Assembly (NCBI GenBank): GCA_036925085.1
Contig: JAUPFP010000002.1
Coordinates: 7,475,890-7,539,889, forward strand
Source: Brachycybe producta
Taxonomy: Eukaryota > Arthropoda > Diplopoda > Playtdesmida > Andrognathidae
Direction: 5' to 3'
Length of the DNA stretch: 64,000 nucleotides
Shown piece after piece: positions 1 to 64,000 of the stretch (positions are counted from its first letter, which is position 1; the number at the start of each line of letters is the position of its first letter). Position numbers and translations under genes: made by a program. The notes below the pieces were generated by a model that worked only from the letters and a program-made list of their open reading frames with translations, ran no database searches and was not told where the DNA came from.

Positions 1-299
1 AATTTCGTTTTTAGTAAATTTCGTTTTTAGTAAATTTCGTTTTTAGTAAATTTCGTTTTTAGTAAATTTCGTTTTTAGTAAATTTCGTTTTTAGTAAATT
101 TCGTTTTTAGTAAATTTCGTTTTTAGTAAATTTCGTTTTTAGTAAATTTCGTTTTTAGTAAATTTCGTTTTTAGTAAATTTCGTTTTTAGTAAATTTCGT
201 TTTTAGTAAATTTCGTTTTTAGTAAATTTCGTTTTTAGTAAATTTCGTTTTTAGTAAATTTCGTTTTTAGTAAATTTCGTTTTTAGTAAATTTCGTTTT
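1..299. repeat. 16-bp minisatellite array
   Basis: About 18.7 head-to-tail copies of the 16-mer AATTTCGTTTTTAGTA run from the first base to about 299, where the phase breaks at TTTTCTAGTGG. I see no sequence variation between copies. The array is cut by the window edge, so its true length is unknown. Confidence 0.97.
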
Positions 300-450
300 C
301 TAGTGGAAATAAACGTGATTAAATTAACCTTATACCCTGTACATACATACACAGTTAAATGTATTTAAATATTAAACACGTTCTACAGAGCCCTGTGAAG
401 GGCAAACAAACAATATGTCGAATTCAATTTATTCAGTTAAAAATCTCAAA

Positions 451-637
451 ATATTGAGTGAATACTTGAATATAATTATATAAACTATTAACAAAATACT
501 GATTAAATATTTCAATTTTAAAATATTAAATAATAAAGTCAATTTTTATTTTGTGCTCATGTCTTTAACTGGATTCCGTATAATTCACCTAAACACATTT
601 AATTTGAATTCATTTAACTCAAGTGTGTACAAGGTAT
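451..637 (+). repeat. dispersed repeat, copy 1
   Basis: This stretch of about 190 bp recurs in the same orientation at 22315-22498. The shared block includes ATTGAGT, a TAAACTATT core, AATAAAGTCAATTTTT, ACTGGATTCCGTATAATTC and a closing TACAAGGTAT. Small indels and substitutions separate the copies, as expected for an old interspersed element. No coding capacity is visible. Confidence 0.85.
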
Positions 638-760
638 TAGGGAAATTTGTCAACATGTTAGTTTAATTAAGTGCATCGGCACAACACGTTAAGCCAAAAA
701 TGACTTCATGGTTAATTTAAAGAAGAGATGTAAGCGTAGTGGACGTAGCTAAGAATCCAC

Positions 761-857
761 TGTTTTTCAGTATTAATAATTTAATATTTATTTGTATCTT
801 CTTAATGAATAATTAAGAAGATACAAATAAATATTAAATTATTAATACTGAAAAACA
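761..857. repeat. perfect 46-bp inverted repeat (hairpin)
   Basis: Arms at 761-806 and 812-857 are exact reverse complements over 46 bp, separated by the 5-nt loop GAATA. The arms begin TGTTTTTCAG and end CTGAAAAACA. Arms this perfect in AT-rich DNA suggest a recent foldback element or MITE; no convincing target-site duplication is visible. Confidence 0.9.
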
Positions 858-3800
858 AGTGTGGCACTCAAGGTGATATTGGTGATCCGGGTTGCAACAC
901 CGAAATTGCAACAGTCGACGTTTTTTTTAGTGAACGCTTCTATTGCACGTCAATTGGAGTTAAAACTAATTTTGCCAAAGTTTTTTAACAATTTTTTTAG
1001 GTTAAGATTCGAAAGAATCGAAAGACGAAAAATGCGCGAAGATTCGAGTTATCGAATCTCGAATATTTTTTAAGATTCGAGGATTCGAATTGTCCCATCC
1101 ATCCCTACAAAAAATATTTTTGGAGCACTTTAGATTTTTTTTCTCCCGGCCTCAAAAACCAAACTATACGTCACTGGGTAATATTACGAGTTTAAAACTA
1201 GTGTTATATCACTGATTTTGATATTTACTGCAACATACTGTATATATTGAACTGCCATTGCGGTTTGTAAAACTCGACAACTAAAAAGCAAATACTTCGT
1301 TAATATTCATAGTGCACAACTCTAAAATAGTAACTCCCTTCCCCCCCCCCCCCCCATTTCCTCCCCCCCAAAAATCAATAAAGTGAAGTTTGATGGAGTC
1401 GAATTAGGATCACACATCACATTTTGACGCGATGCAATTGAAAAGAAATCGATGTAAATTGATTTGTTTACTTTTTTGTGAAAAGAATAGAAAATGAAAG
1501 TTGGTCAGAGGAAAGAAAAAAAAATGAAATTTCATTTTCCAAAAAGTGTTGTTATGTTTTTTTCTCTGAAAAGAGTAGAATTTTTTTCGTGATTCAATTT
1601 TGGGTTTTTCTTTTTTTCCGACAAACAAACAAAACTAAACAACAAATCTTTCTAGATTTTTAACAAATCAATAGAATTTATTTCAGTTCATCTTTTGGTT
1701 CGGATCTGTTTGTTACTATTGCGTGAAAACAAAGATGGCCGCCGTTTTTTTTTTATATTACAAGGCGCCAACATTCTTTTTTTTATATATAGATCTCTAT
1801 CTCATCATGGGCCACGGCCAATAAAAATCACATTCATTGGTTGGTGGTACACACATTTCTATGGGGTATGGGAAATCGTTTCTGAATATCATGAGAGTGC
1901 ATCATCATCATGATCATCATCATTGCTATTGGCTTTTTTTTTTTTTTTTTTTTTGGTTCTCTTTTCTTCCTTTTTTATGTCTCCATATTCACATTTTTGC
2001 GGTTTGGTGATTCTCAATGGTGGGTGGTAATGGGTGGTAACATTTTTCTTTTTATTCAACAAAATAATAAAAAAAAAATGAAAAGAGACGTTTTAACAAT
2101 TTCTAGAAGTAACATTGTTCTAGCTTTAAAGTATTATAGCCTAGATATATATTTCGATATGGGTAATTAGAAGTGTTTCACGGTTCTGTAACATTACAGG
2201 CCATTTATATTTTGATGCAATAAAAAGATGGGGAGAGGAGGAGGAGTTAGAAGAGAGGAAAAACTTATCATCCAAAATGCAAACATGTCATAGACTGTCA
2301 AGAAAAGTCATTTGCAACAGACATTAATACAATTTATGCTTTGATTTCATGCACTTGTTATTAATAACAATGCAAATGTGTAAAGGAATGTGCTGAAGTT
2401 TAGTTTTTGGGAGGGTGGTTTTTTTTTGTTAATTGAAAGTCTCTTTCATTATCAAAAGTCTTTAAAGTGTGTGTTGTTGGGTAGAAATATGACAATGACT
2501 GTTTGAGGGGGGGGGAGGCTTTGTTTCAAGTTAGAATTGCCACCATTAATCTTTGGTGTTGAATCTGTTCTTTGCATGCATCCGAATCTGTTTAGTTGCA
2601 AAAATTTATAGTGCAAAATGTAATGGCCGAATATGTAAAAGTGAACTTTAATTTTGTTTGCAAATAAATTTACTCGGACAGTTCAGATCAAATTCATGAT
2701 TTCAACGTGCAGATGAAAATGTCATCTGAAGTTGCGACTGAAAATACAATTTGTCTAATTTTAATAATTCTATTCGCTTTACTTAGCAGAAAGTAGGCAG
2801 AAAAAAAAGCAGAACGGTTTTTTTTATTCTAAAACTTGGAATTACAATTGATCAGCGAATAGGAAGGCGTCCTTTGGGCTCATCATTCTTTATGGCTATT
2901 TAAAGGTTGTCTCAGACTTGACTGGCCCAAACTAAATCAGAGCCGGACGCATGCTGGTCGCTGTCTGGGCCTAGTGTGGGTTTTCCTATTCGATTGTTTG
3001 GTTTTTATTCCATCCGGAATTTTCCATTCCTGTTCAGTGTGAACCAACCTTAATCCTTTCTCTACCCTCTTCTATAAACTCAAAAAATGTCCAAAAGTGT
3101 TTTATTCTAATGTCTAAGAATCCATGAACGCAAAGGAAAGCAGAAATGTAGAGGAAACTTTTGTTTTCCACCTTATGAAATGGACAGAATTTTTTTTAAA
3201 AGCAACTTTAACGGGAAAAATCCTGAGTTTTTTTGAAACTAGAATAAAAGTAGTTGAATTATGCTAATGATTTTATCATAGTATGTTTAAATTTATTTTA
3301 TAATTGCTTTAAAATGTTTATTTTGAAAGATATTATCATAAAATGCTTTTGACGAAAACTTCAGTTCTTGTTTCTGAAAAAAAAAAACATAACTTTTCCT
3401 GAAAACTTTTAAGTGAATTACATAAATTTTAGAATTGTGTGGGCAAATTTGTTTTAGACAACCTTTTAGAATTTTGAAATCCATCAATTGAAATGAAACC
3501 AACCAGAATCTATGTTGTATATAATAAGAACGCATTGAAACTTGAATGTAAGATGTGGTAATTGCAGCATTCAGTTTGTTAAAAAGTAGAAAATTAATTT
3601 GATATCATTGACTTGGAATTTTCCAAGTTTGTCGTATTCTTGACTGACGCCTAGTTCAGACAGCTCACATATTGCTAAGGCTACATACAACATTCATGGT
3701 TAAATGACACTGTTCAAATAGTACAGATGGCACTAAACTGCAAAAAGCCAAATTCCACACTGACATGAGTCACCTATAGAGGCCGTGCACTACATAGATG

Positions 3801-5568
3801 GCGCTCACTGTTGAAAATTAAAGCTCTAATACAATAACATCTTTCAGCGCACCTAGTGTCTTTAATCAGCAAAACTGGCACAAAAGTAATGGATATTGGT
3901 GATCGATCCAATCATTTAAATCAATGCAAATATAACGTTTTTATTGACTGACGTCACTCTTTTGTATTAAGTCACGTTCCGTACTATTCATCTTTCTTGC
4001 CAATTGTTTTTGCTGCTGAAAACGGCACAAAATGTCCTTTCACAAAAAAAGTAACAGCTATTCAAAAGTAAATTTTAAATAAAATTTAATTTTGAAGAAA
4101 ATTTAAAAGAAAGCACAAAGGCTATTCGCCCCAATTTTGCCACCAACAAGTTGACCAGTGACACTTGTCTTTTGCACGGTCCCTGTTCTGCAACCATCAA
4201 CACCCACTTGATGGCATACAATTAGATAACCAAAGTTGAGATTTATAATATAAAAATAACTGTATACAAGCTTATACCAGCTGGCATTTGTTGGTACAAT
4301 TTTTATACTTGGAGCTAAGTGTATAGGTTGAGCTGAACTAGGCATGAGTGACCACATGACTCAACCCTAATTATTGTACAACTACATTTTTATGCGTTTG
4401 AAGTTGTTTTTATGAGGTGTAATTGATGCATTTTAGTCACATGTGGGAGTCTGGCTTTGGTATTTAATTGTTAAAGAGGGAAGAAATTCGGATGTATCTT
4501 AACAATTAATTAGTGCTGTAAATGGAGGTTCAAGTGCCAATTCAGTGGACAATTTTGAGAAAAAAAATCTTCTGTTTGAAGGGAATCTGCTTCAAATTTT
4601 CAACTTGAGCAGGATTCTTGACAAAACTAGTTGCTTGTTAGATAGCTGAGAGCCGAATTTACTCAAGTCCTCGTTATTTTAGGAACTGAATGACACATTT
4701 CTAGGTGTTTTTTTTTTCTTATTCAATCCTTTTGAAATCTTCAAGGTAAAAGAATGTTTCTAGAATACTCGAGTACATTGCTCATTACGATCAATTGTAA
4801 AGCCGGCATGAAATTTGTGTACATGTTATGGGTCTTATACATGTTTTGGTTACAATGTTCGAAAACATCCTTGAGAAGAAGAAGAAGAAGAAGAAAAATA
4901 ACCTTCATGAAACGCGTTTTTTGATCTGTTTATGTAAATTGATTACCATTCCTAATGAAAGCATTGCATGATTATTATGTACGTGGCTATTCATTTCATT
5001 TCCGATACAAAATCTTCCTGAAATAAATTGTATTTTGAATTTTGAATTTTGTTCACTATAGAGGAAATTGTATTTATATTGTAGACCTATGTATGTGGTG
5101 GCTCAAAAATGTGTTAGCTTAGATTTGAATTTTGACAAGTTCCTCTGCCAAGCAGCCATGAGAGGCCAAGTGGCAAAGAGACAACAGTCCAAACGTAACA
5201 TGGTAAATGGTTTGTAAAATGTAGAAAATATAGAAACAACAAAAATTCTATTGTGTCTTTGGTGCAGATGTTATTATTTGATAAGATGCATTGTCAGAAG
5301 CATCTATGAATTCCATAAAACACTATGTTTATTATACGTACATGTACCAAATTCCTTGGAAATGGATTCCATTTTGGAATAACCATTTGGACAAATGACC
5401 AAAAATATGAATGTTCATGCAGACATTTAATTTTTTTAGCCTCTACCACACAAGCAACTTTTCATGCAATAAAACTTGCAATTACATTTTCGACGAGACT
5501 TGCAACTGATTTTAGGACAATTTTGTGGTCGGTGAATTGCATCCCCATTTGCATAGCATGCCCATCAA
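858..5568. other. gene-poor AT-rich DNA
   Basis: No supportable gene. The stretch holds poly-C and poly-T runs near 1340 and 1930, a GATTCGA-rich segment (1003-1108) ending in CCATCCCTAC that resembles a hAT-type terminus, a GAAGAAGAAG run near 4877, and near 5021-5051 an AATAAATTGTATTTTG tail followed by TTTTGAA repeats, which looks like the 3' tail of an old LINE or SINE. Open frames here are short and low-complexity. Confidence 0.6.
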
Positions 5569-6062
5569 GTGGCGCTATTTAATTTAAAAAAAGTTTTACA
5601 TCTTGGTGATCTCTTTGAATCACTCAAGTATAAGACCACGACCTTTGGGAAAGGTGTTGTGGGTGTTTCCTGTTGTCATAATGGTATAATAGTGTTGTCC
5701 AATTGTACTGCTCTGGATCTGATTTGCGTTTATTCTCAGAGCAGGCCATTCTGATAGCAATAATGTGACGACGATCACACGTTACACCCATGTATTCGTC
5801 AAAATTGTCTACTAGGTTTGTTGAGATAAGCCCCTCTAATGGTATAGTGGTTTTTGTTGGTAAAAGGCAGGGATGTATTACAGGTGGTAATGCCTCTAGG
5901 GTCTTAGTGAAATGTGATCCATCTCTTATTGATACGTGTATTAGTGATTGTTACCACACTGTTAAAAGTGTAAATGGGACGAAAGTACGTGAATTTCTAA
6001 GAAATGTGTGCATCACTTTACTGTACTGTGAAGTGTATAGAATAGTTGACATAAAAATATGA
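5569..6062 (+). pseudogene. possible decayed coding sequence, unrecognised
   Basis: This patch is less AT-rich than its surroundings, and two successive plus-strand open stretches (to 5754, then 5790-6062) in different frames read like protein, with several cysteines and N-x-S/T sites. Neither has a convincing start or splice sites, and I do not recognise a family. It could be a frame-shifted remnant of a gene or mobile element, or chance. Support is weak. Confidence 0.2.
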
Positions 6063-9000
6063 AGGCTTTATATTTTAGAATAAGTGCATTTGCCCGATAG
6101 ACGTCATCATATTAACAATATTTCAATGTTATTGCAAATAATTATTGACATAATGCCAGTAAGTCAATCAACATTTGCTTTTATTGCTTAGTTTTTCCAC
6201 AAACATTGATTGAAACACCTAAACCAACAATAATACTTATACAGAATGTACAATTTATATGCCGTACTGTATTGTGTCGTAGTTGTGTTTGGTTTTTTTG
6301 AAACACCATAGTATCAACCTTGAAGATTTGCAGGTGTTTACACCTTTCGTCATTATTAAATTGTAATACGGTTGCGTTTTGATTCATTTATCGGAAACAC
6401 AGGTTTGAACAGTATAAAATAAAAAGGGTGTTTTATGTGTTGTTCTAACAGTTGAATCATTACCGGGGTATATTGGGTTTATGGAAACGAATTACAAAAC
6501 CCAAAAGTTGTTTGTTTCAAAAGTTTTATCCACCAAATACACTAAAATTACAGATGATGAACAGAGAACACTTCAAGTCATGGGGTCAAAAAAAAAAAGC
6601 TTTAATGTCACCAATCCGATTACAACGCGTCATGGTGTTATTATTTAATGCCTTGGATTTAGCTTAAAGGCTCATTCTCACTGTTGCTTCGTGCACATTC
6701 GCGCACATTCAGACAAATGCAGAAAAAAAAAGAATCTTTTTAATTAAGGATCCCATAGAAATTAGTATGAAAATGACCTAGTCTATATCACACTTTTTCT
6801 TCACGCACCTTCTTGCAGCTTTGGCCAGCAAATTCAAGAATGTTTCTCGAAGAATTCTTTTTTGCTTTTGCATGAGACGGAAAGACACTTGCTTTATAGG
6901 TATGAATGTGGATTGTGCACATTCATCCATTACTTTGGAATACAATTGTTGGAATTGGTGTTTTTAAACCTTGGAATTAAACCAAACACAACATTGCTGT
7001 TTGAATGTGCATGAATCATCCATGAGAGTGAACTTAAGTCACTAATCAACATACTATATGGGAAGAGTTTGAGTTTCTTCTGTAAATAAAAATTCAAAAA
7101 TAGGTAAATAGTTTATAGAAAGTACATATGTTATGCAAATAAAGGTATTTTTATGACTTTAAGAGCATTTAAAAAATTTTTGAAAAAAAAAGTGCTAACA
7201 ATTGTAAGACTTTGATTTTTTTTTCTTCAATGTTTGAATATTAAAGTCTTGAACATTTATACGTTTTTAAACGATTTAGTTTTAAGTTTTTTTTTTTTTT
7301 GTAGAATTATTTTTCTTACAAAAAGTTTTAAGTTATTTTTTACAAAAATCTCAAGTGTCCAAATGAACAAACAAAATAGAAAATGTGTAGTAATTTTAGC
7401 TTTCAAAAATCCATTTATTTATGTGGTTCATTCTTAATTTCTTATCCAGAAGAAATGAAACTTCTGAGCATGACACACAACTCCAAAATAAAATATTAAA
7501 CGAAATCTAGACATAACAAATAATTATATTGAAGATTTAAAGTCAATAATCTTTAAGAGATTAAATGTTTCTAACCAAATAAAATGAATGGAACAAAAGT
7601 GAATCATTATTCTTTATTTTTCGACCACTTAAAAGTACTGAAATAATGTCCCGTGTTACAGTACCACATGATAATAACACCAATTAAAAAAAAGTGGAAC
7701 GATTATAACTAAATTAAATGTGTTGTGTTCTTTTAGAAAGACCTTGTATATTTAGAAGCTAGTTCTGTAATACATTTATTCAGTATGTGTTTGCAGTAAG
7801 CCTTCACAGCAATCATAATGTTGGACTGAGTCAATCTCCACAGGAAGGCCATAAATTTTAAGTAAATAATTAAACACGGGTGTACATGTGAGTGGTGGCT
7901 GGTACTTCCGTGGACGTAAATAAGAACTCATTTGGAGAACGGGAACATCTCTCTAAAACTGCTACAGGATTTAGAGTAGAGATTTAACTGTATAGACTTT
8001 GTCTATGTACAGTTTAGATAAATTTCTAGTTTAAGTTCACAATAAATTGCTTGACAATGTGAATGTCACAGTCATTGTGTAACAAAAATGGTTAAAAATG
8101 GTTTTGCAAAGAGATATAGTCTGTCATTCGCAGTTTTTAATTGCTATATAGCTCAACAAATGAAATAACTGTGGACAACCTTGAAAGTTTGATCAAATGG
8201 CCGATGGTTTGATCGAATTGCCTTACCTCGGTGTGTGTGTCTACATGCTGTCTTTCTATTTTGAGCCAATCTTGCTATTGTAAATATTGAGCATGTACTA
8301 AAGTTGGTCTATAAGACGCGCTGGCAGCTATTTGATTGTTTTTACGCATTTTATTTATAGCCAATTAAAGTGACTTAAGTCGAAGATCACTTGGGGCTCA
8401 CCTACATTATTATAACCTTGAACTAATCTTTTATTTGATAAAATCGGCTGTTAAATACATGAGCTTATTAGTAATTGTTAAGTTGGAAGAAAAAGACTGA
8501 AGATGGATGGATGGATAAATTGCCTGCCCAGAATGTATTTGGAAGCCTCACTTTTAAACTTTGCTATGTGATTGGTGGGTCTGATGCGTGATTGTCGTTT
8601 CTATGAGACACCATTAAGCATTATGCCTGGATTCCACATGCGTGAAAATGCAGAATACATGAAAGAAATAAAATAAAAGCAGAAAAAAAAGGTTTCATCT
8701 ATATTTCTGCTTTCCTTTGCGTTTCAAGCAGATTTTTTGGTGTATATAGAAGGTACTAAAATAATATAAGGAAAAAGCTATAAAAGAATGTTCCCGTTTG
8801 ATAGACGTCTGCCTATATTGGTTGATGACGTGTAATTCCGCATGGTAGGAAGAAACTATTTCTGCCTACTTTCTGTGATGTTAATGGAATGAAATTATTA
8901 TTCAAATTAGAATAAATTCTTTTTTTCAGACGAATTTTCAGTTGTATTTTTTTTATCTGAATGAAGAACTTTGGCCAAGTGGACACATAAGAATGTTTAG

Positions 9001-11255
9001 TCAATAAATTGCGGAAAGGCGAATTAGAAATCAGTGATTTTGGAATCAATTCAAGTCGATTTTATGGCCGTAACCCCATGATTGGTTTACAGGTGCTGCC
9101 AAATGGCGGCCACTGCATTATATCTCAGATATCAGAGAAGTTATACTAAATAAATGGAGGAAAATTTTAGGTCAGTGCTTTCTTTTATTTTGGTTTAGAG
9201 GAGGAATGTTTTTAATGGAGACGGCTGTTTCTTCCTAATGGAATTTCTGCTGTCCATTCATTGTATGGATGTTATTCTTTCTATTTGACATGAAACGTAC
9301 ATTTCTATATTAGCCATTAAGATTATTATATTTTTATCACGTCCCATAGCTTTTATTTTTTATTATTATTAAAAAAAAATACGATGTTATGATGCATCAA
9401 ATTAGAATTTGTGGCGGCCATTGAATTTTATTTTCCATTTTAGTCAAATACAAGTCGAATTTGTCAGTTGTATGTTTATGTTATGATGGCGACATAATGG
9501 GCTGATTCTATGCTTTTATTTTTGTTTTCGAAGTATCAGTAAAACTGAGAATTATAATTGAAATTTTCATTTACTTTTTTATTATTCATAATTTTCCTAT
9601 GCACATTTAATAAACATAAACATGTGAACAGAAATCATACATATTCAAAGGGAAAACAAATTCACAGACACACACAAACACATACATAGTGGAGAAAAAC
9701 ACAATTAAACTTTGGACGTGTGACCTTTAGGCGTGTTTTCGTTTTTTCCTGCACTTGTTGTCGTACCATATATCCATAATTTTAATAGTTATACTGTCAA
9801 ATATGCACGATTTAATTATATTATGGATATTCACGATTAAATTGTGATAGCCATAACAGGAATTGTGGGTATCTGTAATTGAATTATGAAATTATGAATT
9901 GAATGGCCCTCTAAAGTGGTCACGAATGGTTCGTCCACATGTGCAGAAAAAAAACCACCCCTCTTTTCATTAACTTAACACATTGTATGGCAATTTTAAA
10001 AAATTCAAAATAACTTTGAAGCCTGAGAGATGCTTTAGAGATCTGCGCCATAAACGAACTGCTTGCATTTTTATTGAATTGCTTATTCAGTGGTATATTG
10101 CTAAAAAAAAAGGCTGGCTGCACATGCTTCACAAAGTGATTGACGTGGCTTGATTCACGCTGACCATGCACGTGCTGCCAATTGCGAACAAGTCATCGCC
10201 ACTGTAATGCATAAAGAAGTGGTTGTGCGTCGTAACTCGTACGCAATCTTTGGTTTGCTAAAAACGACCACTTTTTACGTGTCGCCACAAGGTGATACGT
10301 GTGAAGCAGGATTAGATTTAAAAACGCTCCAAAAACTGAACTGAAAAAATCTGGCCTTGCAGATCATTTCAGTCGAGACTGTGAAGAGCAATAAAAGTTA
10401 GACTGAATTAACGAAATAGCCACCACATGCACGATCAATTTTGACTTTGGAATGTCAAGATTGATAAGCCAGTAGTGATCGAGTGTATCCAGCCTAATAA
10501 TAAAGTTATGTTTATTTTTCTTTTTTTTTTCTTCAGCCAAATATTTTTAAATTAAATAAAATTGTATATAACAATGAAAATGCTGTGGCACACCTAGCAT
10601 ATCTCGCGGAATATGCTTAGAGCACCACTGATTAACACGAATTTATGAGCGTAATTATGAAACTACAGGTGCTATTGTTGTAAATGTGAGGCCATCCTCA
10701 CTTGTCGTAATGAATATTGAATAAATAGTCAGTTGGTTGTCAATGGTTGACTAATATTAAGTACTTATGGACATTTGGTAACCAGCTGTGTTTTTCATTA
10801 TTTGTGTAATATTTTCATGGCTTTTTTTTTTGCAGATAATACTTATGCTCGTAAAACTTATGATTTAATTTTATATATCTTATTTACACTGAACGAAAAG
10901 TACGTGTTAGCATGAACTTTTGTCATATGAAAAACGTGCTGCTTTTTTTCTTCTTCAAAAACTTAAGGGGTACTCAGTTGTTCATGTGATTGAAACGTTG
11001 CTTGTTAGAGGCTACATTGCACCAACAACAGTATTTTTCAAGTGTCGTCATTCAGTTGAGCTCTCAACATGGTTGCGCTCAGTGGTTGAAACTGGTAAAA
11101 TTAAAAAAAAATATTCCAACTGGTGTTGAGCCCCATTAGAAATTTTAATTGGCTGCTTGAGTGCCAAGAGAACCCATGCAGTCAAGTCAGCTCCAATGAA
11201 TGTAAACGGTTTAAAAGCACTCGTTACGTTCATGCAGCTAATGCATGGCATGCTG
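6063..11255. other. gene-poor AT-rich DNA
   Basis: I see no gene. Short open frames near 10150-10344 and 10920-11129 have slightly protein-like composition but match nothing I recognise and lack splice context. The rest is low-complexity intergenic or intronic sequence with poly-A and poly-T runs. Confidence 0.55.
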
Positions 11256-11354
11256 TACAGCATTACGGAAAAAATGACGTCAAAATGATGCGACCACATT
11301 GCATTGTGGTACAGCGCGCCGGCAATGTGTCGTCATTTTTTCTGTAATGCTGTA
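11256..11354. repeat. short inverted-repeat element
   Basis: Arms of 25 bp at 11256-11280 and 11330-11354 are reverse complements with about two mismatches (left arm begins TACAGCATTACGG). The left arm ends in the CRE-like octamer TGACGTCA (11275-11282). The spacer is about 49 bp. It looks like a small foldback or MITE. Confidence 0.75.
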
Positions 11355-13730
11355 TGCGGTGTATACGAGAGCCAGGACTTATTTTAATGTGTAGGCCTAT
11401 TTTAACACAGATTGTGCACTTGCAATTTCAACGTGTGCACTTGGACAATGAAAGGTGTGTGCACCCAGAAAAATTAAATAATTATTAATTAGATTTTAAT
11501 ACTCATTTTGAAATGTTTCTTGTACATAGTTACTTAATATTGGATTTTAAGTTAGTCACACATCCAAGAGTCAAATAAATTAAGTTCAAAAAGGATGTGA
11601 GAAATCCATAGTTTGCTTTCTTCTTTCAAATAAGTAAAAAAAGTGAGATAATTGAATTATGATTAGCAATTATAATCTATTAATCATAAATTAAAATTGG
11701 GCGTGCACTTACAATAAACCCTGAACCTGAACCTGAAGCTGACGAGAGCATAATAGTTGTTTGATTGGGTTTTAGTCTGCATTTATGAAAGCAACATTAA
11801 GAAAAACTTGAAAGAGTTTTAAAAACCAGAAGGGTTATTTTATGTTATTTTCAAAATTACGCTTTTTATGACAGTTTCAAAATGATCTAATAAAGTTAGC
11901 AGACATTTTTGTCGCATTTTGTGCCAGCTTTGAAGTGTAAAATTTTAAAATATCAACATGAAAAAACTGTTTTATTATTCATTTGCTCATCTAGTTTCTA
12001 AAATACTTTCAACTTTTTCTTAATATTTCTTCTGAAATGCAGAATAACGTAAATTCAATTTTTTTTTTCTTCTTCCCCTTTTTATTTGCATATTTTGCAA
12101 TGGGTTGCTTGCTAAAACGTCTGTAAAACGTCAATGTATAAAATAGATGCAAATTATTTTAAGACCTGTGCAAAAGAATGTATTTGCTGAAGTATCATTT
12201 TCTCTAATTGATGCATTTAAACAGTGCATATGCGCAATACAAAAGCTACCTTGCATTGCAGCTGCATAGCCTGCATTACTTCGCGATGTTAATTATGCCT
12301 GAAAGGTTAGACTTCGTTTTTTCTTTTTTTACTTTCTGTGTCTTTAAAAGAACTTAAGCTTTGTGTTGCTTTTATAGCATTTGTAATTACTACATTTGTT
12401 ATTTTCTATGCTTTCTTAAAAAGCAAGATGTGACAGTTGACTTTCTAGAGCACCTATTTTGATAGATATTTACTGTAGATCATAAAGTTAAAAACCAACA
12501 AAGGAACCAATCAGATTTAGGTAAAACAGAAATTTGTGGCAGCTGGTTATGACCTAGCAACTAGATTTCATTTTCAGAACAGGGCAAACAGGCTAAAGTT
12601 TGAATTTTTGGACACCAATATGCAGTAATGACATTGTAAAGATAAATTATTTATTATAACTGCAGCTTTTAGCTGGGTACACACCATCAATTTTGGCGTG
12701 TCCGTTTTTTTTTTTTTGGTTTTCTTTTGAAGTTTTATTGTCAATAGTGCCACTTCCTCTTTTTTCCCGGAATGCTCATTGTCTCATCATTGCAAATCGT
12801 TAGAATTTGACAAGCCAGAATTGACTGTTTATACCCAGCTTTAGGAAGCAACTTTTGAAGCAATTATTGTTAAGAAATTTAAAAAAAAATAGATACTTTC
12901 AACATAAAAAGTTGATAATCCTACTGCAAAAGTATTGAGAACATTGCATAATTTTGATAGTTTGTTAAAAACTAAAAGTGATTTTGAAATTTGGCTCTCA
13001 AGTGTTAAAAAAAAACACTTTCTAGCATATTAATTGTTCACGGAAATAGTTTATTTTTGTATTGACGCAGCAATTTACATCTTCAGGAAATGAAATATTA
13101 AGTTGATTGCAAAACATTTTTATTTAGAATATAGCTGATGACGACGACTCCTCTGTACAGTCAGTGTATGTCATTTCATTTATTAATTATTATTATTACA
13201 CACACGTGCGACACGAATATTGGAAGCCATATTTAATTTATTAATTATACATGTATTAGGCCATGTCTTATTATATATCGAATTGCGTGATGTATGGCAC
13301 TTGATAAAGGTGTAAATCTCGCCAAAGATTTTAATGTAAGTAATTCACGAACACACACAGACACAAAAATATGTATATTAAAAGAAACAGCTGAGCAATA
13401 AAAAGAAAAATCGCACACATTTAACTATTCAACTTTATATATTTATAGCTCGAAAGTAATTATGTGGCTCTTCTAGAATCTAAAATGTGTTGTTAAAGTT
13501 AGTTTAAAAGTGCTCATGAGCGAAATAAATATTCCAGCTAATGTTATTTATAGTCGATCGAGTTCCATGGTCTATTTATTCGTAAGTTTTCATGAAGTTT
13601 TAGCGAGAAAGAGTATTGTAGATGAAATTATATTTCGGTGGTGCCATTTTTTGCTGTTGAAATATTTCCGAGTATACAGTATGTACCAGAACAAACATCA
13701 CAATCTATTATTGAATATTAAGTAGATGTT
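11355..13730. other. gene-poor AT-rich DNA
   Basis: No gene seen. A short CTGAACCTGAAC-type repeat near 11719-11745 resembles the 3' tail of a non-LTR element. The remainder is poly-A and poly-T rich. Confidence 0.5.
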
Positions 13731-14030
13731 TCTCAATGTGTCACTCAAGGGCCAAAATTTTGTGTTTTTTTATCGAAAACGCTGATTAGAGGCTAGTTGT
13801 CTTCTTTCTACCTGTTTGTTGTCAACTAGAAAGTTCTAGCCTTTAACTAGTGTTTTTGAATTGGTTTAATTAACTGCATAAAATTTATCAACCAAAAATA
13901 CTTGTTAGAGGCTCAAATCTAGGAGCACTCTGTGTTAATTGAAGGCCAATTAACCTAAATTATCCTAGAGTTGTGAGCCTCTAATTAGTCTCTCTAGTGG
14001 CTGAAAGTCATAACTTTTTCGTCTTAGAGA
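13731..14030. repeat. diverged MITE-like repeat (relative of 26145-26438)
   Basis: The left edge reads GATGTTTCTCAATGTGTCAC and parallels the left end of the 26145-26438 element. Several internal GAGGCTAGTTG and GCCTCTAATTAG motifs occur as mutual inverted repeats. The right boundary is approximate because the terminal repeat is degraded there. Confidence 0.45.
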
Positions 14031-15815
14031 TTTCTAATGGTTTTGCATTAAAAAATCTTAAATATCGGCGCTGATACATTCGGTTTGCCGATGTATCAGT
14101 CGATCCCCACTAGTTTATTAACATTTAATAACTTTATAAAAATTGTATATCAATTAATTTTATTTTTCTACATTTACATTAAGAGATATTTTTAAGAATC
14201 ACATTTCAAATGTTTATCTTTTATTGTTTCTGAAATTAAACAATAAGAGTGTGCCACCCATGTACAGGCCTGACAAGTGGGTGGTGGAGAGTGGGGATTT
14301 TTTCTTGATCTCGGACTTGCCTAATGGTCCCGGGAATATTTTTAAAATTGATTAAAAAAAATTCTGAAATTTTTTTTTTATTTTTTTTATAATTCAATTT
14401 TTTTTTACACTTTTTGCAATGTCATCTATTGATAAAATTGAGAAAAAATCTCATGATTTGTGGTCACTTGGTGAAAGTCTACTGTGAAAAAACGTCTTAT
14501 AAAAAATTGAAGCTGATTTATTTTTAATTAGTTACCATTCAACTGATTTGTTTTTGGGAAACAAAGATTTTTCATATTAAATACAAAATTTCGTTTTAAT
14601 TGCATATTTATTATTGTATGTATTTTTAATAAAAAAAAGTAGATAGCTTCCTACAGCAGACAGTAGAAATTCAGTGTTAAAAGGGGCTTGGTGTGATAAT
14701 TTACCTCGGGGCCCGAGCTGGCTCTCTACGGCCCCGCCCAAGTATACCTTAGGCTGAGCCGTTTGTTCTGAGACATACTGTATTGCAATTTTCTTTAGAG
14801 ATCCTATAGTTTGGTAATAAGTGAAAATGGAATTTTTGGGTGTGTCTTAACAGCTATTTTCACTTCTATAATGTTAGTATGGATGGATATTAGGTTAAAA
14901 TAGAAGAAATATGTTCCTGTTCTTTTCCTTATTTATAATGTCTATGTGTGTGTCGGTATAAATAACATTTTATTGGAGTAATTTTCTGAATGAAAACAAA
15001 AGAGAAAATTCAAATTACTCCCCATATTACATCAAATTGTTACTTATATTTGAAAATAATTTTTAAGAAAAAGAAGATATTGAAATCGTATTAGAAACTA
15101 GAAGAGTAAAGGAACCATCACTTAAGATGATTTTTATTTTCATATATCATTAAAATAAAATTTCTATTCCACAATTACTATTTTTTAATCTTGTCTGAAT
15201 ATTTTAAAATTGAAATATCGTCATTTTCAAATTGCCATATAAAATGTTTATTTTCAAAGATGATTTTTATTAACATGCAAAATCTCCTTAGGTGGTTTAT
15301 GAACTATTCTTAGTTTCTTAACCAATAAAAATGTCTAATTTCTTGTTTATGTTGCTTTTTAAAAGTAGATATTTAACTAAAGTTCTATTCCATTGTTCTT
15401 ATTCGTTTGCATGTTTTGCAATTTAGTTGTTAAATAAATTTCTTAAAACATGCAAATGCAATTTAGTAATATATTACATACAGTATATTGAAATATTCAC
15501 GTAAGCCCAAATGTTAAAACTTTGTCACAACAACAATAATAATAACATCACAAAAACGAACTATTGAGCCTCTTAACATTTCTCTTAACACTTGCAATAA
15601 ATCGTTCTTATGTTTTTTAAGGATCTCAAAAGGAATTACGTTTTTATGTATTTCTTTTGAAGTTCATCTTTTTTTTCAATAATGAGAATTCTTAAGTCGG
15701 TTTTTTGTTGTTTTTTTTTTCTTTCTTATTACATTGCAAGCTTATTTAAGGCCCAAATTCATGAAAGAAACTTAGGGTCGTATTCTTAATTTGTGCTTTG
15801 AGATGAGTACTGATT
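14031..15815. other. gene-poor AT-rich DNA
   Basis: No gene or clear repeat boundary. Two small GC-richer patches (about 14260-14335 and 14700-14760) stand out from the AT-rich background but carry no supportable reading frame. Confidence 0.5.
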
Positions 15816-16283
15816 CAGCTCAGCTAGGCAATTGTTTCGCTTAGAAAGTGGTTCACCATACATTTTGATTAAAATCAAAGCAAATGTCTGTCTTTGTGAC
15901 TAACATGAGTTTGGGTAATTAAGTTTTAGCATATGCTAATGTATCTTCTAGTATCTGCTAATCAGCTCAGCTAGGCAATTGTTTCGCTTAAAAGTGGTTC
16001 AATACACATTTCATACATTTTGATTAAAATCAAAGCAAATGTCTATCTATCTTTGTGATTAACATGAGTTTTGGGTAATTATTAAGTTTAGCATATATGC
16101 TAATGCATCTTCTAGCATCTGCTAATCGGCTCAGCTAGGCAACTGTTTAGCTTAGAAAGTGGTTCCTCTCACATTTCATATATGTTGATTAAAATCAAAG
16201 CAAGTGTCTATCTTTGTGTCTAAGATGAGTTTTGGGTAATTAAGTTTTAGCACATGCTATTGCCTCTTCTATCATCTGCTAAT
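15816..16283 (+). repeat. three tandem copies of a ~150-165 bp unit
   Basis: Copies start at about 15816, 15963 and 16127, each opening with GGCTCAGCTAGGCAA or CAGCTCAGCTAGGCAA and closing near ATCTGCTAAT. Shared internal blocks include GATTAAAATCAAAGCAA and GGGTAATTAAG. Substitutions and small indels between copies indicate an old local duplication. No coding potential. Confidence 0.85.
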
Positions 16284-19200
16284 CTCATTAAGGTTATGAA
16301 AGCTCACGAGTTTAGCAATATCTTTGACTTAGCAGTCATTATGAATACACGACTCTTAGCACTTGAACATTCTAAGCAAGCATTCGACATAGAAAACTAC
16401 TCTTAAACAGATCTTGAACAGGTTTTTTTTTCTTATGTTGGAACCGTGCTCAAAGGATTTAAGTTGAAATTTAAATGAATTTAACTGAATTTGGGCCTTA
16501 GTGGTTAGTTAGCATTTTAGTCACTCTGTACTATTGGAATTATTCTGACTGAGATTTTTTTTATAGGAACAGCAGCATAGACTCAATAATATTGACACAT
16601 TCATTATACATAGAAAGAGTTTGGCAGAGTTTTCCCCACCCTCTTCCTCCCCAGTCATTCAAACTATCTTCTTATTAGAAAAAAAAGCTATAAGAAGATA
16701 TTTCTTTAATCTTCTTCTTCAATACATTGTTAGTTAATGGCGTGTCTTTTTTTCTTTTCCCTTTTGTCTCTTTTTTTGTCTTGCATTACTTAAGCAACAC
16801 ATTTTCAAAATTTGTCAAGCCTTTAGGGTCCTATGAACCAACTAAACTTATTTCATGCTAAAGTTGAGTCAAACATGAAAAGACTAGGTTTCTCAAACTT
16901 GTGAGCCCTAATGAGCACAAATTTCCCAATTTTCATTTTAAAAATTAAAGAAAAAAATTATTACACTTGAACTTTTTAACCCTCAGAGTAGATATCAGAC
17001 ATAGCCCTTAAGAAAATATGGGCCTCCCTGCTCAGAGGGTTTACTTAATGTGTTTTTCTTGGTAAGTTTGAGCTTTAATTCTGAGTTAAAATGTTGTACT
17101 TGGAATTTTCTTAGTAAAATAGTTTGAGTATAAGGCTAAATTGCCTCTTTTGGATACGTAAAAGGGATACAATTTGTCCCAAATTTATATTTATACTAAT
17201 GGGCCTACTGTGTAAAATTCATTTGGTTAAGTGGTACGCAAATGTTTATGTATGAGCTTAACTTGTAAGCCTTATTATAATATGTATTATGCTGAAAGCA
17301 TAGAAATTATTTTGGTGTTTAATGTTTATTCTTAGATTCTCCAAAAAGTTTGACAAGATATTAAAAAATATAAAAAAAATATTAAGATTTTTTAAAGAAT
17401 TTTCGATTTGGGTAGTTGTAATTTTTTTCCTCTTTATGTGGGTCTGTTTTCAGTAGTCAAAATATGAGGTTCACCATGCTCTTTATTTAACCTGGTAATT
17501 TAAATGAGATGTAAGTTTAATTTAACCAAATGTCTCTAGCTCAAAGCAATACACAATTTCAATGTACCTAATGATGTGCAAATATTAATTTATGGTTTAC
17601 TTTAAAGTGAGTATAAGGCAAAAAGGAGTTTATTTTTCACCTCAACTGATCTCGACAATAAAATTGGTGGGCCACATTTATCTTATCATTATTTTTCTCC
17701 TAATTCTGCACAAAAAATGGAAATTACTACATAAGCTATTTTACAACTGGTTCAATTTTGTAGCAGTTAAATGATTTTGACCAAATGGAAACCACAGGCC
17801 AGAGAAGTGGTGGGTCAATTGGCATGGGCCTAAGCTTTTTAGGGAGCCTACTCACCCTGGTATTAAACCTGGAAAGAAATCCCTAGAGGCTAAAGCTTAA
17901 CTAAAATTTCTGAAATGATTGTTTTCAGAATTGTTTTCTTCTGAAAAGATGTTAAATTTCAGAAGTTTCTGAAATGAAAAACTGAAAAAAAAAACAGGAA
18001 CTGGAATTATATATAAAAAAAAGTGTTTGCAAACTAGCACTGTAGCAGTGTTGACCGTAACCAAATATAGAAGACACAGCGACACTGATACATTACATGC
18101 ATTTATCACTGATTACAAAAATACTTAATGAACAGTTTGAAATTGGGGGGCCTACATTTCCCATTTGACCTGGGTGGCTGGGCCTATCACCAGATTTGCA
18201 CGGCCCTTAGAAACAGGACTTCAAGATCAATTTTTTAAACCAATTTTAAAGTTAATTTTGCTACAAATTTAAATTTAAACATATTTAAAATGTTTATTCT
18301 GATTTTTGAATTTTATGTCAACTTTGAAATCTAAATGTTATTAATACAAACAAAATTCAGCTTTCGAAGTTCAAATAAAATTACTTGTAAGCTTACTTGC
18401 TCAGAACATTTATTTTGACACAAAAAAGCTTTTTTTTTAAAGAAAAGTAGGCCTATTTGCATGCAATGGCATTTTGTCACATTTTGTTGGCTTGATGGAC
18501 ATCATGTGATTATTCCATCATAGCTGCAATGGACTGGATTATCTGATATTTAGGGTTCAAAACGAAATCTAAGCTGGAAATTGGTTTCAGTCAATATCAT
18601 TCACAAAATAAATTCACTGGCTCAAATTTGACAAGCCTAAATGACACATTATTTCATTGAAAATGAACATTCATCTTCAGTGCATTACTAAATCTGCACC
18701 AAGAACGTTAATAATATCTTTGAAAAGAGACCTGAATTTGTCGTTTTTCAGCGATTTTTTTGCAACCTTAAACCTTAAAAGTTACTCATCAAAATGAAAA
18801 TAAACATCATTTTAGAAACATTTTTAAGAAGAAATGTAATGTTTGTTAGAAACTACAATAAGTTTTATGTCCACTTTTGTAATTTCACATCTGTATTAAT
18901 TAATTGTGATGGCAGTAAATTTACTAATGAAGTTAACTAAAAAAAATCTTTCAATGAAAAATGCTTGTTTTCATGATAATTTTCATTTATTATTATTGTA
19001 AAATTTCCAACAAATTTTAAATATCTTCGTTAAGCTAAAGAACATTCAATGATATGATTAAGGACTGATAGAACTCTTTTTTAGAGCAACTTATAAAATA
19101 ATTTCAAGATTTATCTGAAAGTAGAAAACTAAAAAAAAAAGATGCACTAGCTAATTTTCATGAAAATATATTTCAAAATAAACTTTTCACGACCGTATTT

Positions 19201-19421
19201 TTGTTCATAAAAACGTAAAATTTTATGAAATGGTCGTAAAACGTTGATTTGTTAAGGATATCATGAAAATTGTGTATGTACCTTTGCTTACTCTTCTAAT
19301 GTCAAATATATATTGAAACTCATTAATGAGTTATTTAAAAAAAAAGGATTGAACCTGAATAACTGCAGTAAGATTATTTTTTATTGAGTTATGCATAATT
19401 AATATTAATTATGTAACTTAC
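16284..19421. other. AT-rich DNA downstream of the receptor exon
   Basis: On the minus strand this is downstream of the receptor exon's splice donor, so it is probably intron 1. I looked for an exon encoding extracellular loop 2 through TM5-TM7 and found none long enough to recognise. The next exon may be short or beyond the window. Confidence 0.5.
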
Positions 19422-20015
19422 CTGTGGTGTCGAACTAGCTATGCTTACGATCCAGGCAATAGTCAACATAATTTTTCCACGCCTTTGAGCATCGTTCACT
19501 TTTAGTGGATGTAAAATAGCAAAGTACCTATCCAAACTAACACATACTAAGACAGTGGATGATAAGTACAATCCAAAAGCACGACAAAAGAGTAATACTT
19601 TGCAGGCAATATCACCTGCAATCCATCTTACACTAATCCTCCAACCAATTTCCAAAGGAATAATTACAAAAGTGACAATAAGATCAGCAATTGCCAAATG
19701 CATAATCATCATATTAATTCGTGATTTACGATGTCGATTACGAAAAAGTGATGCAAATACGGTTAAATTACCAATTGCTGCAATCACAAAGAGTATACAA
19801 TAAGCGCTTATGATAATAACATAGTGAGTGTTAAATGTCATATTATAAGGATATTCTAATGGAACTGTCATATTTTGAGACACAGTTATTATTGATGAAG
19901 ATGAGGATGATAACGTGGATGATATTGATGGTGATGAATTTGTATTTGTCGCGTTTTCATCACTATCAAAAGCCATTATGACGTCATCTAGTTGTAAAGT
20001 CCGATTACTAGACAT
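19422..20015 (-). CDS. GnRH/AKH/corazonin-type GPCR, first coding exon (partial)
   Basis: This exon encodes 198 residues of a class A peptide receptor, from the extracellular N terminus to the end of TM4. The N-terminal tail has five N-glycosylation sequons (N4, N21, N26, N48, N58) and a poly-Ser tract (about 36-41). TM1 (about 66-90) carries the conserved GN pair, TM2 the LAIAD motif (107-111), and TM3 has C138 for the extracellular disulphide and ends in LDRYFAI with D162-R163-Y164. TM4 contains W188. The stretches [15 protein letters not shown] and LYLSSTVLV are typical of the GnRH/adipokinetic hormone/corazonin receptor superfamily, whose members couple to G proteins at the plasma membrane. 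The exon ends in frame after Pro-Gln at CAG|GTAAGTT, a consensus donor. Exons for TM5-TM7 are not visible. Which of the three ligand groups it belongs to cannot be settled from this exon. Confidence 0.9.
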
Positions 20016-21907
20016 TGCTGATTTGTTTTGTTTTTTTAAAAAAAATTAATTTTGAAGCACTTGTTAATTTATTTTAATTTAATTAAATAGATAAAAAAAT
20101 AACTTTTATGGTAAACTTTAGATTAAAACTTAAGGATATGGTGACTTTTTTCTAAGGTGGGGAAAAACAGATTTTTGTCCGTTTTTTATCCATTGGGTAA
20201 TATCCTTGTGACAGCCATGAAATTATACAATCATTTCATATTGATCCTGTTTTTGATAATAGAGAAGGTTATTTTTTTTCACATTTGAAAGGTCTCTTGA
20301 TGGTACTGCTGCTGCTGTTGCTGCTGCTGTTACTGCTGCTGGTGATATTGGTGATGTTTGTTTGACCAGTACTTTGTTATTATCATGAACAACACCAACC
20401 ACTCCACTCCGCCTGGCCACATGTTACAATATATACATTACAATATTCACTATCTATGTGTGTGTCTGTGTGTGTTGTTAGCTAGCTTTTAGCTAACCTA
20501 TTATGTACTAAAAGAGAGAATGAATGAGAGAGAGAGAGAATTTCTTACTCTTGTAGAGAGTTGAGCTCAAAGCTAAAACTAAATATTGGCTCACATTTGG
20601 CTTGCTTCTAGTCTTTATATAGATTCTGTTTTGAACAAAAAAATACTGCCTCTCTCTCCTCTCTCTGTGTTTCATTGGTTCAGACAAGAATTGCATTGCA
20701 TATTGGGATACTTCGATTCTCTCTTTCTATCGCTTTCTCTTTTTGTGTTTATCAGGGCTTTTTTTTTTGGACCCTTGGGTTGGTCTCTAAGGGCTACATG
20801 TGGCTCGCAGAAGAAAATAAAATTGATAAACTAAAAATTAATATCAGCATTTTAATGTTGCTTTTGATTTGTTTTATGAACACTAACGAGAAATCGATAA
20901 AAAAGTGTGTTGAAAGTAGAACGGTAACTGAATCTCTTGATGATATTTTCATGTTTTTATCTTTGAAAATAAACTTTTTATAATTAAAGAGTTAAAAAAT
21001 CAGTGGTTCATAAACCATGTTAACATACCGAAAATACTCTTTATATGGTTGAGGTACTAACTATCCTTTTAGTTTCTAAAACACTTTCAAGTTTCTTTTA
21101 ATTTTGCTCCGAAAAACCAACTGAAAACAATTAAATTAAATGTTTTACTTTTTTTTAGTTGTAAATCAATTAGAAAGTTATTTATTTTCTTATTTGAAAC
21201 TTCTTTAATGAAGTTTATCTATTTAATTTAAATCTATTAAACAATTTGTTATTAAATACATTTTGCATTTAATTTTAATGTATATACATATAATAGGCTT
21301 AAATAAAGGCTCTTAAATAGGCAACTTGCGTATTTTATCAGGTTTCTTTTATTATTTTTAAATGTTAAGCTTTTAGCTAATTAATCACAAATTTCAATTT
21401 GGAATAGACATTAAAATCTTTTAATTGTAAAGCCATAAAACCAAACAATTTAATGAGAAAATTTGAACAGTCAATAAAGTCAACGAAGTAAAAAAAAAAC
21501 TCTTGAAATCAATAAAAAAAATGTTCAAAAGTAAAATGAAACACTCTTGAGATTGAAGCATAAAATTTTAAAATGGAAACAACTTTCTATTAAAGAACTT
21601 TGTATTTAAAGATTTGTCTAAATATTAAAATTTAATGCTTATTATTCTCAAGAGCGTTTTCGTTTCATCTGTTTTTGAACATTTTTTTATTGATTGTATG
21701 AATTTTTCATTGAAATGTTATCTCTTTCATTGTTTTACTATATTTTAACCAAAGAAAAAACTGCTTTTAAGGCGGTTTTAAAGTGCAAACGTTTCTCGAC
21801 CTTTGGTAATTCTGTTTTTTTTTTTCAGGTGAAAAATTAATATTAACTTGAAAGTATTTTGGAAACTCTATCGCCTAATACCTAGTACACACCTGATAAT
21901 TTAAATG
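20016..21907. other. receptor upstream region with CTG repeat
   Basis: This lies upstream of the receptor start on the minus strand and probably contains its 5' UTR and promoter. It includes a CTG/CAG trinucleotide tract (about 20304-20340), GAGAGA and CTCTCT microsatellites (20528-20540 and about 20650-20668), and otherwise AT-rich sequence. No gene is supportable; an open frame across the CTG tract lacks an ATG and reads as alanine repeat. Confidence 0.5.
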
Positions 21908-22314
21908 TCATTATTATATATATATTAAGCCCCGTCTGTGTGTGTGTGTGATCTAATGCTGTACGAACAAGGACAAAAATCTTGAACCACGTTGGAATTT
22001 ATATAAATTTAAATGAATAAATGAACCGCTTTTTTTTTCTCAAGGTCAACTATATGTTGCACACTCCCCATCCAAGAACCCCATGATATTAAATTGGAGA
22101 GGGGAAAAGGTTGGAAAGTGTAGAAGGGGGAGAGAGAGAAACGTGGAGGGGGGAAAAAGTGGGAGGGGGCCCAGCCTTGTGCCCAGCATTAGAATTTCTT
22201 TCGCTCAGCCCTTTTATGCACGTCATCAATTTCTAATTGGTTTGTTACTTGGTCTAACGTCATAAAAGGGCGGAGGAAAAGAAATTCTAATGCTGGGCAC
22301 AATTGCCTGTGAAT
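21908..22314 (+). mobile_element. Helitron-like non-autonomous element, copy A (3' end missing)
   Basis: The stretch is homologous, in opposite orientation, to 25371-25640 and 29803-30345. It shares a TTAAG...GTCTGTGTGTG start, an ATTTATATAAATTT core beside a CTCAAGGTCAAC segment, a purine-rich GGTTGGAAAGTGTAGAAGG block and an AATTGCCTGTGAAT block. Compared with copy C it lacks the terminal hairpin plus CTAG, and a different dispersed repeat begins directly at its end (22315). Confidence 0.5.
22179..22300. repeat. ~43-bp inverted repeat inside Helitron-like copy A
   Basis: GTGCCCAGCATTAGAATTTC at 22179 is mirrored by its reverse complement ending at 22300. Arms extend about 43 bp (to about 22222 and from about 22258) with a few mismatches, around a spacer of about 35 bp. 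It may be a MITE nested in the larger element. Confidence 0.8.
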
Positions 22315-22498
22315 ATATTGAGTTAATACTTAAATATAATAATATAAACTATTGACAAAATATTGATTAGTATTTCAATTAAAAATATTAATAATAAAGT
22401 CAATTTTTTATTTGGGTTCATGTCCTTAACTGGATTCCGTATAATTCACCTAAACACATTTAATTTGAATTCATTTAACTCATGTGTCTACAAGGTAT
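22315..22498 (+). repeat. dispersed repeat, copy 2
   Basis: Second copy of the 451-637 repeat in the same orientation, ending in CTACAAGGTAT. It abuts the truncated Helitron-like copy A without a gap, so one of the two inserted into or next to the other. Confidence 0.85.
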
Positions 22499-23107
22499 AA
22501 AAGTGTTTTTATGTTGATATCTTTTAAAATTAACTTTCTTTATTAAGTTTGAAAATGGCCCAACTTTAAGCAGACAATTGAGGCCCCGTGCAAAAGTTAA
22601 ACAAAAATTTTAAAAAATGTATATATGTACAAATGTTCATGGTACAAAAAGAAAATGTTTGCACTTTGCATTTGCACTCATAACGTTCTTTTTTTTCTAA
22701 AAAGACATAATGTACACTTGTAAAATCATAACGGTGCATGAACTATTTGCTACTAAAGAACAGATGCTGAATTCGGTTTGGACGTGCAACATCCCTGGCC
22801 AAATGTATAGTTATATCCAGATACAATTCATTATGTCCGACAAAGATATTGTCAAGTCGCTGGATACTTGTGTCTGGCGATTATTCCCTGGTATCTACTA
22901 GGCTTTAAGAGTAAAAATAAATACAATTTATAAAAGACTAGAATAACGCCTGTACAATGTATGGGAGTTTAGCAATACTTAAACTAATGGGGGTGCTTGA
23001 TGATAACGTCTAAAACCTTGAATAGCCAATCACAGTGTTAGTTACAGGGTTACCGTCTGTTCAACCAAATTATTTATTAGATAGTTACAATTACAATAAG
23101 TACTCTG
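22499..23107. other. intergenic DNA and probable LINE 3' UTR
   Basis: No gene is supported. The part next to 23108 is in the position expected for the 3' untranslated region of the minus-strand LINE fragment. Confidence 0.4.
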
Positions 23108-23377
23108 CTAGCAGCCAAATAGGCCTATGGCAGAGGGACGTAAGAGTCCACATGCAGCATTAAGCATTGTCAAGCACATATACATGCAGATATATAAAAA
23201 CAAAATGAATATACAAATGTCAATCCCACAAACAAAATTATCCCCATTCACCACTGCCTCAGGAAGAGAGTCCCATTGTCTTATAACTCTAGGAAAAAAA
23301 GACCAATAATATGAATCTGTCCTAGCAAAAATCTTCCTAATTTTTTTTAGAGTGGTCACCCCTCTTAGATAGGGTCC
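23108..23377 (-). pseudogene. non-LTR retrotransposon (LINE) reverse-transcriptase C-terminal remnant
   Basis: On the minus strand the conceptual product contains FFPRVIRQWDSLPEAVV preceded by an RTDSYYWS segment. This matches the very conserved C-terminal tail of metazoan CR1/L2/Jockey-type LINE proteins, in which an SFFPRTIRxWNxLP motif closes the ORF2 polypeptide. Upstream residues GPYLRGVTTLKKI extend the match a little before frame and similarity fade. After about VNGDNFVCG the sequence no longer looks like a LINE. This is a 5'-truncated dead copy, the usual outcome of LINE insertion. The family (CR1, L2 or Rex/Jockey) is not decided. Confidence 0.75.
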
Positions 23378-25370
23378 AAAGGAGACCCGAGCACTAAAAA
23401 GCTTAGAGGCCCTTCTTGGCTTAATCTGGCTCTATTTCACTGTGCTCTTCATATTTTTTTGTAAAAAAAAAAGCTGTTCCAACTCTGGGCTTCAATATGG
23501 GAAAAAAAATACATTTTGCTTGTGGCTCAAATAAAGTTTTAAATTTTGGCTCATTTGAAATGTAAAGTTGGAAAGTTCTGCCCTTATTTTACTGATCTTT
23601 TATATTTTTTTTGCCTATTTAATCCGAGCTTGCTTTCTTTTTTTTCTCTACATCTATTTCCCAGGGCTCAAATATTCTCACAGTCAATATGTATGATAGT
23701 AAAATGTGTATGGATTTTTTTCTTCTTCTTCTTCTTCTTCCCTTTCTCCACTTTAATATTTATTTATTGCCAAAATCCACAGTGTTCAATAAAATGGCCT
23801 ACAACACATTTTTTATTAAACATTTTTTATATGTATGTAGCCTAGTTGATGCCTTTTTTATTAGCACACTGGATTACATATATTATAGAAGTAGAATCGG
23901 AAATAATATTTCATTTTGTTTTGTATTTTTGGTATCACAAGGTGTTACGGTCAACAACAAAAAATGAAACACTATGTTTCTAAAAATAAATTAGTAATTT
24001 AATATAATATAATTTTTTTTATATTTAGATAATTAATTCATCATTTGTATGTTATAGACACTATTAGCAATTTATTATTGCAGTATAAAATATGAAACAT
24101 TCTTTAGAATTATCACCACAGGTGTCTTTTATCATAGTTGAATTTTTGACACCATTGATGATGGGGTTCACATGGTTTAATCAAATAATTTTAATCATGG
24201 TTAAGTTTTTAGTTAAAATGGATGCGATTATTGAGTTTAAAAATCACGTGATTAATTCCTGTATTTTTTTTAAAAAACGGGGTTTAAAATATAAGCTAAG
24301 CTTAGAAAAAAGCTTATTTTGAAAGATATCAACATGAAAATAACGATTAAAAGTGACTTGAGCCTATACCTTCTAGTTTCTAAAATACGTCTGAGTTTCT
24401 CTTCATTTTTGCGTCTGAAATACAGAATAATTAATTGTTCGAGAGGCGTTTATTTTTTTACGTTTTTAAAATATCAATTGTCGTTTTTTTTTCAGTCTTC
24501 TTTTGACAATTTATTCTTAAAATGCCACAAACGTCTTCGCTTTTTAAAAAAAAATATCCACGTGAAATTACCTTACTATTTTTTTTTTTTACTATTCTAG
24601 TTTTTTAATGCAATTTTCAAAATGAAAATCCTAATGATTTGATGAAAAAACCCTCATAATTTAATCAATGAAAATTCTGATTTGCCTAAATCTGTTATTG
24701 ACACATAATGTGATTTATTTACGATATTCAAAAGTAACATCAGGGTGTCTCTTATAGAGCTCCCTGTATCTAAAATGAATCTGATGTATTTTCTATTTAA
24801 AATAAATGAGCAGATGTGAATATTGGAAATTGAAAATTTTAAAAAGAAAAAAAAAATACAGATACAAATAGAAACATAATTAATATATAGATTTTGATGA
24901 GTTTTATTTTTAAAAAAAACGTTTTTTTTTTGTTTCAGTTAGCAACACAATGTAGAAAGTATAATAATTATTTTAAATATATTTGTTCTTGAAGTCATTT
25001 TGTTTTAATTGATCAGCTGTATCATCGTCATCATTTAAGTACATAATAAAAAGGGATCTCTGCAATGTAGGCTACTATGGCCCCATCTATGGGATTTTAT
25101 GGAAACATCAGTCTACTATTGTGTGCTCAATTTACGCCCGAGTTTTCAAAAAAGGACGGTTGGCACTTTGAATCCTTTGAGCACCCAGGCTCCACCATAG
25201 AACAAACTCTTGTTTAAGGCTTTGAAGTAAAAATGTCTTTCTACTTGTCTGTCTACTTGTAAAATAAATACAGAAGAAAATAAACACAGGAAAAGATGAA
25301 CTTCAAACATAAAATTGAAAGTGTTTTACAAACTAGAAAATAAATATAGTAAATGAACAATATTAAGATA
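23378..25370. other. gene-poor AT-rich DNA
   Basis: No gene seen. Contains CTT-rich (about 23720) and poly-T runs. Open frames here are low complexity. Confidence 0.5.
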
Positions 25371-25640
25371 CTAGTGGGGTCCTAAAGAACGGGAGCGTCT
25401 AGTTTAATTTTGTGTCAATGTCCGGTTGTCATGAAGTAATTTGCCTTGACCGTTTGCATTTTTTATAAGCACCTTTAATATTGTTTGAATTCTTGGATCA
25501 GGAGAGCGCAACATAAAGTTGATTTTGAGAAAAAACCGGTTCATTTAAATTTAAATAAATTCCGACGTGTTTAAACATTTTTGTCCTTGTTTGTACAACG
25601 TTATACACAGACAAAGCTTAATATACAATATATAAAATTC
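25371..25640 (-). mobile_element. Helitron-like non-autonomous element, copy B
   Basis: It begins on the plus strand with CTAGTGGGGT directly after an A, exactly as copy C does at 29803, and shares the GAACGGGAGCG vicinity, a GTTGATTTTGAGAAAAAACC segment, an ATTTAAATAAATTCCGACGTG core and an ACACAGACAAAGCTTAATAT end. Read on the minus strand, the element would terminate in CTAG followed by T, as Helitrons do. The subterminal hairpin is degraded in this copy. Confidence 0.5.
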
Positions 25641-26144
25641 TCATGTTAATCTCTTTAAATCCAGATAAGTTTTGTTTTATGCAGTAGGTCAGATTTATCT
25701 CAGGTTAAAGATTAATCATATCTCTTCAACCATTTCATGCATTTTGAAATTTTGAAAAATGTTCGGTCAATTTTATAGTTCTTTTTATATCTCCTCCATA
25801 GAATTCTTGTTAGTATTTCCAGTAGATTTCAATGTATAGTCGCTAACGTTTTTGACCTTTTTACTGTCCTACCAGTTATTGGGTTAAAACTAACCTTTTT
25901 ATTGCAGTTAGAAAACAAATAAATATAAAAACTAGGTTTTTCGGTCAAAGCTTTTATTTCTACTAAGAAATGTTTTTTGTTTGTTTTTGGGACTAAAGGA
26001 GTGTAATTTGTTTTATTTTGTTGAAAAGTACGGCGGATCCTGAACAGGTCATTCAAGGATCCATCAAAATTTGATAGATTTGATAGATAGGTAGATTTTC
26101 TCGTTTCCATAGTTTTTTTTTAAGTTATCATTGGGGCTTTGAGC

Positions 26145-26438
26145 TTTATGCAATATCAAGTAAATGTTTCTCAAGTTGTGGCCCCCAAGTGCCAATTGTG
26201 AAGTAACCAACATCATTAGAGCAACTGCAATTACGTCTTTTTCTAATAAAAATAGGCTCGTTCGAGGCTAGATGCCTGGTTACTATCAGTTGTGTCAATT
26301 CAGAGTTTTAGCCTCTAACCAGTGTTTTTTATTGAAAAAAATAGTTTTTGGTTGATCTAAAATGGGTGGGGGGATTGTTACTTCACAATTGGCTCTTATA
26401 CCACAGATTAAGAAACATTTGCATTGATATTGCATAAA
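26145..26438. mobile_element. MITE with ~60-bp terminal inverted repeats
   Basis: The left end TTTATGCAATATCAAG and the right end GATATTGCATAAA are reverse complements. Complementarity continues through GTTTCT, a GTGG segment and GCCAATTGTGAAGTAAC for about 60 bp with mismatches and small indels. The interior (about 170 bp) has GAGGCTAG and GCCTCTAACC motifs also seen at 13780-13990 and 61330-61370. No coding capacity, so it is non-autonomous. Confidence 0.75.
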
Positions 26439-29400
26439 AATCCGAGCCTTAGTTATCATCATGATAATGCATTTTATATGATTCATTTTCATTCTAGTTT
26501 CGAACATAATTTTATTTTCATCTTGATGTTGCGGCTAAGATATAAAATAATCTGAAATTTTGATTTTCTTTGTGTTGTTTGTTGACATGGAGTAGATTTT
26601 TATGTAGAAAGAAACTGTTACCCCATTGACCGATTTGGTGGGTCTCTATGAAACCATTTGAATCTGTGGCTTAACAATTGATTTTTCCTTCTTAGTGTTT
26701 ACTGGTCACTAACAAGATGTCCTTAAAGAAATCACACACACAGAGATATATCTATAAAGTCACGAAATAAATATCTCAAATTATCTTTTTTTTTTTTCTT
26801 CTTCATCTATAATATGATACTTGATGCTCTTAACGATTGGTCAACTGTTGTTAGATATTTATGGGGTTTCACATTTACGAGCAATTTTTACGAGTTAACT
26901 TTGATGACATTTTCAACATCATTGTTATTAGTTGCGCGTTTCTGTCTCTAAGGTTACTGTTGTTGTGAATTTGCTGACCACTGGTCACTTTCATGAATCG
27001 TGATCAATACAGCAGCATGTCTCAGAAACCAACGCCACAAGTTATTAACAAAGTAGAAAAGTGTTTCGCAGGTTTTCATTTTAGATATTTCAGAAATTAT
27101 AAATGCACCACATTTAAAACTATGAAATTAAACAATAAGGAAATTAATTAATAAAGAATTTTAAATTGTATTTTTTTTTTAATTTTAATTGTTTCTTAAG
27201 GTCTTGTTTTCACTTCAATAGAAACAAGGCTTGAACCATATTTTTTTAAAAATTAATTAACTGTTATAATTGACTACAATTTATTTTTTGTGCGTAACTA
27301 TTCCCCTAAAGACACTTGCCCTAAAATCATTTGACCTAAAGGAACCTTTTTTTCCTAAAACCATTTGCCCTGAAGGGACATTTATTTGCCTTAAATTCGG
27401 AAATCGTCTGTTTGTAAAACATTTTAAAAATCACCTTAAGTTACAAATTTAGTTTATAGTTACTAGTTATATACGTGTAGTTTATTTTAAACAATTAGAT
27501 TGGGACACCAAAATATACTTTGATAATAGACTGGGATGTATGGTTCTGAAACATTCTGTATTAAGAGTATGTTTGGAAAACCTGTAGCTGCTGCTCACAT
27601 GAAATGTATTGTCAAATTATTAAAACTTATTTTCCTTTGTCTTATTTCAATTATGTGTTTCTTCACATAAATTCACACACGCAAGAAACTTTTGGGTACC
27701 TTTGATCAGCTAATTAACTTAGTGGAGATTTTCTATAGTTAGAAAAAAAAATGACAAGTTTCAATTATATTTTTCTTCCTTTGGTTAAAATTAGATTTCG
27801 TGTCGCTGTGTTTTTTTTTGTACAGTGGCTCTCATCTGTTTGCAGTGATTGCCCATTTTAAGGGTTGGTGGTTTTTTTTTGTACGTTTGCTCCCATCTGT
27901 TTGCAGTGATTGCCCATTTTAAGGGGGTTCTTTTTTTTGTGTGTGTGTGTTTCTTGTATTTTATTGTACCCAATTTTAGGATTAGTACTTAACTAGATTT
28001 TGATAGAAAACTTTTAAAATGTATTTTTATTTCTGGTAGTTTTCTTCGAAGGTCAGTGTCCATCTTTAAATGAACAAACCTATTTCATTGTCATTGGCCC
28101 CCCCCCCCCGGCTTCTTTATTTTGTGATTCTACTAAAATTTAGGGTTTTCAGTAAAACGTTTTTATGAGAAATGTTACAAAAAATATCAAACGTGTTTCA
28201 GAAACTAGAATAGTTGGTGATAATGATAAAAGTTTTGTCAAGGTGGATATCTTTCAAAATAAACTTTTTATGACAATTTGAAAAAAAGTGAAAATAGTTT
28301 TTCATGAAATGTCAATAGAGTAAAACCTAAAAAAATGGTTCATTTTTAAACTGAACTATAAAATGTTTACTTTTTAAGATATTGCTGTGAAAAACTTTTA
28401 TACTTTTTTACTATTTTGTAAACAATTTGAATTTTTTATCGTAATATTTCTGCAAAATATCTGTTGAGATTTACTTAATAAAGCTGAAATTTTATTCTGC
28501 CATTTTATCAGCTAAATAGAAAAGCGTTTTTCAGATTTATGACGTCCTCTTTTATTTTTTCTTTGTGATTTTCTATAAAGAAAAGCAGCAATTTGGCTGA
28601 TTTTTTTTTCTCTTCTTCTTTTGTTTCTGATTCCGTTTTATGCCATTTTTCACGCATGTGAGATCCAGGCCTTTTTTTCCTTTCTTAAATGTAGAATTTA
28701 CAATAAATCTAAGACCGTTTTCACTTGTATGGTATTTTTTAAAGTTACTTCTATGTGACGAATTTGAGGAATGGACACCAATCCAGGCGTATAAATTCTA
28801 ATGGCAAAAAGGTCATGATACATTTTGTCGACCTTTTTTTTTGGTCAACTCTTTGATTGATGACTTGGTTTTGTCATAGAGATTGTGAACAATGTACATT
28901 TTTGTCCAACGTTATTTTATGGAATGCCAAAAAAAATAACATGTGATGGCTCTTGAAAAATTCAATAGTGTTCAATTTTTCGGAATATTGATTTTCAAAT
29001 GCTTTTAAATCTTTAAAAAAAATGGCAGCGGGCCTACAATATAAATATATTTTGGAGTATTTTTTATACAAAAAATCGATGATGTTAAGAAAAAAAAATT
29101 CTAGAATTTATTGAATGTTTTACAGACTTTTTTTCTAATAGGTTTTTTTTTGTTCAGAGTTTTTTTTGTTTATATATATATATTTAAGAGCTATAATTTT
29201 TAATAAAAGTGAACGATTTAACAAATATTTACCGAATCTCATGTTGACATTGTATCTATGGAGTGTTTTTTGAATTTTCAAAGTTCATTGGTTGTGGGTT
29301 AAAGTAAAACAGAAACGACGTCGGAAATGAGTTTTCTATATCAATTTAGAAATTATGCCCTTGGTTGAACACAGATAAAAGGTTTACTTGAGCACATGTC

Positions 29401-29651
29401 CTGTTCTAAATATATAAGCTTATTTTTAGAATTTGCATCATATATTAAATATATATAATTATATATATATATCACATTGCAAAAAAAAAAAGGTTTAAAA
29501 AAATGTAAATAACTTTTATTTTAAAAATTGCACATTGTATTAGCTCTAATGATTAAAGCAAAAAATGCAAAATATACTAGAAAAAAATGTTCAGTTAAAT
29601 TGGAAATAAGCAATTTGTGTGCCTTTATGCCTTTTTATTTTTAGGTTGAAT

Positions 29652-29698
<47 letters not shown>

Positions 29699-29802
29699 GC
29701 AAATAAGGCATTTTTCGTGGTGTCGTTGTGTACCCCCAAATTAGTTGAATCTGTCATTATGCAAACTTTTTTCTTGAATAACTTTTGCCTTATTTTAGGA
29801 AA
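26439..29802. other. gene-poor AT-rich DNA with microsatellites
   Basis: No gene is supported. It holds a two-copy tandem duplication of about 61 bp (27815-27928, shared core CAGTGATTGCCCATTTTAAG), a GT run near 27939-27950, a poly-C run near 28100, TA runs near 29170 and 29465, and an ATT trinucleotide run of about 45 bp at 29654-29698. Confidence 0.6.
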
Positions 29803-30345
29803 CTAGTGGGGTAACCCGTCATAAATGACGGGAGCAAAATTCACAGGCAATTCTGCGCATGCGCGTCGTTTTTTCCTTTTTTTACTCCTTTCATTTCAAT
29901 TTCAGTCACCCCTCCCACTTTTCTCTCTCTCCCCTTCTACACTTTCCAACCTTTTCCCCTCATCCTCTCCCACTTTTCTCTCTCTCCCCTTCTACACTTT
30001 CCAAACTTTTCTCCTCACCCCCTCCCACTTTTCTCTCTCTCCCCCTTCTACACTTTCCAAAGGAAGAGTTCAACCTTGAGAAAAAAAACGGTTCATTTAT
30101 TCAAATTTATATAAATACCGACGTGCTTCAATGGTTTTTGTTACTCCACACACACACACACACACACACATACACAGACCTGGCACAGACATACACAGAC
30201 ATACACATGACCCGTCATGTTGTGTGCATGTGCGTCGTTTTTTCCTTTTTTACTCCTTTCATTTCAATTTCAGTTACCCCTTCTAACTTTTCTCTTTCTC
30301 CCCTTCTACACTTTACAACCTTTTCCCCTCACTCCCTTACTTTTT
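29803..30345 (-). mobile_element. Helitron-like non-autonomous element, copy C
   Basis: Read on the minus strand, the low-coordinate end shows a perfect 8-bp-stem hairpin (29815-29822 with 29825-29832), then 8 nt, then CTAG (29803-29806) followed by T. This is the Helitron 3' signature: hairpin, CTRR end, insertion between A and T. The interior has a CT-rich tract repeated several times (29915-30060), a CA microsatellite (about 30150-30171) and, from about 30222, a second partial copy of the terminal region starting again at ACCCGTCAT. No Rep/helicase coding sequence is present, so it is non-autonomous. Confidence 0.55.
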
Positions 30346-31619
30346 TGTTTTATATTAAAATTGGTTAAAATTAAAATAACTTAGCAGAAACTAAAGTACG
30401 GGTAGGGTGTAAATGGAATAACTGATAAGAATACTGTATAATGCCCTCCTTCGCACACAGACCACTTTTTGACTGCAAAAATAGAAGTCGGTCAGTTGTT
30501 TGCCAAAGTTCAGCTCTTTTTCATAGCAATACATGTAGATTGTAATGGCAGCACACCCAGTGGTGGTCGTATATTCGACTTCAAGAACTGCTCGTGTAGC
30601 GAGGCCTAGCGTCTTTCCATAGCAAAAGCGTTACAATGCGAAAATATTTTACAGTCGAAATCGAACACTATAAAATAGTCTGTGTGTGTGCGACATAAGC
30701 CTAAATGTTAAAGTGCCAAAAATTGCACTTGCAAGAACACACCAAACTAGGTTTCAGAATTAACATGAACAACAAAATAATTACTAGGAATGAATAACAT
30801 TGACTTTGATATTTAAGATGAAGAATATCGAAATTAAGTTTGAACGCTGTGAATTTCTGCAATATCCTTTTGTGGCATGTACATTTATTAATAGGTTATT
30901 TTGACAATTTTTTTTTTGCAGTTTTGGGTCTAAATGTTTTCTCTGCTATAGGCTTTCTGTGCTACTTGCAAGGTAATTATTCAATTTTTAAAAAAAAATA
31001 TCTACTTAAAGTTACATCATGAGTAATGCATCCTCATTAAGTGGCTTGCATATATTCTGTAAGTTCTGTTTTGTTAGAAATTTATCAACTTCCTAGATTT
31101 TGTTTCCGAATGCACCCAAATGCAAGGCTATATGTTATTTTTTATTATTTTTGTAAAATTTCCAATGTTTCTAAATACATTAGGTAGAACATAATATAAT
31201 AGCTATTCAAACTATAACATGGGATAGGGTGGTCATTTCAGTCCAATTAAAATACAGTGTGTTTAAAAAGTAACTCAACATTTACATAATGGATGGTTGG
31301 ATGTTATTGTAATTTACTAATAACTAAGCATGGGTTGCAATTTTTTTAAATACGTTGTGTACCCCTTGATAATATGTAATAATCCATGCATACGGAAGAC
31401 TTGTTAAAGGTTTGTATTATCATTTGTATCACTGTACAGTATATGGCTGCACCTGTTCAAACATGAAAGCGTTATTAACAAACAGAGCACCAAGGTCCAA
31501 AAGTGAAAACAAGTTTTAGAAATGATATGTGTTTGGGCTGTTGATGTGAATTCTGACTATCTTGGTGATTTTTTTTTCTTGTCATCTTTCAACAAAAGAA
31601 ATTTCTATTCATTTTAACA
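30346..31619. other. upstream region of the broken HSD11B1-like gene
   Basis: No gene. From about 31290 the sequence is recognisably similar to the upstream regions of the intact genes: a TTATTGTAATTTACTAATAA block is shared with about 59020-59042, and a CACCTGTTCAAACA block followed by GCACCAAGG and AAAAGTGAAAACAAGTTTTAG is shared with 62635-62710. The duplications that made the three genes therefore included promoter and 5' UTR sequence. Where transcription starts cannot be told. Confidence 0.6.
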
Positions 31620-32230
31620 ATGTCACAAAAGATTTTTCTAATCGTGGCTTTTACTGTTTTGTTTGCCATTTTTTATGATCCTGACACTTTTGAACCTGAA
31701 TCAATTCGTGGCAAAAGAGTTCTTCTCACTGGGGCTTCTTCGGGCATTGGTGAGCAACTTGCCTATCATTACTCTACCATGGGTGCTTCTCTCGTAATAA
31801 CAGCTCGTCGAGAAGAATTACTAAAGATAGTGGCTTCGAAATGCAAAGAACTTGGTGCCACTACGGTCTGGTATGTTGTGGCTGACATGGGAAATCCAGA
31901 AGACAGAATTAGATTGGTTCAGGAGACAGAGAAACAACTTGGTGGCTTGGACCATCTCGTTTTGAACCATGCTATTTTAGAGTATTTCTTGTGGAAAGGA
32001 AGCACAAAAAACATGACCACATTAGAAAAAACTCTGAATATCAATTTCGTGTCTTTTGTTGATTTGGCTTCAAGGTGCCACGACATGTTGTCTGCTAGCA
32101 AAGGTAACATTGGTGTGGTGTCTTCTGCTGTCGGAAAGATTTCCTCAGCATTTTCTCATACGTACTCTGCTTCGAAACATGCTCTTCATGGATTTTTTAA
32201 TGGCTATCGTCAAGAATTGAAACATGCTGA

Positions 32231-32326
32231 AACTGGAATCTCTGTCACAATTTGTGTTCTGGGAGCCATTGACAATTCTCATTGTCAATGGCTCCCAGAA
32301 CACAAATTGTGACAGAGATTCCAGTT
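32231..32326. repeat. perfect 46-bp hairpin inside the dehydrogenase sequence
   Basis: Arms 32231-32276 and 32281-32326 are exact reverse complements separated by TCTC. The left arm is normal gene sequence (it encodes the TGISVTICVLGAIDN stretch); the right arm is its inverted copy and is absent from both intact paralogues. It looks like a fold-back template switch during replication. It is present in all 18 units (one base differs in the INN subtype). Confidence 0.97.
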
Positions 32327-32342
32327 CCAGTTCCAGTTCCAG
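32319..32342 (+). repeat. TTCCAG hexamer microsatellite (4 to 6 copies per unit)
   Basis: Directly after the right hairpin arm, TTCCAG is repeated four times here. It occurs four, five or six times in different units. Because the period is 6 nt, length changes do not alter the reading frame. It seems to have grown from the GATTCCAGTT end of the inverted arm. Confidence 0.95.
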
Positions 32343-32824
32343 AACACGATCGGATGCCATCGTTAAATCTACTTTTCCGAAACTAAAACTTTCTTCCATT
32401 TCTGCACCTTCTTCCAATGAGACTGCACTGGCAATTATCAAAGGTGTAACCAAAAGAGAATACGAAATCTATTATCCGTACAAAGTTTCTATCGTTTTGA
32501 ATTTGCACAAAATTATACCTCATTTTATTGAAGAAAAGATGGCTTTAGAGCACTTTAAGGGAACATAATTGTTTTTATTATGTCTTGGACGTGGAATATT
32601 TTTTTAATAAAATACAATGGGGACCACTTAATACAAAAATTAACGCATGAAACATTTTTTGTGTTAACCGAATTTCGCGTTAAAAGAAATAATTTTAAAA
32701 ATGCATGTTATTAACCATTTATAATACTACTATTAAAAATACATGTATATAAAATAATTAATGCGAATATTGTTATTAAAAATAACAAGTAAATATGGAG
32801 AAGTTAGTTAAAATAGGAGAAAGT

Positions 32825-33250
32825 AATATATATATATATATATATATATATCTATATATAGAGATATCGATAGATATCGATATATCGATGTCGAGATATC
32901 GATGTCGAGATATCGATATATCGATATATCGATGTATATATATATATATATATCGATATTTATATATCGATATTTCGATATCTATATATCGATATAGCTA
33001 TATCGATATATCGATATTGATATATCGATATATCGATATTGATATCGATATATCGATACATATAAATATCGATATATCGATATAGCTATATCGATATATC
33101 GATATCAGTATCAATATAGCTATATCGATATATCGATATCAATATCGATATATCGATATACCGATATCAATATCGCTATATCGATATAGCTATATCGATA
33201 TATAAATATCGATATATAAATATCGATATATCGATATCGATATATCGATA
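32825..33250. repeat. TATCGATA-type palindromic satellite spacer of unit 1
   Basis: Begins with a TA run after GGAGAAAGTAA, then CTATATATAGAGATATCGAT, then about 400 bp built almost wholly from overlapping TATCGATA and ATCGATAT steps broken by AGCTAT, TTGATA and TATAAATA variants. The sequence is self-complementary at most offsets. This spacer is unusual in carrying two GTCGAGATATCGAT motifs in a row. Homologous spacers follow every unit: 34274-34679, 35703-36110, 37128-37603, 38633-39150, 40174-40651, 41681-42108, 43126-43587, 44611-45054, 46078-46541, 47559-48012, 49042-49481, 50505-50950, 51980-52429, 53453-53890, 54914-55359, 56389-56834 and 57858-58284. Confidence 0.95.
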
Positions 33251-34017
33251 TCGAGAAGAATTACTAAAGATAGTGGCTTCGAAATGCAAAGAACTTGGTG
33301 CCACTACGGTCTGGTATGTTGTGGCTGACATGGGAAATCCAGAAGACAGAATTAGATTGGTTCAGGAGACAGAGAAACAACTTGGTGGCTTGGACCATCT
33401 CGTTTTGAACCATGCTATTTTAGAGTATTTCTTGTGGAAAGGAAGCACAAAAAACATGACCACATTAGAAAAAACTCTGAATATCAATTTCGTGTCTTTT
33501 GTTGATTTGGCTTCAAGGTGCCACGACATGTTGTCTGCTAGCAAAGGTAACATTGGTGTGGTGTCTTCTGCTGTCGGAAAGATTTCCTCAGCATTTTCTC
33601 ATACGTACTCTGCTTCGAAACATGCTCTTCATGGATTTTTTAATGGCTATCGTCAAGAATTGAAACATGCTGAAACTGGAATCTCTGTCACAATTTGTGT
33701 TCTGGGAGCCATTGACAATTCTCATTGTCAATGGCTCCCAGAACACAAATTGTGACAGAGATTCCAGTTCCAGTTCCAGTTCCAGTTCCAGAACACGATC
33801 GGATGCCATCGTTAAATCTACTTTTCCGAAACTAAAACTTTCTTCCATTTCTGCACCTTCTTCCAATGAGACTGCACTGGCAATTATCAAAGGTGTAACC
33901 AAAAGAGAATACGAAATCTATTATCCGTACAAAGTTTCTATCGTTTTGAATTTGCACAAAATTATACCTCATTTTATTGAAGAAAAGATGGCTTTAGAGC
34001 ACTTTAAGGGAACATAA
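33251..34017 (+). pseudogene. array unit 2, 5'-truncated dehydrogenase copy
   Basis: The sequence joins from satellite to gene at TCGAGAAGAATT, corresponding to about residue 63 of the full protein, so the anchor, the start codon and the TGxxxGIG cofactor motif are all gone. Subtype E/D (LEYF, IDN), five TTCCAG. Its spacer is almost identical to that of unit 3 and lacks the GTCGAG motif present in most other spacers. Confidence 0.95.
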
Positions 34018-34679
34018 TTGTTTTTATTATGTCTTGGATGTGGAATATTTTTTTAATAAAATACAATGGGGACCACTTAATACAAAAATTAACGCATGAA
34101 ACATTTTTTGTGTTAACCGAATTTCGCGTTAAAAGAAATAATTTTAAAAATGCATGTTATTAACCATTTATAATACTACTATTAAAAATACATGTATATA
34201 AAATAATTAATGCGAATATTGTTATTAAAAATAACAAGTAAATATGGAGAAGTTAGTTAAAATAGGAGAAAGTAATATATATATATATATATATCTATCT
34301 ATATATAGAGATATCGATAGATATCGATATATCGATGTATATATATCGATATATCGATGTATATATATCGATATATCGATATTTATATATCGATATATCG
34401 ATATCTATATATCGATATATATCTATATCGATATATCGATATTGCTATATCGATATATCGATATATAGATATTGATATATCGATATATCGATATTGATAT
34501 CGATATATCGATACATATAAATATCGATATATCGATATAGCTATATCGATATATCAATATCAGTATCGATATATCGATATATCGATATCAATATCGCTAT
34601 ATCGATATCGATATATCGATATAGCTATATCGATATATAAATATCGATATATAAATATCGATATATCGATATATCGATA

Positions 34680-35446
34680 TCGAGAAGAATTACTAAAGAT
34701 AGTGGCTTCGAAATGCAAAGAACTTGGTGCCACTACGGTCTGGTATGTTGTGGCTGACATGGGAAATCCAGAAGACAGAATTAGATTGGTTCAGGAGACA
34801 GAGAAACAACTTGGTGGCTTGGACCATCTCGTTTTGAACCATGCTATTTTAGAGTATTTCTTGTGGAAAGGAAGCACAAAAAACATGACCACATTAGAAA
34901 AAACTCTGAATATCAATTTCGTGTCTTTTGTTGATTTGGCTTCAAGGTGCCACGACATGTTGTCTGCTAGCAAAGGTAACATTGGTGTGGTGTCTTCTGC
35001 TGTCGGAAAGATTTCCTCAGCATTTTCTCATACGTACTCTGCTTCGAAACATGCTCTTCATGGATTTTTTAATGGCTATCGTCAAGAATTGAAACATGCT
35101 GAAACTGGAATCTCTGTCACAATTTGTGTTCTGGGAGCCATTGACAATTCTCATTGTCAATGGCTCCCAGAACACAAATTGTGACAGAGATTCCAGTTCC
35201 AGTTCCAGTTCCAGTTCCAGAACACGATCGGATGCCATCGTTAAATCTACTTTTCCGAAACTAAAACTTTCTTCCATTTCTGCACCTTCTTCCAATGAGA
35301 CTGCACTGGCAATTATCAAAGGTGTAACCAAAAGAGAATACGAAATCTATTATCCGTACAAAGTTTCTATCGTTTTGAATTTGCACAAAATTATACCTCA
35401 TTTTATTGAAGAAAAGATGGCTTTAGAGCACTTTAAGGGAACATAA
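34680..35446 (+). pseudogene. array unit 3, 5'-truncated dehydrogenase copy
   Basis: Subtype E/D, five TTCCAG. Unit length 1431 against 1429 for unit 2, and the same spacer apart from the TA-run length. Units 2 and 3 look like the product of a very recent single-unit duplication. Confidence 0.95.
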
Positions 35447-36110
35447 TTGTTTTTATTATGTCTTGGATGTGGAATATTTTTTTAATAAAATACAATGGGG
35501 ACCACTTAATACAAAAATTAACGCATGAAACATTTTTTGTGTTAACCGAATTTCGCGTTAAAAGAAATAATTTTAAAAATGCATGTTATTAACCATTTAT
35601 AATACTACTATTAAAAATACATGTATATAAAATAATTAATGCGAATATTGTTATTAAAAATAACAAGTAAATATGGAGAAGTTAGTTAAAATAGGAGAAA
35701 GTAATATATATATATATATATATATCTATCTATATATAGAGATATCGATAGATATCGATATATCGATGTATATATATCGATATATCGATGTATATATATC
35801 GATATATCGATATTTATATATCGATATATCGATATCTATATATCGATATATATCTATATCGATATATCGATATTGCTATATCGATATATCGATATATAGA
35901 TATTGATATATCGATATATCGATATTGATATCGATATATCGATACATATAAATATCGATATATCGATATAGCTATATCGATATATCAATATCAGTATCGA
36001 TATATCGATATATCGATATCAATATCGCTATATCGATATCGATATATCGATATAGCTATATCGATATATAAATATCGATATATAAATATCGATATATCGA
36101 TATATCGATA

Positions 36111-36871
36111 TCGAGAAGAATTACTAAAGATAGTGGCTTCGAAATGCAAAGAACTTGGTGCCACTACGGTCTGGTATGTTGTGGCTGACATGGGAAATCC
36201 AGAAGACAGAATTAGATTGGTTCAGGAGACAGAGAAACAACTTGGTGGCTTGGACCATCTCGTTTTGAACCATGCTATTTTAGAGTATTTCTTGTGGAAA
36301 GGAAGCACAAAAAACATGACCACATTAGAAAAAACTCTGAATATCAATTTCGTGTCTTTTGTTGATTTGGCTTCAAGGTGCCACGACATGTTGTCTGCTA
36401 GCAAAGGTAACATTGGTGTGGTGTCTTCTGCTGTCGGAAAGATTTCCTCAGCATTTTCTCATACGTACTCTGCTTCGAAACATGCTCTTCATGGATTTTT
36501 TAATGGCTATCGTCAAGAATTGAAACATGCTGAAACTGGAATCTCTGTCACAATTTGTGTTCTGGGAGCCATTGACAATTCTCATTGTCAATGGCTCCCA
36601 GAACACAAATTGTGACAGAGATTCCAGTTCCAGTTCCAGTTCCAGAACACGATCGGATGCCATCGTTAAATCTACTTTTCCGAAACTAAAACTTTCTTCC
36701 ATTTCTGCACCTTCTTCCAATGAGACTGCACTGGCAATTATCAAAGGTGTAACCAAAAGAGAATACGAAATCTATTATCCGTACAAAGTTTCTATCGTTT
36801 TGAATTTGCACAAAATTATACCTCATTTTATTGAAGAAAAGATGGCTTTAGAGCACTTTAAGGGAACATAA
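36111..36871 (+). pseudogene. array unit 4, 5'-truncated dehydrogenase copy
   Basis: Subtype E/D, four TTCCAG, as in units 1, 8 and 11. Its spacer contains the CAATAACGC variant that precedes most of the D/N-subtype units. Confidence 0.95.
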
Positions 36872-37603
36872 TTGTTTTTATTATGTCTTGGATGTGGAAT
36901 ATTTTTTTAATAAAATACAATGGGGACCACTTAATACAAAAATTAACGCATGAAACATTTTTTGTGTTAACCGAATTTCGCGTTAAAAGAAATAATTTTA
37001 AAAATGCATGTTATTAACCATTTATAATACTACTATTAAAAATACATGTATATAAAATAATTAATGCGAATATTGTTATTAAAAATAACAAGTAAATATG
37101 GAGAAGTTAGTTAAAATAGGAGAAAGTAATATATATATATATATATATCTATCTATATATAGAGATATCGATAGATATCGATATATGGATGTCGAGATAT
37201 CGATATATCGATATATCGATGTATATATCGATATATCGATATATCGATATTTATATATCGATATATCGATATCTATATATCGATATAGCTATATCGATAT
37301 ATCGATATTGATATATCGATATATTGATATATCGATATATCGATATCGATACATCGATATATCGATATTGATATATCGATATATCGATATTGATATATCG
37401 ATATATCGATATCGATACATATTAATATCGATATATCGATATAGCTATATCGATATATCGATATCAGTATCGATATATCGATATATCGATATCAATAACG
37501 CTATATCGATATAGCTATATTGATATCGATATATCGATATAGCTATATCGATATATAAATATCGATATATAAATATCGATATATCGATATCGATATATCG
37601 ATA

Positions 37604-38376
37604 TCGAGAAGAATTACTAAAGATAGTGGCTTCGAAATGCAAAGAACTTGGTGCCACTACGGTCTGGTATGTTGTGGCTGACATGGGAAATCCAGAAGAC
37701 AGAATTAGATTGGTTCAGGAGACAGAGAAACAACTTGGTGGCTTGGACCATCTCGTTTTGAACCATGCTATTTTAGATTATTTCTTGTGGAAAGGAAGCA
37801 CAAAAAACATGACCACATTAGAAAAAACTCTGAATATCAATTTCGTGTCTTTTGTTGATTTGGCTTCAAGGTGCCACGACATGTTGTCTGCTAGCAAAGG
37901 TAACATTGGTGTGGTGTCTTCTGCTGTCGGAAAGATTTCCTCAGCATTTTCTCATACGTACTCTGCTTCGAAACATGCTCTTCATGGATTTTTTAATGGC
38001 TATCGTCAAGAATTGAAACATGCTGAAACTGGAATCTCTGTCACAATTTGTGTTCTGGGAGCCATTAACAATTCTCATTGTCAATGGCTCCCAGAACACA
38101 AATTGTGACAGAGATTCCAGTTCCAGTTCCAGTTCCAGTTCCAGTTCCAGAACACGATCGGATGCCATCGTTAAATCTACTTTTCCGAAACTAAAACTTT
38201 CTTCCATTTCTGCACCTTCTTCCAATGAGACTGCACTGGCAATTATCAAAGGTGTAACCAAAAGAGAATACGAAATCTATTATCCGTACAAAGTTTCTAT
38301 CGTTTTGAATTTGCACAAAATTATACCTCATTTTATTGAAGAAAAGATGGCTTTAGAGCACTTTAAGGGAACATAA
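37604..38376 (+). pseudogene. array unit 5, 5'-truncated dehydrogenase copy
   Basis: First D/N-subtype unit: LDYF replaces LEYF, and INN replaces IDN at the hairpin. Six TTCCAG. The INN change puts a mismatch into the otherwise perfect hairpin. Its spacer is the longest in the array because it contains an inverted gene fragment. Confidence 0.95.
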
Positions 38377-38816
38377 TTGTTTTTATTATGTCTTGGATGT
38401 GGAATATTTTTTTAATAAAATACAATGGGGACCACTTAATACAAAAATTAACGCATGAAACATTTTTTGTGTTAACCGAATTTCGCGTTAAAAGAAATAA
38501 TTTTAAAAATGCATGTTATTAACCATTTATAATACTACTATTAAAAATACATGTATATAAAATAATTAATGCGAATATTGTTATTAAAAATAACAAGTAA
38601 ATATGGAGAAGTTAGTTAAAATAGGAGAAAGTAATATATATATATATATATCTATCTATATATAGAGATATCGATAGATATCGATATATCGATGTCGAGA
38701 TATCGATATATCGATGTATATATATATATCGATATATCGATATTTATATATTGATATATCGATATTTATATATCGATATATCGATATCTATATATCGATA
38801 TAGCTATATCGATATT

Positions 38817-38872
38817 GTGGCACCAAGTTCTTTGCATTTCGAAGCCACTATCTTTAGTAATTCTTCTCGATA
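38817..38872 (-). repeat. inverted dehydrogenase fragment inside the unit 5 spacer
   Basis: About 55 bp here is the exact reverse complement of the first gene bases of a unit, from TCGAGAAGAATT through CTTGGTGCCAC. It is flanked on both sides by TATCGATA satellite. Its right edge joins satellite at the same TCGA step as the forward junctions. It is the only inverted gene piece seen in the array. Confidence 0.95.
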
Positions 38873-39150
38873 TCGATATATCGATATCGATATATCGATA
38901 TTGATATATCGATATATCGATATTGATATATCGATATATCGATATATCGATATATCAATATATCGATATATCGATATAGCTATATCGATATATCGATATA
39001 GCTATATCGATATATCGATATCAGTATCGATATATCGATATCAATATCGATATCAATATCGCTATATCGATATCGATATATCGATATAGCTATATCGATA
39101 TATAAATATCGATATATAAATATCGATATATCGATATCGATATATCGATA

Positions 39151-39917
39151 TCGAGAAGAATTACTAAAGATAGTGGCTTCGAAATGCAAAGAACTTGGTG
39201 CCACTACGGTCTGGTATGTTGTGGCTGACATGGGAAATCCAGAAGACAGAATTAGATTGGTTCAGGAGACAGAGAAACAACTTGGTGGCTTGGACCATCT
39301 CGTTTTGAACCATGCTATTTTAGAGTATTTCTTGTGGAAAGGAAGCACAAAAAACATGACCACATTAGAAAAAACTCTGAATATCAATTTCGTGTCTTTT
39401 GTTGATTTGGCTTCAAGGTGCCACGACATGTTGTCTGCTAGCAAAGGTAACATTGGTGTGGTGTCTTCTGCTGTCGGAAAGATTTCCTCAGCATTTTCTC
39501 ATACGTACTCTGCTTCGAAACATGCTCTTCATGGATTTTTTAATGGCTATCGTCAAGAATTGAAACATGCTGAAACTGGAATCTCTGTCACAATTTGTGT
39601 TCTGGGAGCCATTGACAATTCTCATTGTCAATGGCTCCCAGAACACAAATTGTGACAGAGATTCCAGTTCCAGTTCCAGTTCCAGTTCCAGAACACGATC
39701 GGATGCCATCGTTAAATCTACTTTTCCGAAACTAAAACTTTCTTCCATTTCTGCACCTTCTTCCAATGAGACTGCACTGGCAATTATCAAAGGTGTAACC
39801 AAAAGAGAATACGAAATCTATTATCCGTACAAAGTTTCTATCGTTTTGAATTTGCACAAAATTATACCTCATTTTATTGAAGAAAAGATGGCTTTAGAGC
39901 ACTTTAAGGGAACATAA
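39151..39917 (+). pseudogene. array unit 6, 5'-truncated dehydrogenase copy
   Basis: Subtype E/D, five TTCCAG. Its spacer has a GATATCGGTATATCG variant shared with unit 10 and the CAATAACGC variant shared with unit 4. Confidence 0.95.
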
Positions 39918-40651
39918 TTGTTTTTATTATGTCTTGGATGTGGAATATTTTTTTAATAAAATACAATGGGGACCACTTAATACAAAAATTAACGCATGAA
40001 ACATTTTTTGTGTTAACCGAATTTCGCGTTAAAAGAAATAATTTTAAAAATGCATGTTATTAACCATTTATAATACTACTATTAAAAATACATGTATATA
40101 AAATAATTAATGCGAATATTGTTATTAAAAATAACAAGTAAATATGGAGAAGTTAGTTAAAATAGGAGAAAGTAATATATATATATATATATATCTATCT
40201 ATATATAGAGATATCGATAGATATCGATATATCGATGTCGAGATATCGGTATATCGATATATCGATGTATATATCGATATATCGATATATCGATATTTAT
40301 ATATCGATATATCGATATCTATATATCGATATAGCTATATCGATATATCGATATTGATATATCGATATATTGATATATCGATATATCGATATATTGATAT
40401 ATCGATATATCGATATTGATATATCGATATATCGATATTGATATATCGATATATCGATATCGATACATATTAATATCGATATATCGATATAGCTATATCG
40501 ATATATCGATATCAGTATCGATATATCGATATATCGATATCAATAACGCTATATCGATATAGCTATATCGATATCGATATATCGATATAGCTATATCGAT
40601 ATATAAATATCGATATATAAATATCGATATATCGATATCGATATATCGATA

Positions 40652-41424
40652 TCGAGAAGAATTACTAAAGATAGTGGCTTCGAAATGCAAAGAACTTGGT
40701 GCCACTACGGTCTGGTATGTTGTGGCTGACATGGGAAATCCAGAAGACAGAATTAGATTGGTTCAGGAGACAGAGAAACAACTTGGTGGCTTGGACCATC
40801 TCGTTTTGAACCATGCTATTTTAGATTATTTCTTGTGGAAAGGAAGCACAAAAAACATGACCACATTAGAAAAAACTCTGAATATCAATTTCGTGTCTTT
40901 TGTTGATTTGGCTTCAAGGTGCCACGACATGTTGTCTGCTAGCAAAGGTAACATTGGTGTGGTGTCTTCTGCTGTCGGAAAGATTTCCTCAGCATTTTCT
41001 CATACGTACTCTGCTTCGAAACATGCTCTTCATGGATTTTTTAATGGCTATCGTCAAGAATTGAAACATGCTGAAACTGGAATCTCTGTCACAATTTGTG
41101 TTCTGGGAGCCATTAACAATTCTCATTGTCAATGGCTCCCAGAACACAAATTGTGACAGAGATTCCAGTTCCAGTTCCAGTTCCAGTTCCAGTTCCAGAA
41201 CACGATCGGATGCCATCGTTAAATCTACTTTTCCGAAACTAAAACTTTCTTCCATTTCTGCACCTTCTTCCAATGAGACTGCACTGGCAATTATCAAAGG
41301 TGTAACCAAAAGAGAATACGAAATCTATTATCCGTACAAAGTTTCTATCGTTTTGAATTTGCACAAAATTATACCTCATTTTATTGAAGAAAAGATGGCT
41401 TTAGAGCACTTTAAGGGAACATAA
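40652..41424 (+). pseudogene. array unit 7, 5'-truncated dehydrogenase copy
   Basis: Subtype D/N, six TTCCAG. Its spacer contains GATATCTATATATTGATATAG and an extra GATATATCGATATC step just before the next gene junction. Confidence 0.94.
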
Positions 41425-42108
41425 TTGTTTTTATTATGTCTTGGATGTGGAATATTTTTTTAATAAAATACAATGGGGACCACTTAATACAAAAATTAAC
41501 GCATGAAACATTTTTTGTGTTAACCGAATTTCGCGTTAAAAGAAATAATTTTAAAAATGCATGTTATTAACCATTTATAATACTACTATTAAAAATACAT
41601 GTATATAAAATAATTAATGCGAATATTGTTATTAAAAATAACAAGTAAATATGGAGAAGTTAGTTAAAATAGGAGAAAGTAATATATATATATATATATA
41701 TCTATCTATATATAGAGATATCGATAGATATCGATATATCGATGTCGAGATATCGATATATCGATATATCGATGTATATATCGATATATCGATATATCGA
41801 TATTTATATATCGATATATCGATATCTATATATTGATATAGCTATATCGATATATCGATATTGATATATCGATATATCGATATCGATATATCGATATTGA
41901 TATATCTATATATCGATATCGATACATATTAATATCGATATAGCTATATCGATATATCGATATAGCTATATCGATATATCGATATCAGTATCGCTATCAA
42001 TATCGCTATATCGATATCGATATATCGATATAGCTATATCGATATATAAATATCGATATATAAATATCGATATATCGATATCGATATATCGATATCGATA
42101 TATCGATA

Positions 42109-42869
42109 TCGAGAAGAATTACTAAAGATAGTGGCTTCGAAATGCAAAGAACTTGGTGCCACTACGGTCTGGTATGTTGTGGCTGACATGGGAAATCCAG
42201 AAGACAGAATTAGATTGGTTCAGGAGACAGAGAAACAACTTGGTGGCTTGGACCATCTCGTTTTGAACCATGCTATTTTAGAGTATTTCTTGTGGAAAGG
42301 AAGCACAAAAAACATGACCACATTAGAAAAAACTCTGAATATCAATTTCGTGTCTTTTGTTGATTTGGCTTCAAGGTGCCACGACATGTTGTCTGCTAGC
42401 AAAGGTAACATTGGTGTGGTGTCTTCTGCTGTCGGAAAGATTTCCTCAGCATTTTCTCATACGTACTCTGCTTCGAAACATGCTCTTCATGGATTTTTTA
42501 ATGGCTATCGTCAAGAATTGAAACATGCTGAAACTGGAATCTCTGTCACAATTTGTGTTCTGGGAGCCATTGACAATTCTCATTGTCAATGGCTCCCAGA
42601 ACACAAATTGTGACAGAGATTCCAGTTCCAGTTCCAGTTCCAGAACACGATCGGATGCCATCGTTAAATCTACTTTTCCGAAACTAAAACTTTCTTCCAT
42701 TTCTGCACCTTCTTCCAATGAGACTGCACTGGCAATTATCAAATGTGTAACCAAAAGAGAATACGAAATCTATTATCCGTACAAAGTTTCTATCGTTTTG
42801 AATTTGCACAAAATTATACCTCATTTTATTGAAGAAAAGATGGCTTTAGAGCACTTTAAGGGAACATAA
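42109..42869 (+). pseudogene. array unit 8, 5'-truncated dehydrogenase copy
   Basis: Subtype E/D, four TTCCAG. It alone has AAATGTGTAACC where other units read AAAGGTGTAACC (Gly to Cys in the conceptual C terminus). Its 3' flank has GCGAATGTTG, shared only with units 9 and 10. Confidence 0.95.
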
Positions 42870-43587
42870 TTGTTTTTATTATGTCTTGGATGTGGAATAT
42901 TTTTTTAATAAAATACAATGGGGACCACTTAATACAAAAATTAACGCATGAAACATTTTTTGTGTTAACCGAATTTCGCGTTAAAAGAAATAATTTTAAA
43001 AATGCATGTTATTAACCATTTATAATACTACTATTAAAAATACATGTATATAAAATAATTAATGCGAATGTTGTTATTAAAAATAACAAGTAAATATGGA
43101 GAAGTTAGTTAAAATAGGAGAAAGTAATATATATATATATATATATCTATCTATATATAGAGATATCGATATATCGATGTCGAGATATCGATATATCGAT
43201 ATATCGATGTATATATATCGATATATCGATATTTATATATCGATATTTATATATCGATATATCGATATCTATATATCGATATAGCTATATCGATATATCG
43301 ATATTGATATATCGATATATCGATATTGATATATCGATATATCGATATTGATATATCGATATTGATATATCGATATATCGATATCGATACATATTAATAT
43401 CGATATATCGATATAGCTATATCGATATATCGATATAGCTATATCGATATATCGATATCAGTATCGATATATCGATATCAATATCGATATCAATATCGCT
43501 ATATCGATATCGATATATCGATATAACTATATCGATATATAAATATCGATATATAAATATCGATATATCGATATCGATATATCGATA

Positions 43588-44354
43588 TCGAGAAGAATTA
43601 CTAAAGATAGTGGCTTCGAAATGCAAAGAACTTGGTGCCACTACGGTCTGGTATGTTGTGGCTGACATGGGAAATCCAGAAGACAGAATTAGATTGGTTC
43701 AGGAGACAGAGAAACAACTTGGTGGCTTGGACCATCTCGTTTTGAACCATGCTATTTTAGAGTATTTCTTGTGGAAAGGAAGCACAAAAAACATGACCAC
43801 ATTAGAAAAAACTCTGAATATCAATTTCGTGTCTTTTGTTGATTTGGCTTCAAGGTGCCACGACATGTTGTCTGCTAGCAAAGGTAACATTGGTGTGGTG
43901 TCTTCTGCTGTCGGAAAGATTTCCTCAGCATTTTCTCATACGTACTCTGCTTCGAAACATGCTCTTCATGGATTTTTTAATGGCTATCGTCAAGAATTGA
44001 AACATGCTGAAACTGGAATCTCTGTCACAATTTGTGTTCTGGGAGCCATTGACAATTCTCATTGTCAATGGCTCCCAGAACACAAATTGTGACAGAGATT
44101 CCAGTTCCAGTTCCAGTTCCAGTTCCAGAACACGATCGGATGCCATCGTTAAATCTACTTTTCCGAAACTAAAACTTTCTTCCATTTCTGCACCTTCTTC
44201 CAATGAGACTGCACTGGCAATTATCAAAGGTGTAACCAAAAGAGAATACGAAATCTATTATCCGTACAAAGTTTCTATCGTTTTGAATTTGCACAAAATT
44301 ATACCTCATTTTATTGAAGAAAAGATGGCTTTAGAGCACTTTAAGGGAACATAA
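43588..44354 (+). pseudogene. array unit 9, 5'-truncated dehydrogenase copy
   Basis: Subtype E/D, five TTCCAG, with the GCGAATGTTG flank variant. Its spacer opens with a clearly longer TA run than its neighbours. Confidence 0.95.
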
Positions 44355-44609
44355 TTGTTTTTATTATGTCTTGGATGTGGAATATTTTTTTAATAAAATA
44401 CAATGGGGACCACTTAATACAAAAATTAACGCATGAAACATTTTTTGTGTTAACCGAATTTCGCGTTAAAAGAAATAATTTTAAAAATGCATGTTATTAA
44501 CCATTTATAATACTACTATTAAAAATACATGTATATAAAATAATTAATGCGAATGTTGTTATTAAAAATAACAAGTAAATATGGAGAAGTTAGTTAAAAT
44601 AGGAGAAAG

Positions 44610-44649
<40 letters not shown>

Positions 44650-45054
44650 ATATATAGAGATATCGATAGATATCGATATATCGATGTCGAGATATCGATA
44701 TATCGATATATCGATGTATATATATCGATATATCGATATTTATATATCGATATATCGATATCTATATATCGATATAGCTATATCGATATATCGATATATC
44801 GATATTGATATATCGATATATTGATATCGATATACCGATATATTGATATCGATATATCGATATCGATACATATAAATATCGATATATCGATATAGCTATA
44901 TCGATATATCGATATCAGTATCGATATATCGATATATCGATATCAATATCGATATCGATATAGCTATATCGATATAGCTATATCGATATAGCTATATCGA
45001 TATATAAATATCGATATATATAAATATCGATATATCGATATCGATATATCGATA

Positions 45055-45821
45055 TCGAGAAGAATTACTAAAGATAGTGGCTTCGAAATGCAAAGAACTT
45101 GGTGCCACTACGGTCTGGTATGTTGTGGCTGACATGGGAAATCCAGAAGACAGAATTAGATTGGTTCAGGAGACAGAGAAACAACTTGGTGGCTTGGACC
45201 ATCTCGTTTTGAACCATGCTATTTTAGAGTATTTCTTGTGGAAAGGAAGCACAAAAAACATGACCACATTAGAAAAAACTCTGAATATCAATTTCGTGTC
45301 TTTTGTTGATTTGGCTTCAAGGTGCCACGACATGTTGTCTGCTAGCAAAGGTAACATTGGTGTGGTGTCTTCTGCTGTCGGAAAGATTTCCTCAGCATTT
45401 TCTCATACGTACTCTGCTTCGAAACATGCTCTTCATGGATTTTTTAATGGCTATCGTCAAGAATTGAAACATGCTGAAACTGGAATCTCTGTCACAATTT
45501 GTGTTCTGGGAGCCATTGACAATTCTCATTGTCAATGGCTCCCAGAACACAAATTGTGACAGAGATTCCAGTTCCAGTTCCAGTTCCAGTTCCAGAACAC
45601 GATCGGATGCCATCGTTAAATCTACTTTTCCGAAACTAAAACTTTCTTCCATTTCTGCACCTTCTTCCAATGAGACTGCACTGGCAATTATCAAAGGTGT
45701 AACCAAAAGAGAATACGAAATCTATTATCCGTACAAAGTTTCTATCGTTTTGAATTTGCACAAAATTATACCTCATTTTATTGAAGAAAAGATGGCTTTA
45801 GAGCACTTTAAGGGAACATAA
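45055..45821 (+). pseudogene. array unit 10, 5'-truncated dehydrogenase copy
   Basis: Subtype E/D, five TTCCAG, with the GCGAATGTTG flank variant. Its spacer carries the GGTATATCG variant also seen after unit 6, evidence of sequence exchange between non-adjacent units. Confidence 0.95.
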
Positions 45822-46541
45822 TTGTTTTTATTATGTCTTGGATGTGGAATATTTTTTTAATAAAATACAATGGGGACCACTTAATACAAAAATTAACGCA
45901 TGAAACATTTTTTGTGTTAACCGAATTTCGCGTTAAAAGAAATAATTTTAAAAATGCATGTTATTAACCATTTATAATACTACTATTAAAAATACATGTA
46001 TATAAAATAATTAATGCGAATGTTGTTATTAAAAATAACAAGTAAATATGGAGAAGTTAGTTAAAATAGGAGAAAGTAATATATATATATATATATATCT
46101 ATCTATATATAGAGATATCGATAGATATCGATATATCGATGTCGAGATATCGGTATATCGATATATCGATGTATATATCGATATATCGATATATCGATAT
46201 TTATATATCGATATATCGATATCTATATATCGATATAGCTATATCGATATATCGATATTGATATATCGATATATCGATATTGATATATCGATATATCGAT
46301 ATCGATATATCGATATTGATATATCGATATATCGATATCGATACATATTAATATCGATATATCGATATAGCTATATCGATATATCGATATAGCTATATCG
46401 ATATATCGATATCAGTATCGATATATCGATATCAATATCGATATCAATATCGCTATATCGATATCGATATATCGATATAGCTATATCGATATATAAATAT
46501 CGATATATAAATATCGATATATCGATATCGATATATCGATA

Positions 46542-47302
46542 TCGAGAAGAATTACTAAAGATAGTGGCTTCGAAATGCAAAGAACTTGGTGCCACTACGG
46601 TCTGGTATGTTGTGGCTGACATGGGAAATCCAGAAGACAGAATTAGATTGGTTCAGGAGACAGAGAAACAACTTGGTGGCTTGGACCATCTCGTTTTGAA
46701 CCATGCTATTTTAGAGTATTTCTTGTGGAAAGGAAGCACAAAAAACATGACCACATTAGAAAAAACTCTGAATATCAATTTCGTGTCTTTTGTTGATTTG
46801 GCTTCAAGGTGCCACGACATGTTGTCTGCTAGCAAAGGTAACATTGGTGTGGTGTCTTCTGCTGTCGGAAAGATTTCCTCAGCATTTTCTCATACGTACT
46901 CTGCTTCGAAACATGCTCTTCATGGATTTTTTAATGGCTATCGTCAAGAATTGAAACATGCTGAAACTGGAATCTCTGTCACAATTTGTGTTCTGGGAGC
47001 CATTGACAATTCTCATTGTCAATGGCTCCCAGAACACAAATTGTGACAGAGATTCCAGTTCCAGTTCCAGTTCCAGAACACGATCGGATGCCATCGTTAA
47101 ATCTACTTTTCCGAAACTAAAACTTTCTTCCATTTCTGCACCTTCTTCCAATGAGACTGCACTGGCAATTATCAAAGGTGTAACCAAAAGAGAATACGAA
47201 ATCTATTATCCGTACAAAGTTTCTATCGTTTTGAATTTGCACAAAATTATACCTCATTTTATTGAAGAAAAGATGGCTTTAGAGCACTTTAAGGGAACAT
47301 AA
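46542..47302 (+). pseudogene. array unit 11, 5'-truncated dehydrogenase copy
   Basis: Subtype E/D, four TTCCAG. The flank returns to GCGAATATTG. Its spacer contains CAATAACGC and precedes a D/N unit, the same arrangement as unit 4. Confidence 0.95.
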
Positions 47303-48012
47303 TTGTTTTTATTATGTCTTGGATGTGGAATATTTTTTTAATAAAATACAATGGGGACCACTTAATACAAAAATTAACGCATGAAACATTTTTTGTGTTA
47401 ACCGAATTTCGCGTTAAAAGAAATAATTTTAAAAATGCATGTTATTAACCATTTATAATACTACTATTAAAAATACATGTATATAAAATAATTAATGCGA
47501 ATATTGTTATTAAAAATAACAAGTAAATATGGAGAAGTTAGTTAAAATAGGAGAAAGTAATATATATATATATATATATCTATCTATATATAGAGATATC
47601 GATAGATATCGATATATCGATGTCGAGATATCGATATATCGATATATCGATGTATATATCGATATATCGATATTTATATATCGATATATCGATATCTATA
47701 TATCGATATAGCTATATCGATATATCGATATTGATATATCGATATATCGATATATCGATATCGATACATCGATACATCGATATATCGATATTGATATATC
47801 GATATATCGATATTGATATATCGATATATCGATATCGATACATATTAATATCGATATATCGATATAGCTATATCGATATATCGATATCAGTATCGATATA
47901 TCGATATATCGATATCAATAACGCTATATCGATATCGATATATCGATATAGCTATATCGATATATAAATATCGATATATAAATATCGATATATCGATATC
48001 GATATATCGATA

Positions 48013-48785
48013 TCGAGAAGAATTACTAAAGATAGTGGCTTCGAAATGCAAAGAACTTGGTGCCACTACGGTCTGGTATGTTGTGGCTGACATGGGAAAT
48101 CCAGAAGACAGAATTAGATTGGTTCAGGAGACAGAGAAACAACTTGGTGGCTTGGACCATCTCGTTTTGAACCATGCTATTTTAGATTATTTCTTGTGGA
48201 AAGGAAGCACAAAAAACATGACCACATTAGAAAAAACTCTGAATATCAATTTCGTGTCTTTTGTTGATTTGGCTTCAAGGTGCCACGACATGTTGTCTGC
48301 TAGCAAAGGTAACATTGGTGTGGTGTCTTCTGCTGTCGGAAAGATTTCCTCAGCATTTTCTCATACGTACTCTGCTTCGAAACATGCTCTTCATGGATTT
48401 TTTAATGGCTATCGTCAAGAATTGAAACATGCTGAAACTGGAATCTCTGTCACAATTTGTGTTCTGGGAGCCATTAACAATTCTCATTGTCAATGGCTCC
48501 CAGAACACAAATTGTGACAGAGATTCCAGTTCCAGTTCCAGTTCCAGTTCCAGTTCCAGAACACGATCGGATGCCATCGTTAAATCTACTTTTCCGAAAC
48601 TAAAACTTTCTTCCATTTCTGCACCTTCTTCCAATGAGACTGCACTGGCAATTATCAAAGGTGTAACCAAAAGAGAATACGAAATCTATTATCCGTACAA
48701 AGTTTCTATCGTTTTGAATTTGCACAAAATTATACCTCATTTTATTGAAGAAAAGATGGCTTTAGAGCACTTTAAGGGAACATAA
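48013..48785 (+). pseudogene. array unit 12, 5'-truncated dehydrogenase copy
   Basis: Subtype D/N, six TTCCAG. Its spacer closely resembles that of unit 15, including a TATCAATATATCGATATA step. Confidence 0.95.
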
Positions 48786-49481
48786 TTGTTTTTATTATGT
48801 CTTGGATGTGGAATATTTTTTTAATAAAATACAATGGGGACCACTTAATACAAAAATTAACGCATGAAACATTTTTTGTGTTAACCGAATTTCGCGTTAA
48901 AAGAAATAATTTTAAAAATGCATGTTATTAACCATTTATAATACTACTATTAAAAATACATGTATATAAAATAATTAATGCGAATATTGTTATTAAAAAT
49001 AACAAGTAAATATGGAGAAGTTAGTTAAAATAGGAGAAAGTAATATATATATATATATATCTATCTATATATAGAGATATCGATAGATATCGATATATCG
49101 ATGTCGAGATATCGATATATCGATATATCGATGTATATATATCGATATATCGATGTATATATATATCGATATATCGATATTTATATATCGATATATCGAT
49201 ATCTATATATCGATATAGCTATATCGATATATTGATATATCGATATATCGATATTGATATATCGATATATCGATATATCGATATATCAATATATCGATAT
49301 ATCGATATAGCTATATCGATATATCGATATAGCTATATCGATATATCGATATCAGTATCGATATATCGATATCAATATCGATATCAATATCGCTATATCG
49401 ATATCGATATATCGATATAGCTATATCGATATATAAATATCGATATATAAATATCGATATATCGATATCGATATATCGATA

Positions 49482-50248
49482 TCGAGAAGAATTACTAAAG
49501 ATAGTGGCTTCGAAATGCAAAGAACTTGGTGCCACTACGGTCTGGTATGTTGTGGCTGACATGGGAAATCCAGAAGACAGAATTAGATTGGTTCAGGAGA
49601 CAGAGAAACAACTTGGTGGCTTGGACCATCTCGTTTTGAACCATGCTATTTTAGAGTATTTCTTGTGGAAAGGAAGCACAAAAAACATGACCACATTAGA
49701 AAAAACTCTGAATATCAATTTCGTGTCTTTTGTTGATTTGGCTTCAAGGTGCCACGACATGTTGTCTGCTAGCAAAGGTAACATTGGTGTGGTGTCTTCT
49801 GCTGTCGGAAAGATTTCCTCAGCATTTTCTCATACGTACTCTGCTTCGAAACATGCTCTTCATGGATTTTTTAATGGCTATCGTCAAGAATTGAAACATG
49901 CTGAAACTGGAATCTCTGTCACAATTTGTGTTCTGGGAGCCATTGACAATTCTCATTGTCAATGGCTCCCAGAACACAAATTGTGACAGAGATTCCAGTT
50001 CCAGTTCCAGTTCCAGTTCCAGAACACGATCGGATGCCATCGTTAAATCTACTTTTCCGAAACTAAAACTTTCTTCCATTTCTGCACCTTCTTCCAATGA
50101 GACTGCACTGGCAATTATCAAAGGTGTAACCAAAAGAGAATACGAAATCTATTATCCGTACAAAGTTTCTATCGTTTTGAATTTGCACAAAATTATACCT
50201 CATTTTATTGAAGAAAAGATGGCTTTAGAGCACTTTAAGGGAACATAA
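49482..50248 (+). pseudogene. array unit 13, 5'-truncated dehydrogenase copy
   Basis: Subtype E/D, five TTCCAG. Its spacer appears identical to that of unit 16, including a TATCGCTATCAGTATCG variant seen nowhere else. Confidence 0.95.
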
Positions 50249-50950
50249 TTGTTTTTATTATGTCTTGGATGTGGAATATTTTTTTAATAAAATACAATGG
50301 GGACCACTTAATACAAAAATTAACGCATGAAACATTTTTTGTGTTAACCGAATTTCGCGTTAAAAGAAATAATTTTAAAAATGCATGTTATTAACCATTT
50401 ATAATACTACTATTAAAAATACATGTATATAAAATAATTAATGCGAATATTGTTATTAAAAATAACAAGTAAATATGGAGAAGTTAGTTAAAATAGGAGA
50501 AAGTAATATATATATATATATATATCTATCTATATATAGAGATATCGATAGATATCGATATATCGATGTCGAGATATCGATATATCGATGTATATATATA
50601 TATCGATATATCGATATATCGATATATCGATATCTATATATCGATATAGCTATATCGATATATCGATATTGATATATCGATATATTGATATATCGATATA
50701 TCGATATTGATATATCGATATATCGATATTGATATATCGATATATCGATATTGATATATCGATATATCGATATCGATACATATTAATATCGATATATCGA
50801 TATAGCTATATCGATATATCGCTATCAGTATCGATATATCGATATATCGATATCAATAACGCTATATCGATATAGCTATATCGATATCGATATATCGATA
50901 TAGCTATATCGATATATAAATATCGATATATCGATATCGATATATCGATA

Positions 50951-51723
50951 TCGAGAAGAATTACTAAAGATAGTGGCTTCGAAATGCAAAGAACTTGGTG
51001 CCACTACGGTCTGGTATGTTGTGGCTGACATGGGAAATCCAGAAGACAGAATTAGATTGGTTCAGGAGACAGAGAAACAACTTGGTGGCTTGGACCATCT
51101 CGTTTTGAACCATGCTATTTTAGATTATTTCTTGTGGAAAGGAAGCACAAAAAACATGACCACATTAGAAAAAACTCTGAATATCAATTTCGTGTCTTTT
51201 GTTGATTTGGCTTCAAGGTGCCACGACATGTTGTCTGCTAGCAAAGGTAACATTGGTGTGGTGTCTTCTGCTGTCGGAAAGATTTCCTCAGCATTTTCTC
51301 ATACGTACTCTGCTTCGAAACATGCTCTTCATGGATTTTTTAATGGCTATCGTCAAGAATTGAAACATGCTGAAACTGGAATCTCTGTCACAATTTGTGT
51401 TCTGGGAGCCATTAACAATTCTCATTGTCAATGGCTCCCAGAACACAAATTGTGACAGAGATTCCAGTTCCAGTTCCAGTTCCAGTTCCAGTTCCAGAAC
51501 ACGATCGGATGCCATCGTTAAATCTACTTTTCCGAAACTAAAACTTTCTTCCATTTCTGCACCTTCTTCCAATGAGACTGCACTGGCAATTATCAAAGGT
51601 GTAACCAAAAGAGAATACGAAATCTATTATCCGTACAAAGTTTCTATCGTTTTGAATTTGCACAAAATTATACCTCATTTTATTGAAGAAAAGATGGCTT
51701 TAGAGCACTTTAAGGGAACATAA
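50951..51723 (+). pseudogene. array unit 14, 5'-truncated dehydrogenase copy
   Basis: Subtype D/N, six TTCCAG. Its spacer closely matches that of unit 17 (GATATTGATATC steps and a triple TATAGCTATATCG run). Confidence 0.95.
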
Positions 51724-52429
51724 TTGTTTTTATTATGTCTTGGATGTGGAATATTTTTTTAATAAAATACAATGGGGACCACTTAATACAAAAATTAACG
51801 CATGAAACATTTTTTGTGTTAACCGAATTTCGCGTTAAAAGAAATAATTTTAAAAATGCATGTTATTAACCATTTATAATACTACTATTAAAAATACATG
51901 TATATAAAATAATTAATGCGAATATTGTTATTAAAAATAACAAGTAAATATGGAGAAGTTAGTTAAAATAGGAGAAAGTAATATATATATATATATATAT
52001 ATATCTATCTATATATAGAGATATCGATAGATATCGATATATCGATGTCGAGATATCGATATATCGATATATCGATGTATATATATCGATATATCGATAT
52101 TTATATATCGATATCTATATATATCGATATAGCTATATCGATATATCGATATATCGATATTGATATATCGATATATCGATATTGATATATCGATATATCG
52201 ATATATTGATATCTATATATCGATATATTGATATCGATATATCGATATCGATACATATAAATATCGATATATCGATATAGCTATATCGATATATCGATAT
52301 CAGTATCGATATATCGATATCAATATCGATATCGATATAGCTATATCGATATAGCTATATCGATATAGCTATATCGATATATAAATATCGATATATAAAT
52401 ATCGATATATCGATATCGATATATCGATA

Positions 52430-53196
52430 TCGAGAAGAATTACTAAAGATAGTGGCTTCGAAATGCAAAGAACTTGGTGCCACTACGGTCTGGTATGTTG
52501 TGGCTGACATGGGAAATCCAGAAGACAGAATTAGATTGGTTCAGGAGACAGAGAAACAACTTGGTGGCTTGGACCATCTCGTTTTGAACCATGCTATTTT
52601 AGATTATTTCTTGTGGAAAGGAAGCACAAAAAACATGACCACATTAGAAAAAACTCTGAATATCAATTTCGTGTCTTTTGTTGATTTGGCTTCAAGGTGC
52701 CACGACATGTTGTCTGCTAGCAAAGGTAACATTGGTGTGGTGTCTTCTGCTGTCGGAAAGATTTCCTCAGCATTTTCTCATACGTACTCTGCTTCGAAAC
52801 ATGCTCTTCATGGATTTTTTAATGGCTATCGTCAAGAATTGAAACATGCTGAAACTGGAATCTCTGTCACAATTTGTGTTCTGGGAGCCATTAACAATTC
52901 TCATTGTCAATGGCTCCCAGAACACAAATTGTGACAGAGATTCCAGTTCCAGTTCCAGTTCCAGTTCCAGAACACGATCGGATGCCATCGTTAAATCTAC
53001 TTTTCCGAAACTAAAACTTTCTTCCATTTCTGCACCTTCTTCCAATGAGACTGCACTGGCAATTATCAAAGGTGTAACCAAAAGAGAATACGAAATCTAT
53101 TATCCGTACAAAGTTTCTATCGTTTTGAATTTGCACAAAATTATACCTCATTTTATTGAAGAAAAGATGGCTTTAGAGCACTTTAAGGGAACATAA
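52430..53196 (+). pseudogene. array unit 15, 5'-truncated dehydrogenase copy
   Basis: Subtype D/N but with five TTCCAG, a combination otherwise seen only in unit 18. Starts the second copy of a three-unit higher-order block (units 12-14 against 15-17). Confidence 0.95.
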
Positions 53197-53890
53197 TTGT
53201 TTTTATTATGTCTTGGATGTGGAATATTTTTTTAATAAAATACAATGGGGACCACTTAATACAAAAATTAACGCATGAAACATTTTTTGTGTTAACCGAA
53301 TTTCGCGTTAAAAGAAATAATTTTAAAAATGCATGTTATTAACCATTTATAATACTACTATTAAAAATACATGTATATAAAATAATTAATGCGAATATTG
53401 TTATTAAAAATAACAAGTAAATATGGAGAAGTTAGTTAAAATAGGAGAAAGTAATATATATATATATATATCTATCTATATATAGAGATATCGATAGATA
53501 TCGATATATCGATGTCGAGATATCGATATATCGATATATCGATGTATATATATCGATATATCGATGTATATATATCGATATATCGATATTTATATATCGA
53601 TATATCGATATCTATATATCGATATAGCTATATCGATATATTGATATATCGATATATCGATATTGATATATCGATATATCGATATATCGATATATCAATA
53701 TATCGATATATCGATATAGCTATATCGATATATCGATATAGCTATATCGATATATCGATATCAGTATCGATATATCGATATCAATATCGATATCAATATC
53801 GCTATATCGATATCGATATATCGATATAGCTATATCGATATATAAATATCGATATATAAATATCGATATATCGATATCGATATATCGATA

Positions 53891-54657
53891 TCGAGAAGAA
53901 TTACTAAAGATAGTGGCTTCGAAATGCAAAGAACTTGGTGCCACTACGGTCTGGTATGTTGTGGCTGACATGGGAAATCCAGAAGACAGAATTAGATTGG
54001 TTCAGGAGACAGAGAAACAACTTGGTGGCTTGGACCATCTCGTTTTGAACCATGCTATTTTAGAGTATTTCTTGTGGAAAGGAAGCACAAAAAACATGAC
54101 CACATTAGAAAAAACTCTGAATATCAATTTCGTGTCTTTTGTTGATTTGGCTTCAAGGTGCCACGACATGTTGTCTGCTAGCAAAGGTAACATTGGTGTG
54201 GTGTCTTCTGCTGTCGGAAAGATTTCCTCAGCATTTTCTCATACGTACTCTGCTTCGAAACATGCTCTTCATGGATTTTTTAATGGCTATCGTCAAGAAT
54301 TGAAACATGCTGAAACTGGAATCTCTGTCACAATTTGTGTTCTGGGAGCCATTGACAATTCTCATTGTCAATGGCTCCCAGAACACAAATTGTGACAGAG
54401 ATTCCAGTTCCAGTTCCAGTTCCAGTTCCAGAACACGATCGGATGCCATCGTTAAATCTACTTTTCCGAAACTAAAACTTTCTTCCATTTCTGCACCTTC
54501 TTCCAATGAGACTGCACTGGCAATTATCAAAGGTGTAACCAAAAGAGAATACGAAATCTATTATCCGTACAAAGTTTCTATCGTTTTGAATTTGCACAAA
54601 ATTATACCTCATTTTATTGAAGAAAAGATGGCTTTAGAGCACTTTAAGGGAACATAA
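53891..54657 (+). pseudogene. array unit 16, 5'-truncated dehydrogenase copy
   Basis: Subtype E/D, five TTCCAG; the last E/D unit. Unit length is 1469, equal to that of unit 13, its counterpart. Confidence 0.95.
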
Positions 54658-55359
54658 TTGTTTTTATTATGTCTTGGATGTGGAATATTTTTTTAATAAA
54701 ATACAATGGGGACCACTTAATACAAAAATTAACGCATGAAACATTTTTTGTGTTAACCGAATTTCGCGTTAAAAGAAATAATTTTAAAAATGCATGTTAT
54801 TAACCATTTATAATACTACTATTAAAAATACATGTATATAAAATAATTAATGCGAATATTGTTATTAAAAATAACAAGTAAATATGGAGAAGTTAGTTAA
54901 AATAGGAGAAAGTAATATATATATATATATATATCTATCTATATATAGAGATATCGATAGATATCGATATATCGATGTCGAGATATCGATATATCGATGT
55001 ATATATATATATCGATATATCGATATATCGATATATCGATATCTATATATCGATATAGCTATATCGATATATCGATATTGATATATCGATATATTGATAT
55101 ATCGATATATCGATATTGATATATCGATATATCGATATTGATATATCGATATATCGATATTGATATATCGATATATCGATATCGATACATATTAATATCG
55201 ATATATCGATATAGCTATATCGATATATCGCTATCAGTATCGATATATCGATATATCGATATCAATAACGCTATATCGATATAGCTATATCGATATCGAT
55301 ATATCGATATAGCTATATCGATATATAAATATCGATATATCGATATCGATATATCGATA

Positions 55360-56132
55360 TCGAGAAGAATTACTAAAGATAGTGGCTTCGAAATGCAAAG
55401 AACTTGGTGCCACTACGGTCTGGTATGTTGTGGCTGACATGGGAAATCCAGAAGACAGAATTAGATTGGTTCAGGAGACAGAGAAACAACTTGGTGGCTT
55501 GGACCATCTCGTTTTGAACCATGCTATTTTAGATTATTTCTTGTGGAAAGGAAGCACAAAAAACATGACCACATTAGAAAAAACTCTGAATATCAATTTC
55601 GTGTCTTTTGTTGATTTGGCTTCAAGGTGCCACGACATGTTGTCTGCTAGCAAAGGTAACATTGGTGTGGTGTCTTCTGCTGTCGGAAAGATTTCCTCAG
55701 CATTTTCTCATACGTACTCTGCTTCGAAACATGCTCTTCATGGATTTTTTAATGGCTATCGTCAAGAATTGAAACATGCTGAAACTGGAATCTCTGTCAC
55801 AATTTGTGTTCTGGGAGCCATTAACAATTCTCATTGTCAATGGCTCCCAGAACACAAATTGTGACAGAGATTCCAGTTCCAGTTCCAGTTCCAGTTCCAG
55901 TTCCAGAACACGATCGGATGCCATCGTTAAATCTACTTTTCCGAAACTAAAACTTTCTTCCATTTCTGCACCTTCTTCCAATGAGACTGCACTGGCAATT
56001 ATCAAAGGTGTAACCAAAAGAGAATACGAAATCTATTATCCGTACAAAGTTTCTATCGTTTTGAATTTGCACAAAATTATACCTCATTTTATTGAAGAAA
56101 AGATGGCTTTAGAGCACTTTAAGGGAACATAA
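55360..56132 (+). pseudogene. array unit 17, 5'-truncated dehydrogenase copy
   Basis: Subtype D/N, six TTCCAG; counterpart of unit 14, from which its spacer differs by TA-run length and a TA step. Confidence 0.95.
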
Positions 56133-56834
56133 TTGTTTTTATTATGTCTTGGATGTGGAATATTTTTTTAATAAAATACAATGGGGACCACTTAATACAA
56201 AAATTAACGCATGAAACATTTTTTGTGTTAACCGAATTTCGCGTTAAAAGAAATAATTTTAAAAATGCATGTTATTAACCATTTATAATACTACTATTAA
56301 AAATACATGTATATAAAATAATTAATGCGAATATTGTTATTAAAAATAACAAGTAAATATGGAGAAGTTAGTTAAAATAGGAGAAAGTAATATATATATA
56401 TATATATATATCTATCTATATATAGAGATATCGATAGATATCGATATATCGATGTCGAGATATCGATATATCGATATATCGATGTATATATATCGATATA
56501 TCGATATTTATATATCGATATCTATATATCGATATAGCTATATCGATATATCGATATATCGATATTGATATATCGATATATCGATATTGATATATCGATA
56601 TATCGATATATTGATATCTATATATCGATATATTGATATCGATATATCGATATCGATACATATAAATATCGATATATCGATATAGCTATATCGATATATC
56701 GATATCAGTATCGATATATCGATATCAATATCGATATCGATATAGCTATATCGATATAGCTATATCGATATAGCTATATCGATATATAAATATCGATATA
56801 TAAATATCGATATATCGATATCGATATATCGATA

Positions 56835-57601
56835 TCGAGAAGAATTACTAAAGATAGTGGCTTCGAAATGCAAAGAACTTGGTGCCACTACGGTCTGGTA
56901 TGTTGTGGCTGACATGGGAAATCCAGAAGACAGAATTAGATTGGTTCAGGAGACAGAGAAACAACTTGGTGGCTTGGACCATCTCGTTTTGAACCATGCT
57001 ATTTTAGATTATTTCTTGTGGAAAGGAAGCACAAAAAACATGACCACATTAGAAAAAACTCTGAATATCAATTTCGTGTCTTTTGTTGATTTGGCTTCAA
57101 GGTGCCACGACATGTTGTCTGCTAGCAAAGGTAACATTGGTGTGGTGTCTTCTGCTGTCGGAAAGATTTCCTCAGCATTTTCTCATACGTACTCTGCTTC
57201 GAAACATGCTCTTCATGGATTTTTTAATGGCTATCGTCAAGAATTGAAACATGCTGAAACTGGAATCTCTGTCACAATTTGTGTTCTGGGAGCCATTAAC
57301 AATTCTCATTGTCAATGGCTCCCAGAACACAAATTGTGACAGAGATTCCAGTTCCAGTTCCAGTTCCAGTTCCAGAACACGATCGGATGCCATCGTTAAA
57401 TCTACTTTTCCGAAACTAAAACTTTCTTCCATTTCTGCACCTTCTTCCAATGAGACTGCACTGGCAATTATCAAAGGTGTAACCAAAAGAGAATACGAAA
57501 TCTATTATCCGTACAAAGTTTCTATCGTTTTGAATTTGCACAAAATTATACCTCATTTTATTGAAGAAAAGATGGCTTTAGAGCACTTTAAGGGAACATA
57601 A
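56835..57601 (+). pseudogene. array unit 18, last 5'-truncated dehydrogenase copy
   Basis: Subtype D/N, five TTCCAG. Its normal 3' flank is followed by a spacer unlike the others, which ends the array instead of leading into another gene copy. Confidence 0.95.
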
Positions 57602-57856
57602 TTGTTTTTATTATGTCTTGGATGTGGAATATTTTTTTAATAAAATACAATGGGGACCACTTAATACAAAAATTAACGCATGAAACATTTTTTGTGTTAA
57701 CCGAATTTCGCGTTAAAAGAAATAATTTTAAAAATGCATGTTATTAACCATTTATAATACTACTATTAAAAATACATGTATATAAAATAATTAATGCGAA
57801 TATTGTTATTAAAAATAACAAGTAAATATGGAGAAGTTAGTTAAAATAGGAGAAAG

Positions 57857-57857
<1 letters not shown>

Positions 57858-57920
<63 letters not shown>

Positions 57921-58284
57921 AGATATCGATAGATATCGATATATCGATGTCGAGATATCGATATTTATATATCGATATATCGATATCGATATCGATATCG
58001 ATATCGATATCGATATCGATATATCGATATTTATATATCGATATATTGATATCGATATCGATATATAAATATCGATATATCGATATAGCTATATCGATAT
58101 AGCTATATCGATATATAAATATCGATATAGCTATATCGATATAGCTGTATCGATATATAAATATCGATATATCGATATCGATATATCGATATCGATATAT
58201 CGATATAGCTATATCGATATATATAAATATCGATATATCGATATCTCGACATCGATATATCGATATCTATCGATATCTAGATAT
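57858..58284. repeat. terminal palindromic spacer closing the array
   Basis: A TA run of about 60 bp is followed by CTAGATATCGATAGATATCG at 57919, and the block ends with the reverse complement of that sequence at 58280. The first 46 bp or so of each end are perfect inverted repeats including the GTCGAG/CTCGAC motif, and the inner sequence stays roughly mirror-like. A GATATC run of about eight steps lies near 57982-58020. No gene junction follows. Confidence 0.9.
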
Positions 58285-59334
58285 ATAGATAGAAAAAGGG
58301 TCTTAATTTTTTTGTGTTAAAGAAAAAGGGATTTAACATAGATTTAACAGGGATTTAACATGAGAAAGAAAAATGTTTTTTTTTACCAATTGCTTTTTTC
58401 TTGTTATCCGTATCGTTTTAAGCGAATTAAAATATATGGATCACGCTGTATTGAAGGACGGGACCGAAAGTATATTTCGTCTAATCCGTTTTCGTGTTAA
58501 ACGGTTTTCACTTTATTATGGTAGGTTTATACAGAATCGACTCTACAGTCACAGGCGACTTTTGAATGACTTTTGGGTGACAAAAAGTTGTTGAAGGTCG
58601 CGGGCTCTCATCGTAATGTATTTTTTTTTTGGAAAGATGCAAACCTTGGCGACTTTGGAAACATTTTTTGACGACAAAATGAAGTTAAATGTGGCTGGGC
58701 TGTTGTCGCAATGTATTTTCTATGAAAGGGCGCCCACCTTGGCACGCATGCGACTTTTAAAACACATTCCCACTTCTAGAAGTCTTTGGAAGGTTTTCGA
58801 TTCCACACGACCGGCGAAATCTTTTTTATTCATTGCACACAAGCGACTTTAAAAATACCACGGTGTTTGAAAGTGATCGATTTTAGCGACAACTCGACTT
58901 CATTTTGTCGTCGAAAAGTCTTTCAAAAGTCGCATGTCTGCTAAGGCCCTACAAAAGTTCTCTTATTCTAATAAGAATACAAAGTGTTTAAAAATTAACA
59001 CAACCTATGGGATATTGGACGTTATTGTAATTTACTAATAACAAAGCATGTGTTCTAGTTCTTTTTTGAAAATATTGCATTAACCATTGAAACAAACATT
59101 AATACGTATTAATATATTCGTTTAAAAGAGATGCAAAAGTGTTGTATTATGTATTTGTTTATGTTGCTTGATATAAGTATGCTACATCTGTCCAAACAAG
59201 AAACTGTTATTTGAAGGCAAACAAAAGCAACAAGACAAAAAAAAGTGAGAAGTTTTCCAAATGATATTAATATTTGTACCGTTGGTGTGCACTATATTGG
59301 TTCTATTTTTTTCTTTTGGTCGTACTTTTTAACA
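58285..59334. other. right flank of array and upstream region of intact gene 1
   Basis: No gene. 58440-58520 (GGACGGGACCGAAAG, ATTTCGTCTAATCC, CGTGTTAAACGG) resembles the terminal sequence of pogo/Tigger-like elements. 58664-58690 and 58893-58917 are an imperfect inverted pair around ACGACAAAATGAAGT. From about 59005 on the sequence is homologous to the upstream region of the founder gene. Confidence 0.5.
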
Positions 59335-60219
59335 ATGGTTCGTAAATTTTTTCCAATCGTGCCTTTAGTTGTTTTGTTTGCCATTTTTTACAAACCAGAC
59401 ACTTTTGAACCTGAATCAATTCGTGGCAAAAGAGTTCTTGTCACTGGTGCTTCATCGGGCATTGGTGAGCAACTTGCCTATCATTACTCTGCCATGGGTG
59501 CTTCTGTCGTAATAACAGCTCGTCGAGAAGAATTACTAAAGATAGTGGCTTCCAAATGTAAGGAACTTGGTGCCACTAAGGTGGGTTATGTTGTGGCTGA
59601 CATGGGAAGTCCAGAAGACAGAATTAGATTGGTTCAGGAGACAGAGAAACAACTTGGTGGCTTGGACCATCTCATTTTGAACCATGCTATATTAGATTTT
59701 TACCTGTGGAAAGGAAGCGGAAAGAACATGACCACATTAGAAGAAACTCTAAACATCAATTTCTTGTCTTATGTTGATTTGGCTTCAAGTTGCCACGACA
59801 TGTTGTCTGCTAGCAAAGGTAACATTGGTGTGGTGTCTTCTACTGTCGGAAAGGTTTCTTCGGCATTTGTTTCTACGTATGCTGCTTCAAAACATGCTCT
59901 TCATGGGTTTTTTAATGGCTATCGTGAAGAATTGAAACTTACTGAATCTGGAATCTCTGTCACACTTTGTGTTCTGGGAACCGTTGACAATGAGAGAACG
60001 AATGCCATCGTTAAATCTACTTTTCCGAATATGGCACCTCCTTCTTCCAACTATGCGCCTTATTCCAATGAGACTGCTTTAGCAATTATCATAGGTGTAA
60101 CGGAGAGAGCTTACGAAATCCATTATTCGTTTAGCGTTTCTATGATGTTGATTCTTCACAAAATGATGCCTCATTATGTTGAAAGGGGGCTAACTCTAGA
60201 ATACTTTAAGGGAATATAG
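59335..60219 (+). CDS. HSD11B1-like short-chain dehydrogenase/reductase, intact copy 1
   Basis: Encodes 294 aa in a single open exon. The start is the ATG at 59335, in the TTTTTAACAATGG context shared by all three family members; the longer upstream frame starts at a GTG and is not used here. A hydrophobic N-terminal segment (about 6-19) fits the single membrane anchor of 11-beta-hydroxysteroid dehydrogenase type 1, whose catalytic domain faces the ER lumen. The Rossmann motif TGASSGIG is at 37-44, R63-R64 favour NADP(H), LNHA is at 115-118, and the catalytic tetrad is N142, S169, Y182, K186. The length is normal for the family. The enzyme probably reduces or oxidises a steroid or other carbonyl/alcohol substrate; the actual substrate cannot be read from sequence. 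Vertebrate HSD11B1 genes have several introns, so a single exon is notable. The 3' flank lacks the AATAAA seen at the matching place in the founder. Confidence 0.93.
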   Translation: MVRKFFPIVPLVVLFAIFYKPDTFEPESIRGKRVLVTGASSGIGEQLAYHYSAMGASVVITARREELLKIVASKCKELGATKVGYVVADMGSPEDRIRLVQETEKQLGGLDHLILNHAILDFYLWKGSGKNMTTLEETLNINFLSYVDLASSCHDMLSASKGNIGVVSSTVGKVSSAFVSTYAASKHALHGFFNGYREELKLTESGISVTLCVLGTVDNERTNAIVKSTFPNMAPPSSNYAPYSNETALAIIIGVTERAYEIHYSFSVSMMLILHKMMPHYVERGLTLEYFKGI

Positions 60220-60460
60220 CGGTTTGTATCATGACTTGTTTGTGGAGTATTTTTTTAAAACTGCAGTGGAGACTTGCGCAAACATATTTGTGTGCGCATG
60301 TGTACCCGTGTATATACAGAGTATCCCCAACACCTAACATTTACTCTTAATTATAAAATTATAAAACTAAATCTAACATGTAAGAAACTAAACATGGCAG
60401 TTATTAATAACCAAAGTGTGTGTGCACATTTGAGACAAACTGTATATACTGTATGTCTCA

Positions 60461-60581
60461 TCCATTTGGTGTCCATTACACAAAATAAATGTCCATTTTG
60501 GCAAAATGCACATAGATTTGCTTGATGAAAAAGGCGAAATGGACATACATTTTGTGTAATGGACAATTACACCAAATGGAT
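60461..60581. repeat. inverted-repeat element (CCATTTGGTGT type)
   Basis: Left arm about 60461-60499 (TCCATTTGGTGTCCATTACA then CAAAAT and TGTCCATTTT) is mirrored at about 60535-60581, with a TAATTG insertion in the right arm. The spacer is about 35 bp. The arms are long and similar, as in a MITE. Confidence 0.8.
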
Positions 60582-61403
60582 ACGACATATACATTGTATA
60601 TTTGAGGCGTGCATTTCCATAACGTTGTAAGTGCCACACACATAACAGTGAAATACGTTTTTAATCGAAAATGTGTTGTAAACGCAATGCTTTATGCAGG
60701 GGAATTTGCTTGTCACGAAAGTGGTATTCCTAGTGGTAAAAACAAATTGAAGTAGAATTGTTGTGCAAGTCATAACGTTGTAACAGCCAATAACCATTCG
60801 AGTGGCAACATGGCCAGTCACTTAGTGACTATAATCACTTTGTAAACGCCAACAATGTCACATTAGTGACAACTTGTCAGATTATGTTGCATGTTGGCAT
60901 TTACAACGTTTTGGAACTAAAGTGAAGTTTTAAAGTAATTGGTTTAGTTGGAAATTTGTTTTTTTTTTCTATCTCCTGAAAAAATTTCAAATTTGCATAT
61001 ACAACGTTTTGCAAATGCACGCTTCCAGTAATAAAGAACTCTATGCTAAACATCTGTATTTTTCAGATTCACAACTGTATACTTACTTTTTTATACCTCA
61101 TTGTGTTTAGTATTATTTACGCACGTGTACACACATGCGGCAATCTGTAAGCATATACCAGCAATCAAGGGTTTTTATGGGTTTACTAGCATTATATCTA
61201 CAAACATAAGTTTAAAATAAATTTTATGCAAATTAAAATTGTCACTTATTTTTTTTTTTACTGAAAGTTGAAATCAAGAATGCAACAAAGGTCTATAGGG
61301 TTCTTTGAATCTCTTGTTTCAACCTAAGATACCTGTTAGAGGTTAGATTTCAGCCTCTAACTAGTTTATTTATTTGAAGGCATATTTTGTTCTCTGTACA
61401 ATT

Positions 61404-61458
61404 GAATCAGTGAGATCAGAAACTACATGACTCGTGCCGTTTCTGATCTCACCGATTC
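61404..61458. repeat. 20-bp inverted repeat (stem-loop)
   Basis: GAATCAGTGAGATCAGAAAC (61404-61423) pairs with 61439-61458 with one mismatch around a 15-nt loop. It lies just after a GCCTCTAACTAG motif shared with the MITE at 26145-26438, so it may be part of a related element. Confidence 0.75.
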
Positions 61459-61811
61459 GTTATTGTTTAAGAGAATTGCTTAATCACATAGACCCAGGTA
61501 ATGTAGTATTGGAATTGGAATCGGATTTTAATCGTTAATTTTTTGGTATTTTCAACGGAATTGGTGTCGAAAACATTTCGGGAAAATGCATTACAATTGG
61601 AATCGGTATTACGATAAAAAAAAGTATTGAAATTAGAATGGAAATCGAAAATATTCAATTTTATTGGTAATTGGAATCGGAATCGGAATTTATATTTTTT
61701 TCCACTTGCCATCCCTACATAGATCTCATGTTGTAATGAACAATAGTATTCATATTATTATTGTATGCCAACATGAGTGCTGTCCAAAGTTGGAACTGCA
61801 TATAATATAAT

Positions 61812-62081
61812 GTATACCGCACCTCGACTAGAAGATTGGCACGATTAAAAAAAACACTTTTTTTGGGAAAATTGAGTTTAAAGTTGCATTTTTCCCCCCA
61901 TCTCAGTCTATTGTAGGCGCGCCAAATAAACGGATATTGAGAATAGTCAAAACGGTTTTTGTACTTGAGAAGCTCAACAAAGTAAGTCATGAATCTTTTC
62001 ATAACTTCAAACTCATTTTCCCAAAAAAGTGTTTTTTTGAGTTGTGCCACGTTTCTAGCCGTGGTGTGATATATGTGGTAT
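61812..62081. mobile_element. MITE with ~75-bp terminal inverted repeats
   Basis: The left end from about 61812 (GTATACCGCACC, CTAGAAGATTGGCACG, AACACTTTTTTTGGGAAAAT) is mirrored by the right end to about 62081 (ATTTTCCCAAAAAAGTGTTT, GTTGTGCCACG, TTTCTAGCC). Arms are about 75 bp with scattered mismatches and the interior is about 120 bp. There is no transposase, so it is non-autonomous. Confidence 0.7.
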
Positions 62082-62791
62082 GTACTTTCGTCATTTTCAG
62101 CAACACGGACACCTACGTCAGTATTTCGTATTGCAGCATGTGCTGCATTTGTCGCATGATGCTAACGAGAGCTTTGTAGCAGCTTTTTTTTTACATTACA
62201 ACAAGAACAAGTACAGTAGGTAACAAATAATTGCTCACAGAATCATATAAAATGCATGGTTTGTAAAAGCTAGCTCTCTCGATGCGTCTAACCTACAGTA
62301 TGTTGCGAACTTTCTCATTAACCTACCTTTTCTACTTCTGCTTACAAACCATTGTATATTGTCCTTGCACTTTGAATGTGTGCATGAAATTATCATATCT
62401 CACAATATTCGTCGCTCCAAATGACGTCATTTGAAAACATGAGCACTGGCAGGACAACGTCTGCCGGGTTCTGCTAGTAGTAATAACTAAGCAAAGAGGT
62501 ACAGTTCTTCTTTGAAACATGGCGTATAACTATTTAGATACGTACAAATACGTATTATTCTATGCTCCTGAAAGTAACATAACATATACATTTTGTTTGT
62601 TGTGATTTTATACTGTATACACTGTATATGCCTTCACCTGTTCAAACAGGAAACTGTTATTTTAAAACAAACATAAGCACCAAGGTACAAAAGTGAAAAC
62701 AAGTTTTAGAATTCATATTCGTGTTTGGAATGTTGATGTGAACTATCTAGATAATTTTTTTTATCAAAAGAAGATTTCGTACTTTTTAACA

Positions 62792-63673
62792 ATGGCTCGA
62801 AAGATTTTTCTAATCGTGGCTTTTACTGTTTTGTTTGCCATTTTTTATAATCCTGACACTTTTGAACCTGAATCAATTCGTGGCAAAAGAGTTCTTGTCA
62901 CTGGTTCTTCTTCAGGCATTGGGGAGCAACTTGCTTATCATTACTCTGCCATGGGTGCTTCTGTCGTAATAACAGCTCGTCGAGAAGAATTACTAAAGAA
63001 AGTGGCTTCGAAATGCAAGGAACTCGGTGCCACTAAGGTCGGGTATGTTGTGGCTGACATGGGAAATCCAGAAGACAGAATTAGATTGGTTCAGGAGACA
63101 GAGAAACAACTTGGTGGCTTGGACCATCTCGTTTTGAACCATGCTTTCATAGAGTTTTTCTTGTGGAAAGGAAGCGCAAAGAACATGACCACATTAGAAG
63201 ACTCTCTAAACATCAATTTCGTGTCTTTTGTTGATTTGGCTTCAAGGTGCCAGAACATGTTGTCTGCCAGCAAAGGTAACATTGGTGTGGTGTCGTCTGG
63301 CGCCGGAAAGGCTTCTTGCGCGTTTACGTCTACGTACGCTGCTTCAAAACATGCTCTTCATGGCTTTTTTAATGGCTATCGTGAAGAATTGAAACATGCT
63401 GAAACTGGAATCTCTGTCACAATTTGTGTTCTGGGAGCCATTGACAATGATAGATCGGATGCCATCGTTAAATCTACTTTTCCGAAACTAAAACTTTCTT
63501 CCATTTCTGCACCTTCTTCCAATGAGACTGCACTGGTAATTATCAAAGGGGTAACCAAAAGAGCATACGAAATCTATTATCCGTACAGCGTTTCTATTTG
63601 TTTGACTTTGCACAAAGTTTTTCCTCATTTTATTGAAGAGAAGATATCTTCAGAGTTCTTTAATGTAACATAG
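62792..63673 (+). CDS. HSD11B1-like short-chain dehydrogenase/reductase, intact copy 2
   Basis: Encodes 293 aa in a single open exon, starting at the ATG in AACAATGGCTCG; an upstream in-frame GTG extension is discarded. The anchor segment MARKIFLIVAFTVLFAIFY is nearly the founder's, and the cofactor motif is TGSSSGIG (37-44). R63-R64, N142, S169, Y182 and K186 are all present. Its C terminus (DAIVKSTFPKLKLSSISAP onward) matches the shifted C-terminal frame of the founder and array units, so this is the closest intact relative of the sequence that was amplified. A membrane-bound NADP(H)-dependent steroid or carbonyl oxidoreductase role is inferred from family. A deletion just downstream, relative to the founder, removed the region containing AATAAA. 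Confidence 0.94.
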   Translation: MARKIFLIVAFTVLFAIFYNPDTFEPESIRGKRVLVTGSSSGIGEQLAYHYSAMGASVVITARREELLKKVASKCKELGATKVGYVVADMGNPEDRIRLVQETEKQLGGLDHLVLNHAFIEFFLWKGSAKNMTTLEDSLNINFVSFVDLASRCQNMLSASKGNIGVVSSGAGKASCAFTSTYAASKHALHGFFNGYREELKHAETGISVTICVLGAIDNDRSDAIVKSTFPKLKLSSISAPSSNETALVIIKGVTKRAYEIYYPYSVSICLTLHKVFPHFIEEKISSEFFNVT

Positions 63674-64000
63674 AGAAATGGAAGGAACTGGAATATTTTT
63701 TTTGTGTTAACCGAATTTTGCTTTACATTTTTTTAATTAATGTATTTTATAATGTATGTATAATGTATATGTATATGCAGGGTGGCTGATTTTTTTTTAT
63801 TTAAATCAGATTTTTTTGATTTTTTTTTCATTTATATGAAATATTAAATTTTTCATTTAATTTTTCATTAATTTAACATTCTGAACATAAACACGAGCTT
63901 TGCAGCCTTTTCAGTTTCCAAAGCAAATCAGTGCCTCAAAAGGTAATCTAGTTTAAGTTACTTTTTTTAAAAAAATACAATTTTTACACCTTCATAAGAT
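63674..64000. other. 3' flank with interspersed repeat tail
   Basis: After the stop, TGTGTTAACCGAATTTTGC matches the founder's 3' flank. From about 63778 GCAGGGTGGCTGATTTT and TTTAAATCAGATTTTTTTG resemble a widespread invertebrate repeat built from AAATCA/TGATTT steps. Nothing else is recognised before the window ends. Confidence 0.45.

Follow-up and report, generated by a model that had tools for sequence, protein, structure and literature searches.

The locus described here raises the question of how part of a protein-coding gene came to be repeated many times over, in broken form, next to intact relatives of the same gene. The window (the whole stretch of DNA that was analysed, 64,000 nucleotides in length) contains no N, and the features discussed below are collected in Table 1.

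The array and its gene family

Self-BLAST and anchored segmentation divided positions 31809–58284 of the assembly into 18 head-to-tail units with lengths of 1429–1547 bp (n = 18), and an anchor placed at the satellite boundary matched once per unit (18 matches in total), which bears out the arrangement proposed in a first-pass annotation of this DNA. Each unit joins about 1.0 kb of an HSD11B1-like gene to 407–519 bp of a self-complementary AT satellite. The 5′ part of the gene, with the ATG at 31620, precedes unit 1 only, again as proposed, and 17 of the 18 units have no 5′ end. The repeated piece had been described as the 3′ two thirds of an SDR gene; it is indeed a 3′ fragment, but nearer to three quarters, since the units begin at codon 64 of approximately 293. 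Head-to-tail units of more than 1 kb, present in many copies of high identity, place the locus among macrosatellites or gene-derived tandem arrays, and the term macrosatellite is a fair one for the unit size, though 18 copies are few.

Table 1. Positions of the array, its internal features and the neighbouring intact paralogues within the window.
Feature	Position	Strand	Remarks
5′ ORF of unit 1	31620..32312	+	230 codons, SDR domain; ends just past hairpin; sole array copy with ATG and 5′ flank
Unit 1	31809..33251	+	1443 bp
Hairpin of unit 1	32231..32326	+	46-bp perfect arms, 4-base loop
71 extra bases, unit 1	32277..32347	+	intact paralogues such as 69197 have few bases (GAGAGA-like) there
AATAAA 3′ of gene end, unit 1	32606..32611	+	context in 18/18 units; counterpart at matching place in paralogue 69197
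Self-complementary AT satellite, unit 1	32825..33251	+	
Units 2–17	33252..56835	+	each begins at CGAGAAGAATTAC fused to satellite ...CGATAT
Exact inverted duplicate (86 bp) of the junction between units 5 and 6, covering gene start and satellite	38817..38902	+	unit 5 only
Three-unit block duplication, U12–U14 versus U15–U17	48014..56835	+	
Unit 18	56836..58293	+	other sequence beyond satellite right arm
Intact HSD11B1-like paralogue	59335..60216	+	294 codons; hairpin 21-mers matching 0/26
Intact HSD11B1-like paralogue	62792..63670	+	293 codons; hairpin arm present 46/46

The gene parts of the units vary at five single-base sites and in the count of a hexamer (4–6), giving seven distinct gene parts next to 17 distinct satellites among the 18 units. 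Substitutions between units average 1.5 per approximately 1 kb, against a dS of 0.09 to the nearest paralogue, which fits the recent expansion or homogenisation suggested earlier; gene conversion in an older array could be an alternative source of the low diversity of the gene parts.

The gene family forms a cluster over 124 kb: nine ORFs of 291–295 codons are intact, a further full-length copy is broken and one member is a fragment. Two intact neighbours had been reported, which is correct for the window (59335 and 62792) and too low for the cluster, which extends past it. Paralogue 62792 carries the SDR domain PF00106 (E 8e-36), and its closest solved relatives are HSD11B1 structures (E 4e-49, with the next SDR group at 2e-17), supporting the proposal that a broken HSD11B1-like gene has become a tandem array beside intact paralogues. 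In the family tree, unit 1 falls among paralogues 59335, 62792, and 69197 with no single nearest one separated, and its 5′ flank resembles that of 62792.

Inverted copies in the gene part and in the satellite

All 18 units possess a hairpin inside the gene part, with perfect arms of 46 bp in 11 units and of 40 bp in the other seven, which have one mismatch in common. When positions 32180–32380 of unit 1 were folded as RNA, the energy was −106 kcal/mol (z −15.7) and 0 of 200 shuffles were equal or better. The first 50 of the 71 extra bases are the exact reverse complement of the adjoining gene sequence in the version carried by paralogue 69197, a match that includes the loop-forming bases, and the remainder consists mostly of TTCCAG repeats. 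An exact reverse-complement copy of adjacent sequence that replaces local bases is the mark of a template switch, and from this sequence signature we infer a single event.

The hairpin arm is identical to two intact paralogues at 46 of 46 bases. Counted as 21-mers, all 26 match in intact 62792 and 69197, 15 in 84339 and 91867, and nine in the broken copy 81477, while there are no matches among the 26 in intact 59335, 88214, 95742, 98411, and 101147 or in the gene fragment. A genome-wide search allowing up to three mismatches placed the forward arm in the 18 array units and five paralogues, with none outside this cluster, and the inverted arm at 18 sites, all in the array (control 0). As a background, hairpins were counted with an arm of at least 18, a loop of at most 20 and an arm G+C of at least 25%, overlapping hits being reduced to the longest: the 124-kb cluster region contained 51, of which 50 lie within the array, and 13 other loci (approximately 102 kb), which were picked for AT matches and hence are no random sample, contained two. 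The longest hairpin arm outside the array was 28.

The AT satellite had been called palindromic, and its self-complementarity is strong: the DNA fold gave a z of −11.4 for unit 1 and −16.7 for unit 18, the two units folded, and in neither did any of 100 shuffles fold as well. A right arm is confined to unit 18, where 53 bases (58235–58287) are the exact inverse of 57912–57964, as expected if unit 18 is the original end. A 37-base satellite motif, searched in the genome with up to three mismatches, had 178 occurrences among the matches listed (control 0), and the count within the array is 94 + 84 = 178, indicating that the motif is restricted to the array. A dispersed satellite or transposon, considered as a candidate, is countered by these same counts. 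An initial DNA search had given many AT places elsewhere, with 39 of 245 candidates scored, so that its counts are lower bounds. Thirteen such places (L016–L028) were inspected; the motif filter found AT blocks in 11, which by eye are of other make-up, with short CGATATAT-like stretches in L017 and L024, and found no AT block in L027 and L028.

Additional to the first-pass annotation are the hairpin shared by all units, the identity of its arm to two intact paralogues, the junction copied in inverse orientation in unit 5 and the nine-member intact cluster.

Origin of the array and alternative explanations

We consider it probable that this is a pseudogene array which arose from errors of DNA replication and repair at self-complementary DNA. 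A template switch during replication in one copy of the HSD11B1-like cluster would have copied 50 bases backwards, leaving a hairpin with 46-bp arms and a broken frame. The hairpin would be older than the amplification, since it is present in all 18 units including the sole one with a 5′ end. An AT palindrome would then have arisen in the 3′ flank of the broken gene, and a tandem duplication would have fused it to codon 64, perhaps at a microhomology of 2–4 bp (TC or TCGA). Unequal exchange among units may have brought their number to 18, as the close identity of U12–U14 to U15–U17 and of U2 to U3 suggests; the former pair of blocks would reflect a late duplication of three units together, and the palindrome appears to be mutating fast still, including a further template switch in unit 5. 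The sequence itself shows the inverted copies, the junctions between units and the duplicated block; the order of the first three steps and their enzymology are as we would reconstruct them. The path from gene to satellite is legible stepwise: a mutation broke the gene, a junction made the unit, a block of units was duplicated late and one unit recently acquired an inversion. In humans, palindromic AT-rich repeats (PATRR) mediate translocations; they likewise consist of self-complementary AT DNA, several hundred bases long, where a rearrangement was joined, whereas the event proposed here would be a tandem duplication. On our best reading the array is explicable without any function, and a protein function is unlikely.

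Some doubt is left by the possibility, which we regard as unlikely though the strongest of the alternatives, that the array is a young hpRNA locus: transcripts of unit 1 or of the whole array would fold at the 46-bp hairpin, and small RNAs made by Dicer would silence the paralogues that match the arm, more units presumably meaning a larger dose. Such loci are recognised by an inverted repeat with a long near-perfect stem and by perfect identity of the stem to another gene across 21 bases or more, and both features are present, as are the low folding energy, the graded 21-mer matches to siblings and the confinement of the arm to this cluster. The five intact paralogues and the fragment that share no 21-mer (five of nine intact copies) speak against it, as does the arm mismatch in seven units, and a chance template switch yields an identical hairpin without function. 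For transcription, unit 1 retains a 62792-like 5′ flank and an AATAAA, but 17 of 18 units have no 5′ end, and the AATAAA context in all 18 would end a read-through transcript, which argues somewhat against read-through. Two loci in the genome carry Dicer-dimer domains and five places carry Piwi domains, of which perhaps not all are functional genes, because a stop interrupts some of the Piwi matches. A search of the host genome for RdRP gave no match, and the controls likewise gave none. In its fullest form, which we hold slightly more doubtful again, this would be a newborn hpRNA system near its origin, in which one template switch made a hairpin against some siblings and tandem amplification by the AT palindrome made a candidate self-made silencer of a steroid-dehydrogenase-like family outside Drosophila. 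The locus offers a test of whether hairpin-RNA loci can be created by template switching combined with tandem amplification, because its arm retains identity to two intact paralogues along its full 46 bases.

An assembly artefact, in which the animal has fewer units and the count was inflated or two haplotypes were joined, is improbable. No difference separates U13 from U16 across 1469 bp, and the two could be one stretch assembled twice, and the pairs U12/U15, U14/U17, and U2/U3 differ by short AT or hexamer indels only (8, 4, and 2 bp, respectively), so assembly could contribute in part to the array length and the U13/U16 identity. However, 17 of 18 satellites are distinct, unit 5 has its private 86-bp inverted copy, other sequence flanks the array on both sides in the 13.96-Mb contig, and excluding U15–U17 and U3 still leaves at least 14 distinct units.

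An expressed repeat of the Stellate kind, with protein-making units amplified by conflict, is very improbable: the units are gene-derived and tandem, and both reading-frame pieces are open in 18/18, as expected of so uniform an array, but the ATG and 5′ flank are absent from 17 units, the hairpin breaks the frame in every one, contrary to a repeat in which each unit is an expressible coding gene, and all three variable sites in the coding part alter the amino acid, which gives no sign of constraint, although three sites are too few to establish its absence.

Relation to known systems

Stellate had been named as the nearest precedent, for which it is less apt given the missing 5′ ends and broken frames; in structure, Drosophila tandem hpRNA clusters are nearer. 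In D. melanogaster, hp-CG4068 comprises 20 copies in tandem, and in D. simulans the 13 units of the hp-tHMG-cluster occupy approximately 27 kb next to full-length paralogues; for such clusters siRNAs and Dcr-2 dependence have been measured, and copy number differs among species (PMC10317233). The architecture of our array is close to both, with near-identical tandem units and an inverted repeat in each, and, as in hp-tHMG, the source of the repeat is a protein gene whose full-length paralogues adjoin it. Unlike these clusters, our array has a 0.4-kb AT palindrome per unit; its stem is 46 bp.

Template-switch mutations can in one event produce a reverse-complement copy beside its source and thereby a perfect stem (PMC8794818). 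The hairpin reported here has the same make-up; those cases concern RNA genes, whereas here a protein gene was broken and the product then amplified. Stellate repeats encode protein, are expressed on derepression and are silenced by piRNAs from the homologous Su(Ste) repeats (PMC7874207). The Stellate/Su(Ste) system of D. melanogaster shares with our array the gene-derived tandem repeats, the Su(Ste) unit includes an AT-rich region, and silencing acts between homologous repeats by way of small RNAs; however, each Stellate unit is a protein-coding gene that has a promoter and lies on a sex chromosome, and the present array consists of a broken fragment (PMC7874207).

Literature searches on gene-fragment macrosatellites and on palindromic AT repeats with tandem duplication gave nothing that we recognised as this array among the matches listed, which is no firm statement on what is in print, and those on HSD11B1 in chelicerates or mites and on de novo miRNAs by template switching likewise gave nothing so recognised among the matches listed. 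Rfam had no matches in the 64-kb window at gathering score and ARAGORN found no tRNAs. An arthropod is the likely source of this genome, whose mitochondrial contig (C442) translates well under the invertebrate code and has a rearranged gene order.

Layout of the array and its gene cluster

In the 295-Mb assembly of 442 contigs, the window (C2:7475890–7539889) carries 18 head-to-tail units at 31809–58284, each of 1429–1547 bp, as resolved by self-BLAST and anchor segmentation; this bears out the first-pass annotation, which had described a broken HSD11B1-like gene amplified into an 18-unit satellite. A unit joins a gene part (~1.0 kb) to an AT satellite (407–519 bp), and the 5′ part of the gene (ATG at 31620) precedes unit 1 alone, as had been claimed. 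The near-identity that had been taken as a sign of recent expansion or homogenization was also recovered, with five single-base sites and 0–2 hexamers varying among the gene parts; the original observation is confirmed and sharpened. There are seven distinct gene parts, with a mean of 1.5 substitutions per pair over ~1 kb, while 17 of the 18 satellites are distinct. Unit 1 stands at a dS of 0.09 from its closest paralogue. The array is either young or homogenized in its gene parts. Three of the five variable sites are coding and all three alter the amino acid, which gives no hint of protein constraint, three sites being little proof.

The HSD11B1-like cluster (paralogues are named by start position counted from the first base of the window, also beyond its edge) extends past the window edge. 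Outside the array, tblastn over 124 kb identified ten full-length copies and one fragment, with intact ORFs of 291–295 codons in nine of the ten. The top solved relatives of paralogue 62792 are HSD11B1 (E 4e-49), followed by a group at 2e-17. Gene-part matches from the genome DNA search lie on C2, with 39 of 245 candidates scored and copies elsewhere possible. The pairs 84339/88214 and 91867/95742 are spaced alike, 7528 bp apart, and a single residue distinguishes 88214 from 95742.

Features of the cluster, the window, and other contigs (plain positions are within the window)
Feature	Position	Details
HSD11B1-like paralogue	62792–63670	SDR, PF00106, E 8e-36
Broken full-length paralogue	C2:7557366	Stop after 50 codons
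3′ fragment, same cluster	C2:7565641	
7.5-kb block with two HSD11B1-like genes (loci L012, L013)	C2:7560228–7572500	Apparently duplicated
Piece of unit 1 5′ flank	31248–31336	80% copy at 58972–59054, between array end and next intact paralogue
Hairpin upstream of window, outside array (locus L015)	C2:7474776–7474835	28-bp arms, 4-base loop
Tandem repeat from window start	1–304	16-bp unit, 18.9 copies, 99% matches
Repeat	15815–16284	Three copies of 164-bp unit, 83% matches
Frame with part of rhodopsin-family GPCR	19392–20045, minus	PF00001, E 2.6e-24; resembles a neuropeptide receptor
COX1 copy, near full-length (22-Mb contig C1)	C1:12697416–12698753	One TAA

Origin and growth of the array

The gene was broken at 32277–32347, where unit 1 contains 71 bases in place of the short GAGAGA-like stretch of the paralogues. 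The first 50, those of the loop among them, are the exact reverse complement of the adjoining gene sequence in the version carried by paralogue 69197, and the remainder is mostly TTCCAG repeats. Template-switch mutation leaves a reverse-complement copy of this kind, according to one report (PMC8794818), and the exact 50-base copy points to such an event. The resulting hairpin pairs 46-bp arms around a 4-base loop; its RNA fold has z −15.7, equalled or bettered by none of 200 shuffles. It is found in all 18 units, with perfect 46-bp arms in 11 and, owing to one shared G-to-A change within the arm, 40-bp perfect arms in seven. Since unit 1 has it too, the hairpin is older than the amplification.

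Internal units end in ...CGATAT, after which the sequence resumes with CGAGAAGAATTAC at gene codon 64; the satellite's right-hand arm (53 bases, the exact inverse of the left arm) occurs only in unit 18. The simplest reading would be a single tandem duplication between a full palindrome and the gene at 2–4 shared bases, after which unequal exchange would have followed. Units 13 and 16 are identical, and units 14/17 and 12/15 differ by 4 and 8 bp, in indels only, which marks late duplication of a three-unit block; units 2 and 3 differ by 2 bp. Unit 5 alone contains an inverted, exact 86-bp copy of the unit 5/unit 6 junction: template switching continued after array formation. The satellite motif is confined to the array, as its 178 genome-wide matches equal the 178 counted there. 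The whole is most likely a young array of pseudogenes, made at self-complementary DNA through template switching and unequal exchange.

Possible action through hairpin RNA

What is unusual is a hairpin in every unit that matches intact sibling genes. The array might act through RNA like a hairpin-RNA (hpRNA) locus, a reading of the sequence that we regard as unlikely. The arm is identical to intact paralogues 62792 and 69197 at 46/46 bases, so that each of these matches every one of its 26 21-mers; 15 are common to 84339 and 91867, and nine to the broken 81477, but none matches 59335, 88214, 95742, 98411, 101147, or the fragment at C2:7565641. Genome-wide (≤3 mismatches), the arm has 23 forward matches (18 units and five paralogues) and 18 reverse matches, in units only (control, 0). 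The genome has two loci with Dicer-dimer domains and five places with Piwi domains, some of these interrupted by a stop, and the 5′ flank of unit 1 resembles that of 62792 (83% over 31422–31550). The architecture is close to that of tandem hpRNA clusters of Drosophila, as portrayed in one study (PMC10317233): hp-CG4068, with 20 copies in D. melanogaster and nine in D. simulans, and the hp-tHMG-cluster, with 13 units in ~27 kb accompanied by full-length paralogues. Against such a role, 17 of the 18 units lack the 5′ end, all 18 carry an AATAAA context that would terminate a read-through transcript, and a chance template switch is expected to give the same picture.

Mitochondrial sequences

The mitochondrial contig (C442, 15,359 bp) has a rearranged gene order, with nad4 and nad5 presumably on the cox1 strand; the ARAGORN list has no tRNA-Leu between cox1 and cox2. 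The COX1 copy on C1 is probably nuclear, given its TAA.
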